From Aestuariivirga litoralis (GTDB lineage: Bacteria > Pseudomonadota > Alphaproteobacteria > Rhizobiales > Aestuariivirgaceae), in assembly GCF_015714715.1 (NCBI RefSeq), contig NZ_WAHS01000002.1, positions 496,001 to 560,000 on the forward strand: a stretch of DNA of 64,000 nt, in the 5' to 3' direction. This document shows, in pieces, positions 1 through 64,000 of the stretch (positions are counted from its first letter, which is position 1; each line of letters begins with the position of its first letter). Position numbers and translations under genes: made by a program. The notes beneath the pieces are model-generated. The model was not told the origin of the DNA and ran no database searches. It saw nothing but the letters and a program-made list of their open reading frames with translations.

Positions 1-206
1 GCCTGCATGACCGCTTGCGTCACCCGAAGCACCTCTTCCGCCATCTGTTCCTTGCCGCCTGGAAACCGATGGTAAAGGCTGGCCCGCTGCAACCCGCTGG
101 CCCGGCTCAGCTCAGCCAGCGAAGAGCCTTCAAACCCTTCCGCCTTGAAAACATCCGCCAGTCTTTCGACAAGATCGGCATCGCTAACCAACGAGGGACG
201 CGCCAT
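1..206 (-). CDS. TetR-family transcriptional regulator, N-terminal part (cut by window edge)
   Basis: The first 68 residues are visible, starting MARPSLVSDADLVERLADVF and containing a TetR helix-turn-helix: helix 1 (LVERLADVFKAEG), then SSLAELSRASGLQRASLYHRFPGGKEQM, with the family-typical LYHRF...K element at the recognition helix. The ligand-binding C-terminal domain lies outside the window. It is divergent from the PNPOx-like flavoprotein at 322, and the 115-base gap between them carries two inverted repeats that could be its operators. The most likely role is repression of the flavoprotein gene and of itself. The family is clear; the ligand cannot be told. Confidence 0.85.
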   Translation of the reverse strand, partial: MARPSLVSDADLVERLADVFKAEGFEGSSLAELSRASGLQRASLYHRFPGGKEQMAEEVLRVTQAVMQ

Positions 207-264
207 CTGATCACTCCTATCCAATCGGGATCACCCCATTTCAGAACGATCAGTCAAATACAAC

Positions 265-315
265 TTGACAATCGTGTTGTCACGAGTATTTTACCGATCG
301 TTCGGTTATTAGGAG
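265..315 (+). promoter_or_regulatory. Promoter and candidate TetR operators in front of the PNPOx-like gene
   Basis: A -35-like TTGACA lies at 265-270 and a -10-like TATTTT at 287-292 (16-base spacing), followed by a Shine-Dalgarno AGGAG at 311-315. Two perfect inverted repeats overlap this promoter: TGACAA-N5-TTGTCA (266-282) and ACCGA-N4-TCGGT (293-306). Their position over the promoter and between two divergent genes suggests repression by the adjacent TetR protein. The motifs are seen in the sequence; binding is inferred. Confidence 0.5.
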
Positions 316-321
316 TGTAAC

Positions 322-885
322 ATGCCCCGTGGTTTCAGCAAGATCGCCTTCACAGCCCCGGTTCGTGACCTGCAGGAGCGTGACGGCAGCCGCAAAGCCT
401 ATGCCAGATTTGAAAGCGGGCCAGAAACGATCGACAGGATTGGCCCTGCCGAAGCCGCCTTCATCGCCGCGCGTGACAGTTTCTACATGGCCACAGTGAG
501 CGAAAACGGCTGGCCATACATCCAGCACCGTGGCGGACCGGCCGGATTCCTGCGAGTTCTCAGCGAAACTGAAATCGGCTTTGCCGACTATTCCGGCAAT
601 CGCCAATTCATCAGCACCGGCAATCTGGCGGGCGATGACCGTGTCTCACTCTTCCTGATGGATTACCCCCATCGCACACGCCTGAAAATTCTCGGTCATG
701 CGCGCGTGGTCAACGAAAGTGACACAGCTACAATGGCGAAGCTCGCCATCGATGGCTACAAGGCCCGCGTCCAGCGCGGAATCATTATCACGATGGAAGG
801 ATTTGACTGGAACTGCCCACAACATATCACGCCGCGTTTCACCGCGGCGGAAGCGATGGCACTCACCGGCGAGCGCGCTGGCTGA
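322..885 (+). CDS. Pyridoxamine 5'-phosphate oxidase-like flavin-binding protein
   Basis: This 187-residue protein has the split-barrel layout of the PNPOx-like family: an N-terminal helix (RIGPAEAAFIAARDSFYMATV), strands around GWPYIQHRGG and the FADYSGNRQFISTGNL segment, then RVSLFLMDYPHRTRLKILGHARV. Members bind FMN or F420/heme-like cofactors and often act in redox or stress responses; here the substrate is unknown. The ATG has AGGAG 6 bases upstream. It is divergent from a TetR gene, a common pairing for inducible detoxification flavoproteins. It converges with the hydrolase gene at 888, with only two bases between stops. Confidence 0.8.
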   Translation: MPRGFSKIAFTAPVRDLQERDGSRKAYARFESGPETIDRIGPAEAAFIAARDSFYMATVSENGWPYIQHRGGPAGFLRVLSETEIGFADYSGNRQFISTGNLAGDDRVSLFLMDYPHRTRLKILGHARVVNESDTATMAKLAIDGYKARVQRGIIITMEGFDWNCPQHITPRFTAAEAMALTGERAG

Positions 886-887
886 AA

Positions 888-1733
888 CTACTTGTCCCGC
901 TTCACCACCTGGCGCTGGATGCCCAGGCCGTCGATGCCGATAACCATCTTGTCGCCGGGCTTCAAATATTGCGGCGGCTTCATGCCCATGCCCACGCCGG
1001 GCGGGGTGCCGGTGGTGATGATGTCGCCCGGCATCAGGGTGAAGAATTCCGACAGGTAAGCCACGATGAAGGCCACGCCATAAACCATCGTCTTGGTCGA
1101 GCCGTCCTGCACGCGCTTGCCGTTCAGCTCCAGCCAGAGATGCAGATCCTGCGGGTCCTTCACCTCGTCCTTGGTCACCAGCCACGGGCCGACGGGGCCG
1201 AACGTGTCATAGCACTTACCCTTGGTCCACTGACCGGAACGTTCGATCTGGAACTCACGCTCGGAAAGATCATTGACCACGCAATAGCCGGCCACATGCT
1301 TCATCGCGTCTTTCTCGGTGATGTTCTTGGCCTTGCGCCCGATGATGACGCCCAGTTCCACTTCCCAATCCGACTTCTGCGAGCGCGGCGGAATGGTCAC
1401 CACGTCATTGGGGCCGGATAGGCACGATGTGTGCTTAGTGAACACCACTGGCTCCGGCGGAACCTTCAGGCCGCTCTCGGCCGCATGGTCGGAATAGTTG
1501 AGGCCGATGGCAACGAATTTCTGCGGATTGGCAATGCAGGCACCGATGCGCGGCTTGCCCGGCACCTTCGGCAGCTTGGCGATATCGAGCTTCTTAAGCT
1601 TGGCGAGGCCAGCGGGCGAAACGGCATCGCCATCGAGATCCTTGATCACCTTGTGCAGGCTGCGGATATGGCCATGCTGATCGAGAATGCCAGGCTTTTC
1701 CTTGCCCTTCGGGCCGTAACGCAGAAGCTTCAT
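888..1733 (-). CDS. Fumarylacetoacetate hydrolase (FAH) family protein
   Basis: This 281-residue protein has the C-terminal FAH catalytic fold: VAIGLNYSDHAAE, the metal-binding SDWEVELGVIIG (E-x-E), VVNDLSEREFQ, and the TGTPPGVGMG loop. Relatives cleave 2,4-diketo acids or isomerise and hydrate aromatic-pathway acids. One well-known subgroup is 2,4-diketo-3-deoxy-L-fuconate/rhamnonate hydrolase, which releases pyruvate and L-lactate. Its ATG overlaps the stop of the upstream gene (ATGA), so translation is probably coupled, and an L-lactate-dehydrogenase-type gene lies in the same operon. That makes a lactate-releasing role plausible but not proven. Confidence 0.8.
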   Translation of the reverse strand: MKLLRYGPKGKEKPGILDQHGHIRSLHKVIKDLDGDAVSPAGLAKLKKLDIAKLPKVPGKPRIGACIANPQKFVAIGLNYSDHAAESGLKVPPEPVVFTKHTSCLSGPNDVVTIPPRSQKSDWEVELGVIIGRKAKNITEKDAMKHVAGYCVVNDLSEREFQIERSGQWTKGKCYDTFGPVGPWLVTKDEVKDPQDLHLWLELNGKRVQDGSTKTMVYGVAFIVAYLSEFFTLMPGDIITTGTPPGVGMGMKPPQYLKPGDKMVIGIDGLGIQRQVVKRDK

Positions 1734-2416
1734 GATTTATCCCATTGTTGCGCAGATGGATGCCAGCGCGGTTTATAGCCTCTGGCCAAAATTGCAATGA
1801 TCGACGGTGGCGTGAGGAGGCGAGATGCGCTCTGCATGGGCACGGGTGAGTAATAACCGGTGAAGGTCCAATGCAGAAGCTGGCCGGATTTCACCGCGTA
1901 AGCCTCGCCATCAATTTCAAGCATGCAGCCATCCGGCAAAGAGCCCTCATCCGCCTTCGGCACCTTCTCCCATCGCTGCGCGACGGGCGAAGGCGACAGA
2001 TTGAAAGCTTCCCCACATTCGACTTCTCCTGTCCGAAGGATGGGAGAAGGTGGCCGAAGGCCGGATGAGGGCTCTGTGCGTTCCACATGCACGCGGCGGT
2101 CAAAGCTTTCGACCTTTTCACCGCCCAGAAAATCCTTCGCGTCTTGCCGTCTGCAATAAAAACATGGCCTGTGCCCGGCGGCCAGCGCCGTGACCTCGTC
2201 CAGAAAAAAAAGCGACGTATATCCCTGCCCCATCGCCTCGTGATGGGCGTTCTTGTAATGCAGTTCGCAACAGATCCAGTGCTGGCTGGCCCAGCGCCTT
2301 TTGCCTAAGGTCTGATCATGGCGGTGGAACTTGCCGCCGCGATTGCCCATCATCGTGCCGCGCGCGGCTACAGCGTGAAGCTCACCCCAGGGATCAACGC
2401 GATTTTGCAGGGGCAT
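1730..2416 (-). CDS. Conserved protein of unknown function with an in-frame palindromic-element insertion
   Basis: I recognise this 228-residue protein only as an uncharacterised family of Rhizobiales-type genomes. The N-terminal half (MPLQNRVDPWGELHA..., LFFLDEVTALAAGHRPCFYCRR) has a CxxC pair within FYCRR context and HHEA histidines that could bind metal. The C-terminal half has LPDGCMLEIDGEAY and LLTPPSIIAILARGYKP. Between them, about 45 residues rich in P, S and E (from EPSSGLRPPSP to KADEGS) are encoded by the palindromic element at 1940-2075 and look foreign. It overlaps lldD by 23 bases upstream and the hydrolase gene by 4 bases downstream, so it is the middle gene of a tight operon. 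Function unknown. Confidence 0.75.
   Translation of the reverse strand: MPLQNRVDPWGELHAVAARGTMMGNRGGKFHRHDQTLGKRRWASQHWICCELHYKNAHHEAMGQGYTSLFFLDEVTALAAGHRPCFYCRRQDAKDFLGGEKVESFDRRVHVERTEPSSGLRPPSPILRTGEVECGEAFNLSPSPVAQRWEKVPKADEGSLPDGCMLEIDGEAYAVKSGQLLHWTFTGYYSPVPMQSASRLLTPPSIIAILARGYKPRWHPSAQQWDKS
1940..2075. repeat. Palindromic repeat element inserted inside a coding region
   Basis: The left arm at 1940-1975 (AGAGCCCTCATCCGCCTTCG, then GCACCTTCTCCCATC) is matched by the reverse complement of the right arm at 2039-2075, differing only by two single-base indels. The arms flank about 60 bases, and the 136-base element could fold into a long hairpin. It resembles palindromic repeats known from Rhizobiales intergenic regions and, in concept, the Rickettsia palindromic elements that sit inside genes. 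The host reading frame stays open through the whole element. Confidence 0.8.
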
Positions 2417-3557
2417 CGAGAAGATTGTGCCGGCCGATATTCTTGATCAACCGTTCACCGCACAGGGCCATGGTAATATCGAGTTCCGACCGCAGAATTT
2501 CCAGCGCGCGAGTCACGCCCGCTTCACCGGCAGCACCCAGCCCGTAAACATAGGCGCGCCCCACCATCGTGCCCTTGGCGCCCAGCGCCAGCGCGCGCAT
2601 CACATCAATGCCGGTGCGGATGCCGCTATCAATCCACACATCTGCATTCTTGCCCACGGCGTCCACAATCGGCCCCAGCATGTTGATGGTGGCCGGCGCG
2701 CCATCCAGCTGACGCCCACCATGATTGGAAACGATGATCGCATCAGCGCCCTTCTTGGCAGCGATCTTGGCATCCTCGACATCGTTGATACCCTTGAGGA
2801 TCAGCTTGCCGCCCCATTCCTTGCGGATGAAATCAATCGAAGACCAATCCAGCGTCTGGTCAAACTGGTGATTGGTCCATTCGGCCAGTTCCTCCATATT
2901 CACCACGCCAGCAACATGGCCCTGAATATTGCCAAACGTCCGGTTCTTGGTGCCCAGCATGCCCAGCGCCCAGCGCGGCTTGGTCATCATGTTGGCGATA
3001 TTGGCTAGCGTCATTTTGGGTGGCGACGACATGCCATTCTTCAAATCCAGATGGCGCTGGCCCAGCACCTGCAGATCAAGCGTCAGCACCAAGGCTGAGC
3101 ATTTCGCCGCCTTGGCGCGCGCGATCATGCGGCGGGTGAAATCCCGGTCGCGCATCACATAGAGCTGGAACCAGAAGGGCCTTTCAACATGCGCTGCCAC
3201 TTCCTCGATCGAGCACACACTCATGGTGGAGAGCGTATAGGGCACACCGAATTTCTGAGCCGCGCGGCAGGCGAGGATTTCACCATCGGCATGGTTCATG
3301 CCCGCCGAACCAATCGGCGCCAGCGCCACTGGCATCGCAACTTTTTCGCCCAGCATGGTGGATTCAGTAGAGCGGTTATCAATATTCACCGCCACCCGCT
3401 GGCGCAAATGATAGTTCTGGAAAGCCTTGGTGTTCTCAATGAAGGTGCTCGTGGTGTACGAGCCCGTCTCGCAATAATCATGGAAAACGCGTGGCACCCG
3501 CTTCTTGTAAATACGGTACAGGTCTTCGATGGCGGGGGCTTGGGCGGGGGTGAGCAT
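2394..3557 (-). CDS. lldD: FMN-dependent alpha-hydroxy acid dehydrogenase, L-lactate dehydrogenase type
   Basis: This 387-residue protein is a full-length member of the LldD / glycolate oxidase family, an FMN TIM barrel. Visible marks are MPVALAPIGSAGMNHADGE near the N-terminus, LQVLGQRHLDLKNG (substrate loop), LILKGI (FMN lysine), VSNHGGRQLDGAPA with the catalytic histidine, and DSGIRTGIDVMRALALGA plus GRAYVYGLGA for phosphate binding. LldD oxidises L-lactate to pyruvate and passes electrons to the respiratory chain. It leads the operon with the unknown gene and the FAH-family hydrolase. Close relatives act on other 2-hydroxy acids, so the substrate is likely but not certain. No clear Shine-Dalgarno is visible. 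Confidence 0.85.
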   Translation of the reverse strand: MLTPAQAPAIEDLYRIYKKRVPRVFHDYCETGSYTTSTFIENTKAFQNYHLRQRVAVNIDNRSTESTMLGEKVAMPVALAPIGSAGMNHADGEILACRAAQKFGVPYTLSTMSVCSIEEVAAHVERPFWFQLYVMRDRDFTRRMIARAKAAKCSALVLTLDLQVLGQRHLDLKNGMSSPPKMTLANIANMMTKPRWALGMLGTKNRTFGNIQGHVAGVVNMEELAEWTNHQFDQTLDWSSIDFIRKEWGGKLILKGINDVEDAKIAAKKGADAIIVSNHGGRQLDGAPATINMLGPIVDAVGKNADVWIDSGIRTGIDVMRALALGAKGTMVGRAYVYGLGAAGEAGVTRALEILRSELDITMALCGERLIKNIGRHNLLDAPAKSR

Positions 3558-3598
3558 AGACCAGCATTAACGCGCCCGGTGCGCAGATTCAATGCGCT

Positions 3599-6500
3599 CT
3601 AGAATTTCCCGATCAGGTTGACAAACACGCCGTGATTGTCATGGGCGATGTGGCTCAGGTCATCGCTGAAATCGCCAAAATTATAGCCCACACCGAATTT
3701 GAAATTCTCGCCGAACTGCCGGTAAACCGCAGCCACCATGCCAAAGTCCTTGCTCTCATTGGTGGGCGACCACAGCACGCGGCCTTCCAGCATTGCGTCC
3801 CATTCCTTCACGATGTGATAGTCGAGGCGCACAATGCCGAGATGCGCGGCGGAATCCGTCCAGGTGGCACTGCTGATGCGGTCTTTGATCTTGCCCAGGC
3901 GCACGCCATATTTGCCGCCAATACCGAGCTTTTCAGTGACATTGTAAGTGACATCGCCAGAGACAATGTGGGAAATCTGCGACGGGCTGGTGGTGGTGCC
4001 ATCAGAGGTGGACTGGCCGTCACCCGGATTGTCGTAGACGTAATTATATTTGACCAAGGCATTCACCCGGTCATTCTTTGCCGGACGGTAGGCAATGCCG
4101 CCCACGCCGTTGATATAGGCCGAGCTCTTGGTATCGGCAGACGCATCGGAAATCACCACATCCAGATTGGCCAAGGCGCGCCAGTCTTCCGACATCTTGG
4201 CGCCAACGCCCAGCTGCAGGAGATAGGACATGATCTCACTGGAACCATCATCGGCATAATCCCAGCGCACTTCGCCCTTGGCCTTGCCGTCCAGCCCGTT
4301 CTTGTCGTGATAGGAAACACCAAGCGAGCCAGCATCGCGGTAGATATCCGGATTCTTCAACAGAGTGGTGCTGTTGAGCGTATTATCAAACACGCGGCCT
4401 GTTTGTGCCGCGATGTCGATGCTCCAAGCCGGTGCGGGCGTGTAGCTTATGCCATAGGCATTGGTGATCGCCCGGCGGTTGCCGAACAGGTCAAAATTGT
4501 TTTCGTTGAACGCCGACCATTGCTCATTGAACCGGTGATGAGCACCCAAGGTCACGGTGCCATAATCATCCCCACTCAGTGAATAGGGTTGGCCTGGCGA
4601 TGAACTGCGGAAGGCATCGCGGCGATAGCCCAGTGAATAGCTGTCATCGGCGGTTGGCGCGTAATTCAGCGAGGCTGTCGCATCCGGCCCCTGGTTGCCA
4701 CCGGAGATTTCGCCCGACGCGGTAATGCGATCGGTGATTTTCGCCAATGCGCCGATGCCGCCGCGATTGTCATCCAGCATGCTGCCACGCAGGGCAAACG
4801 TGCCCTGGCCAAACACATAGACTTGATGGTCCTTGTCGAAATCATGGATCAGCCGCGCGCCGGCGTCACCGCGCGCTCCATTTTGTGTGCTGGCCACGGA
4901 GGTGCCGGTCTGTTCGGTATATTTGCCGTAAGGCTCCACCGACCAGCCACGCCCCACCGGCACCAGCACACTGCCTTTGCCTGACCGCGTCAGCGATTGG
5001 CCGAGTGCATTGTTCTCACTGAATTCACCCTTGGCCTGGCTGTCGCCCGGCAGCTTGGCATCGCCGGAAACACCCCATTTGGTTTTCTCAGTCGTGGCAT
5101 TCATTTGCGGCGTGGAGAAGCCGGCATCGTCATGTTCATAGGCACCATGCAAGCTGCCCTGCACGCGGCCATGCGTGGCCTCGTCCAGCGATGCGCCACT
5201 CTCCACCCGCCAAGCATTGGCCGGAATGCCCGATGTTCCGGCCCCGGCGCTGGTTTGCGAGGTGAGGCCGCCATCGACTGAATAGGCGGAGCCAAAGCCC
5301 GGCCCTTCGGAATGCGCCACTTCCAACTCGATATAGGTTTCTTTCGAAGTCTGCAGGCGGAGATCGGCACTGCCTGCGGTCTGATCCGCCGTCTGCACTT
5401 TTTCGCGCAAGGCCGAAACGCCCAAGCGCAGATGATTGCCCAGCCAGGTTTCAGCCCGGCCGCCATAGGCATAGGCATCACCATCCGACGCGATGGGCTG
5501 ATAGGCATAATGCACGATGAGGAAATTCTGCTTGCCGCCTGAATCTGATGGCAGCGGCGCATTCAGGATCAGAATGCCATTGACCGGATCAAAGCGGTAA
5601 TCAGCACCCGGCTGCAGCTGCGTGGTCGAAGCGACAAACCCAGTCACCGGATTTCGCGCTTCCACACTGATGATTTCAGACCCGATGGTGATGTCTTGGT
5701 GGATCAGGAAATAGGCCGAGCCGCCGGTGCCGCGGAACACTTCGGTGTTGGGTACCGTCCCGGGTTGGGCGGCATAAGCATCGACGGCGCGCTTTGCCTC
5801 GCCGTCCTGCGTGGTGGATTCAGAACGGTAAACCCCACTGGCGCCATACAGCGCGCGCTGCGAAGCGAGGAATCTCGTGCCGGTGATATTGGATTTGAAA
5901 TTACCCCAGGTGACCGAGCTTGGCCCTTGTTCGAGCCGCACATAGACCTTGCCACTGGTCGGCGCATCATCAATGGCCGTCGAGTCATCGCCATAAACCG
6001 GGTAATAGTCATTGGGGCTGATGCGCTTCAGCATGGCGCGCGGATCTTTCCCCGCCATGCCACTGAACATATTCTGCAGCGTGTCCTCGCCCGTGTCAGC
6101 CGCCGCTGTGAGGATATATTTACCCTTGATTTTGCCCTTCAGATAGAAGGCCGCATGGCCACGCGTCCATGTGCCGGGATATTCATCCACACCCGTATGC
6201 TCGACGATGCCATTGCCGAAATTGTGCCCGATGGTGAGATCGGCCAGGCCCACCGAGAACCATTCATTGGCGGGCACAACAATGTCCCGCGTGAAGTTCA
6301 AGCCCTTGCCATCCTGCAGCACGGAGATGGCCACTGAATGTTGACCAGGCGGCAACAGCCGCTGGGTCACAAAGCCGTCGCTGCCATCCACCGGCACAGG
6401 TTCGCCCATCACCCGCACATCATGGCCCTTCGGGATGTTCTTGCCGTAAACCGTGACAGCCCCGCCAAACACCTGAATGTTGCGAATGGCGGCGCGGTCT

Positions 6501-7072
6501 TCGCCATAGCCGGGTGCTACAGCCTCATCCGCGCCCGGATGCAACGGCAAAGCTGTCGCTGAATGCTTCAATGGTAGGGCTTTGGTTTCATCAAAGCGGC
6601 CATGCTCATCATAGACGCGCAACACGTAATCCATTTCTTGTGGCGCGTTCTCCGGCATCAGCCATTCAGCGCCGCCCAGCGGCTCAATCGGCAACACGGC
6701 AATCGGCGTGATGCTGCCGCCCGCCGTCCGGTCAAACACCCGTACTTCAGCCCGCTTGATCCAGGCCGCATAATTGCAGGTGGCGAGGAAGCGGAGCTTT
6801 TCGCCGGAGCGGAAATTGACCTGAATTGGGAAGGTCGAAACATTGAGCTGCGGTTTCACCCCCAGCCCATCGAACTTCACCTGGATATCCACATCACCCG
6901 GAATGGGCGCATCAACCGGCGCGTCCACGGCAATGGGCGCACTCGCATCCAGCTTTTCTCCATCGACACTGATCGAGAAGGGCGTGTCCTTGTTGGCCAT
7001 AGCCGGGCTAGCAAAACCCAGCGCGCCCAGCAAAACCAGCATGGCAACACTGCGCTTCAGATGAAGGGTCAT
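3599..7072 (-). CDS. Large outer-membrane beta-barrel protein
   Basis: This 1157-residue protein begins with a signal peptide (MTLHLKRSVAMLVLLGALGF, cleavage near AMA-N at about residue 26). Residues roughly 30-280 look like beta-rich periplasmic domains. A middle part carries the DYRFDPVNGILILNAPLP signature found in large surface proteins of this type. Residues roughly 530-1157 show alternating aromatic/hydrophobic strands and turns (for example YSLGYRRDAF, GVGYNFGDFSDD), and the chain ends in LIGKF, whose C-terminal phenylalanine is typical of BAM-assembled barrels. Its ATG overlaps the stop of the DUF11-repeat gene, so the two are probably made together. It may anchor or export that protein; this is inference. 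Confidence 0.75.
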   Translation of the reverse strand: MTLHLKRSVAMLVLLGALGFASPAMANKDTPFSISVDGEKLDASAPIAVDAPVDAPIPGDVDIQVKFDGLGVKPQLNVSTFPIQVNFRSGEKLRFLATCNYAAWIKRAEVRVFDRTAGGSITPIAVLPIEPLGGAEWLMPENAPQEMDYVLRVYDEHGRFDETKALPLKHSATALPLHPGADEAVAPGYGEDRAAIRNIQVFGGAVTVYGKNIPKGHDVRVMGEPVPVDGSDGFVTQRLLPPGQHSVAISVLQDGKGLNFTRDIVVPANEWFSVGLADLTIGHNFGNGIVEHTGVDEYPGTWTRGHAAFYLKGKIKGKYILTAAADTGEDTLQNMFSGMAGKDPRAMLKRISPNDYYPVYGDDSTAIDDAPTSGKVYVRLEQGPSSVTWGNFKSNITGTRFLASQRALYGASGVYRSESTTQDGEAKRAVDAYAAQPGTVPNTEVFRGTGGSAYFLIHQDITIGSEIISVEARNPVTGFVASTTQLQPGADYRFDPVNGILILNAPLPSDSGGKQNFLIVHYAYQPIASDGDAYAYGGRAETWLGNHLRLGVSALREKVQTADQTAGSADLRLQTSKETYIELEVAHSEGPGFGSAYSVDGGLTSQTSAGAGTSGIPANAWRVESGASLDEATHGRVQGSLHGAYEHDDAGFSTPQMNATTEKTKWGVSGDAKLPGDSQAKGEFSENNALGQSLTRSGKGSVLVPVGRGWSVEPYGKYTEQTGTSVASTQNGARGDAGARLIHDFDKDHQVYVFGQGTFALRGSMLDDNRGGIGALAKITDRITASGEISGGNQGPDATASLNYAPTADDSYSLGYRRDAFRSSSPGQPYSLSGDDYGTVTLGAHHRFNEQWSAFNENNFDLFGNRRAITNAYGISYTPAPAWSIDIAAQTGRVFDNTLNSTTLLKNPDIYRDAGSLGVSYHDKNGLDGKAKGEVRWDYADDGSSEIMSYLLQLGVGAKMSEDWRALANLDVVISDASADTKSSAYINGVGGIAYRPAKNDRVNALVKYNYVYDNPGDGQSTSDGTTTSPSQISHIVSGDVTYNVTEKLGIGGKYGVRLGKIKDRISSATWTDSAAHLGIVRLDYHIVKEWDAMLEGRVLWSPTNESKDFGMVAAVYRQFGENFKFGVGYNFGDFSDDLSHIAHDNHGVFVNLIGKF

Positions 7073-10000
7073 TGCGCACCCTCCATGTCAAACTTGATGC
7101 CCAGCGGATAGGCATTGCCGCTGTTGCTCCACGCCTGCCGCACCCGCGCCATCACCGCATCGACACGCGACTGCGCCAGTTCGCCCGATTCCTTGCCCTG
7201 GTGATAGACCAGAATCAGATCCGAGCGGCGGCTCTTCAGCACGCCAACAAGCTTGCCGATGCCGCCGGTCCAGCGCGGGGTGAGATTGGCCGTGCCATCC
7301 ACAAAGGCCTGACCAGAGAAATCAAGCTTCACCTGATGCAGGCGGCCCGCACCGAAATTCAGCTCGGTGGCCTTGCCGCGGGTGAGCCGCACATCGCGCG
7401 GATTTTCTGTCGTTATATTGTAACCAGCAGGCAAGCTGCGCGGATCGAGCTTCATCACGAAGTTGGAACCAATCGCCGCATCCGGGATGGCAGCACATGG
7501 CACATGGAAGCGCCCCTGTGCATCGGTGGTGATGAGCAGGCCATTGACGGTGGCCACGCGCACGGCGGGAAGGCCCGGCTCACCATCCTGCTGGTAGCCA
7601 TCGCCGTTCAAGTCATCAAACACCCGGCCAATAATGTCGGAGCAATCAAAGCTGGCATCGGGCATCACTTCGACCACGGCCTGCGCGCTGGCAATCAGGG
7701 CATTGTTGCTCTGGTCCACCAGCTTGGCATTGTTGACGAACTTGCCGGCACTTGAGGTGGATGAAGCATTCAGCGTCAGCACCACGCTGATTTTGCCGGC
7801 TTGCGGCACCAGGCTGTTGAAGGTCAATACCTGGCCCTTCACCAACGGCTTCACCGCCACGCCATTCACCTTGGCGGAACCGGTCACATAGGCAAAGCCC
7901 GGCGGCATGATGTCGGCAATCTGATAGGCATCGCCCAACAGGCTGGCGGCAGAAATCGTGTAAACAACAGGCTCGCCGCGCTTCACTTGCGACCGCGCCG
8001 CCGTCTTGGTGAAGCTGGCCTTGGACAGTTCAAGCGGCGTGACCGTGGCACGTTTTGAACTGGCGTCAATGCTGGCATTGTCGGACAGCGCAGTAATATC
8101 AGGCTGGGTCGCGTCATAGCGCGCCGACACTTTGGCCTGGTTCGTATAATTTCCAGCTGCAACATCCGTCGCCATGATGACGTGGCTTGCGGTGAGGCTT
8201 GTCGTATCGCTGGCACCGGCGGCAAGTGCTGTGATCTCCGGCGCAGGCGAAGGCTGCGCGGCACCCGCATCAATCAGTTTCACATTGGTAAGGTCAATGT
8301 TGCCGGTATTCACGACATTGAAGGCGTAGTGGATGATGTCGCCCGCATCATTGACCTTGTTGCCGTTCACATCCTCAACCGTGAAAGTCTTGACGAGACC
8401 AATGCCGGGATCAACGGCCACTGGCACGATAGTCACGGCATTGGCCGAGAAGGCGGCAGGATCGGTCGCGTCCGTCGCAGAGACGCCATCGGCGGTGTTG
8501 TTGCCCGTCACCAGCACCTGGCTGTCAATCTGGCCCGCCAGAATTTCGGCATTCATGATCTTGTGGCGCAACTTGAATTGCGTGTCATTCACCGCACCCG
8601 CCGGAAGGGCCAGTATGGCTGAGCCGATCACCGTGCCGCTGAAGCTGCCATTGAGGGCAAGGTTCACCGTGTCAAAAGCCACATTGCCGGTATTGTGCAC
8701 CGTGATCCTGTAAACCGCATAGCCATCCGAGACGGCAGCAGGCACCACCGCACCGGCTGCATCTTCGAAATGATCGAACTGCTGCAAGGCTGCGATCTGC
8801 GGCATCGGAGCAATCAGATAAGGCGTGATGCGGTGCTGCGCAAAATCCAGCACGTCAGTGAGGGCGGTGGCTGGCTGGCCGCCGGTTGAACCTGCCACCT
8901 TGATCTGTGCATCGTAATGGCCCGACACCAGATCAGCCAGGGTGATCACATGGCGCGCAGTGAAAGAGGTCGTGTCGGTTGCGCCGGGTGCGAGCGCGCC
9001 ACTGAAGCTGCCAGTGATGGTCAAGCCGCCGCTGCTATCCGTCAGAGTGATGGCATTAAGCGCCGCGATGCCGGTATTCTTGATCTGCACCTGATAGGTC
9101 AAGGTGTCACCCGCATTGACAACATTATCGCCGTTGGTATCGGCATAACTGGGTGCGGGCAGCAGGGCGGACAAAGCGGGGGCAGATGCAATCACGGTAT
9201 CAGTTGTGGCATCAGTCGAGGAGGCCGGATCGCCGCTGCGCGAGGCGGCAGAGGCGGTGATCGCCGAGCCGGCTTGTGCGGCAATGACATGCGCGCGGTT
9301 CTGCACGATGCCCGCCTGCTCGTCAGCGGCGGTCACAGTATAGGTGCCGGTGAAGATGGTGCCGTCGGTGGCGGCAGGTGCCAGCACCACGCTATTGCCG
9401 TTGCCAGTGAGAGTGACGCCGGAAAGCGTATCGCTCAGCGTAATATTATCAAGCGGCACGTTGCCGGAATTCTTGACGATGAAGCTGTAGTGAATAACGT
9501 CACCGGCATCAACCACGCCATCGCTGTTCGCGTCATCAAAACTGGCTTGCTTCTTGTACAGGGCAATTTGCGCTTTGGCGGTGATCGCATAGGGCGTCAC
9601 GCGCGCCTGGGCAAAGTCCGACAGATCCGAAAGCCCGCTGACCACCAGGCTGCCGGCGGTTCCCGACACTTTCGCCTGCGCATCATAATGACCGGCGGTC
9701 AGATCAGCGGCAGCGATCACATGCGTGGCGGTGAAGGTGGCCGTATCCGTCGCGCCTGCCGCAAGGCTACCGCTATAGCTGCCATTGAAGGTTAGGCCCG
9801 CAATATTGTCGGCCAGCGTGATCGTGCCAAGCGCAACCACGCCGGTATTCTTCACCTGCACCTGATAGGTCAGCGTGTCTCCGGCATTGACCACCCCGTC
9901 GCCATTGCTGTCAGCGTAGCTGGGTGCCAGCAGCAGGGCCGCAATGGTGGGTGCTGCCACGATCACAGTGTCAGTTGTCGTGTTGGTGGACGAAACGAGG

Positions 10001-13000
10001 TCACCACTCAGCGACTGTGCTGTCACAGCGGTGGCGATGCCCACCTGTGTGGCATTAATGCGGGCACGGTTATGAACAGCACCCGCCGCCGCATCGGCTG
10101 ATGTGACCGTATAGGTTGCGGTGAAGGTGCTGGCGTCATTCGCACCGGGAGCAAGCGCCACAGAATTCGTATTGCCCGCAACAGTCACGCCTGCCATCGC
10201 ATCGGTAAGGCTGATATGATCCAGCGCTACATTGCCAGTGTTCTGCGCGATGAAGCTGTAATGCAGCACATCGCCTGCGCTGATTACGCCATCGCCGTTG
10301 GTGTCATCGAAGCTGGTTTGCTTCTTGTACAGCGCCACTTGTGGATTGGCCGCAATCACATAGGGCGTGATGCGGTGCTGGGCGAAATCAGACAGGTCTG
10401 AAAGCGCACTGATCTGGGTGCCCGCGCCCGATGCCAGCGCGGCGGTCACCTTGCTTTGGGCATCGTAACGTCCGGCTGTCATGTCCGCCGCAGTCAGCGC
10501 GTGACTGGCGTTGAAGGTCGTGGTGTCAACCGCACCCGGCAACAACGTTCCCGTCAAGCTGCCCGTTAAGCTCAGGCCCGCGGCATTGTCGGTCAGCACG
10601 ATGCTGTTGAAGGCAACGCTGCTCAGATTCTTGACCTGGATATTATAGGTCAGCGTATCCCCGGCATCGGCCAGACCGTTGCTGTTGGTATCGGCATAGG
10701 ACGGCGTTTGCAGCAACAGGCCGATCGCAGGTGTGGGCGAAACCACCGTATCCGTCGTCGTATCAGCCGATGTGGTGAGATCGCCGCTCTTCGAAACAGC
10801 ACTCACCGCCGTGCTCGTGCCCTGCTGCACGGCGTCCACCTTGGCGCGGTTATGCACAATGGCCGCCTGCTCGTCGGCCGCACTGATCGTGTAGGCGGCC
10901 GTGAAGCTGGTTGCATCCGTGGCACCCGGCGCCAGTGTGATGGCGCTGCCGGTCACTGTTGCACCCGCCAGCTGATCGGTGATGATCACATTGGCCAGCG
11001 CCACATTGCCGGTGTTCTGCACGATAAAGCTGTAATGAATTACGTCTCCGGCATCCACGATGCCATCGCTGTTCTTGTCTTCAACACTGGCCTGCTTTTT
11101 GTACAGCGCCACTTGCGGCTGCTGCGTGATGGTCAACACCGTGGGTGCACTTTGGGTGGGCACGCCGGGATCCGAGTCATGCGAAACTTTGGTGCCATCC
11201 GGTGCCGTGCCGGTGACGGTGGCGGTGTTGTCGACATGGCCTGCATCTACATCGGCCTGGGTGATCGCATAGCTGCCGGAAATGGCGGTGCTGGTGGCGC
11301 CGGGCGCGAGGCTGGCCAGCGGGTTGCCGGCGATCACCACAAGTGCACCACCACCGGGCGTGTCGGTGATGTTGATGTCGCTCAGCGTCACATTGCCAAG
11401 ATTGTAGATGGTGAACTTGTAACCGATCACGTCGCCCACATCGTTGAAGCCGTTGTGGTTGGTATCGGTCACGCCCGTCACCTGCTTCAGCAGGCCAATC
11501 ACGGGAACTGGTGTGATGGGGGTCACTGTAGGCCGGTGCTGGGCCGGATCGGCATTATCGGAATCTGCAGTCACATCAACCGCCGCCGGCGATGTGCCCT
11601 GCGCCTTGGCCTGGTTCTGGTACAAGCCATGGTCAATGTCGGCCTGGGTCAGCGTGTATTGCGCAGTGAAACTGCTGTTGTTGGTCACGCCCGGGGCCAG
11701 CGAGGCAATCGGGGTGCCTGAAACAACGGCTCCGGTGTCGGTGGCCAGCACGTTGGTCAGCGTTACATTGCCGGTATTGGTGATGGCGAGATGATAACTG
11801 ATCTTGTCACCGGGCTTGGCGCTCACACCGTCTGTCGGAGTGATCGTGCCGGTTTTCACCATGCCGATGGCCGGGTCTTGGGTCAGCGGCAGGCTAGTGC
11901 TGCCGCTCTGGCTCAGCGTCAAGCTTGCAAGGTCAAGCGCTGTTGCTGTGGCCGTGGTCGAGGTCGTGCCCGCATCCATGTCATGCTGGGTCAGCGTGTA
12001 AGGCACCAGCGTGTCTTGCGACTGACCCGGGTTTAGCAGCGGAATGGTGATCGGAAACAGCGAGGCCGTTTTGAAATCATCATAGGTCTTGATGCCGGAC
12101 AGTGGCAGGCCCTGTTGCAGTGCCAGCAAGCTTTCGTGTCCGCGCACATGCCAGGTCACATAGGCATTGGATTTCACTTCGCCAGCGGCAAGTTCTTCCG
12201 CCGTCAGGTCTCTCGTGAAGATGATGCTGGCGGCATCAGTCTCGTTAGGATTGAGGAGGCTCACGGCGCTGCCGAAAGCGAAACTATCGGGCTGGTCGAT
12301 GCGAATGCCAGTCAAGGGCGCGTCGCCCGCATTGGTCAGGTTGAACAGGAAGCCGATCTTCTCGCCGGCTTCCACAGGGCCGGTCTTGCCCGACATGCGC
12401 ACCAATTGCCGCACGGTATTGAACTCCGGAGCAACCAGCCCCGTCATGCCACGCTTCGCGGCAAGGCGGCGGTGCGCACTTTCCACCACGCCATAGCGAT
12501 GCTGCTTGCCACCCAGGCTGGCCGTAGCGAATTCCGGTGCGGCTGGATTTGATGCCCCGTCCAGCAACGCAATCATCCGGTCATTGCCGCGTGCGTCGTT
12601 AAAGGCAAACAGCGGATCATTGAGCACGATATTCGTGAGCAGCGAAAGGCCGGTATTCTTGACCGTGTATGTGTAGTTTACGATATCCCCGGCTTTCGGA
12701 TGCGCCGTGGTGAACGCGCCCGCTACCGTGAGCGACAGGCCAGACGTGTAGTGCAGTGCAGTCGTCACCGAGCCATTGGCCGAAACCTGGGCGCCGCCAC
12801 TGGCCGACATGCCTGCAGCAACTGCAGCATCGTGATAGCTGCCGGCCAGGATATCCAGCAAGCCTACACTGTGCGCGCCGGCAAAGGTCACGGCGTCGGA
12901 CTGGCCGGGGGCCAGGCTGGCAATTGGCCCACCTGTGACGGTAACGCCGGTGTCGGTAATGGTGATATGATTTAGCGTCACATTGCCCGTATTGGTGATG

Positions 13001-13311
13001 GTGTAGGCGTAGTTGATCGTGTCGCCGGCATCGTATTGGCCGTTGCCGTTGTTGTCGGTCATGGCGGTTGTCACCACCGAAAGCGTAAGCGCAGGTGAAC
13101 CGCCTGCCACCGGCACAGCAGCCGTCACTGGTGCCGAATTCAGCGGCCCGCTGGGCCCTGATCCGACTGCCGTTGCGGTGTTGGTAATGGCGGCGAAAGA
13201 GGAAAATTCCGGGCCCAGAAAAGCACCCATTAGAAACGCCAAAGAAGCCGCCGCTTTCGCGAGGCTTCTCGGCGCCCGAGGAATTTTCCTCTTCTGGGCC
13301 GGGGCAGTCAT
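7069..13311 (-). CDS. Giant DUF11-repeat surface protein with SdrD B-like and C-terminal OmpA-like segment
   Basis: This 2080-residue protein has an N-terminal export signal (basic start, hydrophobic LAKAAASLAFLMGAFLG, then a cleavage-like SFAAITNT). From about residue 70 to 1870 it is a string of about 12 beta-sandwich repeats of the DUF11 / conserved-repeat type, with hallmarks D-x-N-x-DG-x4-GD, NTGNV and LAPGA-x-D. The D/N/D-G spacing looks like a calcium-binding loop. Around residue 1890 lies an SdrD B-like domain (IIGRVFDDLNGDGYQQDGEPG). The last 90 residues (VGVLKSRRSDLILVYHQGKE) faintly recall OmpA peptidoglycan-binding domains. Probably a cell-surface adhesin or matrix protein; ligand unknown. 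It is the middle gene of the surface operon. Confidence 0.8.
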   Translation of the reverse strand: MTAPAQKRKIPRAPRSLAKAAASLAFLMGAFLGPEFSSFAAITNTATAVGSGPSGPLNSAPVTAAVPVAGGSPALTLSVVTTAMTDNNGNGQYDAGDTINYAYTITNTGNVTLNHITITDTGVTVTGGPIASLAPGQSDAVTFAGAHSVGLLDILAGSYHDAAVAAGMSASGGAQVSANGSVTTALHYTSGLSLTVAGAFTTAHPKAGDIVNYTYTVKNTGLSLLTNIVLNDPLFAFNDARGNDRMIALLDGASNPAAPEFATASLGGKQHRYGVVESAHRRLAAKRGMTGLVAPEFNTVRQLVRMSGKTGPVEAGEKIGFLFNLTNAGDAPLTGIRIDQPDSFAFGSAVSLLNPNETDAASIIFTRDLTAEELAAGEVKSNAYVTWHVRGHESLLALQQGLPLSGIKTYDDFKTASLFPITIPLLNPGQSQDTLVPYTLTQHDMDAGTTSTTATATALDLASLTLSQSGSTSLPLTQDPAIGMVKTGTITPTDGVSAKPGDKISYHLAITNTGNVTLTNVLATDTGAVVSGTPIASLAPGVTNNSSFTAQYTLTQADIDHGLYQNQAKAQGTSPAAVDVTADSDNADPAQHRPTVTPITPVPVIGLLKQVTGVTDTNHNGFNDVGDVIGYKFTIYNLGNVTLSDINITDTPGGGALVVIAGNPLASLAPGATSTAISGSYAITQADVDAGHVDNTATVTGTAPDGTKVSHDSDPGVPTQSAPTVLTITQQPQVALYKKQASVEDKNSDGIVDAGDVIHYSFIVQNTGNVALANVIITDQLAGATVTGSAITLAPGATDATSFTAAYTISAADEQAAIVHNRAKVDAVQQGTSTAVSAVSKSGDLTTSADTTTDTVVSPTPAIGLLLQTPSYADTNSNGLADAGDTLTYNIQVKNLSSVAFNSIVLTDNAAGLSLTGSLTGTLLPGAVDTTTFNASHALTAADMTAGRYDAQSKVTAALASGAGTQISALSDLSDFAQHRITPYVIAANPQVALYKKQTSFDDTNGDGVISAGDVLHYSFIAQNTGNVALDHISLTDAMAGVTVAGNTNSVALAPGANDASTFTATYTVTSADAAAGAVHNRARINATQVGIATAVTAQSLSGDLVSSTNTTTDTVIVAAPTIAALLLAPSYADSNGDGVVNAGDTLTYQVQVKNTGVVALGTITLADNIAGLTFNGSYSGSLAAGATDTATFTATHVIAAADLTAGHYDAQAKVSGTAGSLVVSGLSDLSDFAQARVTPYAITAKAQIALYKKQASFDDANSDGVVDAGDVIHYSFIVKNSGNVPLDNITLSDTLSGVTLTGNGNSVVLAPAATDGTIFTGTYTVTAADEQAGIVQNRAHVIAAQAGSAITASAASRSGDPASSTDATTDTVIASAPALSALLPAPSYADTNGDNVVNAGDTLTYQVQIKNTGIAALNAITLTDSSGGLTITGSFSGALAPGATDTTSFTARHVITLADLVSGHYDAQIKVAGSTGGQPATALTDVLDFAQHRITPYLIAPMPQIAALQQFDHFEDAAGAVVPAAVSDGYAVYRITVHNTGNVAFDTVNLALNGSFSGTVIGSAILALPAGAVNDTQFKLRHKIMNAEILAGQIDSQVLVTGNNTADGVSATDATDPAAFSANAVTIVPVAVDPGIGLVKTFTVEDVNGNKVNDAGDIIHYAFNVVNTGNIDLTNVKLIDAGAAQPSPAPEITALAAGASDTTSLTASHVIMATDVAAGNYTNQAKVSARYDATQPDITALSDNASIDASSKRATVTPLELSKASFTKTAARSQVKRGEPVVYTISAASLLGDAYQIADIMPPGFAYVTGSAKVNGVAVKPLVKGQVLTFNSLVPQAGKISVVLTLNASSTSSAGKFVNNAKLVDQSNNALIASAQAVVEVMPDASFDCSDIIGRVFDDLNGDGYQQDGEPGLPAVRVATVNGLLITTDAQGRFHVPCAAIPDAAIGSNFVMKLDPRSLPAGYNITTENPRDVRLTRGKATELNFGAGRLHQVKLDFSGQAFVDGTANLTPRWTGGIGKLVGVLKSRRSDLILVYHQGKESGELAQSRVDAVMARVRQAWSNSGNAYPLGIKFDMEGAQ
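8800..11124 (-). repeat. Three tandem copies of an A-B pair of DUF11 repeats
   Basis: Within the giant surface gene two kinds of repeat alternate strictly: type A starting with ALYKKQASFDD and type B starting with APSYADTNGDG. The pair occurs three times. The nucleotide string coding for LYKKQ (read on the plus strand as TTCTTGTACAG or TTTTTGTACAG) recurs at about 9550, 10321 and 11096, a period of about 772-775 bases or 258 residues. This shows recent duplication of a two-repeat unit and a likely hotspot for length variation. Confidence 0.8.
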
Positions 13312-13360
13312 TCGCGACCGCCCCGTATAATTCCCCCCTTAAACAGTCTCATAGAGCGGG

Positions 13361-14332
13361 TTACCCGTGATCGAATTCCGCTTGGGTGACAGTATGCGCC
13401 CAAGTCATGGTGACGGTCGCACCGGGTGCCAGCACGCTCCAGATGCCGTTATTGGTGGCACCGTCAGACGAGGCGGCAGCACCCAGCGGCCCGTTGCTGC
13501 TCAGCGTTTCGTTGGTGATGCCAGAACCACCAATCGCGACAGCTGAACCGAAGTGGACGTCGTTGACCTTCACATTGGTCATCGTCACTGTGCCGCTGTT
13601 GTAGATCGTATAGGTGTAGGTCACGATCGAGCCCACCGAAGCGGTGGTCAGCGTGGCGCCACCCGTATCCTTGATCACGAAAGTCTTGGTGATTGTAAGA
13701 TTCGGGTTGCCGGTGATGGTGGTCGTTGCGGTGGACTTGTTGATGGTCGGTATGCTGTAGGCCGTGTTGCTGGGGCCGTAGGTACCGGTTGCACCGGCCG
13801 TATTGGAAACGCCGTTGGCCTGATCAGCCGCGTGATAGACGTCCAGTGTGGCCAGCGTATAGGTCGCTGTGAAGCTTTGCGAGGCGCCCGGGGCCAGCGT
13901 GGCGCTGGTCGGGCTGAAGGCACCAAGGGTGGCTGCTTCAGCATAACCATAGAAGGTAGGACCTGGATCGGTTGGCACCACATTGCTCATGGTCACGTTG
14001 CCGGTATTGGTCACCAGATAGGTGTAGGTGATCGTGTCGCCACTATCGGTGTGGCTTGTGTCGGTACCGGAAGAAACACTCGGCGTTCCCGCCGTCTTCA
14101 CGATGGTGAGTGTTGGTGTGGCCGGGGCAACCGGCACGCTCTGGCTCGATGAACCGTAATTGCCGGGCGATGAATTATAAGTACCCACGGCATTCGCGGT
14201 GTTGTCGATCGTCGCGTAGGACGGTGTGACTTGTGCCGCAACGAGCGTGCCTGTCAGGGCTGTGACAGTGACAACCCTGGCGCGCCGCGCCCAGAGGTAG
14301 GCGTTGAAGAGAGCTGATGTTTTACTGGTCAT
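13361..14332 (-). CDS. Small DUF11-repeat secreted protein, possibly truncated
   Basis: This 323-residue protein starts with a long-n-region signal peptide (hydrophobic VVTVTALTGTLVAAQV, cleavage near SYA-TIDNT) followed by two DUF11-type repeats (TPTLTIVKTAG..., NPNLTITKTFVIK...), each with NTGNVTMSNV or NSGTVTMTNV. Its mature N-terminus (ATIDNTANAVG) closely matches that of the downstream giant protein (AITNTATAVG), so the two are paralogs. It ends abruptly in mid-repeat at TQAEFDHG; a one-base shift would extend it by NPLYETV to another stop. It lies 49 bases upstream of the giant gene and heads the operon. A good Shine-Dalgarno (AAGGTGAG) precedes the ATG. Confidence 0.75.
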   Translation of the reverse strand: MTSKTSALFNAYLWARRARVVTVTALTGTLVAAQVTPSYATIDNTANAVGTYNSSPGNYGSSSQSVPVAPATPTLTIVKTAGTPSVSSGTDTSHTDSGDTITYTYLVTNTGNVTMSNVVPTDPGPTFYGYAEAATLGAFSPTSATLAPGASQSFTATYTLATLDVYHAADQANGVSNTAGATGTYGPSNTAYSIPTINKSTATTTITGNPNLTITKTFVIKDTGGATLTTASVGSIVTYTYTIYNSGTVTMTNVKVNDVHFGSAVAIGGSGITNETLSSNGPLGAAASSDGATNNGIWSVLAPGATVTMTWAHTVTQAEFDHG

Positions 14333-14975
14333 TTGAACTCACCTTGCGGGATGAATGAAGGAGGGCTGTCTCGAAAAGGAAGGGTGGACAGGCTAAATTA
14401 GGCTGCCAAAAAGGAATTTCGGGACGCCCGCGTTGGCGCAAGGCATGGCAAAATGGAGATGAATGTGGTCCCGGTTTCAATTTCTTGTTCCTTGGCGTGA
14501 AAATACTGACGCTGACAAACAAGAGCGCAAGAAACTCAGAAAATCGGCTTGCCCCCAAACCCAAAAAGTCCGGCGATCTCCGGGACTAATGGTTAAGGCG
14601 GTCTAAGATTTTGCCGTTAATGAACGGTTAAAAGCGGCAGTTTCCGGTTTTTTTGAAACGGGGGATTTACATTTCATTAAAGTACCTTAGGGCCTAAACT
14701 GCAGCCTCCACGTGCATTTCTCCTAAATTCCGCCACCCATTAAATTTTCAGTTGCGAAACGCCAACCTTGCCCGCAACCTGAGAATGTCGATGCCTTAAG
14801 CAAAGACCCCCAAACCTCGCTTGCGGCTCCAGCCCCGCACAAGCCTCGCGAATCAACGAAACGCGTTTCGACATCAATTTCGTGGAGTGTTGGCCTCAGG
14901 AACAATTCCGGGAGGTCGGCATTTAACGCCATCAGCCCGATTTTGAGGCTCAGCCCCTAACAGGTGACTAAAAAC
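14333..14975. promoter_or_regulatory. Divergent intergenic region (about 640 bases), no gene seen
   Basis: No convincing coding region is present between the DUF11 operon and the AI-2E-family gene. It must hold both promoters. Notable items are a perfect 14-base palindrome CGAAACGCGTTTCG at 14857-14870, which could be an operator, and a short inverted repeat CCGTT-N4-AACGG at 14614-14627. The stretch 14630-14700 is AT-rich relative to its surroundings. Nothing else is recognised. Confidence 0.5.
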
Positions 14976-16721
14976 ATGCGTGCGGCCGTCCAGACCAAAT
15001 ATGCCTCTCTGGCCCATGCCGTAATCATCGCAGCGGGGCTGGTGGGTGCACTTTATATCGGCCAGGACATCATCATCCCCTTCGTCATCGCCGGCATCCT
15101 GGCGGTGATCCTGCTGCCGCTGGTGGGCTTTCTGATTGCCATCCATGTGCCGCGCATCCTGGCCACGCTGCTCGCCGTATGTCTGGCGCTCGGCGTCATC
15201 CTGGCGACTGGCAGCCTAATGGGCCGCACGGCGATGGATCTTGTTTCCGATCTTCCCAAATACGAGCAGCAGCTGCGGGCCAAGGCAGAAGCTCTGAAAT
15301 CCGTTACCACCAGCACGACCTATGACAATGCCGCACGGATGGTGAAACGTCTGCAGGAAGAAATCTCGCCCACCCCACCGGATGCGAATGTTCAGTCCGC
15401 GCCCGCAGTTATTGCCGGCAGCGAGGACGGCTTGGGCCTCACGGTGGTAAAATCCACCCTGCGCACATTGGCCCATCCTTTCTTGCAGCTCGCGACGATC
15501 TTCGTCCTGCTGCTGTTCATGCTGTTCTACCATGAGGAAATGCGCGACCGCCTGATCCTGCTCATCGGCACACGACGCTCGGCGTTGGCGCTAAATGAAT
15601 CGGCAAGGCGCCTGAGCCGACTGATGCTGGGCGTGCTGTCGCTCAACCTGCTGGTGGGCACCGTAATCGGTGCCGCGCTCTGGTTCTTAGGCATTCCCGG
15701 CGCCATCATGTGGGGCGTTTTGACGGCATTGCTGCGCTTCGTGCCCTTTCTCGGCACTTTCATAGCCTCGGCCTTCCCTATATTGACGGCACTGGCCGTC
15801 GGCGATGGATGGGGGCTTGCGGTCACAGTGGCTACCATCATCGCGGTCACAGAATTTACCGCCGCGCAGATCATTGAACCGGTGATCCTTGGCAAGATGT
15901 CTGGCCTCTGGCCTCCGGCCCTGATTGTTGCGGCGCTGTTCTGGGTTGCCATTTGGGGGCCGATCGGCCTCATTGTCTCCACCCCTATCACCATCTGCCT
16001 GCTCGCCTTCAGCCAGCACATCCGTTCCTGGCGGGCGGTGGCGTCCCTTCTGGGTGAAGCCCCGGTTCTTGCCCCAGAAGATGCTTTCCATGGCAGGCTG
16101 ATTGTCGGTGATGTGGCGGGCCTCGCCACCATGGCCAACGCCGCAATCACCGAAGGCAATGCCGAAACCTTCCTCGACGCGCTGGTGATCCCCGCTCTGC
16201 AACGCATCTCGCGCGATATGGATGATGGCGAAATGAGCCGCGCCCAGCTCGAAGAAGTGAAGGACACGCTGGAAGAAATGCTGGAAGCGGTGATCCCCGA
16301 GGAAGAGACGGAAACCACACAGCCACGCCCCGTGCTCATCATCGCCAGCCATGGGGCATTGAACCATTGCGCCGCACTCAGCTTTGCAGCACTGTTGCGC
16401 AGCAAGACCATTGCCAGCGAGGTGGTGCGTTTTGGCGATGCCAGCCGCGCCCTTGAACAGCAGCCCAAATCGAATGCCGGCGCGCCAGTCATCCTGGCCA
16501 GCCTGTTTTCATTCGATGATCGACTGACACTTCATTTGTCGAAAAAACTGAAGAGCAAATATCCGGGCACGGAAGTGCTGATTACCGCTTGGCTGCGCGA
16601 TGCCAAGACACCGCAATTCAAAAGCCCTGCTTTAGTGGCGGAGAATTTGCGGGATCGCTCACCGCCGAAAGCGCGGCGCAAACCGCCTGCCGCTGAGCGG
16701 ACAACATTCATACCGGCTTGA
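14976..16721 (+). CDS. AI-2E family transporter with extra C-terminal cytoplasmic domain
   Basis: The first 350 or so residues form the eight-helix AI-2E/PerM/YdiK-type membrane protein: two N-terminal helices (HAVIIAAGLVGALYIGQDII...), a soluble loop, then FLQLATIFVLLLFMLFYHEEMRDR, NLLVGTVIGAALW, RFVPFLGTFIASAFP and WGPIGLIVSTPITICLL. The family includes autoinducer or ion exporters; the substrate here is unknown. At 581 residues it is much longer than usual. The tail from about residue 451 (RPVLIIASHGALNH..., EVLITAWLRD) looks like a Rossmann/B12-binding-like fold. ATG 14976 is preferred over GTG 14964 because AGGTGA lies 8 bases before it. It ends 6 bases before the 3' end of a tRNA on the other strand. 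Confidence 0.85.
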   Translation: MRAAVQTKYASLAHAVIIAAGLVGALYIGQDIIIPFVIAGILAVILLPLVGFLIAIHVPRILATLLAVCLALGVILATGSLMGRTAMDLVSDLPKYEQQLRAKAEALKSVTTSTTYDNAARMVKRLQEEISPTPPDANVQSAPAVIAGSEDGLGLTVVKSTLRTLAHPFLQLATIFVLLLFMLFYHEEMRDRLILLIGTRRSALALNESARRLSRLMLGVLSLNLLVGTVIGAALWFLGIPGAIMWGVLTALLRFVPFLGTFIASAFPILTALAVGDGWGLAVTVATIIAVTEFTAAQIIEPVILGKMSGLWPPALIVAALFWVAIWGPIGLIVSTPITICLLAFSQHIRSWRAVASLLGEAPVLAPEDAFHGRLIVGDVAGLATMANAAITEGNAETFLDALVIPALQRISRDMDDGEMSRAQLEEVKDTLEEMLEAVIPEEETETTQPRPVLIIASHGALNHCAALSFAALLRSKTIASEVVRFGDASRALEQQPKSNAGAPVILASLFSFDDRLTLHLSKKLKSKYPGTEVLITAWLRDAKTPQFKSPALVAENLRDRSPPKARRKPPAAERTTFIPA

Positions 16722-16727
16722 AGGAAA

Positions 16728-16804
16728 TGGTACCACCTCCCCGGCTCGAACGGGGGACCCCTAGATCCACAATCTAGTGCTCTAACCAACTGAGCTAAGG
16801 CGGC
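16728..16804 (-). tRNA. tRNA-His (anticodon GTG), CCA encoded
   Basis: The minus strand folds as a complete cloverleaf. Acceptor GCCGCCT pairs with AGGTGGT, leaving A73 and an encoded CCA; the D arm is GCTC/GAGC, the anticodon stem CTAGA/TCTAG with loop TTGTGGA, and the T arm CCCCG/CGGGG with TTCGAGC. The anticodon GTG reads His codons. The first pair is G1-U72 and the discriminator is A73, with no encoded G-1 partner, unlike canonical bacterial tRNA-His (G-1:C73). This matches the divergent tRNA-His described for many alphaproteobacteria. Confidence 0.95.
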
Positions 16805-17024
16805 ACAACTGACTGTCGGGGCGAAGGCAAAGCCATCCAGAAATCCCGCAGCAGATTTCGGCCCCCTGTTAGCCGAAAAGCCTGGTGGATTTCAACCTTC
16901 AAAAAACCATGTCGTGGCGCGGCGTTAACGGCCTCTGATTGGTTATCAAATCCTTAACCGGGGCTAGACCTTTAAGGAAAAACCCTGTTTAGTGCGGCCT
17001 GTCTTATCAGTTCAGTTGAGTACC

Positions 17025-19541
17025 ATGACCAAGCCACTGCAAACATTAGAAGATTTGCGACAGTCGCCGGAACCGGCCTGGCTCTGGGATGTGGCCCGAA
17101 GGCGCCTGGTCTGGGCCAATGAGGCTGGCATTGCCGCCTTCAACGCCAACTCGCTTTTTGATCTGATCGACAGTCCCTTTGATCCCAAGGAACCGGGCCT
17201 GCAGGTTTTGGCGCAGCTGACCGAAAGCCTGCCGCGCGGACTGACGCAGACAGCCACGCTGGATTTCCCTTCGCTGGGCAAAACGGAATCGCTGGTTTGC
17301 GAATGCTGGCTCTATGATCTCGCCGATGGCCGTGACGGCATGGTCACTGTAGCGCGCCCGCCGAAAAAGGAAATCGCGGTCACGCAAGCCGACCTCTTGG
17401 AAAGCCTGCCCGCTGCCACCTGCGGCATCTCTGAAGGCGGTAGCCTGCTGTTCAGCAATGAAATGGCGCGCGGTCTTTTTGACGCCGCCAACACCACACA
17501 GCTCAGCCAGCTGCTTGTGCCCGACACGCAAGTGGAACCGCTGCTGAAGCGTCTGCAGGCGACCAGGCTGGTCAGCTTCATCTCTACCTATGCCAGCCCT
17601 TATGGCACACGCGAAGCGCGCTTCACCTTGAAGCGTGCCACCGAAGGCACCGGCGTTTTCGCTTTGATGACGATGGAAGACGTGACCGAGCGCCGCCAGC
17701 TTGAGCGCCGCATGACGCTTGCTCCGGTAGCCAAGCTTGAACCGCAGGAGAAGCAGGCCTTCGAAACCTTGGGCCGCACGCTCGCAGCTGCTTCCACGCC
17801 GGAAGTCGCAACCCCTTATGCTGAAATGCCCGCTGAAGCCCCGCCTCAACAGGATGAGCAGCCCGTCGAAGCTGCACCCGAGGTCAAGGCCACGCCGAGT
17901 TCCAAACTCAACGAAGCCAGCTTCCCGCGTGCGCTCTCTGAAGCATTCGAGAAAATCCCCGTCGCCATGGCGATCAGCCAGAATGGAAGGCCTGCTTACG
18001 CCAACCAGAATCTGGCCAGCGTGCTGGGGCATGAAAGCGTGTCAGACTTGATGCAGGATCTGAAATTCTGGCAGGCGCTCGCATTGTCCAGCCCGGAGGG
18101 TAACCGCGCAACATTGCCGTTGGCCGACGGCGAGATGCGCCAATTCATCATCAGTCGCAACGCCATGCCATGGCAGAACGGGAAGGCAGATCAATTTCGT
18201 TTTGAAATCATCCCGGAAAATCCGGCGAATATTCCAGCTGACTTGCCGGTCAGTGAACCGGAAGTCGAAGCCATCGCAGATGAGCCCGAACTTGAGCTTG
18301 TCGCTCCTCCGCTGGAAGCGGAACAAGCCACGGCAGCAGAACACGATCCGGACAATATCTATGCTGTGGACGACATAGAGGCTGCCGACGAAGCAGATGA
18401 GCTGGAGGAAGCAGACACGTCTGCCGCCAGCGAGCAGGAGCTGCGCTCCATCCTCGACATTTCGTCTGACGGCATCATCACATTGGATAGCGCGGGCCAT
18501 ATCATCATGCTGTCGGCCGGGGCTGAAGCCATTTTCGGCTACCGCAATGCTGAGCTGGTGGGTAAGCCCTTTGCCAGCCTGCTGAGCGCTGAAGGTGCGG
18601 CCACCGTGAAGGAATATCTGGCCGGCCTTGAAGGCCAGGGCTTGGCCTCGGTGTTCAATGATGGCCGCGAGGTCACCGGCATCGTCAAGCAGGGCGGCAG
18701 CGTGCCGCTGTTCCTCAATATCGGCCATCTGCAGTCGAAAGGCAGCACCAGCTTCTGCGCCGTGGTGCGTGACATTACGTCTTGGAAGCGCACCGAGCAG
18801 GAATTGCGCGAAGCCAAGGACGCTGCCGAACAGGCCAGCCGCCACAAGTCGGATTTCCTCGCCCGGGTCAGCCATGAACTGAGAACACCGCTCAACGCCA
18901 TCATGGGCTTTGCCGACGTGATGCGCACCGGCCAGTTCGGCGATATCGGCAATGAGAAATACCGCGCCTACCTGAATGATATTCATGGCTCTGGCAGCCA
19001 TCTGCTGTCGATGATCGATGACCTACTGGATTTCTCCAAGATCGAGTCAGGCCGGATGGAGCTGAACTTCACTGCGGTAAGCCTGGTGGATTGTTTCGAT
19101 CACGCCGCCAATCTGCTGCAGGACCAGGCCACCCGCGCTCGTGTGCTGCTGCGCAAATCCTTCCCCGACAATCTGCCCCGCGTGGTGGCCGACCAGCGCG
19201 CCATGCGCCAGGTGATGCTCAATCTCCTCTCAAACGGCATCAAGTACACAGATGCAGGCGGGCAGATCATCGTCTCCGCGCAAGTGGGAGCACATGGCGC
19301 CCTGATCTTGCGCTTGAAAGACACTGGCATTGGCATGGACGAGACGGAGTTGCAGCAAGCACTGCAGCCCTTCGCGCGCGTCACCACCGCCGGGCGCGAA
19401 CGTCAGGGCACTGGTTTAGGCCTGCCGCTGACCAAGGCGCTGGTGGAAGCCAACCGCGCCAGCTTCGATATCACCAGCGAACCCGGGAAGGGCACCCTGA
19501 TCGAAATCACCTTCCCGACGACCCGCGTTCTGGCGGAGTAA
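17025..19541 (+). CDS. PAS-domain sensor histidine kinase, PdhS/PleC/DivJ-like
   Basis: This 838-residue protein has no clear membrane segments. It has several weak PAS-like modules in the first 450 residues, an acidic linker, a clear PAS domain (about 472-590, ILDISSDGIITLDSAGHII), then HisKA with the phospho-acceptor in SHELRTPLN (about 615) and an HATPase domain with N box NLLSNGIKY, G1 DTGIGM and G2 GTGLGL (about 795). The segment GQFGDIGNEKYRAYLNDIHGSG is typical of the cell-cycle kinases PdhS/PleC/DivJ in this order; those control DivK/PleD. A partner regulator is not in the window. ATG 17025 was chosen; GTG 16992 is possible. Confidence 0.8.
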   Translation: MTKPLQTLEDLRQSPEPAWLWDVARRRLVWANEAGIAAFNANSLFDLIDSPFDPKEPGLQVLAQLTESLPRGLTQTATLDFPSLGKTESLVCECWLYDLADGRDGMVTVARPPKKEIAVTQADLLESLPAATCGISEGGSLLFSNEMARGLFDAANTTQLSQLLVPDTQVEPLLKRLQATRLVSFISTYASPYGTREARFTLKRATEGTGVFALMTMEDVTERRQLERRMTLAPVAKLEPQEKQAFETLGRTLAAASTPEVATPYAEMPAEAPPQQDEQPVEAAPEVKATPSSKLNEASFPRALSEAFEKIPVAMAISQNGRPAYANQNLASVLGHESVSDLMQDLKFWQALALSSPEGNRATLPLADGEMRQFIISRNAMPWQNGKADQFRFEIIPENPANIPADLPVSEPEVEAIADEPELELVAPPLEAEQATAAEHDPDNIYAVDDIEAADEADELEEADTSAASEQELRSILDISSDGIITLDSAGHIIMLSAGAEAIFGYRNAELVGKPFASLLSAEGAATVKEYLAGLEGQGLASVFNDGREVTGIVKQGGSVPLFLNIGHLQSKGSTSFCAVVRDITSWKRTEQELREAKDAAEQASRHKSDFLARVSHELRTPLNAIMGFADVMRTGQFGDIGNEKYRAYLNDIHGSGSHLLSMIDDLLDFSKIESGRMELNFTAVSLVDCFDHAANLLQDQATRARVLLRKSFPDNLPRVVADQRAMRQVMLNLLSNGIKYTDAGGQIIVSAQVGAHGALILRLKDTGIGMDETELQQALQPFARVTTAGRERQGTGLGLPLTKALVEANRASFDITSEPGKGTLIEITFPTTRVLAE

Positions 19542-19593
19542 GAGTGCGCAGGAGCGCATTGAATTCCACCCTCAGGCGGCGCAATCTTGCGCC

Positions 19594-20049
19594 ATGATCA
19601 AAGTTCAAACTGAAGCTTTCGATGTGGGGGCGGAACTTGCGGCGCTGAAAGGCCATCGCACTGACATTGGCGGCTTTGCGCTCTTTGTAGGCTCAGTGCG
19701 CGATCTCTCCGGCGGCAAGGATGTGACGGCGATGACGCTGGAACATTATCCCGGCATGACCGAAGCCGCCTTGGCCGAAATCGAAACCCAAGCCCGCGCC
19801 CGCTGGGAACTGCAGGATGCGCTGATCATCCACCGCTATGGCCGCCTGCATCCGGGCGATGACATTGTGCTCGTCATCACGGCCTCCGCCCACCGCGCCG
19901 CCGCCTTCGACGCCTGCGCCTTTCTGATGGACTTCCTCAAAACCAAGGCCCCGTTCTGGAAGCTGGAGGAAAGCAGCCAGGGCGTGGGCTGGGTCGAAGC
20001 CAAGGCCAGCGACGAGCAGGCCGCCGCGCGTTGGGAAAAGCAGAGCTAG
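19594..20049 (+). CDS. moaE: Molybdopterin synthase catalytic subunit
   Basis: This 151-residue protein is a typical MoaE: FALFVGSVRD near the N-terminus, LEHYPGMTEAALAEIE, HRYGRLHPGD, SAHRAAAFDAC and KTKAPFWKLE, the last two holding the conserved His-Arg and catalytic lysines. With MoaD it inserts two sulfurs into precursor Z to make molybdopterin. The moaD gene, its usual neighbour, is not next to it here. It follows the histidine kinase by 52 bases on the same strand. Confidence 0.95.
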   Translation: MIKVQTEAFDVGAELAALKGHRTDIGGFALFVGSVRDLSGGKDVTAMTLEHYPGMTEAALAEIETQARARWELQDALIIHRYGRLHPGDDIVLVITASAHRAAAFDACAFLMDFLKTKAPFWKLEESSQGVGWVEAKASDEQAAARWEKQS

Positions 20050-20103
20050 ACCTTTCGCCCCCTCCGAATCCATGGCAAGCTTCGCAAAAATGCGGGAGCG
20101 AAA

Positions 20104-21520
<1,417 letters not shown>

Positions 21521-21528
<8 letters not shown>

Positions 21529-22435
21529 GAACACGCCTTATCCGCGCGACATGCTGGGCTATGGCCCCAACCCGCCTGATGCCAAATGGCCGGGCGGGGC
21601 GCATGTCGCCGTGCAATTCGTGCTGAACTACGAAGAAGGCGGCGAGAACAACATCCTCCACGGCGATGCGGCTTCGGAGGCATTTCTCTCTGAGATCGTT
21701 GGTGCCGCCCCTTGGGTCGGCCAGCGCCACTGGAACATGGAATCGATTTACGAATATGGCGCGCGCGCCGGCTTCTGGCGCCTGCACCGCATGTTCACCT
21801 CACGCAATGTGCCTGTCACCATCTATGGCGTGGCCACCGCCATGCAGCGCTCACCCGTGCAGGTGAAGGCGATGATGGACGCCGGTTGGGAAATCGCCAG
21901 CCACGGCCTGAAATGGGTCGAACACAAGGACATGACCGAGGCGCAGGAGCGCGAATGTGTGGCCGAAGCGATCCGCATCCATACCGAGATCACTGGTGAG
22001 CGCCCGCTCGGCTGGTATACCGGCCGCTGCTCGATGCACACGACAAAGCTGGTCGTCGAAGAAGGCGGCTTTCTGTACACGTCCGACGACTATGCCGATG
22101 ACCTGCCCTATTTCCTGAAAAAGCCAGACGGCAAGAAGCACTTGATCATTCCCTACACGCTCGATGCCAATGACATGCGCTTCGCCACCCCGCAGGGCTT
22201 CAACACCGGCGAGCATTTCTACCAGTATCTGAAGGACTCGTTCGATTGCCTCTATGAAGAGGGCAAACAGGGCGCGCCGAAGATGATGAGTGTCGGCCTG
22301 CATTGCCGCCTCGTCGGCAGGCCAGGCCGCGCGCTGGGGCTTGCAAAGTTCATCGATTACATCCGCGCGAAGGAAAAGGTGTGGATCCCCCGCCGCATCG
22401 ACATCGCCAAGCATTGGTGGAAAGAATTCGGCTGA
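21521..22435 (+). CDS. puuE: Allantoinase PuuE, polysaccharide-deacetylase type
   Basis: The protein (about 304 residues) starts near YPRDMLGYG and carries the PuuE hallmarks: WPGGAHVAVQFVLNYEEGGE, NILHGDAASEAFLSEI, MESIYEYGARAGFWRLHR and WEIASHGLKW (the NodB-fold histidine motif). PuuE is a metal-independent allantoinase that opens allantoin in urate breakdown. Other uricolysis genes are not in the window, and linkage with gnd is unusual. Two ATGs are possible (21512 and 21521); neither has a strong Shine-Dalgarno, and both overlap the end of gnd, so coupled translation is likely. Confidence 0.9.
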
Positions 22436-24000
22436 GCCTAAGGACAGCCGTTCCGGCTTTCACCTTTCTGGCAATGCTGGCGATCGGCCTGCTGGTGTTC
22501 CGGGATTACGGCATTTCCTGGGACGAGCCGCAGCAACGCAACATTGGCGCTGTCTCCCTAAAATATGTGCTGTCATTGATTGCACCCCAAGCGATGACCG
22601 GTGATCTGCAGCAATTGCCTGATCTGCAAGATTTTGCCGATCGGGACTATGGTGTGGGCTTTGAACTCCCGGCCTTCGCCGCCGAGAAATTGCTCGGCCT
22701 CACTTCAACTCAAAGCATCTATTTCTTCCGTCACCTTCTGAACTATCTGGTTTTCCTGATCGGCGTTGGCGCGACTTACAGCATGGCGGCGCGCCGGCAT
22801 GGTGCATGGCAGGCTGGGCTTCTCGCGGCGTTGCTGCTCTATTTCAGCCCCAGAATTTTCGCTGAGTCCTTTTACAACGACAAGGACATCATCTTCATGG
22901 CCGCCTTCGCCTTGGCCGCTTGTACGATGCTAGCTTTGTTCCGCAAACCAGATTTCAAAAGTGCGTTCTGGCATGCCTTGGCCACGGCCTGGGCGCTGGA
23001 TATCCGCATCATGGCCATAGTGATGGTTCCGGCCACATTGTTCGTGCTGGCAGCGAGGGCATTCCAGCAGCGCGACTTGGCTGCAAGGCTATCCGTGCTG
23101 TTCACGTGCTGGTTGGCAGCCACTTTTGCCTTCCACGTTGCGACCTTCCCGTTCCTTTGGGCTGATCCGTTCGGCAATTTCATCGCGGTGTTCCAGCATA
23201 TGGCGCATTTCCGCTGGACTGGGCCGGAGCTCTTTCTGGGCGAAATGATCGACGGCACCAGGCCGCCTTGGCATTTCGCACTGGTCTGGATTGGCGTCAC
23301 CACGCCGCCCTTGGTTCTGTTGTTATTCGCAGCAGGTATTTTCGCTGTCGCGTGCAACGTGCTGCTCAAATGGACTGACGAAACGCTGGAGGATATCACC
23401 TCGCTTGGCCTGTGCGTGGCACCCGTCCTGGCCGTGATCGTGCTGCATGCGATCATCTATAATGGCTGGCGCCATCTCTATTTCATCTATCCCTTCATGA
23501 TCCTCATCGCTGTGCGCGGCGCTTTCATCATCTGGAATAGATTACGCCAGCACCGCATGGCCGCAGGCGCCGCGCTTGTCATTCTCGCCAGCCTTTTTAC
23601 CGTCACGGGAATCTGGATGTGGAAAACCCATCCGAACCAACATGTCTATTTCAACGCGCTTGCCGGGCCGGGTGCAGGTGACAGGTTTGAGCACGATGTG
23701 TGGGGCCTCTCCAATCGCGCCGCCGTGGAATACATCCTGGCGCATGATGCGTCACCCTTCATTTCCATCGCGCCGATGAGCAATACGCCGCTGGAAAACG
23801 CGCTGCTGATGCTGACCGACGAACAGAAGCGCCGGATTCACGTCCTGCGCTATGCGGATTTCACCACTTATATTCTGAACAATTATCAGATCGTCCCCAG
23901 CCGCGATGACACGGCGATGCTGAAAACCCACGACCTCTATTACCAGGCGCAGGTTGATGGCGACAAGCTCGTCTCGGTATTCCGCCGGAAGATGCCTTAG
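22417..24000 (+). CDS. Glycosyltransferase family 39-type multi-spanning membrane protein
   Basis: This protein (about 527 residues) has 10 or more hydrophobic helices. After the first helix comes DYGISWDEPQQRN, matching the first periplasmic loop of GT39/ArnT-like enzymes where an acidic pair is catalytic. Further marks are FYNDKDIIFMAAFALA, a positively flanked cytoplasmic loop and a C-terminal periplasmic tail (HPNQHVYFNALAG). Such enzymes move a sugar from a polyprenyl-phosphate donor to a lipid or protein acceptor. GTG 22417 overlaps the end of puuE and keeps the complete first helix; ATG 22474 would cut into it. The acceptor is unknown. Confidence 0.7.
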   Translation: MERIRLSLRTAVPAFTFLAMLAIGLLVFRDYGISWDEPQQRNIGAVSLKYVLSLIAPQAMTGDLQQLPDLQDFADRDYGVGFELPAFAAEKLLGLTSTQSIYFFRHLLNYLVFLIGVGATYSMAARRHGAWQAGLLAALLLYFSPRIFAESFYNDKDIIFMAAFALAACTMLALFRKPDFKSAFWHALATAWALDIRIMAIVMVPATLFVLAARAFQQRDLAARLSVLFTCWLAATFAFHVATFPFLWADPFGNFIAVFQHMAHFRWTGPELFLGEMIDGTRPPWHFALVWIGVTTPPLVLLLFAAGIFAVACNVLLKWTDETLEDITSLGLCVAPVLAVIVLHAIIYNGWRHLYFIYPFMILIAVRGAFIIWNRLRQHRMAAGAALVILASLFTVTGIWMWKTHPNQHVYFNALAGPGAGDRFEHDVWGLSNRAAVEYILAHDASPFISIAPMSNTPLENALLMLTDEQKRRIHVLRYADFTTYILNNYQIVPSRDDTAMLKTHDLYYQAQVDGDKLVSVFRRKMP

Positions 24001-24470
24001 GCGCGCTTCAGCTTCCGCATGATCTTGAATCCGATCCAGGCGAAGACCACCAGATTGATCACTTGCGCCAGCAGGAACCAAGGCCCGGTGCCATCAGGTG
24101 CAGCAATGGCTTTCAGCTCCGGCAGTTTCAGGAAGCTTTGCGCAATGGTGACCAGCACCAGGAAAAACACATTGGCCACGATGCCCAGCGCGTAGAGCTT
24201 GCCCCACCAGCCTTTAAGACCAAAGCCAAACCGCGCCAGCAACATCAGGATGATGATAATCGAAGACACAATCCCCGTGCCAACTGCGGGGGTAAATCCT
24301 TTGATCGGCAGAAGGAAGCCAGTCACATCCACTAGAATCACACCAAGAATGAAAAGATCGGTCCACACTTGCGGCGTGGTAGCAAAGTAGGCGCGCAGCG
24401 CCACCCAACCCAGCGCCAAGGCCAGAAAACTGAGTGCCGTGTGAATCAAGGTAAGCGTAAAAACGTCCAT
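23997..24470 (-). CDS. Small membrane protein of unknown function
   Basis: A 157-residue protein beginning MDVFTLTLIHTALSFLALA with four or five hydrophobic helices and a basic C-terminus (KIMRKLKRA). The start at 24470 is preferred because AGGAC lies 5 bases upstream and the first helix then begins directly. Its stop overlaps the stop of the GT39-type gene. It resembles uncharacterised small membrane proteins of alphaproteobacteria, and no catalytic motif is visible. Confidence 0.7.
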   Translation of the reverse strand: MDVFTLTLIHTALSFLALALGWVALRAYFATTPQVWTDLFILGVILVDVTGFLLPIKGFTPAVGTGIVSSIIIILMLLARFGFGLKGWWGKLYALGIVANVFFLVLVTIAQSFLKLPELKAIAAPDGTGPWFLLAQVINLVVFAWIGFKIMRKLKRA

Positions 24471-24636
24471 AGTGTCCTGCCTGTTGGGTAGGTTGCCGTT
24501 CCTGAACCTCAACAGAATTTTCGTAGGAGTTCAAGCAACTTGCTCACGCGCATGTGAAAGTGCGTGCATATTGATTTCCATCGCCTTGGCCCCACATCGT
24601 GGCTAGATTGAACCCAAGCACGCAGGAGACAGATCA

Positions 24637-25083
24637 ATGACCGGTTGGAACGAAGTGGTAGGCCTCGCAAAGAACGGCAATGTGCCACCACCGAAGCGGG
24701 TAGAAAAGTCGGATGCCGAATGGCGCAAGCAACTCTCACCGGAGCAATTTCAGGTAACTCGTCTGAAGGGCACCGAACGGCCATTCAGCAGCGAAATGTG
24801 CTCGCTGTTCGAGCCCGGGCGTTATGCCTGTGCCTGCTGCGGCACCGAGCTGTTTGACTCAGCCACCAAATTTGAAAGCGGCACCGGCTGGCCCAGCTTT
24901 AGCGACCCCGTTGCCAAGGATGTTGTAGCCTATGAGGGCGACTTCAGCCATGGCATGCAGCGCATCGAGGCACTGTGCAATGTGTGCGACGCCCATCTGG
25001 GCCACGTATTCCCCGATGGCCCCCCGCCCAGCGGCCTGCGCTATTGCATGAATGCGCTGGCGCTGAACAAGATCAAGGATTGA
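24637..25083 (+). CDS. msrB: Peptide-methionine (R)-S-oxide reductase
   Basis: This 148-residue protein is a complete MsrB: zinc-binding CACC and CNVC pairs, the signature FESGTGWPSF, AHLGHVFPDGP, and the catalytic cysteine in LRYCMNALAL. It repairs methionine-R-sulfoxide in proteins. AGGAGA lies 8 bases before the ATG. Only 13 bases separate it from the following oxidoreductase gene, so they are probably co-transcribed. Confidence 0.96.
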   Translation: MTGWNEVVGLAKNGNVPPPKRVEKSDAEWRKQLSPEQFQVTRLKGTERPFSSEMCSLFEPGRYACACCGTELFDSATKFESGTGWPSFSDPVAKDVVAYEGDFSHGMQRIEALCNVCDAHLGHVFPDGPPPSGLRYCMNALALNKIKD

Positions 25084-25096
25084 ACTCAGCTGCGCC

Positions 25097-26200
25097 ATGA
25101 GCCCTGATTTTGATGCCTTGGTGATTGGGGCCGGCGTGGTCGGCTTGGCTGTCGCGCGTGAGCTTGCTCTCAAGGGCAAGCAGGTTTTGGTGTTGGAAAA
25201 GGCGGCGCGCGCCGGCACCGAAACCTCGGCGCGCAATTCGGAAGTGATCCATGCCGGCATTTATTATCCCACCGGCACGCTGAAGGCACGGCTCTGTGTG
25301 GAAGGCCGCCAGCTGCTCTATGACTATTGCACAGCACATGGCGTGGAGACAAAGCGCCTCGGCAAGATCATCGCGGCCTGTTCCCCCGCCGAGGAAACCA
25401 AGCTGCAAGGCATCAAGGCATTGGCTGATGCCAATGGCGTGACGGATCTGCGCTGGCTTTCGGCTTTGGAAACTGCCGCGCTTGAGCCCGAACTGTCTTG
25501 TACCAAGGCGTTGCTGTCGCCCTCCACCGGCATTGTCGATGCCAGCGGCTTCATGCTGTCTTTGCAGGGCGAGGCGGAAGCCCATGGCGCCAGTATCGCG
25601 TTCAACACCAGCTTCAAAGGCGCAGCGCGGCAGGACGGAAATTTCGTTGTGACCGCGCAAGGCGCTGACGGCGAAATAACCGAACTCATATGCGCCAGCA
25701 TTTTCAACTGCGCTGGGCATGGTGCGCACGAAGCGGCTGCGGCAATCGCCGGTTATGATGCACGCCACCTTCCACCCAAATTCTTCGCCCGCGGAAATTA
25801 CTGCAGCCTCTCCGGCTCCTCACCTTTCAAGCATCTGATTTATCCCGTGCCCGTCTCTGGCGCGCTCGGCATTCATGCCACGCTGGATCTGGCGGGTGCT
25901 GTACGCTTCGGCCCCAACATCCAATGGATCGACACGCTAGATTACACATTGCAGGACGGGCTGCCGGAAATCTTCACTGAGGCCATTGCAACTTATTGGC
26001 CCGGCGTGCGCAGCCGCACCCTTTCGCCCAGCTATTGTGGTGTGCGCCCCAAAACTCACGGCCCCGACAAGAGTTTTGCGGATTTCAGCATCCAGCGTGA
26101 CGCACACCACGGCGTGCCCGGCTTGGTAAATTTGTTCGGCATTGAATCCCCCGGCCTTACTGCATCGCTTGCCATCGCCAAGGAACTTTCGCCCATCTGA
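25097..26200 (+). CDS. FAD-dependent oxidoreductase, L-2-hydroxyglutarate oxidase (LhgO)-like
   Basis: This 367-residue DAO-superfamily protein has the FAD dinucleotide motif DALVIGAGVVGLAVARELAL, TSARNSEVIHAGIYYPTGTLKARLC (the LhgO/L2HGDH signature around the flavin), LSPSTGIVDASGFM and the C-terminal SPGLTASLAIAKEL. The family oxidises L-2-hydroxyglutarate to 2-oxoglutarate, a metabolite-repair reaction. It lies directly after msrB and before a 26-residue membrane peptide. The family is sure; the exact substrate is inferred. Confidence 0.85.
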   Translation: MSPDFDALVIGAGVVGLAVARELALKGKQVLVLEKAARAGTETSARNSEVIHAGIYYPTGTLKARLCVEGRQLLYDYCTAHGVETKRLGKIIAACSPAEETKLQGIKALADANGVTDLRWLSALETAALEPELSCTKALLSPSTGIVDASGFMLSLQGEAEAHGASIAFNTSFKGAARQDGNFVVTAQGADGEITELICASIFNCAGHGAHEAAAAIAGYDARHLPPKFFARGNYCSLSGSSPFKHLIYPVPVSGALGIHATLDLAGAVRFGPNIQWIDTLDYTLQDGLPEIFTEAIATYWPGVRSRTLSPSYCGVRPKTHGPDKSFADFSIQRDAHHGVPGLVNLFGIESPGLTASLAIAKELSPI

Positions 26201-26240
26201 ATCGTTTCCTTCTCATACAATTTCCAACAAGGAGGATGCT

Positions 26241-26321
26241 ATGGGACGTGGAATTCTGCTCTGGCTGCTGGGTGTGCCGATTCCGGTGATCATTCTTCTG
26301 GCCATCTTCTTTCATCACTGA
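26241..26321 (+). CDS. 26-residue single-helix membrane peptide
   Basis: The reading frame MGRGILLWLLGVPIPVIILL (then AIFFHH and stop) is preceded by a strong Shine-Dalgarno AAGGAGG 5 bases before the ATG and followed 21 bases later by a strong rho-independent terminator. It has a basic N-terminus, one hydrophobic helix broken by P-x-P, and two terminal histidines. Very similar tiny proteins occur in many Hyphomicrobiales genomes without known function. The Shine-Dalgarno, codon structure and terminator argue it is a real gene despite its size. Confidence 0.75.
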   Translation: MGRGILLWLLGVPIPVIILLAIFFHH

Positions 26322-26342
26322 TTTTCAATATCCATTAAAATT

Positions 26343-26394
26343 CGCCCGCTCTTCCCCGCCCTGAAAAGGACGTGTGACGAGCGGGCGTTTTTTT
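26343..26394 (+). terminator. Rho-independent terminator
   Basis: A perfect 9-base stem CGCCCGCTC (26343-26351) / GAGCGGGCG (26379-26387) is followed immediately by seven T residues. It closes the msrB - oxidoreductase - small peptide unit. The loop is 27 bases, longer than usual, but stem and T-run are clear. Confidence 0.85.
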
Positions 26395-26520
26395 GAAGCG
26401 CGTGGCTCTTGCCCGCGCACAGGCCTTGGTTCAGGCTGCACCGCAAGACCTTCTCACCGAGATGGATTTCGCTTGCAGATTCTCGTCATCGTCACTCCGA
26501 ACTTCAATCTCGCGGCGACG

Positions 26521-26892
26521 ATGGCCTTCATCGATCCCTTCCGTGCTGCGATCCATCTGGTCACCACCGGCGTGGCCAGCGTGGACGATGTGGACAAGGC
26601 CATGTGGGCCGGCCCCGGCCTGCGCTGGGCCGCGATGGGCCCAACCCTGCTGTTCCATCTGGGTGCCGGCGAAGGCGGGCTCGAAGCCTTCTGCGAACGC
26701 TACACCGCCAGCTTCAACCGATGGTGGGACGATCTCGGCGTGTTACACCTCACTCCAGAAATCGCAGCCAAGCTGGTTTCAGGCGTGCAAGAGGAAGCCC
26801 ACGGACAATCGCAATCAGAATTGTCTCACCAACGCGACCAGATGCTGGTCGCCTTGCAAAAGGCCACCGCGGAATTGCGGGCGAAGAAATAA
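26521..26892 (+). pseudogene. Remnant of a 3-hydroxyacyl-CoA dehydrogenase-family gene (C-terminal piece)
   Basis: The frame beginning MAFIDPFRAAIHLVTTGVAS continues through VDDVDKAMWAGPGLRWAAMGPTLLFHLGAG, which matches the C-terminal 3HCDH domain of carnitine 3-dehydrogenase / lambda-crystallin-like enzymes, and runs to a stop at 26892. The N-terminal NAD-binding domain and most of the enzyme are missing; upstream is a terminator. The reading frame is open for about 124 residues, but a functional enzyme is very unlikely. It marks a past deletion or rearrangement at the edge of the accessory patch. Confidence 0.75.
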
Positions 26893-27300
26893 TCGAAGTG
26901 GGAAGATGGTGGCGGACGCAGTCGGTGACGAACCTGTCTCTGCGTCCTGTTCCCAGGTATCAGGGAAAAAAGCAGGGAAACTCTGCGAAGGTGCAGGCTG
27001 GATATTCAGTTTCAGGGCGCTTTCGCCCATTATAGCGCAATCCCACCGATGTTGGCGCCAAACCGGAACAGGGAATTTTCGAAGCCCAAGCAGGGATCTG
27101 TTCCACAGATGCAGCGAACCCCATTTACGCAAACAGGCAAAGTCCTCCAAACCGGGACCTGATAATATTATTCCTATTAAACAACAGCTTGACAGGATTT
27201 CCTAAACCGAGTTAAGGGAAACTCAAGTTGGGCGCGGTTTCGCGCACTGATGAAGCAACCGGGAAGTTGCGCACTCCACCCTGCGGGGAAAGGCATCGTC
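26893..27300. other. Gene-free stretch at the edge of the accessory patch
   Basis: No credible gene is seen in these 408 bases. The short motif CAGGGA recurs at 26961, 26973, 27069 and 27091. The pieces read like decayed tail sequence often seen at rearranged sites in rhizobial genomes, but I cannot name the element. A TTGACA at 27189-27194 could be the -35 box for the methyltransferase gene; no good -10 follows. Confidence 0.4.
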
Positions 27301-28683
27301 ATGCCCGGTCTTCAAATCGAATCCATCAAACTTGAATCGCTTGTCCTGAATCCGCGCAATGCGCGCACCCACTCGCGCAGGCAGATCCAGCAAATTGCCA
27401 AAAGCATTAGGTCCTTTGGCTTCGCCTCGCCGGTTCTCATTGACGAGAACAATGTCATCTTGGCGGGCCATGGAAGGCTGACGGCCGCCAAAGAATTGCA
27501 GCTGGCGCATGTGCCATGTATCCGGCTGGCTCACCTCAACCTCACGCAGAAGAAAGCCCTGGCATTGGCCGACAACCGAATCGCGCTCGACGCCGGGTGG
27601 GATGAGGAGTTGCTGGCCCAAGAGCTCAAGGACATCCTGACAGACGCCACGTTCGACATTACTGACACAGGCTTCACTTTGGCGGAGATCGACGGCGTCA
27701 TTGAGGGACTCGGCGTTGATGAAGCAGGGGATCCGAGAGATGAGAGACTGCCTGCGCTGGATGCGGACCAAAAGGTCACACAGAAGGGTGATGTCTGGAT
27801 CCTGGGGCGCCACCGGCTGATCTGTGGCGATGCGCTGGACCCGGAAGTGGTCGAGACCTTGATGGCTGGGGACCTGGCCCAGATGGTTTTTGCGGATCCA
27901 CCTTACAACGTCAAAATCGCCAACGTCAGCGGGCTCGGCAAGACCGAGCATCCTGAGTTCGCGATGGCCTCAGGAGAGATGGCTCCAGAGCAATTCACCT
28001 CGTTCCTGGAAACCGCCTTCAGAAATCTGGTCAAACACAGCATTGACGGCTCGATCCATTTTGTTTGCATGGACTGGCGGCATCAGGCCGAAATCTCGGA
28101 GGCCGGCAAGCGGACCTATAGTGAACTCAAGAACGTGATTGTCTGGGATAAAATCAACGGCGGCATGGGCAGCTTTTATCGGAGCCGCCATGAGCTGATC
28201 TATGCCTTCAAGAATGGCACAGCGCCACACATCAACAATTTTGGGCTGGGCCAGCGCGGCCGATACCGCACCAACGTTTGGGCTTATCGCGGCATGAACT
28301 CTTTCGGCGCGGGGCGCGACGCCGCATTGGAGTCTCATCCCACCGTCAAGCCCGTGGCCATGATAGCCGACGCCATCAAAGATGTGTCCGGCCGTGGCGG
28401 CATCGTGCTGGACCTTTTCGGCGGCAGCGGCAGCACGCTCATCGCGGCCGAGAAGGCCGGCCGCCGCGGTTTTCTCTGCGAACTGAATGAAGCCTACTGC
28501 GACCTGATCATCCGCCGTTACCAGGCATGCGCCAAGGATGATGCGACTTTGGTCAGCACGGGTGAAACCTTCGACCAACGCAGGGCGATGCAACTGAAGA
28601 TCAGAAACACGGAACCTGGTGCGGCGCCGGCGCCGCGTGGGAGCAGCCCAGAGAAGCTGAACGAGGTGAACAGCCATGACTGA
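27301..28683 (+). CDS. ParB-domain DNA methyltransferase (DNA modification methylase)
   Basis: This protein (460 residues) begins with a ParB/Srx-like domain (IKLESLVLNPRNARTHS, then LIDENNVILAGHGRLTAAK) followed by an N4/N6-type methyltransferase with DPPY in FADPPYNV (about residue 199) before the SAM motif LDLFGGSGSTLIAAEK (about 373), the beta-class order. Such ParB-methylases are usually orphan enzymes carried by phages and islands. ATG 27301 has AAAGG 8 bases upstream and is preferred over 27250. The next gene overlaps it by 8 bases. No restriction enzyme is adjacent. The recognition site cannot be told. Confidence 0.9.
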   Translation: MPGLQIESIKLESLVLNPRNARTHSRRQIQQIAKSIRSFGFASPVLIDENNVILAGHGRLTAAKELQLAHVPCIRLAHLNLTQKKALALADNRIALDAGWDEELLAQELKDILTDATFDITDTGFTLAEIDGVIEGLGVDEAGDPRDERLPALDADQKVTQKGDVWILGRHRLICGDALDPEVVETLMAGDLAQMVFADPPYNVKIANVSGLGKTEHPEFAMASGEMAPEQFTSFLETAFRNLVKHSIDGSIHFVCMDWRHQAEISEAGKRTYSELKNVIVWDKINGGMGSFYRSRHELIYAFKNGTAPHINNFGLGQRGRYRTNVWAYRGMNSFGAGRDAALESHPTVKPVAMIADAIKDVSGRGGIVLDLFGGSGSTLIAAEKAGRRGFLCELNEAYCDLIIRRYQACAKDDATLVSTGETFDQRRAMQLKIRNTEPGAAPAPRGSSPEKLNEVNSHD

Positions 28684-29104
28684 TACCCCCGAGAAGCCGA
28701 AACCGCATCGCGCTTACCCGTTGCTGCCGGCGGATTTTGACATTGGCTACGGGAAGCCTCCCGTTGAAACGCGGTTTAAGCCTGGCAAGTCAGGCAATCC
28801 AAAAGGTCGCCCCAAAAATGGCCCATCGCTTGCCAAAAGCCTTGGGAACGTTCTGTACGGCAAAATCACCATCCGAGAAAACGGCGAGATGAAGGAAATC
28901 ATCGCCCTAGATGGCATCTTCAAAGCGATGCGCTTCAAGGCGCTCAAAGGTGATACTCGCGCCGCCGCTCTGCTGTTGCACATGGCAGAAATACACAAAG
29001 TACAGCAGCGGTTGGAGCCGCGCAACGAGATCCATGTCCGCTTTGTGTCACCAGACCCCGCTTTCATCGCAGAATTGGAAAGGGATGGGAAAGAAGACAA
29101 ATAG
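28676..29104 (+). CDS. DUF5681 domain protein
   Basis: This 142-residue protein contains the DUF5681 core GYGKPPVETRFKPGKSGNPK followed by GRPK, and a basic, helical remainder. The family is often found beside ParB-type methylases in alphaproteobacterial phages and islands. Its ATG overlaps the methylase stop, so the two are translated together. Function is unknown; the basic GNPKGRPK stretch hints at DNA contact. Confidence 0.85.
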   Translation: MTDTPEKPKPHRAYPLLPADFDIGYGKPPVETRFKPGKSGNPKGRPKNGPSLAKSLGNVLYGKITIRENGEMKEIIALDGIFKAMRFKALKGDTRAAALLLHMAEIHKVQQRLEPRNEIHVRFVSPDPAFIAELERDGKEDK

Positions 29105-29137
29105 CGCAGTTTGGTCAATGGCCGACCTGCCTGGCAG

Positions 29138-29407
29138 TCAGCGCGGCTTCTTCATGGGCTTCCGCCCTGCTCGGAGACCATCCACCGGCGTTTTGCGCTG
29201 AACGGCCTCGAACAGTGCTGATACTGGGACCTTTAAAACACCCGCAAGCGTTTCCAGGCGGTCGAGGGTGACGTTCTCGAGGCCACGCTCAATCCTACCA
29301 ACATAAGCACGGTCAATCACGGCCTCCAAAGCAAGCCGCTCTTGGGTGATGTTCTGCTCCACCCGTATCCGTTTCAGGTTCAAGCCGACGATTTTGCGGA
29401 CGTTCAT
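29138..29407 (-). CDS. XRE-family helix-turn-helix regulator
   Basis: An 89-residue protein starting MNVRKIVGLNLKRIRVEQNI with a classic XRE/Cro helix-turn-helix: TQERLALEAVIDRAYVGRIE then RGLENVTLDRLETLAGVLKV. The tail is basic (RAGRKPMKKPR). It converges with the DUF5681 gene and is divergent from the lipoprotein gene, so it may regulate either itself or the lipoprotein. ATG 29407 is chosen because the domain begins at once; an upstream in-frame start at 29443 would add 12 unlikely residues. Confidence 0.85.
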   Translation of the reverse strand: MNVRKIVGLNLKRIRVEQNITQERLALEAVIDRAYVGRIERGLENVTLDRLETLAGVLKVPVSALFEAVQRKTPVDGLRAGRKPMKKPR

Positions 29408-29522
29408 TCCGGCAGATCGCCAGTAATGACCCTCTAAATACACGGACCGTTGATCTCATATTTATACTATGGCAACGTGACAGGAATGTCGGGCTTGGAA
29501 CTGGGTTTATGAGGATTCAGGG

Positions 29523-29975
29523 ATGTTAAGATCCATTTTGATGCTAATCGCTCTCCTGTGCCTGAACGGCTGTGCGCATCACCCGGTGGACTGTGCCATG
29601 TGTGGAAGTCTCGGTGCCCTCCATGATGATTGCTTACCGGGTACGGCGGGCTATCAAGAACGTGACAACAGAGAAAGGCCGATCAACGATCTGATAGCCC
29701 TTGAAGCAGCGTCGGTGCAGGAGCGGGTTCAAAGCGGCCAGATCAGCAAAGCGCAGGGTGAACTTGAGATTGCAGAATACAAGCACCAACTAAGCGAGGA
29801 GTGGGCACAACGAGAAGCAAGCAATAGAGCTTCTGCCGCAGCCGCGCTTATGGCCATCAACAATGCGCAGAGGCGCCCTCCTCCACCTGCCACCTATCAA
29901 ATTCCGGCGCCAGCAAAGCCACTCACAACCGACTGCCAGCATTATCTCAATCAGAATCATTGCACGTCTTACTAA
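29523..29975 (+). CDS. Small lipoprotein of unknown function
   Basis: This 150-residue protein has a lipoprotein signal: MLRSILMLIALLCLNGC, with lipobox LNGC and acylated Cys17. The mature part has a cysteine-rich start (HHPVDCAMCGSLGALHDDC), a coiled helical middle (SVQERVQSGQISKAQGELEI) and a proline-rich end (RRPPPPATYQIPAPAKP) with a final cysteine pair. No family is recognised. A degenerate copy of its first half lies inverted at 30117-30338. Confidence 0.75.
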   Translation: MLRSILMLIALLCLNGCAHHPVDCAMCGSLGALHDDCLPGTAGYQERDNRERPINDLIALEAASVQERVQSGQISKAQGELEIAEYKHQLSEEWAQREASNRASAAAALMAINNAQRRPPPPATYQIPAPAKPLTTDCQHYLNQNHCTSY

Positions 29976-30116
29976 TGCTGCGTCTAGGAAGAGGTCATCT
30001 TGCACCATTGAAAGGTGGTGTTGCGCAGTGCAACTGCCGCTTTGGGTAACTCCCCTCTGAAATTTCATTGCGATGATGCGCAGGGTAAATCTAGGCTTCC
30101 GACGCCGCAGAGATTT

Positions 30117-30338
30117 TCAGCAGGTAAGAATGTTGCAAAGCTTGGCAATGAGCTGCCGATTAGCGAAATTACATTCACGCACGGCAGCTTCCTTAGCGGC
30201 CATCAACTCGAATACTGGCCTGTTGCGCGCCTCGGATTTTTGATATCCAGCGGTTCCGGGAAGGCAATCGTCATGGAGCGCCTCGATGCCACCTACAATT
30301 GCACAGTCCAAGGGATGATGAGCACAGTGGCTCTTCAA
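30117..30338 (-). pseudogene. Inverted, degenerate copy of the lipoprotein gene
   Basis: On the minus strand the reading frame HCAHHPLDCAIVGGIEALHD, then DCLPGTAGYQ, closely matches the lipoprotein at 29523 (GCAHHPVDCAMCGSLGALHD, DCLPGTAGYQ). The copy has lost the signal peptide and lipobox region, has no ATG (only TTG 30338) and diverges after about 50 residues. The two copies form an inverted repeat of roughly 100 bases with about 600 bases between. It is most likely a non-functional duplicate. Confidence 0.7.
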
Positions 30339-30426
30339 GCCATTTCAACAAAACCGGCAGGCGTCCGTTGATTCCATACACGTTGCTAACTGATTTCTTT
30401 TCAAGTCCAATGCGAGATCTTTTCCT

Positions 30427-31452
30427 TTACAGCTCAACAGAGTTGCCCTCTTTTGCACTTTTCCTGGCTGCGTCCAGAACAGCTAGGACTCTTGAACCGG
30501 CTTCTGCAGTTACAGGAGGCGGTGAGCCTGTCCGCACGGCTAATTCAAACGATTCGTAATAGTCGTGATAACGTCCTTGAGCAGACGGGATTTGCGCCGC
30601 GCCGGCATATGTGTGCAGCGTTCCCCAGTTGGCCTCGGGTTCGAAACCCCAATACGCGAGATTGTCGATTGGCCGTTTGCCTGCCAAGATTGACTGCACC
30701 TGTACGTCGGTAGTCGATGACACGTAACTGCCTAGCGCGCCATAAGCTCGAAACTCGCGAGCAGCGATGTGATTCACTTTGCTCGCGGACACGTGGCTAT
30801 GCGCGCCGCTTTCATGCCTCAGGGTAATGTTAAAGCTGGCATCGGTCAGGCCGGCGGGTAAGTCGATAAAATCCATTTGCGCGTCGACTGAAGCAACTGG
30901 TCCAAGCAGAAAAAGCATCTGATCAACCACGTGGCTGCCTAAATCTCTCAGTAAGCCACCGGTCGGGCCGGGATCCAATGAACCGGGCTCGTCCAGATCC
31001 ATTCGAGAATAGACACTCCAGATTTTCCCGAGGCGCCCTGCTTCCACAAGCTGCGATAGAGTCTGCATGTCCGCATCGTAGCGCCGGTTGTGATAGACGC
31101 CTAAAACCACGCCTTTGGCTTTCGCTGCAGCATCAAGTTCAATTGCTCCCGTTGCGTCTGGGGCGAATGGTTTGTCCGCAACAACGTGCAATCCAGCAGC
31201 AATAGCCTCTAGTACCAATTCACGACGGGTCTGCGGTGGGGTGGTAACCGTTACTGCATCACAAACACCGGCAGAAATCATGGCAGCTAGACTTCGGAAA
31301 ATTGGCACATTCGGCCAATCTGCTTTGGCCGCCGCAATGGTTTCTGGTGCGCGCGCCACAATGCCCGATAATTCGCAATTGCGAGCCGCGGCTATGAATG
31401 GCGCGTGAAAGTAACGTCCTCCAGACCCATAACCTACGACGCCTATACGCAT
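30427..31452 (-). CDS. Gfo/Idh/MocA-family NAD(P)-dependent oxidoreductase
   Basis: This 341-residue protein has the N-terminal Rossmann motif MRIGVVGYGSGGRYFHAPFI, VTTPPQTRRE, the catalytic ADKPFAPDA (EKP-type lysine, here DKP) and GVYHNRRYDADM, and a C-terminal alpha/beta domain with LLRDLGSHVVDQ (the usual D/H pair). Members oxidise or reduce sugars and cyclitols. It is the last gene of the nine-gene minus-strand operon that starts at the substrate-binding protein (39274). It is more distant from IolG/MocA than the second copy at 42169. Probable role: dehydrogenase of an imported cyclitol or sugar derivative. Confidence 0.85.
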   Translation of the reverse strand: MRIGVVGYGSGGRYFHAPFIAAARNCELSGIVARAPETIAAAKADWPNVPIFRSLAAMISAGVCDAVTVTTPPQTRRELVLEAIAAGLHVVADKPFAPDATGAIELDAAAKAKGVVLGVYHNRRYDADMQTLSQLVEAGRLGKIWSVYSRMDLDEPGSLDPGPTGGLLRDLGSHVVDQMLFLLGPVASVDAQMDFIDLPAGLTDASFNITLRHESGAHSHVSASKVNHIAAREFRAYGALGSYVSSTTDVQVQSILAGKRPIDNLAYWGFEPEANWGTLHTYAGAAQIPSAQGRYHDYYESFELAVRTGSPPPVTAEAGSRVLAVLDAARKSAKEGNSVEL

Positions 31453-31523
31453 ATTCCAGCTCCCTGGCTCATGTTGAAGAAAATTCAGTCTTGATTATGA
31501 AATCAGCCACAATCCCGCACTTC

Positions 31524-32528
31524 CTACGAGTTGATTCGCTTTCTCTTCTTTTCCATTCGCGCATCAAGGGCCTCGTCTCCCGCTTCAGTTCCGTCGTGCC
31601 AGGTTCCGAAAATCTTGTCTAACGGGATCAGAGCATCACCGTAGTTCACCTCAAAATATTTGTGATGAAGGTAATGGGTATAGGCGTGTGTATCGATCGC
31701 AGCGCCATCGCTTTTAGTCTCAATTTTCTCGTAACCGATGTGCCCGACGATCGCACCAAGACCCGAAAACATGAGCGAGTACATGGCTAAGATGGGGTGA
31801 GAAGGGACCACAAGATGAATCAAGGCGGCCGAGAAGAACATCATCTGTTCAACCGGGTGCATGGACAGCGATGACCATGGGCTGGGATTTACGGAGTTGT
31901 GATGAATGGAATGCACATGCTTGTAGAAGAACGGCAGATGCAGAAAACGATGCCCCATATACCAATGTGTTTCATGCCACAACGGAATGAGCGCCCACAC
32001 CAAAACTAGCAGATAGGGATGATCCTGCAGTGTCGTCCAGTGCCCGAAACCATTGGCATAAGACCATAGGAGAAGCACCTCGTATGCGGTCCAGATCGGA
32101 ACTGCAGTCAAGAAAGTTCTCAACGCGCCCTCGATGGCCTGGCTTTTGAACCAAAAAACATCTGACTTCTTGTCGCCCGGAAATTGGCCGTTGTATTTGA
32201 ATTTGTTTCCCTGCGCCCGCTTCACATAAAGGCGAAGCTCAACCGATCCATACAGAATGAGAGCTGCTGCGCAGTTGCATAGAAAAATGAGCCCGATCCA
32301 CCCTGGAGCCAGTGTCTTCATGGTCGAGGCATCAGGAACCACCACAAACCACATGAAAACTGCAGTCGCAAACCAAGTAATGTTCCACGGGAAGAGATAC
32401 CCTTTCAGGAAACCAAGGATGGCACTTCCTTTCCAGGGAAATTGCCAGATCGGTGCAATTTCATTCTTGCGATTTGGCTTCCAATCTCCGCGCTTGTTGC
32501 GCGAGCCCAGCAGCATGTCGTCCATCAT
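31524..32528 (-). CDS. FA-hydroxylase / sterol-desaturase superfamily membrane di-iron protein, paralog 1
   Basis: This 334-residue protein starts MMDDMLLGSRNKRGDW, a signature shared by all three paralogs here, and has about four membrane helices. The histidine-rich di-iron motifs are HETHWYMGHRFLH, HSIHH plus HPVE, and HYLHHKYFEVNYG. The superfamily hydroxylates or desaturates lipids and other substrates at the membrane using O2 and ferredoxin- or cytochrome-borne electrons. Its place in a sugar/cyclitol transport operon makes a lipid substrate unlikely; an oxygenase acting on the imported compound is inferred. AGGAGAGA precedes the start (ATG 32528 or 32525). Confidence 0.85.
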   Translation of the reverse strand: MMDDMLLGSRNKRGDWKPNRKNEIAPIWQFPWKGSAILGFLKGYLFPWNITWFATAVFMWFVVVPDASTMKTLAPGWIGLIFLCNCAAALILYGSVELRLYVKRAQGNKFKYNGQFPGDKKSDVFWFKSQAIEGALRTFLTAVPIWTAYEVLLLWSYANGFGHWTTLQDHPYLLVLVWALIPLWHETHWYMGHRFLHLPFFYKHVHSIHHNSVNPSPWSSLSMHPVEQMMFFSAALIHLVVPSHPILAMYSLMFSGLGAIVGHIGYEKIETKSDGAAIDTHAYTHYLHHKYFEVNYGDALIPLDKIFGTWHDGTEAGDEALDARMEKKRKRINS

Positions 32529-32562
32529 TCTCTCCTAGCCAGATGGCGCTAAAACGGCGCGT

Positions 32563-33465
32563 TTATTTCCAATATTGATCAACGTAGCGCTGCATTTCCT
32601 TGCGCATGAAGCGCGAAGAATCTTCGGCCCGTTCTTCCCAGGCAAAAACGCAGGCGGTCATGATCCCATCGAATTTCACCTCGGCCAGGGTCTTGAAGAA
32701 GACATCCCAGTTCACTTCGCCCTGCCCCATGTCGAGATGCTGATGCACCGTGACTTTAGCGCCCGGTGGATTGACAATGTAGCGCAGCCCGGATGACGCC
32801 TTATGGTTCATCGTGTCCGCAACATGGACATGAGCTAATACTGATGCACTATCCCTGATCATCTGTTCCATGTTGTCGCCAAAATAAAATGTGTGTGGCG
32901 CGCAGTAGAGGAACTTTACGTTCTTCGAATTGACCATCTTGATCATGTCGATGGCCGGGTGCAGCGTTTCACACCAGTCTTCAGGATGCGGTTCGATATG
33001 AAGGTTTATGCCTTCCTTTTCGAACACAGGAACCAGCTCTTCCATCGAGCGCCACCAGGCGGCCTCGCTGGCCTCGACGGAATAGTGCCCGCCGCAGCAA
33101 TTGGAATGCGATGCACGATCCGGCGATGGCCCCCGGCCGAATTCCGAATTCATCACATTGCAATCCATCTCGACGGCAATTTCGATAGCCTTCTTCCAAT
33201 ACTGCACCGCCGCCTTACGCTCGTCCTCGTGCGGGCTGGCCCAGCGATACATCGGAAGAAGCGAAGCAAGCTTCACGCCGTGATCCTTCAGGGCCTTCTT
33301 GAACTCTTTCATGCGCTCCGGGTAAGCGCGCGGCTGCACCCACCAGGCCAGAAAATCCGGTCGCGGGCTGAGCTCGAGATATTCATATCCCATATCAGCA
33401 GCGAGACGAGGCAGTTCAGTCAAGCTGAGATGCCGATGCATATGAGGATCGAGGGCAATCTTCAT
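32563..33465 (-). CDS. TIM-barrel sugar isomerase/epimerase, IolH-like
   Basis: This 300-residue protein matches the IolH-like branch of the AP-endonuclease-2/xylose-isomerase TIM barrels: MKIALDPHMHRHLSLTELPR, MGYEYLELSPRPDFL, MNSEFGRGP, metal-site residues in LHIEPHPEDW, HVHVADTMNHKASSGLRYIV and HQHLDMGQGEVNWD. IolH proteins accompany inositol catabolism genes, although their reaction is not settled. The gene is three bases from the PanB-like gene upstream and is in the same operon, supporting a cyclitol pathway. Confidence 0.85.
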   Translation of the reverse strand: MKIALDPHMHRHLSLTELPRLAADMGYEYLELSPRPDFLAWWVQPRAYPERMKEFKKALKDHGVKLASLLPMYRWASPHEDERKAAVQYWKKAIEIAVEMDCNVMNSEFGRGPSPDRASHSNCCGGHYSVEASEAAWWRSMEELVPVFEKEGINLHIEPHPEDWCETLHPAIDMIKMVNSKNVKFLYCAPHTFYFGDNMEQMIRDSASVLAHVHVADTMNHKASSGLRYIVNPPGAKVTVHQHLDMGQGEVNWDVFFKTLAEVKFDGIMTACVFAWEERAEDSSRFMRKEMQRYVDQYWK

Positions 33466-33468
33466 GAT

Positions 33469-34281
33469 TCACGCGTGCTTTGTTTTTTCGAGAAGTTTCA
33501 GGAATTTTTCAAATTGGCCCGGCTGGGCCTGCGTGACTTGGGTTGCTTCCGGGAAGGCGCTGGTCTGCACATCGCCGTGGAATTCCTTGAAAGCCGCGAT
33601 GCGTTCATTTTGCAGCCGATCCATCTCCTTGGCGAAATTACGATAGACTTTGGCATGCTTTGGAATGTGGCCACGGGTTTCGCCCAGCACATCGCAGGTG
33701 AAGAGATATTGCGCATCGCAGCCGGTGCCCGAGCCCATTGAGATCATGAACAATGATGTGCGCTTCGAGATTTCCGCCGCAATGTCGGGCGGCACTACTT
33801 CGATCTCTACACCGAAGGCGCCGGCATCTTCGTAGCGGCGTACCAGATCCCAGACTTGCATGGCACTTTCAGCCGTCTTGCCTACGGCCTTGAAGCCGCC
33901 TGTCCATGAGGCTTTGGAGGGGATCAGACCAACATGGCCAATCACCGGAATGGCCTCATCAGCCAGTTTGCGAATGTTGCCGAAAGATGTAGGGCAATAA
34001 ACGGCATCGGCACCATGACGCATCGCCTGATACCCCCACCGCAAGAATCCATCCGGGGTGCCTTCATTGTCGTAAAGAGAGCGTCCGACGACTGCAAAGG
34101 TGGAAGGCGTCATCTGCCGGAAGCGCGGATCGGTGATGAACTCTGTGGCCACCGAAAGCATGTCAATGCCGGCTGCCTCGCAGGCGGCGATTTCATCCCA
34201 CGTGTCAATATGCAGCTTGGAATACTGATATTTTCCTTTGTTGGCGCGGATATCAGCGAGGGTCGGTTTCTTCTTGGCCAT
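33469..34281 (-). CDS. PanB-fold protein (ketopantoate hydroxymethyltransferase-like) lacking the PanB active site
   Basis: This 270-residue protein aligns with PanB over its length: IPVIGHVGLIPSKASWTGGF (PanB: VPVCGHLGLTPQSVN-type), AVGKTAESAMQVWDLVRRYE, a conserved EIEVVPPDIAAEIS helix and GHIPKHAKVYRNF. But the PanB metal-binding motif GDSLG is replaced by a segment reading SVATEF, the second Asp motif (ADLPF) is absent, and the KxEGG lysine region reads YCPTSFG. It therefore probably does another reaction of the PEP-mutase/isocitrate-lyase superfamily. Its position between MocD-like and IolH-like genes suggests a role with one-carbon or C-C-bond chemistry in cyclitol breakdown. Confidence 0.75.
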   Translation of the reverse strand: MAKKKPTLADIRANKGKYQYSKLHIDTWDEIAACEAAGIDMLSVATEFITDPRFRQMTPSTFAVVGRSLYDNEGTPDGFLRWGYQAMRHGADAVYCPTSFGNIRKLADEAIPVIGHVGLIPSKASWTGGFKAVGKTAESAMQVWDLVRRYEDAGAFGVEIEVVPPDIAAEISKRTSLFMISMGSGTGCDAQYLFTCDVLGETRGHIPKHAKVYRNFAKEMDRLQNERIAAFKEFHGDVQTSAFPEATQVTQAQPGQFEKFLKLLEKTKHA

Positions 34282-34298
34282 GATGTTTCCTGTTCGTA

Positions 34299-35387
34299 TT
34301 AGCCGCGCATGGCGGCGGGAAGAGGTGGAGTGGGCCGTGCCGTGGGCAACAGCTTGCGATGCACAAAGTGCTCAGGGTCTTTGCGTTGGCGCCACAGCGT
34401 GGGTATGATTTCGCGGTAGGCTGCAAGGAACCCGTTGTAGGGCGGCGCGCAATCATTCTTGATCTCGGCATGCAACTCCGGCAGCCGATGATAGGGCACC
34501 ATCGGGAACATGTGATGTTCCACGTGGTAGTTCATGTTCCAATAAACGAAGCGGCTGAAGGGGTTGATATACATGGTGCGGCAATTCAGGCGATGATCCA
34601 GCACGTCCTCGGCCAGGCCTATATGTTGCGTGAAGCCGGTCATCACCATGTGCCACGCTCCATACATGGCCGGCAGGCCAATCAGCATGACCGGCAGGAA
34701 AGAATGCAAGTAAAAACATGCTGCAATCACCACTGCATAGATTGCGGTCCAGACGCGGGCGACAAAGAATACCTTCGGCCATTCACCCTCGGGGATGAAA
34801 TCCTTCTCTGCATTAGTGAGGGTGCCGGAAGCATAACGCAGCATCGCCCACCACGCCTGCGGTACCATCAAGATGCCGAAGACATTGAGAAGGCCCTTGG
34901 CGATATCGGGTGGCCGCATGAGGATGATTTCCGGATCACGGCCCACAATGATCGTATCTGTGTGATGGCGAGCGTGCGACCAGCGCCAGACGGCGGGATT
35001 GCGCACGGTCAGGAAGCAGGCCAGCTGGTAAACAGCCTGATTCTTCCAAGAGGTCTTGAAGGCCGTGCCGTGCCCGCATTCATGCCAGCGGGAATCCCCA
35101 CCCGAGCCATAGAACACGCTGTAAATGATGAAGAAGGGCACGCAAGCCCATGTGCCCCAGAAATAGGTGGCAAGCCCTCCAGTGACGAGCATGGCAACAA
35201 TCCAGATGATGGTATCACGCGTGGCCGGGCCATCGGAACGCTGCATCAATTCTTTCATGCGCGCGCGAGGAATATCAGTCTTATACCATTCAGCATTGGC
35301 GAGACCGATTGTCTTGGCGCGCTCATTGAGCGGGCCTTCAAGGCTATAGTTGCGCGGGAATGCGGCGGCTGCAGTTTCAACGGTCAT
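34299..35387 (-). CDS. mocD: MocD-like fatty-acid-desaturase-family membrane oxygenase
   Basis: This 362-residue membrane protein has the three histidine boxes of the desaturase/AlkB superfamily: HECGHG (about 103), HARHH (about 138) and HVEHH (about 288), plus two hydrophobic hairpins. In Rhizobium leguminosarum, MocD (hydrocarbon-oxygenase-like), MocE (ferredoxin) and MocF (reductase) convert 3-O-methyl-scyllo-inosamine to scyllo-inosamine. Genes resembling mocE and mocF lie in the other minus-strand operon, at 43214 and 44411. A role in oxidative O-demethylation is therefore likely. GGAG precedes the ATG. The name is given by context and family; a lipid desaturase is less likely here. Confidence 0.75.
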   Translation of the reverse strand: MTVETAAAAFPRNYSLEGPLNERAKTIGLANAEWYKTDIPRARMKELMQRSDGPATRDTIIWIVAMLVTGGLATYFWGTWACVPFFIIYSVFYGSGGDSRWHECGHGTAFKTSWKNQAVYQLACFLTVRNPAVWRWSHARHHTDTIIVGRDPEIILMRPPDIAKGLLNVFGILMVPQAWWAMLRYASGTLTNAEKDFIPEGEWPKVFFVARVWTAIYAVVIAACFYLHSFLPVMLIGLPAMYGAWHMVMTGFTQHIGLAEDVLDHRLNCRTMYINPFSRFVYWNMNYHVEHHMFPMVPYHRLPELHAEIKNDCAPPYNGFLAAYREIIPTLWRQRKDPEHFVHRKLLPTARPTPPLPAAMRG

Positions 35388-35426
35388 GCTTCACTCCAAT
35401 GCGGAACGAGTTCGGGAAGAATTGGG

Positions 35427-36251
35427 TCACAAGTGGCTCCGTATATAATTAAACGAAGAGCGGAGCGGATCTGTTACGTCAGCGGCGGCATGGATGGCCG
35501 GAGAAAACGGCTCCATTGAGACAAAGCCCGCATAGCCGGCCGAGTAAAACGCCTTCAACATTTCAAGATTGCCGCAACGGTCAGCCACATCGACAAAGAC
35601 CCGGTCCGGCTCGGACAAGTCAAACGGTGCAAGATCGTCGCGCGTGATGCCGGAGATATGGACGAGACCGGTCAGCTCCGGCACCCACGGACCGTCAGAT
35701 GCGCGGAAATGTTGAAATGTATCGAAGCAGATTTGCAGCGCACCTTGGCCATCAACTTCACAAATGGCTTCGGCGGCCACCTGCTGGCTGTTCAATGTGC
35801 TGCCCTTCATACCTAGCGGTTCGACATAGCCAATAACGCCAGTATCGGTGGCAATCTTCTTGATAGCGTGCAGCGCCTCGCGCAGTTTGTGCGACAGCTC
35901 TGGCTTATTGAGACCGTGCGCTTCATCGACAACAGGGCACATCACGATACCTGGCGCTCCCAGTTCGGCCGCATAAGAGAAAAGGAACTTCGCTTCGGAT
36001 TCCCTCTCTGGCGTCCATTCATTGAAGCGCTGCAGTGCATTGATCGACGCAACACTTAGTCCCGCATCCGCGATCTTCCGGCACAATTCGGAGGCCTTCA
36101 TGCCGTCGGCAAATTCCTGGCCTTCAACATCATTGCGGATTTCAACGCCTTCGGCACCGACATTCCCGGCCAGAGCCAGAAAGGCATCAAGACTTAGACG
36201 CGGCGCCACCATGCGGTTGATTGCAAATTTGATATGTGTGGACGCGGACAA
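35427..36251 (-). CDS. TIM-barrel isomerase, MocC/IolO (2-keto-myo-inositol isomerase)-like, copy 1
   Basis: This 274-residue protein shares the pattern of the second copy at 43550: KFAINRMVAPRLSLDAFLAL, AEGVEIRNDV, INALQRFNEW, GYVEPLGMKGSTL, QICFDTFQHFRA, GLVHISGI and FVSMEPFSP. The E, D/H, H and E of the metal site are present. Relatives isomerise inosose, an intermediate of inositol or rhizopine breakdown. The start is an unusual TTG, with GAGGAAAG about 9 bases upstream; the next ATG would cut strand one. It is the fourth gene of the operon led by the transporter. Confidence 0.8.
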   Translation of the reverse strand: MSASTHIKFAINRMVAPRLSLDAFLALAGNVGAEGVEIRNDVEGQEFADGMKASELCRKIADAGLSVASINALQRFNEWTPERESEAKFLFSYAAELGAPGIVMCPVVDEAHGLNKPELSHKLREALHAIKKIATDTGVIGYVEPLGMKGSTLNSQQVAAEAICEVDGQGALQICFDTFQHFRASDGPWVPELTGLVHISGITRDDLAPFDLSEPDRVFVDVADRCGNLEMLKAFYSAGYAGFVSMEPFSPAIHAAADVTDPLRSSFNYIRSHL

Positions 36252-36296
36252 AGACTCAAACTTTCCTCAGGGATTGATACGCCAACCATGTAGGCC

Positions 36297-37112
36297 TTAG
36301 GTGCGGATGACGTGATCGGTGACTTCTTCGATTGTTGTGTCTTCCTTACGCGCCTCGAACACTTTTTTGCCATGGCTCATCACAACGAAGCGGTCACAGA
36401 CCATGAAGGCGTGGTAGAGGTTGTGCGTCACAAGAACGCTGGATGTGCCTTCTTTCTTCAAGTCACGCACATAGGCCAGCAGATGTTCTGTTTCACGGAC
36501 CGAGAGGGCCGAAGTGGGTTCATCAAGCAGCAACATCTTGCGCTTGAAATGCACCGCACGAGCGATGGCAACGGCCTGCTTTTGACCGCCAGAGAGGAAT
36601 CCGACTTCCTTGCCAGGGTCATCGATGCCGGAAATCTGGACAGCGCTACCGAGAATATCGATAGCCACTTCCTGCATTTTGGCGTGGTTCATAAAACCCC
36701 AGCGGTTGGTGATCTCACGGCCCATGAAGATGTTGCGGGTGATCGACATTGAATCAACCAGAGCGATGTCCTGATAGATGGTTTCAATGCCGGCCGCTTC
36801 GGAGTCGCTACGATTGCGAATCTCTGTTTTCTTGCCGTCCACGTAGATTTCGCCCGATGTCGGCGGATTGATGCCAGAGATCATCTTCACCAAAGTTGAC
36901 TTGCCGGCGCCGTTGTCGCCGAGCAAACCTACAACTTCATTGTGGCCGATATGGAAATTCATGTCATTGAGCGCAATGAAAGAGCCATAGCGCTTCGTGA
37001 TGTTGCGTGCTTCGAACAAAGGCACTTCCGTAGGCTTCTCACCCCGGATGGGCTTGTCAGCCGGGATGTGTACGTCGGCTTTGGGTTGGCGGAGTTTCTG
37101 AGCGGTTTTCAT
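36297..37112 (-). CDS. Sugar ABC transporter ATP-binding protein (CUT2, single-domain)
   Basis: This 271-residue protein has Walker A GDNGAGKST, signature LSGGQKQ, Walker B LLLDEPTSA and the H-loop VTHN. It contains one nucleotide-binding domain, unlike the fused two-domain RbsA, as in FrcA-type fructose importers. About 30 extra residues precede the domain. It works with the permease at 37123 and binding protein at 38285 to import a sugar or cyclitol. Confidence 0.92.
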   Translation of the reverse strand: MKTAQKLRQPKADVHIPADKPIRGEKPTEVPLFEARNITKRYGSFIALNDMNFHIGHNEVVGLLGDNGAGKSTLVKMISGINPPTSGEIYVDGKKTEIRNRSDSEAAGIETIYQDIALVDSMSITRNIFMGREITNRWGFMNHAKMQEVAIDILGSAVQISGIDDPGKEVGFLSGGQKQAVAIARAVHFKRKMLLLDEPTSALSVRETEHLLAYVRDLKKEGTSSVLVTHNLYHAFMVCDRFVVMSHGKKVFEARKEDTTIEEVTDHVIRT

Positions 37113-37122
37113 ATGCGTAACC

Positions 37123-38205
37123 TCAACCCTTGGTACGGCGGATGGCCGTGTTCATGATGACTGCGATAACGATCAGGGCTCCCACGAACATGTCAAAGTA
37201 AAAGGCGGGAGCGCGCAGGAGAAGCAGCACGTCCTGGATCGTGAAGACGAGACAAGTGCCGAGCACGATACCGAGAATGGAACCCCGGCCACCGGTGAGA
37301 GCTAGACCTCCGATCACGCAGGCTGCGATGGTTTGCAATTCCATGCCCAAACCACCGCCTGGCTGAATGGAGCCGACGCGCGTCGCCGCCACAACCCCTG
37401 AGAATGCCGCCATGAAACCGGCAATGGCGAATGCGATCGTCTTAGTCCGTGCCGGATTGATGCCGATCGCAACAGCGGCATTGCGATTGCCGCCCACAGC
37501 ATAGAAATGATTGCCGAGCTTGTGGTGGTGAAGCAGAAAGTAAAAGACAACTGAGAATAGAGCGAACCAGATGATCGAAGAATGGATCACGCCGACATTG
37601 CCAATCTGCAGAACGCTGCTGTCAAAAAGAGTTGCAAAGGGTTCGTTGGGCTTAAAACGAAGTGCCGATGCGCCATGAACCAGCAGCGTTGTGCCCTTCC
37701 ACAACAGCATGCCACCGAGCGTGGTGATAAAGGATGGGATGGCAAAGCGTAGCGTGATGAAGGCGTGGAAAATTCCGATCATAGTGCCCAGAGCCAACGC
37801 AATGGCGAGGCACAGGAAAGGTGCCCACCAATTCGAGGGATCGGCTGCAATGTCGCCGCCCAGATAATTGCTGAGATCAGCACAGATGATGGAGAGCAGC
37901 GAATATTGTGCGCCGACCGACAAGTCATACTCACCCGCAACCATGAGCACGCCAACACCCAAGGCCATGATACCGGGGACAGCGATTGATTTCAGGGTGA
38001 CCGCGATATTGGCCGGGATCAGATAGCGGAATTCTTCAGGGAATATGAGAGCGCCTATGATGCAGATGACCTGCACAAGGACAAACATCACGGCAATACC
38101 GCCCTCAGGCTTGTCTCTGACCCAATCAGAAATTTTCGTAAATAGAGGCCGCGTGGCCCGTGCCGCCACGGCTTGGCGGATATGGTCTGACTGGTTGTGT
38201 GACAT
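37123..38205 (-). CDS. Sugar ABC transporter permease (CUT2, RbsC-like)
   Basis: A membrane protein of about 360 residues with eight or more helices and the family motifs GEYDLSVGAQYSL, TLGGMLLWKG, GGNRNAAVAIGIN and GGLALTGGRGSILGIVLG (EAA-like coupling segment). ATG 38205 (MSHNQSD) is preferred over TTG 38217, since GGGG lies six bases before it. It sits between the binding protein and the ATPase gene, the usual order. Confidence 0.92.
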   Translation of the reverse strand: MSHNQSDHIRQAVAARATRPLFTKISDWVRDKPEGGIAVMFVLVQVICIIGALIFPEEFRYLIPANIAVTLKSIAVPGIMALGVGVLMVAGEYDLSVGAQYSLLSIICADLSNYLGGDIAADPSNWWAPFLCLAIALALGTMIGIFHAFITLRFAIPSFITTLGGMLLWKGTTLLVHGASALRFKPNEPFATLFDSSVLQIGNVGVIHSSIIWFALFSVVFYFLLHHHKLGNHFYAVGGNRNAAVAIGINPARTKTIAFAIAGFMAAFSGVVAATRVGSIQPGGGLGMELQTIAACVIGGLALTGGRGSILGIVLGTCLVFTIQDVLLLLRAPAFYFDMFVGALIVIAVIMNTAIRRTKG

Positions 38206-38235
38206 GGTTTGCCCCAAATGGAATGTGTTTCAAAT

Positions 38236-38261
38236 GGCTGGCGGCAGAGGTGCCGCCAGCC
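38236..38261 (-). terminator. Stem-loop between binding-protein and permease genes
   Basis: A perfect 11-base stem GGCTGGCGGCA / TGCCGCCAGCC closes a 4-base loop right after the binding-protein stop. No T-run follows in the direction of transcription, so full termination is doubtful. Such hairpins typically stabilise the upstream mRNA or cause partial termination, giving more binding protein than permease. Confidence 0.7.
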
Positions 38262-38284
38262 CAGGTTCTTGAAAAATTATCGGC

Positions 38285-39274
38285 TTAGCGGACTGGGCCA
38301 GCCCACTTTGCAGCGAACTTGTAGTTGCTCTTATCAATCAAGCCCGTGCCGCCCGTATCCATTTCAGACGGATAGAGGCCGTACTTCAGCTGCAGTGCCA
38401 ATTGGGTCACGGCGAAGAAGCCTTGGCTGTAGGGCTGCTGGTCAACAGTAGCGATCAAGCTGCCATCTGCGATATTGTCGAGGATCTCTTTCGAGACGTC
38501 GAAGCCGCCAGCCGGGATCTTGAGGCCCGAATCCTTGATCGCCTGAACAGCCTGCGATGTCGGGGTCTGGCCAAGGCCGATCACAGCAGCTGTTTTCGGA
38601 TGGCCGAGCAGATACTGGGTCATCAAGTTGAGGGCTTGCGCATGATCATTGCCAGTGCCCAGGATCTCGGTGGTTGCACCGATCTCCGCAAGCGCCTTCT
38701 CCACGCCCGCATGACGTTCCACAGCGTAAGTGGCCTGCGGCGCTTCAACCGGTGTGAATACGACGTCACCCTTCTTCAGGTGACCTTCTGCAATCACACG
38801 CTTGCCGAGGACATAGCCGGCATTGATGAAGTTCTGGCCCATGAAGGCACCACGGCAGGTCGAGCCCGGTGCACCATGACGCGAGTCGTCAATATTGAAG
38901 GTGACAACCGGAATACCGCTATTCACGGCATCGCAGAGCATCTTCACATAGGCGTTGTCGTCAGCAATGTTCACCGCGATGCCAGAAACCTTGTTGGCAA
39001 TGCCGGTTTCGAGAATGCCAAGCTGGTGCTTCTGGTCTTCTTCACCGAACTGCACGTCGATATTCACACCCTGCTGGGCGGCGGCATCCTTGGCACCGTT
39101 CACAACGGCTTCGAAGAAGGCATTCGAAGACTGTGACCATGGCACAAAGAGAATATTGATCTTGCTCCATTCGTCCTTGTGGTCTGCGTCGAGCGCGTTC
39201 GACGCTGTCGGCAGCGTGAAGGCCATCGCACCGGCAATCATGCTTCCAGCAAGCAGTTTCTTAATAATGGACAT
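38285..39274 (-). CDS. Periplasmic sugar-binding protein of ABC transporter (CUT2), copy 1
   Basis: This 329-residue protein has a Sec signal peptide (MSIIKKLLAGSMIAGAMAFT, cleavage near SNA-LDAD), then the two-lobed type-I periplasmic fold: INILFVPWSQSSNAFFEAVV, GIAVNIADDNAYVKMLCDAV, IPVVTFNIDDSRHG, AVIGLGQTPTSQAVQAIKDS and ATVDQQPYSQGFFAV. RbsB/MocB-like proteins bind pentoses, hexoses or cyclitols. GGGAG precedes the ATG. It opens a nine-gene operon running to 30427 and is preceded on the same strand by a GntR gene. Confidence 0.92.
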   Translation of the reverse strand: MSIIKKLLAGSMIAGAMAFTLPTASNALDADHKDEWSKINILFVPWSQSSNAFFEAVVNGAKDAAAQQGVNIDVQFGEEDQKHQLGILETGIANKVSGIAVNIADDNAYVKMLCDAVNSGIPVVTFNIDDSRHGAPGSTCRGAFMGQNFINAGYVLGKRVIAEGHLKKGDVVFTPVEAPQATYAVERHAGVEKALAEIGATTEILGTGNDHAQALNLMTQYLLGHPKTAAVIGLGQTPTSQAVQAIKDSGLKIPAGGFDVSKEILDNIADGSLIATVDQQPYSQGFFAVTQLALQLKYGLYPSEMDTGGTGLIDKSNYKFAAKWAGPVR

Positions 39275-39375
39275 TTCGTTTTACTCCCTAACCGGCCATG
39301 TATTTCCTGCTGTTCCAGTGGCCGTATCCAGAACAAAGCTTGGTATTCCTGTCGTCGAAATCAGTGGATTCCTAG

Positions 39376-40080
39376 TCACCAACTCCGGTTGCCAAAGATG
39401 CGTTCAATGCCTGATGACAAATGCTCTTTCATTGCGTCGGCAGCTGCGTCGGCATTCCGATTTTCAATTGCTGTCAAAATGGCGCGATGCTCGTTGGCTA
39501 CACGCTTTGATGTGCTGTTGGGCGAGACATGCTTCATTTGGCGCCCCAGCTTCAGTCCGAACAGGATATGCGGCATGAGGAATTCGAGCGTCATTTCGTA
39601 GTACCGGCTATGGGCCGCGCGCGCGACTGCAAGGTGGAAAGCCATGTCCATCTCCAAGGCCACACTGTATTTGTCGCTGTTGTCTTCCATGGCTTCGACT
39701 GAGCGGCGAATCTCGGAGATATTATCAGCGTCAGCCCGTTGGGCCGCCAACGCAGCAGCAGCACTTTCCACTACCATGCGGAAGCGAAGGCAGTCGCCCA
39801 AGTCAGAAAGATTTTCTGGCGTGCCATAAGCCATGGCGGGAGGCGCGCTGGCACTTTTGTACGTTCCGGAACCCTTGCGCGATTCAATCAGACCCTCCTC
39901 CTTCAGGACCCCAAGCGCCTGACGCAGGACCGGCCGTGAAACGCCAATCCTGTCCGCAAGGTCAGTTTCTGAGGGAAGGCGGTTGCCACTGGACAACGGC
40001 AATAGAGAAATAACCTCGCGCAGCGAAGCCAGGGCACTGGTCACTAAAGGCGTATCCTGCTTGCGTGGTTGGTCGTCCAT
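39376..40080 (-). CDS. GntR-family regulator, FadR (FCD) subgroup
   Basis: From ATG 40080 (MDDQPRKQDTP) the protein has about 234 residues: an N-terminal winged helix (GNRLPSETDLADRIGVSRPV, LRQALGVLKEEGLIESRKGSGTY) and an all-helical FCD ligand domain with FRMVVESAAAALAA, MDMAFHLAVARAA and the metal-type histidine in NEHRAILTAIENR. It is divergent from the second FA-hydroxylase gene (40232), with a good inverted repeat between. It probably controls that gene and the import/catabolic operon, with a sugar-acid or cyclitol derivative as ligand. An upstream start would add 31 hydrophobic residues and is rejected. Confidence 0.88.
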   Translation of the reverse strand: MDDQPRKQDTPLVTSALASLREVISLLPLSSGNRLPSETDLADRIGVSRPVLRQALGVLKEEGLIESRKGSGTYKSASAPPAMAYGTPENLSDLGDCLRFRMVVESAAAALAAQRADADNISEIRRSVEAMEDNSDKYSVALEMDMAFHLAVARAAHSRYYEMTLEFLMPHILFGLKLGRQMKHVSPNSTSKRVANEHRAILTAIENRNADAAADAMKEHLSSGIERIFGNRSW

Positions 40081-40109
40081 AGTTGTAAATAGCAGCAAAA
40101 AGCAGTTTA

Positions 40110-40132
40110 ATTTGCAAGAAGATTCTGCAAAT
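40110..40132. promoter_or_regulatory. Candidate operator between GntR and FA-hydroxylase 2 genes
   Basis: A perfect inverted repeat ATTTGCA-N9-TGCAAAT lies 30 bases upstream of the GntR start and 100 bases upstream of the divergent FA-hydroxylase gene. The position fits a regulator controlling both itself and the divergent gene. The match to a known FadR-type consensus is not strict, so the regulator is inferred. Confidence 0.5.
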
Positions 40133-40231
40133 ATGTCCACGAAAACCACATAAAAATGTAGACTGCGTTTCAATATTACAGATATTTACATCTTTTCTCA
40201 ATTTGGCGGCGATTGCCAGAAGGATACGCAC

Positions 40232-41248
40232 ATGGATGAACTCGCTCACGGCACGCGCAACAAAAGGGGCGATTGGGATCCAAAGAATCCCGCCGACATC
40301 GCACCCATCTGGCACTGGCCGCCGCAGCCGATAAGGGTGCTGAAATGGATCCCCAGCTACTTCCTTCCCTATGACATCCTGTTTATCGCCTCGGCCTTCA
40401 TTTGGTGGCACTTTGTGTTGCCGGATGTGGAAGTGATGAAAACCTTGGCCTGGGGCTGGATCCTCAAGCTCTTCGTGATCAACACTGTAGCGCTGTTTGC
40501 CTTCTTCGGCGTGTTCGAGCTCAGGCTTTATGTTCTGCGCGGGCAAGGCACCCGCTTCAAATACAATGGCAAATGGCCTTCAGAGAACAAGAGCGATGTG
40601 TTCTGGTTCAAGAGCCAGAATGTGGACAGCATACTGCGAATCCTCTTCAACGCTATGCCGGTCTGGACAGCGATTGAAGTGGCGATCCTCTGCTGCTTCG
40701 CCAATGGCTACGTGCCCTGGCTGAGTTTTGCCGATCACCCGGTCTATCTGATCGCGCTGCTGCTAATGATGCCGATCATCCATGAAACCCATTTCTATCT
40801 GATCCACCGGCTGATCCACATTCCCTTCATGTATAAGTATGTGCATTCGGTGCATCACAACTCGGTCAATCCGTCGCCCTATTCCTCGCTGGCGATGCAT
40901 CCGGTGGAACTTTTGCTCTATCTGGGCATGGCCTTTTGGCACTTGATCATTCCGTCCAATCCGATCCTGGCTCTATATCAGCTGCACCGCGCGGGCTTCG
41001 GCGCCATTCCGGGCCATGTGGGTTTCGACAAGATGGAAGTAGGTGCCAATGGCGGCATCGATACCCATGCCTATATCCACTACCTGCACCACAAGCATTT
41101 CGAGGTGAATTATGGTGACGGCCTCATTCCGTTCGACAAATGGTTCGGCACTTTCCATGACGGTAGCAAGGAAGGCCAAGCGCTGATGGACGCGCGCTAT
41201 GCCAAAAAGGTAGCGAGGCTGAACACCGAGAGATCAATAAATAGCTGA
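40232..41248 (+). CDS. FA-hydroxylase / sterol-desaturase superfamily membrane di-iron protein, paralog 2
   Basis: This 338-residue protein begins MDELAHGTRNKRGDW and follows paralog 1 throughout: the motif FKYNGKWPSENKSDVFWFKS, then histidine motifs HETHFYLIHRLIH, HSVHH, HPVE, and HYLHHKHFEVNYGDG, with about four helices. It stands alone on the plus strand, divergent from the GntR regulator and converging with purU (4 bases apart). AAGGA precedes the ATG. A membrane oxygenase acting on an imported methoxylated or cyclic compound is inferred; electrons could come from MocE/MocF. Confidence 0.85.
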   Translation: MDELAHGTRNKRGDWDPKNPADIAPIWHWPPQPIRVLKWIPSYFLPYDILFIASAFIWWHFVLPDVEVMKTLAWGWILKLFVINTVALFAFFGVFELRLYVLRGQGTRFKYNGKWPSENKSDVFWFKSQNVDSILRILFNAMPVWTAIEVAILCCFANGYVPWLSFADHPVYLIALLLMMPIIHETHFYLIHRLIHIPFMYKYVHSVHHNSVNPSPYSSLAMHPVELLLYLGMAFWHLIIPSNPILALYQLHRAGFGAIPGHVGFDKMEVGANGGIDTHAYIHYLHHKHFEVNYGDGLIPFDKWFGTFHDGSKEGQALMDARYAKKVARLNTERSINS

Positions 41249-41252
41249 GTCA

Positions 41253-42140
41253 TTAGCCAAGGCGCTCAGATGCAAATGAACCTGGTGAGGCCGGAAATAC
41301 GACTGTCTTATTCCCATTCAAAAACACGCGGCCATGTATGTGAGCGTGAATGGCGCGAGCCAAAACCTGAGATTCAACATCGCGGCCGAGGCTGACATAG
41401 TCCTCAGGACTCTGCGCGTGGGTCACTCGAATAACATCCTGCTCGATAATAGGACCCTCATCGAGATCTCCTGTGACATAATGCGATGTAGCTCCGATGA
41501 GCTTTACGCCTCTTTCAAACGCCTGTTTGTAGGGGTTCGCTCCCTTGAAACTGGGCAAGAAAGAGTGATGGATGTTGATAATTTTCCCCGACATCTTCGT
41601 ACAAAGCTCGTCGGAGAGAACCTGCATATACCTCGCCAGGACAATCAGCTCAGTCCCTGTTTCCTCCACTAATCTGACAAGACTGGCCTCGGCTTCCGAC
41701 TTGTTCTGCGGTGTGATTTTGACGTGGTGGAACGGAATATCGTGGTTGGCGACAACCTTTTGATAGTCGAAATGGTTTGATACCACACCGGTGATTTCTA
41801 TCGGTAACGCACCAATTCTCCACCGATAAAGCAGGTCGTTGAGACAATGGCCAAACTTGGATACCATAATCATGACTTTTCGCTTTTTGCTTTCATCAGA
41901 AAATTCGACCGCCATTCCGAATCTTTCAGCAATTGGCATGAAGTCGCGATCTAGGTCCTCGAGGCCTGCGCCCTCCTCAGAGATAAAACTCATCCTCATA
42001 AAAAAATGCCGTGTATGGATGTCATCGAACTGCGAAGAGTCAGTGATGTTGCATCCTTTTCCAGCGAGATAGCCTGAAACGGCTGCAACAATTCCTCGTG
42101 TCGAAGAACAAGTCACTCGGAGTGCGTATGCTTTTTTCAT
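41253..42140 (-). CDS. purU: Formyltetrahydrofolate deformylase
   Basis: This 295-residue protein has an N-terminal ACT-type domain (YALRVTCSSTRGIVAAVSGY) and a formyl-transferase-fold domain with KVMIMVSKFGHCLNDLLYRW, VVSNHFDYQ, IINIHHSFLPSFKGANPYKQ (catalytic His and Asn region) and ATSHYVTGDLDEGPIIEQD. PurU hydrolyses 10-formyl-THF to formate and THF. At the end of the MocF-MocE operon it probably disposes of one-carbon units from oxidative demethylation, as PurU-like genes do in other demethylation clusters, rather than serving purine synthesis. Confidence 0.93.
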   Translation of the reverse strand: MKKAYALRVTCSSTRGIVAAVSGYLAGKGCNITDSSQFDDIHTRHFFMRMSFISEEGAGLEDLDRDFMPIAERFGMAVEFSDESKKRKVMIMVSKFGHCLNDLLYRWRIGALPIEITGVVSNHFDYQKVVANHDIPFHHVKITPQNKSEAEASLVRLVEETGTELIVLARYMQVLSDELCTKMSGKIINIHHSFLPSFKGANPYKQAFERGVKLIGATSHYVTGDLDEGPIIEQDVIRVTHAQSPEDYVSLGRDVESQVLARAIHAHIHGRVFLNGNKTVVFPASPGSFASERLG

Positions 42141-42168
42141 TCGTCGCGTTTCTTGAAAGTGGTTACGG

Positions 42169-43158
42169 TTACAGTGCGACGGGTTTGCCGGTCTTCCAGC
42201 TCTGCGTTGCCGCTTCTGCTAAAATTTGCGCCTGCAAGCCATCGAAGCCATTAGGCTTCGGATCGTGATTGCCTGACTCCACGGCCTCGATGAAAGCATT
42301 CAGCTCATTGGCATAGGCAACGCTGTAGCGCTCCAGGAAGAAATTTTGAATTGGATCGGCGCGGTAACCCTGATCACTGAGCACTTCAACGGTGCTGTTA
42401 TGGACATTTTTGGCGTGGACCATTCCCTTCGATCCATGCACTTCCATGCGTTGATCATAACCGTAAGTGGCCCGGCGAGAATTGGTGATCACCGCAATTT
42501 TCCCGGATTTTGTCTGCATTTGCACGGCAGCCGTATCAACGTCGCCGGCCTCACCGATTTCCTTATCTACCAAGGCAGCCCCTAAGGCTTGAACGACCAC
42601 AAATTCTTCGCCCATAAGGAAGCGAGCCATATCAAAGTCATGAATCATCATGTCGGCAAAGATGCCTCCCGAGCCCTTCACGTATTGGGCTGGAGGTGGG
42701 GCCGGATCACGGCTGATCACGGTGACCATTTCCACTGTTCCGACATCACCGTTGCGGATGCGCCGTTCTACCTCAGCAAAGTTGGGATCAAATCGGCGGT
42801 TGAAACCGATCATCAACGTCGTTTTGTTTTTCTCTACCACTTTGAGCGTTTGCGTGATCAAATCCACAGACAGCGAGACCGGCTTCTCGCACATGATTGC
42901 CTTACCGGCGTTGGATGCGGTCTGGATCTGTTCGGCATGAAAACCGGTGGGCGAGCCAATCAGCACAGCATCCACGTCTTTTGCCTTCATGATATCTTCA
43001 ACGGTGGCAACGCGCGCACCATATTGATCCGACAACGCCTGAGCTGCCTCTGGCATTGCATCAGCAATGTAAGCCAGCTTTGCTTTTGGATTGGCCGCTA
43101 TGGTTTTGGCATGAACCTTGCCAATGCGTCCTGCACCAATCACACCAAATCTAATCAT
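42169..43158 (-). CDS. Inositol 2-dehydrogenase-like (IolG/MocA) oxidoreductase
   Basis: This 329-residue Gfo/Idh/MocA protein has MIRFGVIGAGRIGKVHAKTI, GSPTGFHAEQI, the catalytic CEKPVSL lysine, MIGFNRRFDPNF, GGIFADMMIHDFDMARF (with the D and H of the active site) and ATYGYDQRMEVHGSKG, all typical of inositol 2-dehydrogenases. MocA of Sinorhizobium rhizopine catabolism belongs to the same group. ATG 43158 has GGAGA six bases upstream; the TTG one codon earlier is too close. It is probably the dehydrogenase oxidising (scyllo-)inositol-type rings in this locus. Confidence 0.88.
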   Translation of the reverse strand: MIRFGVIGAGRIGKVHAKTIAANPKAKLAYIADAMPEAAQALSDQYGARVATVEDIMKAKDVDAVLIGSPTGFHAEQIQTASNAGKAIMCEKPVSLSVDLITQTLKVVEKNKTTLMIGFNRRFDPNFAEVERRIRNGDVGTVEMVTVISRDPAPPPAQYVKGSGGIFADMMIHDFDMARFLMGEEFVVVQALGAALVDKEIGEAGDVDTAAVQMQTKSGKIAVITNSRRATYGYDQRMEVHGSKGMVHAKNVHNSTVEVLSDQGYRADPIQNFFLERYSVAYANELNAFIEAVESGNHDPKPNGFDGLQAQILAEAATQSWKTGKPVAL

Positions 43159-43213
43159 CAATATTCTCCGTCAAAGTATCAAGAATTCCACTGTCTTTTC
43201 GCAATGCTATCGA

Positions 43214-43528
43214 TCAAGAGATCATGATGAAGACTTTCCCGTTCTCGACTTTGGTGGGATAGGTCTTCAGATTGACGACACAGGGTGCACCTTTGGCTTT
43301 GCCAGTCGTATAATCGAACCGGCCATTGTGCTTTGGGCATTCAATGATGTGATCCATCACAAGGCCGTCGCAGAGATTTATCTTTTCGTGGGTGCAAAGG
43401 CCGTCGGTTGCGTAATAATTGTCCTCCGGTGACCGGTAAATTGCAAAATTGCGGCCCGAGTGATCAAAACGGATGACGTCTTCATTGTTGATGTCATCTG
43501 CAGCACAAGCTTCAATCCAGTCGCTCAT
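43214..43528 (-). CDS. mocE: MocE-family Rieske [2Fe-2S] ferredoxin
   Basis: This 104-residue protein begins MSDWIEACAADDINNEDVIR and has the Rieske ligands C-T-H (in CTHEKINL) and C-P-K-H (in ECPKHNGRFD), with the closing LKTYPTKVENGKVFI. It matches the MocE family closely. MocE carries electrons from the MocF reductase to an oxygenase; in R. leguminosarum MocDEF act on 3-O-methyl-scyllo-inosamine. It lies between the dehydrogenase and the MocC/IolO-like gene, in the same operon as mocF. Confidence 0.93.
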   Translation of the reverse strand: MSDWIEACAADDINNEDVIRFDHSGRNFAIYRSPEDNYYATDGLCTHEKINLCDGLVMDHIIECPKHNGRFDYTTGKAKGAPCVVNLKTYPTKVENGKVFIMIS

Positions 43529-43549
43529 CGTTTCTTCCTTTTGACGAAA

Positions 43550-44347
43550 TTAGGATTCTAGATAGTCCATGCTGCGAGAAAGGGACCTGGCAATGGCCCT
43601 ATCCTTGTGAACCTGCGCGGCGAAGGGTTCGAAGGAAACATATCCCTTGTATCCCGATGCAAAGAGACGGCGCAATTGCCCTTTGTTGTCGATCATGTCA
43701 TTGGCGTCCACCAACACACGTTGAGGATCTCGCATCGTGGTAGCAGTGTGCTTGGGATCAACCACACCCGAGACGTGTATAAGCCCGGTCCTATCGGCAA
43801 ATACCTCATCTTCACCGGCCACAAAGTGATGAAAGGTATCATGCGTAACCTTGAAGCGCTTGTGGCCTCCGACATCATTAATCGCTGCAATGGCTTCGGC
43901 CTTCAGGCGCAGAGAGCATTCCGCAAAACCCAGAGGCTCCACGCATCCGATCAGATTATTATCCTTCAGAATCTGCTTTAGCCCTGAAAGGGCGACCCTG
44001 AGACCATTCAGCCGTTCAGCACTTGCAGGACTGAATTTCTTGTCGTTGGTGGGCACAAGAATGAGGTTCTTGGCACCCGTCGTCGCCGTGTACTCAGCCA
44101 ACCGCTTGGCTTCATCGGACTTTTTCAAGTCCCATTGGTTCCAGCGCTGCAAGGCGTTGACGTTGATGATTTCAATGCCTTTATCCTGAGCCAATTTTCC
44201 GATGGCCTTGGCGTTCTTTATCCCCATCAAGGCGGTCGGGATATCATTGCGAATCTCTACGGCGTTGACGCCAAGGCGCAAGGCCAGGTCAAAGAACTCG
44301 GCGTAGTTCAGATGCGGACTGACCATGTGGTTCAAACTGAATTTCAT
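43550..44347 (-). CDS. TIM-barrel isomerase, MocC/IolO (2-keto-myo-inositol isomerase)-like, copy 2
   Basis: This 265-residue protein reads MKFSLNHMVSPHLNYAEFFD, VNAVEIRNDI, INVNALQRWNQW, LILVPTND, GCVEPLGFAECSLRLKAEAI, VTHDTFHHFVAG, GLIHVSGVVDP and YVSFEPFAAQ, a close match to the MocC / inosose-isomerase branch of the xylose-isomerase-like barrels, with the metal ligands (E, D/H, H, E) present. It is the second gene of the operon mocF - isomerase - mocE - dehydrogenase - purU. Likely substrate: inosose or an amino/methyl derivative. Confidence 0.87.
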   Translation of the reverse strand: MKFSLNHMVSPHLNYAEFFDLALRLGVNAVEIRNDIPTALMGIKNAKAIGKLAQDKGIEIINVNALQRWNQWDLKKSDEAKRLAEYTATTGAKNLILVPTNDKKFSPASAERLNGLRVALSGLKQILKDNNLIGCVEPLGFAECSLRLKAEAIAAINDVGGHKRFKVTHDTFHHFVAGEDEVFADRTGLIHVSGVVDPKHTATTMRDPQRVLVDANDMIDNKGQLRRLFASGYKGYVSFEPFAAQVHKDRAIARSLSRSMDYLES

Positions 44348-44410
44348 AGAAACTTTCCTCCATTATTTTTGTTATGGCAGCGGGTCTTGTCGCCAGCGCA
44401 GGTCGACCAT

Positions 44411-45616
44411 CTATCCCTTCAGTAGCGATTTGATTTGCACAGCTGGATTCGCGAGCGCATCGGGGCTTGGCTTCATGCCTTTGGCAATCATCATCTCAGA
44501 CAGCTTGATGTCGCGCGCAATCGCATTGCCCACGCCAATGCCACTGACGCCCATCAGGGTGCCATCGTCGGCCAAATGGAACAGGATCAGGGAACTCTCA
44601 GCTGGGCGGCGCTCCACCACATGAGGCCCCATATCAGGCATGCCCGCAATCTGCAGTGAAAGATCATGCTGGTCTGACCAGAACCAAGGAATTGCGGCAT
44701 GCGGCTTTCGCTCGCCCAGCATGTTAGCAACTGCGGTATCCGCCTGATCCTGAGCATTGCGCCATGCCTCAAGCCTAACGCGCCGCGCTCCAAATCCAGT
44801 GTGTATGAAGGAGCAGCAATCTCCAGCGGCGTAGATATCCGAGTCGGAAGTTTGCATCTCACTGTTGCAGGCGATGCCATTTTCGATCTCAAGGCCAGCC
44901 TCCTGGGCCAGCCTCACTTCGGGAGCGGCGCCGATGCCGGCGATGATCGTGTCCGCCTCGATCACACGGCCATCCTTCAGCACGACCGAATTTTCACCAA
45001 TCTCAGCGATAGCCGTGCCGATCAGAAGCTTGATGCCAGCAGCGAGATGCCGGTCATGAACAATTCTGGCAATTGCCTCGGGCACGCCGCGCATCAATAT
45101 GCGTGGCTGCGCCTCAATAAGTGTAACCTTGCAGCCCAGTTTGGCGGCTGATGAAGCAAGTTCAAGACCAATAAATCCGCCTCCGATGATCACGATTGAT
45201 TTTTCCGGCAGGAACCGTCGGCGCAAATCCAACGCATGGCCGTGGTCGCGCAGGATCACTGCATGAGGCCCGAGACTGCGAGGCTTTGCACCCGTGGCAA
45301 TCAGTAATTTGTCATAAGGGATTGAAGTTCCATCACTGAGCAGAACTTGTTTTGCCGCGCGATCAATCCGGTCCGCCGCAAGGCCCAGCCGCGCGTCGAT
45401 ATTGAGAGATGCCAGCGTGTCCGGTTGAATAAGCCATATGGGATCAGGATCACCGCTGTCAGTGACCGAAGCTTTTGAAAGTGGTGGCCGATCATAAGGC
45501 AGCACTGCTTCTTCGGAGATCAGCGTCACTGGTCCCCGATAATCGGAGGCACGAAGGCTGACGCAGGCTCGCGCAGCTGCCATTCCTCCACCAATGATGA
45601 CTATTCCAGCCGCCAT
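44411..45616 (-). CDS. mocF: FAD/NAD(P)-dependent ferredoxin reductase, MocF-like
   Basis: From ATG 45616 (MAAGIVIIGGGMAAARACVS) the protein has about 401 residues: FAD motif GGGMAAA, LPYDRPPLSK, ATGAKPRSL, NAD motif IVIIGGGFIGLELASSAAKLG, YAAGDCCS, and a reductase C-terminal domain with WFWSDQHDLSLQIAG. This is the ferredoxin reductase layout of Rieske-ferredoxin oxygenase systems. With MocE in the same operon it should feed electrons to MocD and perhaps to the three FA-hydroxylases. It leads the operon and is divergent from the second transporter's binding-protein gene. Confidence 0.9.
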   Translation of the reverse strand: MAAGIVIIGGGMAAARACVSLRASDYRGPVTLISEEAVLPYDRPPLSKASVTDSGDPDPIWLIQPDTLASLNIDARLGLAADRIDRAAKQVLLSDGTSIPYDKLLIATGAKPRSLGPHAVILRDHGHALDLRRRFLPEKSIVIIGGGFIGLELASSAAKLGCKVTLIEAQPRILMRGVPEAIARIVHDRHLAAGIKLLIGTAIAEIGENSVVLKDGRVIEADTIIAGIGAAPEVRLAQEAGLEIENGIACNSEMQTSDSDIYAAGDCCSFIHTGFGARRVRLEAWRNAQDQADTAVANMLGERKPHAAIPWFWSDQHDLSLQIAGMPDMGPHVVERRPAESSLILFHLADDGTLMGVSGIGVGNAIARDIKLSEMMIAKGMKPSPDALANPAVQIKSLLKG

Positions 45617-45774
45617 ACGACTATCTTTCTCTGCCTTGGAAAGCACAGTGGCTATCAGGTCAATGGCTTCGCAACCAGTTTTGGTTTGATTGAAAACCAT
45701 CAAGTCCGATGTTGCGTCTGGTTTGGAATAGATGTTCTACGTCTGGTCGGTGCAGTAGTAAAAGCTCAGAAGAA

Positions 45775-45784
45775 GCGTAAGCGC
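45775..45784. promoter_or_regulatory. Candidate LacI-regulator half-site upstream of transporter 2
   Basis: GCGTAAGCGC here is identical to one half of the imperfect palindrome at 52108-52132 in front of the LacI-family gene. It lies in the mocF / binding-protein divergent region, about 115 bases before the binding-protein ATG. A shared half-site is consistent with regulation by the LacI-family protein, but one 10-base match may be chance. Confidence 0.35.
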
Positions 45785-45900
45785 ACCCGGGGAAGAAATT
45801 GACCCAATTGGCATGCGCGAATGATTCACGCTGTCCAAAACGGCAAGCCAATCCCTACGCCATGAATCGATCACAAGACGCCAACCAGGAGGGAACTGAC

Positions 45901-46878
45901 ATGAATTCCAAGAAAATATTGATGACCGTTGCGGCGACCGCAGCTTTGTTTGCAGCGGGCGCTTCGGCTGCCGTGGCGGGTGCCACCATCGCAGTGATTG
46001 GCGGCAAAACCGATGACGCCTTTTTCGCCAAAGTGAAAAAAGGTATTGATGATGGCGCACTTGTGGCGAAGGCTCATGGCAGCACGGTGAGCTATCTGCA
46101 ACTGCAGACCTATGACAATATTGGCGGTGATGCTGCCAATCTGGTTCGCACCGCAATTTCTCAGAAAGCCACTGTCATTGCGGTTCCAGATTGGGTTCCC
46201 GATTCAGAGGACGAAGCGATCAAGGCCGCTCAGGCCGCTGGCATCCCTGTCATTCTGTTCAACGCAGGTGGCGGCGACAAGGCCAAGGAATTGGGCGCCA
46301 TCAACTATGTAGGTAATGAAGAATATCCCGCTGGCGTTGCGGGCGGCGAGCACTTCACGGCTACAGGCTCAAAGAATGTGATCTGCGTCAACACCGTCCC
46401 AGGCGCACAAAACCTCGAAGATCGTTGCAAAGGTATTGCCGACGGCATTGCAAAGGGTGGCGGCAAGTCCACCCAGCTGCCTCTGCCAGCAAGTTCATTT
46501 GGCAATCCCACCGCCGTTGCCGAAGCCATCAAGGCAACCTTGCTGAAGGACAAGACCATTGATGGCGTAGCAGCGATTTCCGCCGCGGACGCAGACAGTG
46601 CAGCTGCCGGCATCGAACAAGCTGGTGGCACCGGCAAGATCCTGCTCGGCTCTTTTGACATGAACGAAGCCGGCCTCGAGCGCATCAAGGCTGGAACGCA
46701 GTCTTACGCGATTGATCAACAACCTTGGCTACAGGGCTTCCTGGCGGTGACTTTGGCAGACGGGTTCGTCAACTATGGTCTCAAGCTTGCATCAGCCCCC
46801 ATCCTCACGGGCCCCGGCGTTGTCGACAAGACAACGATTGATGCGACCTTGGCTGGCGCGAAAGCCGGCTATCGCTGA
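45901..46878 (+). CDS. Periplasmic sugar/cyclitol-binding protein of ABC transporter (CUT2), copy 2
   Basis: From ATG 45901 (GGAGGG 7 bases upstream) the protein has 325 residues: signal peptide MNSKKILMTVAATAALFAAG (cleavage near AVA-GATI), then GATIAVIGGKTDDAFFAKVKK, a type-I periplasmic fold with VPDWVPDSEDEAIKAAQAAG, NYVGNEEYPAGVAGGEHF, CVNTVPGAQNLEDRCKGI and YAIDQQPWLQGFLAV. It differs clearly from copy 1, so the two importers probably carry different compounds. Adjacent mocF and isomerase genes suggest a MocB-like cyclitol-binding role. Confidence 0.9.
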   Translation: MNSKKILMTVAATAALFAAGASAAVAGATIAVIGGKTDDAFFAKVKKGIDDGALVAKAHGSTVSYLQLQTYDNIGGDAANLVRTAISQKATVIAVPDWVPDSEDEAIKAAQAAGIPVILFNAGGGDKAKELGAINYVGNEEYPAGVAGGEHFTATGSKNVICVNTVPGAQNLEDRCKGIADGIAKGGGKSTQLPLPASSFGNPTAVAEAIKATLLKDKTIDGVAAISAADADSAAAGIEQAGGTGKILLGSFDMNEAGLERIKAGTQSYAIDQQPWLQGFLAVTLADGFVNYGLKLASAPILTGPGVVDKTTIDATLAGAKAGYR

Positions 46879-46894
46879 TACCGTTAACTCCCCT

Positions 46895-46922
46895 CCGGCC
46901 CAAGTCTTTGCGCTTGGGCCGG
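46895..46922 (+). terminator. Stem-loop between binding-protein and permease genes, copy 2
   Basis: A perfect 10-base stem CCGGCCCAAG / CTTGGGCCGG with an 8-base loop lies 16 bases after the binding-protein stop, followed by AATTT. It occupies the same place as the hairpin in the first transporter operon and probably allows partial termination or protects the binding-protein mRNA. Confidence 0.7.
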
Positions 46923-46994
46923 AATTTCTGCAGCGTGATCCTCTCATTTATTGAATTCCGCGAGAATTTTGCAACCTCGAAACCGGAGAGCTCC

Positions 46995-48014
46995 ATGGAA
47001 AAGTTGACGCGGCCACTTTCTTTAGGCGGCCTCTTGCGTAAACCTGAGACAGGTTCGTTTCTGGGCCTGCTGACCGTGTTCATTTTCTTTACGATCTTTG
47101 GCGGCGCAAACTTTTTTTCCGCAACCGGCGCTGCCAGCTGGCTGAACGTTGCCGCATCACTGGGCATTATTGCCATTCCCATTGGCCTGCTGATGATTGC
47201 AGGCGAACTCGACATTTCGATCGGATCACTCATTCCCGCAGGATCAATGACCGTCGCCATCATTTCAGGACATTTTGGCATCTCCATCATCGTCGGAATA
47301 GCTGCCGCCCTCGCGGTTGGTGCCATTGTCGGATTCATCAATGGTGTGCTGGTGGTTCGAACGGCGGTTCCTTCATTTATTGTAACGCTGGGGACGCTCT
47401 TTGCAGTGGCCGGCCTGGTGTTGGGGCTGTCCGTGATCCTCACTGGTACGACCAGCGTGGCACTCAAGGCTCCTCCAGAGGCAAAATGGCTCCTTGGGCA
47501 CTTCATCGGCGGCGCCTATCAGGTAATCATCCTGTGGTGGGTGGTCATCGCACTCGCCTTCGCATTCGTCTTGCATGTTTCTCACTATGGCAACTGGATT
47601 TTCGCTATGGGCGGCGACAAAGTGAGTGCGAGAAACGCCGGTATCCCTACCGAACGGCTTACCATCATTCTTTTCATGTGCAGTGGAGTCAGCGCAACGT
47701 TCGTGGGACTTTGCCAGGCCATCCTTTATAACAGCGCGCAGGTCTCCGCGGGGCAATCCTACATCTTCAACGCCATCATATCTGTGGTCGTTGGGGGCGT
47801 TCTGCTCACGGGCGGATATGGATCGGTGTTTGGCATTGTGCTGGGAACGCTGACCTTCGCCATCGTCAATCAAGGTATTTACTACACGGCCTTTGATGCC
47901 AATTGGGCTAGCCTGATCATCGGCGTTTTGCTGCTGCTCGCTGTCTTGATGAACAACACCTTCCGTAGACTTGCGCTGGCTTACGCACCGGCCAAGGGAA
48001 AGACCGCAAAATGA
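46995..48014 (+). CDS. Sugar ABC transporter permease (CUT2, RbsC-like), copy 2
   Basis: From ATG 46995 (MEKLTRPLSLGG; GGAGAG upstream) the protein has about 339 residues with eight or more helices and motifs GELDISIGSLIPAG, VTLGTLFAVAGLV, MGGDKVSARNAGI and GGVLLTGGYGSVFGIVLG. Its last codons overlap the ATP-binding gene by four bases (ATGA). It forms the membrane channel of importer 2. Confidence 0.92.
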   Translation: MEKLTRPLSLGGLLRKPETGSFLGLLTVFIFFTIFGGANFFSATGAASWLNVAASLGIIAIPIGLLMIAGELDISIGSLIPAGSMTVAIISGHFGISIIVGIAAALAVGAIVGFINGVLVVRTAVPSFIVTLGTLFAVAGLVLGLSVILTGTTSVALKAPPEAKWLLGHFIGGAYQVIILWWVVIALAFAFVLHVSHYGNWIFAMGGDKVSARNAGIPTERLTIILFMCSGVSATFVGLCQAILYNSAQVSAGQSYIFNAIISVVVGGVLLTGGYGSVFGIVLGTLTFAIVNQGIYYTAFDANWASLIIGVLLLLAVLMNNTFRRLALAYAPAKGKTAK

Positions 48015-48829
48015 CCCAGCCCCTGCTCAGGTTGACCAACGTCAACAAGTCCTTCGGGCCCATCGACGTTCTGCATGATATTTCACTGGATGTTCATGCC
48101 GGAGAAGTCTTGTGCCTGCTCGGCGACAATGGCGCCGGTAAATCAACATTGATCCGTATTCTTTCCGGGAGTCACGCCCCAACATCCGGAACCGTTTCCA
48201 TGAGTGGAAGCGCTGTGGTCTTCAATAGCCCTCGCGATGCCAGCAGGGCGGGCATTGCCACTGTGCACCAGTTCGGCGGGACATTCCCCCTCATGAGTAT
48301 CGGCCGTTCTTTTTTTGTTGGCGAAGAACCCAAAAAGGGATGGGGGCCTTTCAAGCGCTATGACCGTTCTCGAGCAAATGAAATCGCCGTCAAGGCCGTG
48401 CGTGAGCTGGGGATCACCCGCATCACCGACGGGGACCGCCTCGTGGGTGGCCTTTCGGGTGGTGAACGGCAGGCTTTGGCGATCGCACGCGCAGTCCACT
48501 TTGGCGCAAGCGTGCTCATTCTGGACGAACCAACTGCCGCCCTTGGCGTGAAAGAAGCGGCACATGTGCTGCGCATCGTGCTGCAGGCCAGGCAGCGGGG
48601 AATCGCGGTTATTTTTATCACCCACAATGTCATTCATGCGCTGACCGTGGGTGACCACTTTGCTGTTTTGATCAAGGGCGCCAAAGCTGCGGATTTCCGC
48701 AAAGGAGAAAGGTCACGCGAAGAAATCACCGACTTGATGGCCGGCGGCGAACACATGGCTGAACTCGAAGCCGAAATTGCCACCTACATGTCCGCCAATG
48801 AGGGCCATCCGCCTTCAGTGAGCGGTTGA
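48011..48829 (+). CDS. Sugar ABC transporter ATP-binding protein (CUT2, single-domain), copy 2
   Basis: This 272-residue protein has Walker A GDNGAGKST, signature LSGGERQ, Walker B LILDEPTAA and the H-loop ITHN. Like the first importer's ATPase it carries a single nucleotide-binding domain. It overlaps the permease gene and is followed by FA-hydroxylase 3, 85 bases away on the same strand, so the hydroxylase is probably part of this operon. Confidence 0.92.
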   Translation: MTQPLLRLTNVNKSFGPIDVLHDISLDVHAGEVLCLLGDNGAGKSTLIRILSGSHAPTSGTVSMSGSAVVFNSPRDASRAGIATVHQFGGTFPLMSIGRSFFVGEEPKKGWGPFKRYDRSRANEIAVKAVRELGITRITDGDRLVGGLSGGERQALAIARAVHFGASVLILDEPTAALGVKEAAHVLRIVLQARQRGIAVIFITHNVIHALTVGDHFAVLIKGAKAADFRKGERSREEITDLMAGGEHMAELEAEIATYMSANEGHPPSVSG

Positions 48830-48914
48830 ACATCAATCTCTGCCTGGATTCACGGATTGTGCATCCATGCCGAATGCACACGATGCCCTCCAAAATGCAC
48901 CTCGGAGAACCAAA

Positions 48915-49916
48915 GTGGACGATTTAAGATTCGGAACGCGAAACAAGCGAGGCGACTGGGCGCCGAAGGACAAGCTGGAGACCGCACCCCTGTTTGTCTT
49001 TCCACCCCGTCCTCTTAAATTTTTGAAGTGGTTGCCGGGCTATTTCTACCCTTGGAACCTGCTGTTCATGGCTCTGGCCGCTCTGACGTGGTTCTATCTT
49101 ACGCCCAGTGTCGAAACATTGAAGACCTTGGCTCCCGGCTGGGTTATCTTTCTGCTCGCGCGCAATAGCGCACTTGTTTTGATCATCTATGGCCTTCTGG
49201 AGTTGCGCCTCTATATTAAGCGCGGCCAGGGAAGTAATTTCAAATATAACAGCAAGTTCCCTGCAGAACAGCCGAGCGATGTGTTCATGTTCAAAAGCCA
49301 GAACATTGACAATATCATCAGGACATTCGCAACAGGCATTCCCATCTGGACCGCCTATGAAGTGCTGGGCCTGTGGGCCTATGCCAACCACATCGGGCCA
49401 TGGGCCACTTTTGCAGAGCATCCTTATTGGCTGGTATTTTTTGGCCTCGTGATTCCTATCTATCACGAGTTCCATTTTTACTGCATTCACCGCCTCATTC
49501 ACTTTCCCCTGCTCTACAAATACATCCATTCCGTGCATCACAATTCGGTCAATCCAAGCCCCTGGTCATCATTGTCGATGCATCCGATTGAGCATCTGCT
49601 CTATTGGTCAGACTCACTCATCCATCTCATACTTCCCTCCCATCCCCTCTTGTTCTTGTACGGCCTGCAAGTCACTGGAACGGGGGCGGTCGTCGGCCAC
49701 GTCGGTTTTGATAAGATAGAGGTTGGCGACGCAGGCGGCATCGACACGCATGCTTATGCCCACTATCTGCATCACAAGTATTTCGAAGTGAACTATGCCG
49801 ATGGCACCACAGCGCTGGATAAACTATTCGGCACTTGGCATGACGGCAGCAAGGAATCGCAAGCCCAAATGGAAGCGCGCTACGAAAAGAAAGTCGCCAA
49901 GATAAACCAGAAATGA
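48915..49916 (+). CDS. FA-hydroxylase / sterol-desaturase superfamily membrane di-iron protein, paralog 3
   Basis: Starting at GTG 48915 (GGAGA 6 bases upstream) the protein reads MDDLRFGTRNKRGDW, aligning exactly with the N-termini of paralogs 1 and 2; the ATG at 48867 has no Shine-Dalgarno. It has about 333 residues, about four helices, FKYNSKFPAEQPSDVFMFKS, and histidine motifs HEFHFYCIHRLIH, HSVHH, HPIE and HYLHHKYFEVNYADG. It lies directly downstream of transporter 2, mirroring paralog 1, which lies in the transporter 1 operon. The substrate is inferred to be the imported compound. Confidence 0.85.
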   Translation: MDDLRFGTRNKRGDWAPKDKLETAPLFVFPPRPLKFLKWLPGYFYPWNLLFMALAALTWFYLTPSVETLKTLAPGWVIFLLARNSALVLIIYGLLELRLYIKRGQGSNFKYNSKFPAEQPSDVFMFKSQNIDNIIRTFATGIPIWTAYEVLGLWAYANHIGPWATFAEHPYWLVFFGLVIPIYHEFHFYCIHRLIHFPLLYKYIHSVHHNSVNPSPWSSLSMHPIEHLLYWSDSLIHLILPSHPLLFLYGLQVTGTGAVVGHVGFDKIEVGDAGGIDTHAYAHYLHHKYFEVNYADGTTALDKLFGTWHDGSKESQAQMEARYEKKVAKINQK

Positions 49917-49940
49917 TTGCGGGACGCGGTCAAGTACCCG

Positions 49941-50915
49941 TCAGTGGTAGTAATTCCGGACCCAAGTATGAGCCTGTAGCTGAGCTTTAAGTTCAGCGGG
50001 AAAGACTTGGCCGCCACAATAGGCGATATTCATGTCGACTTCCCTGCGGTTCTTCATTCCCGGGATAAGCGTCGAGAGTTGAGGTTCCGACAGGACATAA
50101 CGCATGGCTGCTTCGGCCAGTGTTGAATAGTAGGGTTTGCAAAGCGTCTTCAGAGCTTCCACACGTCTCAAAGTCTCGCCGAAGCGCTCTCCTCTGAACA
50201 TGTTGTGCTGTTGCGAGCCAGGCTCGAAGTGCGAGTATGAATCCGATACCCAGTTGCCAACCAACGAGCCCGAATCCAGGGGCACGCGCGCAATGAAGGC
50301 GCTGTTTGACTTCTCTCCAGCGGGGAAAAGCCGCTGAGCGGGGCGCTGCTCAAACATGTTGAAAATAACCTGGTAAGAGTCAACAAGTCCGTACGCGGCC
50401 GCATCAAGGGCCTCATCAGGCTCATTATCGCGCAATGAAACGCCTATCCGGTCAATTTTTCCTTCGCGCGTCAGCTTGTGGAGCGTTTCAAGCCAGTCAA
50501 GCTCGACCATGGCCGAAGCCATGAAACTGTGCATTTGGTAGAGGTCAATACGCTCTACGCCCAGACGCTTCAGCGAGCGTTCGACATTCTCGCGGAGGTA
50601 CCATTCCGGAAAGCGGCCACGCATCTGTGGTGCAGCATCATCAGGTCGCGGCCACTGTATTGGACGTACTTTGGTGGCCACATAGATCTTCGAACCTGTC
50701 CAGGTTTTCAGTGCCTGGCCGATCACCTCTTCGGAATGTCCATTTCCATATAGTTCTGCGGTGTCGACAAAATTCACGCCTTGGTCAAAAGCGTAGTGGA
50801 GCGTGTCAATGGAGTGGGCATCATCGACCTGCCCCCAATCACCGCCGAGCTGCCATGCGCCAAATCCAACTTCGCTGATCTGCCATCCGGCCCGGCCAAA
50901 ACTACGATAGCGCAT
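49941..50915 (-). CDS. Aldo/keto reductase family protein
   Basis: This protein (about 324 residues) starts MRYRSFGRAGWQISEVGFGA and carries the catalytic tetrad: Asp and Tyr in FVDTAELYGNGHSE, Lys in VATKV, His in DLYQMHSF; NADPH-site residues lie in YVLSEPQLSTLIPGMKN. ATG 50915 is preferred over the TTG one codon before. It is downstream of the LacI-family gene on the same strand. It may reduce or oxidise an inosose-type intermediate; the substrate is not shown by sequence. Confidence 0.9.
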   Translation of the reverse strand: MRYRSFGRAGWQISEVGFGAWQLGGDWGQVDDAHSIDTLHYAFDQGVNFVDTAELYGNGHSEEVIGQALKTWTGSKIYVATKVRPIQWPRPDDAAPQMRGRFPEWYLRENVERSLKRLGVERIDLYQMHSFMASAMVELDWLETLHKLTREGKIDRIGVSLRDNEPDEALDAAAYGLVDSYQVIFNMFEQRPAQRLFPAGEKSNSAFIARVPLDSGSLVGNWVSDSYSHFEPGSQQHNMFRGERFGETLRRVEALKTLCKPYYSTLAEAAMRYVLSEPQLSTLIPGMKNRREVDMNIAYCGGQVFPAELKAQLQAHTWVRNYYH

Positions 50916-51020
50916 CAATTTTCGAACCTCACACCTGCATGACCCCAGCAGCCAATCTCCACCAAGCAGATTTGCGCTTCGGTCAACAGCGCATTCGAAT
51001 AGAATTTTGATGGTTTTTAA

Positions 51021-52070
51021 TCAGGCGATTTTGGCCGGCTCTACGGCAGTGAATTCGGTCATGTTTTCCAAGCAGTGAAGCTTGAAAGCGATGTTCGAAC
51101 GGTAAGGTGCCTCAAGCCAACGATGATCCGTGTAACCGAAATGGTGCAAGAGAACGTCAACCGCAAAGCGAGACTGATGCTCAGGATTTTGATCAATCAC
51201 CAAAGTCATAAGGCCCTCCTGCAAAAGTTGCCGAGATTCTGGCGTCAGTTCATGACCGATGAAAATGGGGTGCTCATGCTTTTCGGTCTGCCTTAGCACT
51301 GCACCCACGGCATCATTTGCAGCTCCAACATTATAGATACCCACAAAATCTGTCCGCCCCTTAAGGGCAGAAATTAGGAGAAATTCAGATTTTCTGGAAT
51401 CATCGCCCCCTTCTAAAACGGCGGCTATCTCCAGGGAACTGTTGTGCAATGCCAGCGCGTCTCTAAATCCTTGCATGCGTCTGGCATGGCCAAGAACTTT
51501 TTGGTTATGGCAGAGAATTGCAACAGCGCCTGGCGATCTTGCCATTTTCGCCATGAAGAAACCTGACGTCCTTCCAGCTTCGTAATGGTCAGGGCCAGCA
51601 TATGCCAGGCGAAGTGAAGACGGAATATCGGATATTATAGTGACGACTTGCACACCCCGCGCATGGACTTTGGCGATTGCGTTGGAGATCATCTGATCAT
51701 CCATCGGATAGATGATCAGTCCATCAGCTTTTGTGTCAGAAATTGCCTTTGAAATCACTTTGGGATCATCTGTTTTGAGAATAGTGCGCTGAACGATCAC
51801 GGAGCGATCCATCCGTTCTGAGAGTCTGCCGAATTCGTGCTTCATGCGTGCTATAAGTGGCAGTTCGGCACGAGCCAGCAAAACTTCAATCCGCAACACA
51901 CGGCGATGGGTAGTCGGTAAAACGCGTTTGAGTTTCAGACGCCGCGCCGCACTCAACACCTTTTCGAGAGTCTTTTGGCTGACATTTCCACGTTCGTTCA
52001 ACACCCGGTCAACTGTCGCTGTCCCGACGCCGGCCAGTTTAGCAATGTCCTCGACTTTGTGTTTGATCAC
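51021..52070 (-). CDS. LacI-family transcriptional regulator
   Basis: The protein has an N-terminal LacI HTH (KVEDIAKLAGVGTATVDRVL, NERGNVSQKTLEKVL) and a periplasmic-binding-protein-like effector domain (IEVLLARAELPLIARM, GLIIYPMDDQMI, LAYAGPDHYEAGRTSGFFMA, DFVGIYNVGAAND, LVIDQNPEHQSRFAV). GTG 52070 has AAGG 8 bases upstream; GTG 52109 lies inside a palindrome that looks like an operator, so the shorter start (349 residues) is preferred. It probably senses a sugar or cyclitol and controls the aldo/keto reductase, itself and perhaps transporter 2. Confidence 0.85.
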   Translation of the reverse strand: MIKHKVEDIAKLAGVGTATVDRVLNERGNVSQKTLEKVLSAARRLKLKRVLPTTHRRVLRIEVLLARAELPLIARMKHEFGRLSERMDRSVIVQRTILKTDDPKVISKAISDTKADGLIIYPMDDQMISNAIAKVHARGVQVVTIISDIPSSLRLAYAGPDHYEAGRTSGFFMAKMARSPGAVAILCHNQKVLGHARRMQGFRDALALHNSSLEIAAVLEGGDDSRKSEFLLISALKGRTDFVGIYNVGAANDAVGAVLRQTEKHEHPIFIGHELTPESRQLLQEGLMTLVIDQNPEHQSRFAVDVLLHHFGYTDHRWLEAPYRSNIAFKLHCLENMTEFTAVEPAKIA

Positions 52071-52107
52071 CTGATTGCCTTGCAAACAATTTTTCTTATT
52101 CGGCGAC

Positions 52108-52132
52108 ACGCGTAAGCGCGTCGCGTATGCGT
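52108..52132. promoter_or_regulatory. Candidate LacI-type operator, autoregulatory
   Basis: This 25-base imperfect palindrome (ACGCGTAAGCG, central CGT, CGCGTATGCGT) sits just upstream of the chosen LacI-family start. Ten bases of one half (GCGTAAGCGC) recur at 45775-45784. LacI-family repressors often bind such odd-centred palindromes with a central CpG. Binding is inferred. Confidence 0.45.
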
Positions 52133-52573
52133 CAGTTTAGACGATTGGAAATGACTTGCCCAGATGACCATCCAAGAGTTGCGCGAGCAAGCTCACCCGC
52201 TTATCCTAAAGGTCAGACAGATGCAGCATGCACGAAGCTCGCTGATCCAACCTTTATGCACTGCATCATATACTGGTTGCACTTGGCGCTGGATTTCCGA
52301 AGCAAACCAAGCATTGCTGTGACCAAGATTGAGACGAACCTTGACTGATCAGCAAGCCCCCCTTTCACGGGGCTTTAGGTGGTGCGAGAGCCAGATGGAC
52401 TCGCCAACGGAGCATCCTCTTGTAAAGTGGATACTTGCCACAAGCAGTTGTCACTAACGCCAATTGCGTTCAGAGTGAACGGGTCTCATTTACCGATCTA
52501 AGACGCGTATTCCATATGTTATCCTATGCGAAGGGCTGGTTAGCTGACCAGCAGCTCGGAGCGGCGCTGCGTT
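52133..52573. other. Gene-free stretch with a hairpin
   Basis: No credible gene is seen in about 440 bases; the short open frames here have no family match or ribosome-binding site. One hairpin, AAGCCCC / GGGGCTT (52355-52361 and 52370-52376, 8-base loop), is present without a T-run. The region separates the catabolic locus from the LysR-controlled operon. Confidence 0.4.
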
Positions 52574-53482
52574 CTATAAGCAGTGCTGCTGCTTTGGCAT
52601 CTCCTCTACCAGATATTCGATCCACGCGCGGGTCTTGGCAGCTGGGCGCCTGTTAGGATGGGTTACGGCATAGACCGCTCCCATGTCGACCAGCGGAACC
52701 TCCAGTTCCACTCTTTCCAGTCGACCATCTTCCAATGCTGGAGCCGCGATGAAGGTTGGCCCATACACTAGCCCTTGGCCGGCAACAGCAGCTGCAACAA
52801 GAGTGTCGCCATTGTCAGCATACAGCACGCCCTGGACAGGCACATCAATGTCGCCCTTGGTGCCGAAACGCCAAACCTTGCCGCCTCCTGTGGCAGATAG
52901 TGTGTATCCAACGCAGACATGATGCTTAAGGTCGGCAATCGTCCGAGGGACGCCTCGTTTTTTGAGATAGTCCGGCGAAGCACAGACAACGGCCGTCAGC
53001 GACGCCAGTTTGCGAGCGATGAGTAAGCTATCTCTGAGCCTGCCGGCACGAATGGCGACGTCCCAGCCCTCTTCCATCAGATCGACCAAACGATCGCTCG
53101 ATCCCAACTCGACCGTCAGTAATGGATAGCGCGCGCTGAAAGCGGGCAAGATGGGCGCAATGTTGATGGTTCCAAATGAAACCGGGACCGCGACCCGCAG
53201 AAGGCCTTCAACAGCCATGGTGCTGGCTGATGCCTCAGCCTCCGCATCAGACAGTTCAGCGAGCAGTCGGGTGGCTTCATCCAGAAAGCGCCGGCCTGCC
53301 TCAGTAAGGCTCAGTTTTCGCGTGGTGCGATGAACCAGCGTTACGCCTAGGCGGGCTTCAAGGGCGTCCATATGCTTTGCCGCCATAGCTGGTGATATGC
53401 CGAGGCTTCGCGAAGCGGCCGAAAGGCCGCCTTCATTCATCGCACGGGTGAATACTTCAATGCCTTTTAAGCGGTCAGCCAT
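52574..53482 (-). CDS. LysR-family transcriptional regulator
   Basis: This 302-residue protein has an N-terminal LysR winged helix (LKGIEVFTRAMNEGGLSAASRSLG, then ISPAMAAKHMDALEARLGVTLVHRTTRKLSLTEAG) and a two-lobed effector domain (LRVAVPVSFGTINIAPILPAF, ILPAF; GQGLVYGP). The LVHRTTRKLSLTEAG pattern is of the DsdC/AaeR-like large group. It is divergent from the SnoaL-FMN reductase-VOC-DoxX operon, with an inverted repeat in the 98-base gap, and so most likely controls it. Inducer unknown; the operon suggests a quinone or reactive electrophile. Confidence 0.9.
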   Translation of the reverse strand: MADRLKGIEVFTRAMNEGGLSAASRSLGISPAMAAKHMDALEARLGVTLVHRTTRKLSLTEAGRRFLDEATRLLAELSDAEAEASASTMAVEGLLRVAVPVSFGTINIAPILPAFSARYPLLTVELGSSDRLVDLMEEGWDVAIRAGRLRDSLLIARKLASLTAVVCASPDYLKKRGVPRTIADLKHHVCVGYTLSATGGGKVWRFGTKGDIDVPVQGVLYADNGDTLVAAAVAGQGLVYGPTFIAAPALEDGRLERVELEVPLVDMGAVYAVTHPNRRPAAKTRAWIEYLVEEMPKQQHCL

Positions 53483-53506
53483 TTCCTACCTAGGGTGTTA
53501 GGTGTT

Positions 53507-53517
53507 TCAAATTTTGA
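53507..53517. promoter_or_regulatory. Candidate LysR binding site in the divergent promoter
   Basis: TCAAA-T-TTTGA is an inverted repeat with the dyad arrangement expected of LysR-type sites (T-N11-A). It lies between the LysR gene and the SnoaL-like gene, 64 bases before the latter's ATG. A second small repeat CCTA-N6-TAGG lies at 53487-53500. The regulator is inferred from position. Confidence 0.45.
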
Positions 53518-53580
53518 GCATATTATTACCTTTCATGAAAAGATCCATATTGCGACCACTACTTAACAAGGAGATCCAAT

Positions 53581-54132
53581 ATGAAACTCTCACTCACCAC
53601 CCTGGTCGCTTCCCTGGCCCTCACCATGGCTCCCGCAGCTGTCATGGCCAAGACGACTGTGCCGGCCTCAATCATGGCTCAGCTTAAGGCCTACCAGAAC
53701 GCTGAAGCGACTACGAAGTCCTACATCAAGACCTTCGACAACCTGGATTTCGATGTCTATTCGAACCAGAAGTGGGACCGCCTGAAGGAAAGCCATTCGG
53801 CTGACGTGCTCGTACATTATCCCGACGGCTCCACCACCAAGGGCCTGGATGCTCATATCGCTGCGCTCAAGCCGTTCTTCGTGTTCTCTCCTGATCACAA
53901 GGTTGTTGCCCATCCGGTCAAGTTCGGCACAGGCGTCTGGACCGGCGTGATCGGCACCATCGAAGGCAGCTTCAGTCAGCCTATGGATCTTGGCGGCGGC
54001 AAGACGCTAGCTCCGACTGGCAAGCACTTCACCCTCTCGATGTCGACCATCGGTCATTGGACCAAGGCCGGCGTGATGGATGAAGAATACCTCTTCTGGG
54101 ACAACGCCTCTCTGATGTCGCAAATCCAGTAA
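53581..54132 (+). CDS. Secreted SnoaL-like (NTF2-fold) protein
   Basis: This 183-residue protein has a Sec signal peptide (MKLSLTTLVASLALTMAPAA, cleavage near VMA-K) and an NTF2/SnoaL-type body: FDNLDFDVYSNQKWDRLKES, HSADVLVHYPDGSTTKG, HIAALKPFF, GTGVWTGVIGTIEGSFSQP and EEYLFWDNASLMSQIQ. The family includes ester cyclases and many proteins without a known reaction. AAGGAG lies 7 bases before the ATG. It is the first gene of the LysR-linked operon; a periplasmic step acting on a small oxidised compound is possible. Confidence 0.8.
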   Translation: MKLSLTTLVASLALTMAPAAVMAKTTVPASIMAQLKAYQNAEATTKSYIKTFDNLDFDVYSNQKWDRLKESHSADVLVHYPDGSTTKGLDAHIAALKPFFVFSPDHKVVAHPVKFGTGVWTGVIGTIEGSFSQPMDLGGGKTLAPTGKHFTLSMSTIGHWTKAGVMDEEYLFWDNASLMSQIQ

Positions 54133-54193
54133 CAACAAGCGCTCTTGTTGCCTCGGCAGCGAGAGCGCCCTCAATTCCACATTGGAGGCCATC

Positions 54194-54745
54194 GTGAAAA
54201 CTGCTCTGACTCTCTCTGGTTCAATCCGCAAAGGTTCCTACAATCACATTTTGCAGCTCCACATGGGCCGGAAGCTGCGTGAAACAGGCTACGAGGTTAC
54301 TGATCTCAATCTTGCCGATTATCCGATGCCGATCTTCAATCAGGATCTGGAAGCAGAACACACTCCTGAAGCAGCCGGCCAACTCGCCAAAATGTTTGCG
54401 GCGGCCGATGTCGTGTTCATTGCTTCTCCAGAACACAACGCCGGCGCGACAGCGCTCATCGTGAACACTATCAGTTGGGTTTCCCGACAGAAGCACGACC
54501 AATGGGGCCATGCGGTCTGGGGCATTGGCGCTGTTTCAGCGGGCAAGTATGGCGGCATCGCCGGCATCCAGCATCTGCGGGACTCACTTAGCAAGCTGGG
54601 AGCCCTTCTCGCACCCACTTTGCTCGGCATCGGGCCGTCCAGCAGTGCCTTCGATGCGAACGGCGATCCGCTTGAGGATTCTATCAAATGGAAAGTGGGT
54701 CAGATGGTGAAAGAGCTGACTCAGTTTTCGCGCGGTAACAAATAA
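54194..54745 (+). CDS. NADPH-dependent FMN reductase (quinone reductase-like)
   Basis: Starting at GTG 54194 (GGAGG 5 bases upstream), the 183-residue protein begins MKTALTLSGSIRKGSYNHIL, with the flavodoxin-like FMN phosphate loop SGSIRKGSYN, DLNLADYPMPIFNQD, SPEHNAGATALIVNTISWVS (flavin site) and GIGAVSAGKYGG. ChrR/YieF-like members reduce quinones by two electrons and protect from redox cycling. It lies between the SnoaL-like and VOC genes in the LysR operon. Confidence 0.9.
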   Translation: MKTALTLSGSIRKGSYNHILQLHMGRKLRETGYEVTDLNLADYPMPIFNQDLEAEHTPEAAGQLAKMFAAADVVFIASPEHNAGATALIVNTISWVSRQKHDQWGHAVWGIGAVSAGKYGGIAGIQHLRDSLSKLGALLAPTLLGIGPSSSAFDANGDPLEDSIKWKVGQMVKELTQFSRGNK

Positions 54746-54779
54746 CAGGAATGCGCCCCGCAAGGGGCAGGAGAACACC

Positions 54780-55292
54780 ATGACGAAATACAGAATTCCC
54801 GGTAACTTCAAGCTTGGCCATGTCCATCTGAAGGTTGCCAACTTGGATCGAGCCATCGCCTTCTATGATGATGTTTTGGGTTTTGATCTGAACTTCAACA
54901 TGGGCGACTTCGCCTTCTTGTCGGCAGGTGGCTATCACCACCAAATTGGCCTGAATACCTGGGAAAGCAAAGATGGCAACCCGCCCGGCGACAACACGTC
55001 GGGGCTTTACCATTTCGCTCTGAATTATCCCGAACGAAAAGACCTCGCGAACATCGTCAAACGCCTTGTCGACAAGGACTACCCGATCGACGGCAGTGCT
55101 GACCACACCAGCCATCTCGCTGTTTACCTCCGTGATCCGGACGGTAACGGCATCGAGCTTGCCTGGGATCGTCCCCCTGAAACCTGGGCCCGTTGGCGGG
55201 GCAATCTGACACGCGCGAAGATCGGCCAGCTGAACAGCCCGTTGAATCTCAATGAGCTGATTGCCGAGGCCGACGAAGAAGACTTAGCCTAA
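54780..55292 (+). CDS. VOC-family (glyoxalase / extradiol dioxygenase-fold) protein
   Basis: This 170-residue protein has LGHVHLKVANLDRAIAFYDD (metal His in HVHL), GYHHQIGLNTW (second His), GLYHFALNYPERKDL and YLRDPDGNGIELAWDRP (metal Glu). Its closest pattern is the CatE-like catechol-2,3-dioxygenase/glyoxalase group. With the DoxX and quinone reductase genes it resembles the Bacillus mhq/cat quinone-stress set (CatE is VOC, CatD is DoxX). The substrate is inferred as a catechol, quinone or thiol adduct. Confidence 0.88.
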   Translation: MTKYRIPGNFKLGHVHLKVANLDRAIAFYDDVLGFDLNFNMGDFAFLSAGGYHHQIGLNTWESKDGNPPGDNTSGLYHFALNYPERKDLANIVKRLVDKDYPIDGSADHTSHLAVYLRDPDGNGIELAWDRPPETWARWRGNLTRAKIGQLNSPLNLNELIAEADEEDLA

Positions 55293-55363
55293 CCAACTTT
55301 TTACCGAACGACGAATGATCGTTACGGCAACCAACAGCTCTTTCAATTTAAGGATCAATCAAA

Positions 55364-55780
55364 ATGACACATGCTGACTTCATTCCCTACGCGACACTGC
55401 TATTGCGCGTCTCTCTCGGCGTGCTCTTCCTGGCCCATGGCCTGCTGAAGCTGCTTGTATTCAAGCCCGCCGGCACGGCCGCCTACTTCAAGTCCCTGGG
55501 CCTGCCTGGCTTTGTCGCTTACATGACTATCGCAGCCGAACTCGGCGGCGGCATGCTGCTACTCCTAGGGGTCGCGACCACCCTGGTCGCGCTCGCGCTC
55601 ATCCCGCTCATCATTGGCACAATCGTTACGGTCCATGGCGCCAAGGGCTGGATGTTCAGCAATGAAGGTGGCGGTTGGGAATTTCCGGCTTTCTGGGCTC
55701 TTGCCCTGCTGATCCAGTCGCTTCTTGGCAGTGGCGCTACGTCACTTGGCGCTTCGGTTGGTCTCGGCTGGCTTTCGTGA
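55364..55780 (+). CDS. DoxX-family membrane protein
   Basis: This 138-residue protein has four helices and the DoxX hallmarks LLLRVSLGVLFLAHGLLKL, KPAGTAAYFKSLGLPG and AAELGGGMLLLLGV. DoxX proteins (for example CatD, MhqP) occur in quinone and oxidative stress operons, possibly as part of membrane oxidoreductase complexes. It closes the LysR-linked operon and is followed by a strong hairpin. Confidence 0.9.
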   Translation: MTHADFIPYATLLLRVSLGVLFLAHGLLKLLVFKPAGTAAYFKSLGLPGFVAYMTIAAELGGGMLLLLGVATTLVALALIPLIIGTIVTVHGAKGWMFSNEGGGWEFPAFWALALLIQSLLGSGATSLGASVGLGWLS

Positions 55781-55790
55781 TCTTACCTTA

Positions 55791-55815
55791 CGGCTTGCAG
55801 CGGTCCTGCAAGCCG
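55791..55815 (+). terminator. Terminator-like hairpin after the DoxX gene
   Basis: A perfect 10-base stem CGGCTTGCAG / CTGCAAGCCG with loop CGGTC lies 10 bases after the DoxX stop, followed by CTTTA. The stem is strong but the T-run is short. It marks the end of the LysR-linked operon. Confidence 0.7.
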
Positions 55816-56167
55816 CTTTACCTCATTCCATAACGCCGGTTATGCGAACACTTGTTCTTCTCTGCATTAACGGATCAAAAAAACAGTTTAGTTGATTGGA
55901 AAACTTGTGACAGCTGTCCAGTTTAGCCATGAGTTAAAGTGCGATGACTTGTGGCGTTAGTGGCAAATTTCGGCGCTAATTCACCCAAGCACCAGTCCGA
56001 ATTTGGAAAACTTTGCTGAGAGCCTGAGACCAGGACGACAAATTGGGCGGAAAATCCATGCAGAGACGCCGCCAGAGACTACAGCCGTGAGATTAGCGTA
56101 GCAAAAGCCCCGCAGAACCGGGCCATTCCCAAAAAGTGCGACGAATTTGAATTGTCACTGAAATGAG
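55816..56167. other. Gene-free stretch before the tRNA
   Basis: No gene is seen in about 350 bases. An inverted repeat CATAAC-N4-GTTATG (55829-55844) is the only ordered motif noticed. The sequence around 55845-56000 is AT-rich relative to neighbours. Confidence 0.4.
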
Positions 56168-56243
56168 TGGTGGAGCGAAGGGGGATCGAACCCCTGACCT
56201 CGGCATTGCGAACGCCGCGCTCTCCCAACTGAGCTACCGCCCC
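56168..56243 (-). tRNA. tRNA-Ala (anticodon CGC), CCA encoded
   Basis: The minus strand folds fully: acceptor GGGGCGG with TCGCTCC and A73-CCA, D arm GCTC/GAGC, anticodon stem CGGCG/TGCCG with loop TTCGCAA (anticodon CGC, reading GCG), and T arm AGGGG/CCCCT with TTCGATC. The G3:U70 pair, the identity signal of alanine tRNAs, is present. Confidence 0.95.
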
Positions 56244-56382
56244 ATTCTGCGGCGCGCGACATGGCCGTTGAAGGTGGCGGCAATCTAGTCGCGGGCGCCA
56301 TCCGGCGTCAACACCGCCCGAGGCTTGTAAGTGCAAGGGCTTGTGATTAAATCTCGAGGCTGAACCCAAGGACCCTTTGTAC

Positions 56383-56673
56383 ATGAATCCCTTTATCTGG
56401 CTGCTTCTCGAAATCATCTCGATCTATCGCTGGGTGTTGATCGCCACCATCGTGTTGAGCTGGCTGCTGGCTTTCAACATCATCAATTACGGCAACCAGT
56501 TTGTGCGCCAGGTGGACCAAGTGCTGCGCGTGCTGACTGAGCCGGTGCTGGCCCCCATCCGCCGCATCCTGCCTTCGATTTCGGGGCTGGATTTTTCGCC
56601 CATCGTGCTGTTCATTCTTCTGGCGTTCCTTGAACAGGCCGTCATCTACTACCTATTGCCGCTGATGCAATAA
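56383..56673 (+). CDS. YggT-family membrane protein
   Basis: This 96-residue protein (MNPFIWLLLEIISIYRWVLI) has two helices around the family core LSWLLAFNIINYGNQFVRQVDQV and TEPVLAPIRRILPSISGLDFSPIV. YggT proteins are integral membrane proteins of poorly known function, linked to osmotic tolerance and division-related factors. ATG 56383 is preferred over TTG 56377; AAGGA lies 10 bases before it. Confidence 0.9.
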   Translation: MNPFIWLLLEIISIYRWVLIATIVLSWLLAFNIINYGNQFVRQVDQVLRVLTEPVLAPIRRILPSISGLDFSPIVLFILLAFLEQAVIYYLLPLMQ

Positions 56674-56702
56674 TCCATCCGGCACTTTGCGGAGTTACAG
56701 AA

Positions 56703-57290
56703 ATGAGATTTTTTGTTCTCGCCTTGAGTGCCTTAGCGATCAGCACAACCGCACAGGCTGATGCGGTGAAGTCAGTCTATACCAAGATCGACTTGAAGAA
56801 ATGCCGGCAGACCGAGAAAGCCGACGAGTATGTCTTCGGCGGCACTTGGGCCTGCAAAGGTTTGGGTGGCTACGATGTGTTCGTCAGCTCCGCCGATGAC
56901 CGTGAATCCGCCGCCTTCGGCAAGGTCAAGGGCAACAATTGCGCCGGGCTGAAGACCTTCAACGGCTTTAACTCGGTAGGCAACACGGTCGAATGGCGCG
57001 TGAAGAACGGCAAGCCTTTCGCTGCCATCCTGCGCTGGACAGTTTCAATCGATCCGGAAGATTCCACCAAGCAGGCCACCTGGCTGGTGGTAAGCAAGCT
57101 GGAAAAGGGCGAAGCCTGCCACATGCATTATGTGTCGGGCTCTTATCCCAACGCCAATGCACAGGCGCAAAAGGCCGCCGACGACCTGGCGGTGGACTTC
57201 AAGTGCGAGACCGATGTGCCCACGGTGGATTCCAAAGTAGGCCCACCGGGCATCACCATGGAATCCTGTAGCGGGTTGGCGCGAGAGTAA
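56703..57290 (+). CDS. Secreted protein of unknown function
   Basis: This 195-residue protein has a Sec signal peptide (MRFFVLALSALAISTTAQAD, cleavage near AQA-D) and about six cysteines in the mature part (KKCRQTEK, TWACKG, NNCAGLK, EACHMH, FKCETD, ESCSG), suggesting disulfides in the periplasm. I do not recognise its family. It follows the YggT gene by 29 bases and converges with typA. Confidence 0.75.
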   Translation: MRFFVLALSALAISTTAQADAVKSVYTKIDLKKCRQTEKADEYVFGGTWACKGLGGYDVFVSSADDRESAAFGKVKGNNCAGLKTFNGFNSVGNTVEWRVKNGKPFAAILRWTVSIDPEDSTKQATWLVVSKLEKGEACHMHYVSGSYPNANAQAQKAADDLAVDFKCETDVPTVDSKVGPPGITMESCSGLARE

Positions 57291-57299
57291 GAAGGCGCC

Positions 57300-59126
57300 T
57301 TACTCCGCCGCTTCCTTGGCGCGGCTCAAGCGCTTGCGCTCGTTCGGATCGAGATGGATCTTGCGCAGCCGGATCGACTTCGGCGTGATTTCCACGAGTT
57401 CGTCTTCGCCCACGTAAGCCAGCGCCTTTTCCAGCGACATCTTGATCGGTGGCGTGAGTACAACAGCTTCTTCTGCACCCTTGGAACGCACGTTGGAGAG
57501 CTTCTTGCCCTTGATCACATTCAGCTCAAGATCATTGCCGCGCGTGTGCTCGCCAATGATCATGCCCTGATAAACCTTGGTGCCATGTTCAATGAACATC
57601 GGCCCGCGGTCCTGCAGGTTGAAAATGGCATAGGCCACGGCCTCGCCATCCGAATTCGACAGCAGCGCACCCGTGTGGCGGCCGGGAATGTCGCCCACGA
57701 AAGGCGCATATTCGTGGAACAGGCGGTTCATGATCGCTGTGCCGCGCGTGTCGCTCATCAATTCGCCTTGATAGCCGATGAGGCCGCGCGTTGGCGCGTG
57801 GAACACGATACGCTGGCGGCCATGGCCCGAGGGGCGCATGTCGCGCATCGCGGCGCGGCGTTCGGAAAGCTTCTGCACCACCACGCCAGTATGTTCTTCG
57901 TCCACGTCGATGACGACTTCTTCAATCGGCTCCAGCCTTTCGCCGGTGGCTTCATCGGTCTTGAACACCACGCGCGGGCGGCCCACGGTGAGCTCGAAAC
58001 CTTCGCGGCGCATCACTTCAATGAGAATGCCAAGCTGCAATTCGCCACGGCCTGCCACTTCGAAAGCATCGGTTTCAGTTTCAGATGCCGTGACCTTCAG
58101 CGCCACATTGCCTTCAGCTTCGCGCAGCAGGCGGTCACGGATCACGCGGCTCTGCACCTTGTCGCCTTCTTTGCCAGCCAGCGGGCCGTCATTGATGCGG
58201 AAGGTCATGGTCAAAGTCGGCGGATCAATCGGCTGCGCCTGGATCGGCTCAGTCACGGCAGGGTCAGCAATCGTATCGGCCACGGTGGCGATGGTGAGGC
58301 CGGAGATGGCAATAATGTCGCCGGCAAAAGCTTCATCCACCGGCAGGCGTTCAAGGCCACGGAAGGCCAGAACTTTTGAAATGCGGCCACTTTCAGCAAT
58401 GTTGCCTTCACGGCCCAAGGCCTTCACGGCCTGGTTGGCCTTGATCGAACCCGAACGGATGCGCCCGGTGAGCACGCGGCCCAGGAACGGATTGGCTTCA
58501 ATCGTCGTCACCAGCATGCGGAACGGGCCTTCTTCCACGATGGGTGGCCGCACATGCGACACGATGGTGTCGAACAGCGCCGCCATGTTGTCTTCTTCTT
58601 TTTCCGGCTTGTGCGACATCCAGCCCAGCTTGGCAGAACCGTAAATGATCGGGAAATCAAGCTGCTCATCGGTGGCATCGAGTGCGGCAAAGAGATCAAA
58701 CACCTCATTCACCACTTCCTGGAAGCGCTGGTCCGGGCGGTCGATCTTGTTGATCACCACGATTGGCTTGAGGCCGAGCTTCAGGGCCTTTTGCAGCACG
58801 AACTTGGTCTGCGGCATCGGGCCTTCAGCGGCGTCGACGAGAAGCGCAGCACCGTCCACCATGTTGAGAATGCGTTCAACTTCGCCGCCGAAATCGGCGT
58901 GGCCGGGCGTGTCGACGATGTTGATGCGCGTGTCTTTCCACTGCACCGAAGTGACCTTGGCGAGAATGGTAATGCCACGCTCTTTTTCGAGATCGTTCGA
59001 GTCCATCGCACGCTCGGCAACCTTCTGGTTGTCGCGGAAGGTGCCGGACTGCGACAGCAGGCGGTCGATCAAAGTGGTCTTGCCGTGGTCAACGTGGGCA
59101 ATGATGGCAATGTTGCGCAAATTCAT
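57300..59126 (-). CDS. typA: Ribosome-associated GTPase TypA/BipA
   Basis: This 608-residue protein has the translation-factor GTPase motifs [10 protein letters not shown] (G1), ERGITI (G2), [11 protein letters not shown] (G3), NKIDR (G4), then elongation-factor-like domains and the TypA-specific C-terminal part ([47 protein letters not shown]). TypA binds the ribosome and supports growth at low temperature and under stress. It is full length. Confidence 0.97.
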
Positions 59127-59255
59127 GGGAGGCGCGGACTTTCTGTCAAATTGAGCGGATTTGCGCCGCCCTTAGCATGTGCAGCATGGAGAAGCAAACG
59201 ATGGTGTTTGCCACCTTCTAGCGCCTAAATCTGCGTCTGTGAGAAGAGTCTGAGT

Positions 59256-60473
59256 TTAAGTATTCCGCTTCCGCGCCGCCAGCGTGCGCAGGCGCAGGGC
59301 GTTCAAGCGAATAAAGCCCGCCGCGTCCTTCTGGTCATATGCACCGCGGTCGTCCTCGAAGGTCACCAGCTCATTGTTATAGAGCGACTTCGTGGACTTG
59401 CGGCCCACCACGATCACATTGCCCTTGTAGAGCTTGAGGCGCACCGTGCCTTCGACATTCTCAGACGCCTTGTCGATCATCGCCTGCAGCATCTCGCGCT
59501 CCGGCGCGAACCAGAAGCCGTAATAGATCAGCTCGGCATATTTCGGCATCAGCGAATCTTTGAGATGCGCCGCTTCGCGGTCCAGCGTCAGGCTTTCCAT
59601 GGCGCGGTGCGCAACCGACAGGATTGAGCCGCCCGGCGTTTCATAAACGCCGCGCGATTTCATGCCGACGAAACGGTTCTCGACCAGATCAAGCCTGCCA
59701 ATGCCATTGTCATGGCCGAGGCGATTAAGCTCGGTCAGCAGTGTGGCCGGAGACATGGCCTTGCCATCGATGGCGATGGGGTCGCCCTTCAGGAATTCGA
59801 TCTCGACATAGGTTGCCTTGTCGGGCGCATCTTCCGGCGCAATGGTGCGCTGATAGACGATGGCGGGCGGCTCCACCCACGGGTCTTCCAGCACTTTGCC
59901 TTCAGACGAGGAGTGCAAGAGATTGGCATCGACCGAGAACGGCGCATCGCCGCGCTTGTCCTTGGTCACCTGGATTTGGTTCTTCTCAGCAAAGTCGATC
60001 AGGTCCGTGCGGCTTTTGAATTGCCATTCACGCCAGGGTGCGATCACCTTGATATCGGGGTTCAGCGCGTAAGCCGTGAGTTCAAAACGTACCTGATCAT
60101 TGCCCTTGCCGGTGGCGCCATGGGCCACGGCATCAGCGCCGGTTTCGGCAGCAATCTCGATCAGGCGCTTGGCGATCAGCGGCCGCGCGATCGACGTGCC
60201 CAACAGATAAACACCTTCGTAAAGTGCATTGGCGCGGAACATCGGGAAAACAAAATCGCGCACGAATTCCTCGCGCACATCTTCGATGTAGATCTGCTTG
60301 ATCCCCATCGCTTCGGCCTTCTTGCGCGCCGGCTCGATCTCGCCGCCCTGCCCCAGATCGGCAGTGAAGGTGACAACCTCGCAGCCATATTCGGTCTGAA
60401 GCCATTTCAAAATGATCGAAGTATCAAGCCCGCCCGAATAGGCAAGGACGACTTTCTTGGGTTTGGTAGCCAT
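59256..60473 (-). CDS. argG: Argininosuccinate synthase
   Basis: From ATG 60473 ([20 protein letters not shown]) the 405-residue protein has the ATP PP-loop [19 protein letters not shown], the citrulline/aspartate segments [16 protein letters not shown] and APWREW, and the C-terminal [13 protein letters not shown]. It condenses citrulline and aspartate to argininosuccinate in arginine synthesis. The open frame continues upstream for 79 residues of non-protein-like sequence, which is rejected as coding. Confidence 0.97.
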
Positions 60474-60535
60474 GACAGAACTCGCTGAATTTTCAGCGCG
60501 TCGATACCAGCCTTCAAAGCCCGCCACAACCCCGC

Positions 60536-61732
60536 TTAAAGCGACGCTTCCGCCTTCGTCCGCTCGCTGGCACGCACTTTTTGGCTCTCGCTTTTCAGCT
60601 GGCCACATGCGGCCATGATATCCCTGCCGCGCGGCGTGCGCACCGGGCTGGCATAGCCGGCGTTGTTCAGGATCTCGGCAAAGGCCTCGATCACATCCCA
60701 CTCGCTGCACTCATACGCCGTGCCCGGCCAGGGGTTGAATGGTATGAGATTCACCTTCGCCGGAATGCCCTTCAGCAACTGCACCAGCCGCTTGGCGTCT
60801 TCCTTCGTATCATTCACACCCTTCAGCATCACATATTCAAACGTGATGCGGCGCGCGTTGGATGAGCCCGGATAGTTGCGGCAGGCCTCCAGCAATTCCT
60901 TGATTGGATATTTCTTGTTCAGCGGCACCAGCTTGTTACGCACCTCATCCGTCGTACCGTGCAGCGAAATCGCCAGCGACGAACCGATCTCATCACCGGC
61001 GCGCACAATCTCCGGCACCACGCCGGACGTGGACAGCGTGATGCGGCGCTTCGACAGCGACAGGCCCTCGCCATCCGAGGCAATGTCGATTGCACCCTTC
61101 ACATTGTCGAAATTATAGAGCGGCTCGCCCATGCCCATCAGCACCACATTGGTGACATAGCGGCCTGAAGACGGCGGCTGCGGATTGGCTTCAAGGTCCG
61201 CCGGCCAATCCTTGATCTTGTCGCGCGCCAGCATGATCTGCCCGGCGATTTCGCCCGCCGTCAAATTGCGCACCAGCTTCTGCGTGCCGGTGTGGCAGAA
61301 GGTGCAAGTGAGCGTGCAGCCGACTTGTGACGAAATGCACAAGGTACCGCGGTCTTCTTCCGGAATGTAAACCGTTTCGATCTCATGCCGCTGGCCGCGC
61401 TCATCAGGGGCCAGGCGCAGCAGCCATTTGCGCGTGCCATCGGATGAAATCTGCTCGGTCACCACTTCGGGCCTTCCGATCACGAACATCTCATCCAGCT
61501 TGCGCTGCATATCTTTCGAGATATCCGTCATCCGCGAAAATTCGGTATAGCCGCGATTATAGATCCAATGCCACAGCTGGCGCATGCGCATGCGGCGCTG
61601 CTTCTCCGGCACGCCGACTTCGCCCAGGATTTCCGTCAACTGTTCGCGGGACAGCCCGACCAGCGAACGGCGCGTGTCATTGGGGATATAGGAGGCGGCA
61701 ACAGGTTCCGCTGATTTCAAAAGTGTAACCAT
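60536..61732 (-). CDS. rlmN: 23S rRNA (adenine-2503-C2)/tRNA methyltransferase RlmN
   Basis: This 398-residue radical-SAM protein has the 4Fe-4S cysteines in [11 protein letters not shown], the GMGEPL loop, [17 protein letters not shown] and the second methyl-carrying cysteine in MAACGQL, with the N-terminal [11 protein letters not shown]. It methylates A2503 of 23S rRNA and A37 of some tRNAs. Full length; it lies 62 bases upstream of argG on the same strand. Confidence 0.97.
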
Positions 61733-61750
61733 TGGGGCCCATATAGGGGC

Positions 61751-62488
61751 TTATTGCGCCGCTGTCACCGCCACCATAGGCCCGAGCGGTGCGAGGAAAT
61801 CACTGCGCCCGATTTCCGGCGCATAAAGACTCGAAACCGAGCCATCCAGGAACAGCGCATTCTTGCATTTCAGCCCGTCCAGAAAAAGGGCAGCAAATTC
61901 ATGGAAAGTGACAAACCCATCGCTGATCACGAAGGCAATCGTATGATCATCAATCATGCCCACGCCATTGCGGATCTTCATCGACGTACCGCTGGCCGAA
62001 ATTTTCGGATGGATGGCACCATTGATCACCAGCATCGGCCCGGATTGTGTGGCATAATCGGGCTTGATGCCGCTCTTGATGAAAGCGTCGCTCTCCATCA
62101 CGCCAGCCTTTTGGCCGGCCACATAAAACACCCCATTGGGCTTCATGTGGAAATTGCCCGCGCCATTGCGGCGGTTGATCTTGTGCAGCACCTTTCCGCC
62201 TTCAACGTAAAGGCCAACGGGCTTCAGGTCGTTGCCGAACATGCCGCCATTCATGGCAAACCACAACTTTTGTCCCTGCGCTTCCAGCCCGCGCTCAAGG
62301 CTGAGGAAACTGCCGTAAGGCTGGCCATTGCCGTCGAGATTAAAGATCGAGATTTTTTCCTTGCGCGTATCGAACGTGCAGACCGTGTAATTCTGCCCGT
62401 CACGCGACATGCCTTTGCATTCCGCCGAGGCCGAAGCCGCGAAAGCCAGAGTAAGCAGCGCCGCAACGGCCAGCCGGATCAGTGTCAT
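61751..62488 (-). CDS. Phosphodiester glycosidase-like (NAGPA/DUF2233) secreted protein
   Basis: From ATG 62488 (MTLIRLAVAALLTLAFAASA, signal peptide) this protein (about 245 residues) has the NAGPA/DUF2233-type core: LWFAMNGGMFGNDLKPVGLY, GNFHMKPNGVFYV, TQSGPMLVINGAIHP, NGVGMIDDHTIAFVISD and LFLDGSVSSLYAPE. Human NAGPA cleaves a sugar phosphodiester; bacterial members are mostly uncharacterised. The ATG overlaps the IalB-family stop (ATGA), so translation is coupled. A cell-envelope role is likely. Confidence 0.85.
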   Translation of the reverse strand: MTLIRLAVAALLTLAFAASASAECKGMSRDGQNYTVCTFDTRKEKISIFNLDGNGQPYGSFLSLERGLEAQGQKLWFAMNGGMFGNDLKPVGLYVEGGKVLHKINRRNGAGNFHMKPNGVFYVAGQKAGVMESDAFIKSGIKPDYATQSGPMLVINGAIHPKISASGTSMKIRNGVGMIDDHTIAFVISDGFVTFHEFAALFLDGLKCKNALFLDGSVSSLYAPEIGRSDFLAPLGPMVAVTAAQ

Positions 62489-63009
62489 TTGCAAGTGGTA
62501 TCGATCTTCGCCAGCGCTTGGTCAATGCCAGCGAGGGAATAAGTGTCCACCGTCTGCGTGCCGCGGAAGCTGGTGCCGGCCACGGTAAAGGTGCTGGACT
62601 TGGACGTCTTCATCGCCTTCACCACCTTGACTTCGGTGTTGGCATCGGCGGCCCAGGCGGAATCGCCATTGGTATAAAGCTCGAAATTCTGGGCATCGAC
62701 CTTGAGGTTCACGATCGAGCTTTCCTTGAAGGCATAGCCTATGTTGGTGGAAATCTGCCCCTTCACTTTCTTGCCCGCAAAATGCGTGATCATGAAATAG
62801 GCCGGGTCGCGCTTGGCATTCTTCTTGTCAGATTCGGATTTCTTCGGTGCTGACATCACATAGCACACGGGTGCGCCATCCTGATGATAGGTGAAAGCCT
62901 CCCAATCATCGGATTTGCCCAGCGAAACCGGGTCTTCAGCCCGCGCTGCGGTGGAGAAAACGAAACTGGCACAAAGTGCCGTGAAGAGAATTTTTGTCTT
63001 GAACGTCAT
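62485..63009 (-). CDS. Invasion-associated locus B (IalB) family secreted protein
   Basis: From ATG 63009 (MTFKTKILFTALCASFVFST) the 174-residue protein has a signal peptide and an IalB-type body: DDWEAFTYHQDGAPVCYVMS, RDPAYFMITHF, GYAFKESSIVNLKVDAQNFEL and the C-terminal FRGTQTVDTYSLAG. IalB proteins occur widely in alphaproteobacteria, far beyond the invasive Bartonella, and have no firm function. It is translationally coupled to the glycosidase-like gene. Confidence 0.85.
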   Translation of the reverse strand: MTFKTKILFTALCASFVFSTAARAEDPVSLGKSDDWEAFTYHQDGAPVCYVMSAPKKSESDKKNAKRDPAYFMITHFAGKKVKGQISTNIGYAFKESSIVNLKVDAQNFELYTNGDSAWAADANTEVKVVKAMKTSKSSTFTVAGTSFRGTQTVDTYSLAGIDQALAKIDTTCK

Positions 63010-63100
63010 GCCCGGTAAATCACACGTCAATTGTTAACAACTTGCCAAATGGATGATCCGCTGTACACACGGAAATCTGGGCTGATTTGGGGCGGCATGC

Positions 63101-63934
63101 ATGAGCGAGAAAACCATACTCATCACCGGTTGTTCGTCCGGCATTGGCTATGCCTGCGCGCATGGGTTAAAAAGCCGGGGCTGGCGCGTCTTCGCCACGG
63201 TACGCAATTTGGGCGACAAGAAGCGCCTGGAGGCCGAAGGCCTTGAAGTTCTGGTGATTGACTATGCTGACAGCGCTTCGCTCAAAGCCGCCGTGAAGGA
63301 CATTTCCAACCGTACAGGCGGCACGCTCTACGCCCTGTTCAACAATGGCGCTTATGGCCAGGTGGGCGCGGTGGAGGATTTGCCCCGCGCCGTGCTGGAG
63401 AAACAATTCGCGTCCAATTTCTTCGGCTGGCATGAATTGGCCACGCTCTGCTTGCCCTTGATGCGCGCGCATGGCACAGGCCGGATCGTGCAATGTTCTT
63501 CGGTGTTGGGCATCGTCGCGATGAAATGGCGCGGCGCCTATAACGCCTCGAAATTCGCTATCGAAGGCCTGAGCGACACAATGCGCCTTGAGCTGCAAGG
63601 CTCCGGCATTTTCGTCTCGACGATTGAGCCCGGCCCCATCCAGTCGCGCTTTGTGGAAAGTGCGATGAAGGCTTTCGAGAGCAACATCGACGAAACCAAA
63701 TCGCATTATACCGAAGCCTATGCCCGCCAGCGCGCGCGTCTGGGGCGCGGCGGTTCAGGCCGCTTCAAGCTTGGCCCGGAAGCCGTTCTGGAAAAGCTGA
63801 TCCATGCGCTGGAAGCCAAACGCCCGCGCGCGCATTATTATGTAACCATCCCCACCCATATCATGGGTGTGGCGCGGCGCATTATGCCGCAGCGGATGCT
63901 GGACTGGTTTGTTGCTAAGATGTCGGACCAATGA
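63101..63934 (+). CDS. Short-chain dehydrogenase/reductase (SDR)
   Basis: This 277-residue protein has the SDR NAD(P) motif TGCSSGIGYACA, FNNGAYGQVGAV, catalytic SSVLGIV serine, YNASK (Y and K) and PGPIQSRFV. The substrate is unknown; the length and C-terminal part fit classical SDRs of the 3-oxoacyl/steroid-like type. Its stop overlaps the start of the next gene (ATGA), so the two are probably translated together. Confidence 0.9.
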   Translation: MSEKTILITGCSSGIGYACAHGLKSRGWRVFATVRNLGDKKRLEAEGLEVLVIDYADSASLKAAVKDISNRTGGTLYALFNNGAYGQVGAVEDLPRAVLEKQFASNFFGWHELATLCLPLMRAHGTGRIVQCSSVLGIVAMKWRGAYNASKFAIEGLSDTMRLELQGSGIFVSTIEPGPIQSRFVESAMKAFESNIDETKSHYTEAYARQRARLGRGGSGRFKLGPEAVLEKLIHALEAKRPRAHYYVTIPTHIMGVARRIMPQRMLDWFVAKMSDQ

Positions 63935-64000
63935 CCAGCAATCTCATCATCGCCGTAGCCCTCGGTGCCGTCTTCATCGTGCTCGTACTGGGCCTGTTCA
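63931..64000 (+). CDS. Small membrane protein, N-terminal part (cut by window edge)
   Basis: The visible 23 residues (MTSNLIIAVALGAVFIVLVL, then GLF) form one hydrophobic helix. This start and the neighbour pattern resemble twin-helix HIG1-type proteins that follow an SDR gene in related genomes, but the family signature lies outside the window. Its ATG overlaps the SDR stop. Confidence 0.5.
   Translation, partial: MTSNLIIAVALGAVFIVLVLGLF

Follow-up and report, generated by a model that had tools for sequence, protein, structure and literature searches.

A cluster of 22 genes in the alphaproteobacterium Aestuariivirga litoralis probably encodes the catabolism of O-methylated cyclitols, such as pinitol, ononitol, bornesitol or a similar compound. 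It lies at positions 30427-52109 (about 22 kb) of the window, the stretch of 64,000 nucleotides that was analysed. Oxidative demethylation of these compounds appears to be its likeliest role, judging from an inositol dehydrogenase (IolG) that scores over its profile cut-off, from a related locus linked to iolC and iolD, and from linkage to iol genes on plasmids. Legumes and other plants contain methylated cyclitols, for example pinitol. In the open-licence PMC literature, the rhizopine genes are the only bacterial ones found for demethylating such compounds, and no report on genes of pinitol catabolism was found there.

An earlier, sequence-only reading had named a set of gene families in this region. 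Pfam and NCBIfam profiles together with BLASTP bear out all of them, and show that it understated the locus. The genes are listed below with their strand and supporting evidence.

30427..31452, minus: gfo1, Gfo/Idh/MocA dehydrogenase (Pfam PF01408; best solved relatives in a PDB search 3fhl and YvaA, 3gdo)
31524..32528, minus: fah1, PF04116 di-iron hydroxylase (Pfam 72.3 bits, cut-off 31; His columns conserved)
32563..33465, minus: tim1, xylose-isomerase-like TIM barrel, weakly IolO-like (Pfam; NF041099 50.4 bits, below cut-off 300)
33469..34281, minus: PanB-like protein, lacking the metal ligands presumed for ketopantoate hydroxymethyltransferase (KPHMT) (PF02548 121.3 bits; TIGR00222 93.3 bits, below cut-off 207.55; alignments; structure model)
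34299..35387, minus: mocD, FA_desaturase-type di-iron oxygenase (Pfam 126.1 bits; 13 conserved His columns)
35427..36212, minus: tim2, TIM barrel, 35% identical to tim3 (Pfam; BLASTP)
36297..37112, minus: CUT2 ATPase 1 (Pfam)
37123..38205, minus: CUT2 permease 1 (Pfam)
38285..39274, minus: binding protein 1, inositol/rhizopine-type (NF052284 120.6 bits, below cut-off 420; best PDB match 4ru1)
39376..40080, minus: GntR-FCD regulator, not MocR (Pfam; NF052281 28.5 bits, cut-off 650)
40232..41248, plus: fah2, PF04116 di-iron hydroxylase (Pfam 65.0 bits, cut-off 31)
41253..42140, minus: PurU, 10-formyl-THF deformylase (TIGR00655 330.9 bits, cut-off 285.95)
42169..43158, minus: gfo2, inositol 2-dehydrogenase, IolG (TIGR04380 438.7 bits, cut-off 355)
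43214..43528, minus: mocE, Rieske-type ferredoxin (TIGR02377 172.2 bits, cut-off 136.15)
43550..44347, minus: tim3, TIM barrel like 2q02 and 4hgx (Pfam; PDB E 1.8e-34 and 1.7e-34)
44411..45700, minus: mocF-like ferredoxin reductase (Pfam Pyr_redox_2 and Reductase_C)
45862..46878, plus: binding protein 2, inositol/rhizopine-type (NF052284 164.1 bits, below cut-off 420; best PDB match 4ru1)
46935..48014, plus: CUT2 permease 2 (Pfam)
48011..48829, plus: CUT2 ATPase 2 (Pfam)
48867..49916, plus: fah3, PF04116 di-iron hydroxylase (Pfam 72.6 bits, cut-off 31)
49941..50915, minus: aldo-keto reductase (Pfam 194.8 bits; 77% identical, by BLASTP, to a paralogue in the FAH/MocE locus L099)
51021..52070, minus: LacI-family regulator (Pfam)

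Both CUT2 importers are full sets of binding protein, permease and ATPase, and the two Gfo/Idh/MocA proteins, PurU, and the GntR and LacI regulators are present as had been read. So are the MocD- and MocE-type parts, the reductase being only MocF-like. The count of three TIM barrels stands, with a correction to their grouping: tim2 and tim3 are alike, and tim1 leans weakly toward IolO. What had been called extra di-iron genes can now be specified as three FA_hydroxylase (FAH) proteins with 52-58% mutual identity. The PanB-like gene and the aldo-keto reductase gene had been left unnamed.

Four of these gene types are found in few members of the class. Of 289 genomes, counting this one, 17 have FAH-like genes (E <= 1e-40), 21 have MocD-like genes (E <= 1e-30), 16 have PanB-like genes (E <= 1e-40) and 12 have MocE (E <= 1e-35; 10 over the cut-off). 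Because each is rare, yet all lie here within 22 kb, clustering by chance is unlikely.

The locus shares with the iol operons for myo-inositol an IolG over the cut-off, inositol-type TIM barrels and a CUT2 importer. It differs in that oxygenases precede the pathway, and in that iolC and iolD are absent from the 22 genes and lie elsewhere in the genome, iolD outside the window. The genome holds four further loci of similar kind. One of them, L098, carries mocD, mocE, a PanB-like gene and an IolG gene (82% identical to gfo2, over the cut-off) beside iolC and iolD, both over their cut-offs. It also has an IolE-like gene (167.5 bits, below the cut-off of 290) and an iolB-like fragment (100.3 bits, below 205) that is broken off at the end of the stretch. 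A second locus, L096, contains FAH, CUT2, mocE and PanB-like genes, and an IolG over the cut-off.

Linkage to inositol genes can also be observed on plasmids. On the Rhizobium leguminosarum Vaf-108 plasmid (NZ_CP018236.1), annotated iolE and iolD adjoin counterparts of mocD, FAH, tim1 and the importer of block A that are 60-91% identical to those here. That cassette has a different Gfo protein and an RpiR regulator, and no match to the PanB-like gene, mocE or PurU was found in the 31 kb read. On another plasmid, mocDEF adjoins an iol operon. In a PDB search, each binding protein has 4ru1 as its closest solved relative; a passage of PMC10747050 calls it a verified myo-inositol transporter.

The same enzymes might instead demethylate O-methylated monosaccharides, namely methyl hexoses or pentoses that derive from polysaccharides of algae or plants. 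CUT2 importers, Gfo/Idh/MocA proteins and AP_endonuc_2 proteins serve ordinary sugars too, and the aldo-keto reductase suits aldose chemistry. Further, the own locus L097 joins MocD and a PanB-like gene to a DUF4432 protein, which passes its profile. No iol gene lies in the stretch read of this locus, or of L099, an FAH/MocE locus with a creatininase-family protein that passes its profile, and this counts against cyclitols. The IolE score in L098 and the position of iolD outside the window count against them as well. A link between the creatininase-family protein of L099 and the Thermotoga IolM/N/O pathway was looked for in the literature, and nothing on point was found. The IolG score, the linkage to iolD in L098 and on two named plasmids, and the closeness of the binding proteins to an inositol-binding protein all argue against methyl sugars, which are an unlikely substrate. 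Methylated cyclitols are the class of substrate with the best support.

The sequence-only reading had extended the substrates to aminocyclitols of the rhizopine type, and that branch is not upheld. The genetics cited in PMC10107442, as far as its available text goes, make mocDEF part of rhizopine catabolism. Like the mocCABRDEF genes of Sinorhizobium meliloti L5-30, the locus has MocD, MocE, a MocF-like reductase, a cyclitol context and presumed O-demethylation, and among NCBIfam models both binding proteins score best against that for rhizopine binding. Unlike those genes, it has no MocR, since the GntR protein is of the GntR-FCD type rather than a GntR/aminotransferase, and Pfam finds no aminotransferase among the 22 proteins. 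The binding proteins reach only 29% and 39% of the cut-off score for the rhizopine-binding protein MocB. Three FAH genes, PurU and the PanB-like gene are extra here. Rhizopines are also called rare in nature in the part of PMC6668481 that was available. Membership in a rhizopine moc locus was rejected on the lack of MocR and the binding protein scores, and there is very little chance that 3-O-methyl-scyllo-inosamine is the true substrate.

Both kinds of di-iron protein retain their histidines. In MocD, 13 columns are His in all 15 aligned proteins; in the PF04116 alignment, all 11 proteins have His at 11 columns, and 10 of the 11 have it at three further columns. FAH and MocE occur together with no MocD in reach in six loci (L012, L019, L096, L099, L110 and L111). 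Since FAH replaces MocD next to MocE in several loci, the group of close FAH proteins probably represents another type of demethylating oxygenase, and this looks new. The FAH protein of L099 (43% identity) is borderline, and was included because its locus has MocE. The claim is limited to the close group because distant relatives have other surroundings: 16 of 19 FAH regions of other genomes (32-44% identity; L112-L116 and L118-L128) have no match to MocE, MocD or the PanB-like protein.

Those 16 regions could also speak for a different account, in which the FAH proteins are lipid or hopanoid hydroxylases that stand beside an inositol operon by chance, and the PanB-like protein comes from a pantothenate gene in decay. 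The annotation of PF04116 is that of a fatty acid hydroxylase, and FAH could act on lipid instead; the PanB-like protein misses the PanB cut-off. Against this, close FAH genes repeatedly adjoin MocE, LacI/DeoR or CUT2 genes (in the own loci, L012, L024, L110, L111 and Vaf-108), and many columns are invariant across 26 PanB-like sequences, so that the family is conserved rather than decaying. The genome also has a true PanB as a separate gene. Chance proximity and decay are together quite improbable.

The PanB-like protein has the fold of KPHMT. Its AlphaFold2 model has a mean pLDDT of 82.3, and the best 28 PDB rows from Foldseek are all KPHMT (probability 1.00, TM 0.71/0.74 and rmsd 6.4 to 3vav_B). 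Its active site is altered relative to PanB (3vav, 1m3u). In E. coli numbering, D45, D84 and E114 are taken to be metal ligands, K112 the substrate lysine and E181 the catalytic residue. D84, K112 and E114 are missing in all 29 PanB-like proteins and D45 in 28 (a D is aligned in L129), whereas two of two true PanBs in the same alignment keep all four. H136 and E181 are kept in 29 of 29. No paper on KPHMT residues was found in the open-licence PMC literature.

The PanB-like family is widespread: a single scan across 84,980 species genomes yielded 510 stretches encoding a relative. In 80 named loci, MocD lies within 6 kb in 74, MocE in 70, FAH in 3, and MocD or FAH in 76; PurU does so in 14, and also in L111. 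Among distant neighbours, 146 of 149 were scanned; 16 of 17 loci were used, L132 being left out as no PanB-like frame was called there. PanB-like genes often adjoin oxygenases of several families able to demethylate, and some have no oxygenase nearby. Because relatives also adjoin betaine-type or other neighbours (an OpuAC protein in L131; a Rieske oxygenase and a glutamine-synthetase domain protein in L134), the module is not cyclitol-specific. Conversely, MocDE occurs with no PanB-like gene nearby in L147, L148, L149, L151, L153 and on the Q54 plasmid (the L147 and L154 regions were read by tblastn, the latter being the L110 region).

In the available text of PMC10107442, the rhizopine transcription units are mocDEF, mocR, mocBA and mocC, with no PanB named; by these published gene names rather than by sequence, the L5-30 operon would lack a PanB-like gene. 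No report linking PanB-like proteins to MocE or demethylases was found in the open-licence PMC literature, and the pairing of a KPHMT fold whose active site is altered with frequent proximity to oxygenases able to demethylate looks new. The protein is proposed to pass a hydroxymethyl group or formaldehyde to tetrahydrofolate. Tentatively, it may be a one-carbon partner dedicated to oxidative demethylation, taking hydroxymethyl from a hydroxymethyl ether or amine, or released formaldehyde, for MocD, FAH, Rieske and PhyH oxygenases alike and avoiding free formaldehyde; the close PF04116 group would then stand in for MocD as a further class of cyclitol O-demethylase. This combined proposal is possible, but doubtful.

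A pathway for O-methylated cyclitols may be outlined as follows. The two importers would bring in the compounds. MocD and the three FAH proteins, all of them membrane di-iron oxygenases, would hydroxylate the O-methyl group, the four being served by one electron chain from the MocF-like reductase to MocE. The unstable hydroxymethyl ether would break into free cyclitol and formaldehyde; alternatively, the one-carbon unit could pass to tetrahydrofolate, aided by the PanB-like protein. IolG-type and Gfo dehydrogenases would oxidise the freed cyclitol, after which the TIM-barrel isomerases could lead it into an iol pathway whose genes lie elsewhere. Oxidation of the one-carbon unit would take place on a folate adduct, from which PurU would free it as formate. 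Of three PurU matches in the genome, a single one is over the cut-off, and it lies in this locus.

If this is correct, the genes provide a marker set for the demethylation of methylated cyclitols, to which a second oxygenase class is added. A widespread family annotated as a pantothenate enzyme may then instead capture formaldehyde, a toxic by-product.

Ten intergenic stretches from five loci of the genome share no 16-mer (15 of 16 positions matching), and only two of the ten contain palindromes. Promoter-like and terminator-like matches are about as many as in shuffled sequence. Among the individual proteins, tim1 is 89% identical to its match in L007 and 67.6% to its counterpart on the Vaf-108 plasmid, and the mocF-like reductase is 42% identical to the reductase adjoining mocDE on the Q54 plasmid.

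The locus at window 30427-52109 is real: it couples mocDEF-type demethylation, in an unusually rich version, with inositol breakdown. The sequence-only reading had proposed demethylation of cyclitols or rhizopine-like aminocyclitols; as a label, rhizopine is unearned. New to mocDEF-type demethylation are the PanB-like family and the probable replacement of MocD by FAH, the PF04116 di-iron hydroxylase.

All frames of the 22-kb stretch were read, with Pfam run on all 22 proteins and NCBIfam on 18 of them (all but the two permeases and two ATPases). A GntR-FCD regulator gene precedes block A, which by Pfam consists, leftward, of binding protein 1, permease, ATPase, tim2, mocD, PanB-like, tim1, fah1 and gfo1. 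The middle holds fah2, rightward, and a leftward set of reductase, tim3, mocE, iolG (gfo2) and purU. The second importer (binding protein 2, permease, ATPase) follows rightward together with fah3; aldo-keto reductase and LacI regulator genes form the right end, leftward. Four candidate oxygenases stand against one ferredoxin and one reductase, which might serve all four as a common electron chain. Directly left of the locus, at window 27250-29104, lies an ORF whose N-terminus is weakly ParB-like and which also has a DNA methylase domain, then a gene for a DUF5681 protein, possibly mobile-element remains at the border. Window 3599-13230 holds a pair of very long ORFs, of 1157 and 2053 aa.

The A. 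litoralis genome (3,325,940 bases, four contigs) has five loci of one kind: the window locus and L096, L097, L098 and L099 (contig C1), each of the latter with its own regulator and CUT2 genes. It counts 3 MocD, 5 FAH, 4 MocE over cut-off and 4 PanB-like genes, besides one true PanB; 2 IolD and 1 PurU also score over cut-off. In L098, iolC, iolD and IolG pass their cut-offs.

Contents of the four further loci (scores in bits)
L096: LacI, FAH, CUT2, TIM barrel, mocE, PanB-like, IolG (432.8); MocD absent from the stretch
L097: regulator, CUT2, DUF4432, MocD, PanB-like
L098: iolC, 323.7 (cut-off 300)
L098: iolD, 807 (cut-off 715)
L098: IolG, 425.1 (cut-off 355)
L098: IolE-like gene, 167.5, below the cut-off of 290
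L098: iolB-like fragment cut by the stretch end, 100.3 (cut-off 205)
L098: also regulator, TIM barrel, PanB-like, mocE, mocD, second regulator, CUT2 genes
L099: DeoR, FAH, aldo-keto reductase (77% identity with the window copy), creatininase-family protein, mocE, CUT2

Both the L096 and the L098 IolG share 82% identity with gfo2.

An AlphaFold2 model of the PanB-like protein, built from 26 sequences, has a mean pLDDT of 82.3; the prediction is poor at residues 119-130 and 202-213. Each of its 28 top-ranking solved matches is a ketopantoate hydroxymethyltransferase (KPHMT). We take D45, D84 and E114 to be the KPHMT metal ligands and K112 the substrate lysine. In an alignment with two true PanBs, D84, K112 and E114 are lost in all 29 PanB-like proteins and D45 in 28; H136 and E181 are kept in all 29. 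Judged by these tests, the protein, though conserved, is predicted not to be a pantothenate enzyme.

In an even sample of 289 genomes of the class, A. litoralis among them, 16 have PanB-like, 12 MocE, 21 MocD and 17 FAH. With A. litoralis excluded and kinship ignored, genomes with PanB-like make up 5 of the 11 that have MocE (Fisher p 7e-5), 7 of the 20 with MocD (p 1e-5) and 4 of the 16 with FAH (p 0.006). Among these last four, G117 and G161 alone have FAH close to PanB-like; G022 and G120 have the two at a large distance or on separate contigs.

The neighbours of 17 PanB-like genes in 16 loci were also surveyed. The 91 genes within three positions include at least 18 oxygenases: 7 FA_desaturases, 5 PhyH, 3 Rieske-oxygenase alpha subunits, 2 TauD and at least one FAH (L117). 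The 146 farther genes hold 5 to 11, with 3 FAH and 2 PhyH among the matches listed (Fisher p between 5e-5 and 5e-3). In at least 10 of the 16 loci a catalytic oxygenase lies no more than three genes away (L117, L129, L131, L134, L136, L138-L142), L117, L140 and L141 all being from one genome. L111 has MocE at a distance of two genes and FAH beyond three; a contig end truncates L130; and in L133, L135, L137 and L143 no oxygenase was recognised among the 25 commonest of 103 families. PanB-like adjoins PhyH Fe/2-oxoglutarate oxygenases in L138, L140, L141 and L142, L140 having two genes of each kind in direct succession. PanB-like and MocD lie near a Rieske oxygenase in L134 (G259), which also has a glutamine-synthetase domain protein, and in L136 (G030), and beside an OpuAC betaine-type binding protein in L131 (G028). 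These three are possible N-demethylation versions.

A species-genome scan with the PanB-like protein gave 510 stretches encoding a relative. Within 6 kb of PanB-like in the best 80 of the 510 lie MocD (74), MocE (70), PurU (14), reductase (12), IolG-like (8) and FAH (3), with MocD or FAH in 76. These loci are not independent, because 55 of the 80 are Mesorhizobium by title. FAH is the sole oxygenase found beside MocE and PanB-like in L012 and L019; within 6 kb, MocE without an oxygenase is seen in L011 and L020, and L015 and L037 show no match to either. An aromatic amino acid lyase family gene (L077 11688-13169; PF00221 for that copy) has relatives in 44 of the 80 by cluster count, on the opposite strand downstream of PanB-like.

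Related cassettes occur on rhizobial plasmids. On R. johnstonii 3841 and S. meliloti plasmids, mocD, mocE, reductase and PanB-like are consecutive genes. On the R. leguminosarum Vaf-108 plasmid, the block A importer, tim1, FAH and MocD adjoin iolE/iolD, with PanB-like, mocE and PurU unmatched in 31 kb. On the Rhizobium sp. Q54 plasmid mocDEF adjoins an iol operon, with PanB-like unmatched in 25 kb.

Two of the oxygenase types beside PanB-like, FA_desaturase and FAH, belong to the membrane di-iron enzymes; Rieske, PhyH and TauD differ. Methyl removal as formaldehyde is a capability that several members of these families can share. Because of this shared capability, and of PurU in some loci, a role for PanB-like in one-carbon handling is proposed. 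Against this role, methylene-THF forms also without an enzyme. MocD and MocE occur together without PanB-like nearby in G056, G178, G247, G222 (C45), G084 (C189) and the Q54 plasmid, so this partner is not required everywhere. PanB-like is unmatched at E <= 1e-40 in the G056, G178 and G247 genomes, and lies on other contigs in G222 and G084. At 35-40% identity, PanB-like relatives may differ in function.

Cyclitols as substrates are supported by gfo2, an IolG over cut-off, by three iol linkages (Vaf-108, Q54 and L098) and by the solved relatives of tim3 and of both binding proteins; methyl sugars could be the substrate instead. A PDB search places tim3 nearest to 2q02/4hgx, of which 2q02 is presumably STM4435 of the Salmonella inositol island. 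The same kind of search gives 4ru1 as the nearest solved relative of both binding proteins, and an excerpt of PMC10747050 calls it a verified myo-inositol transporter. Finally, pinitol is said in an excerpt of PMC8730688 to cross the Lotus symbiosome membrane.
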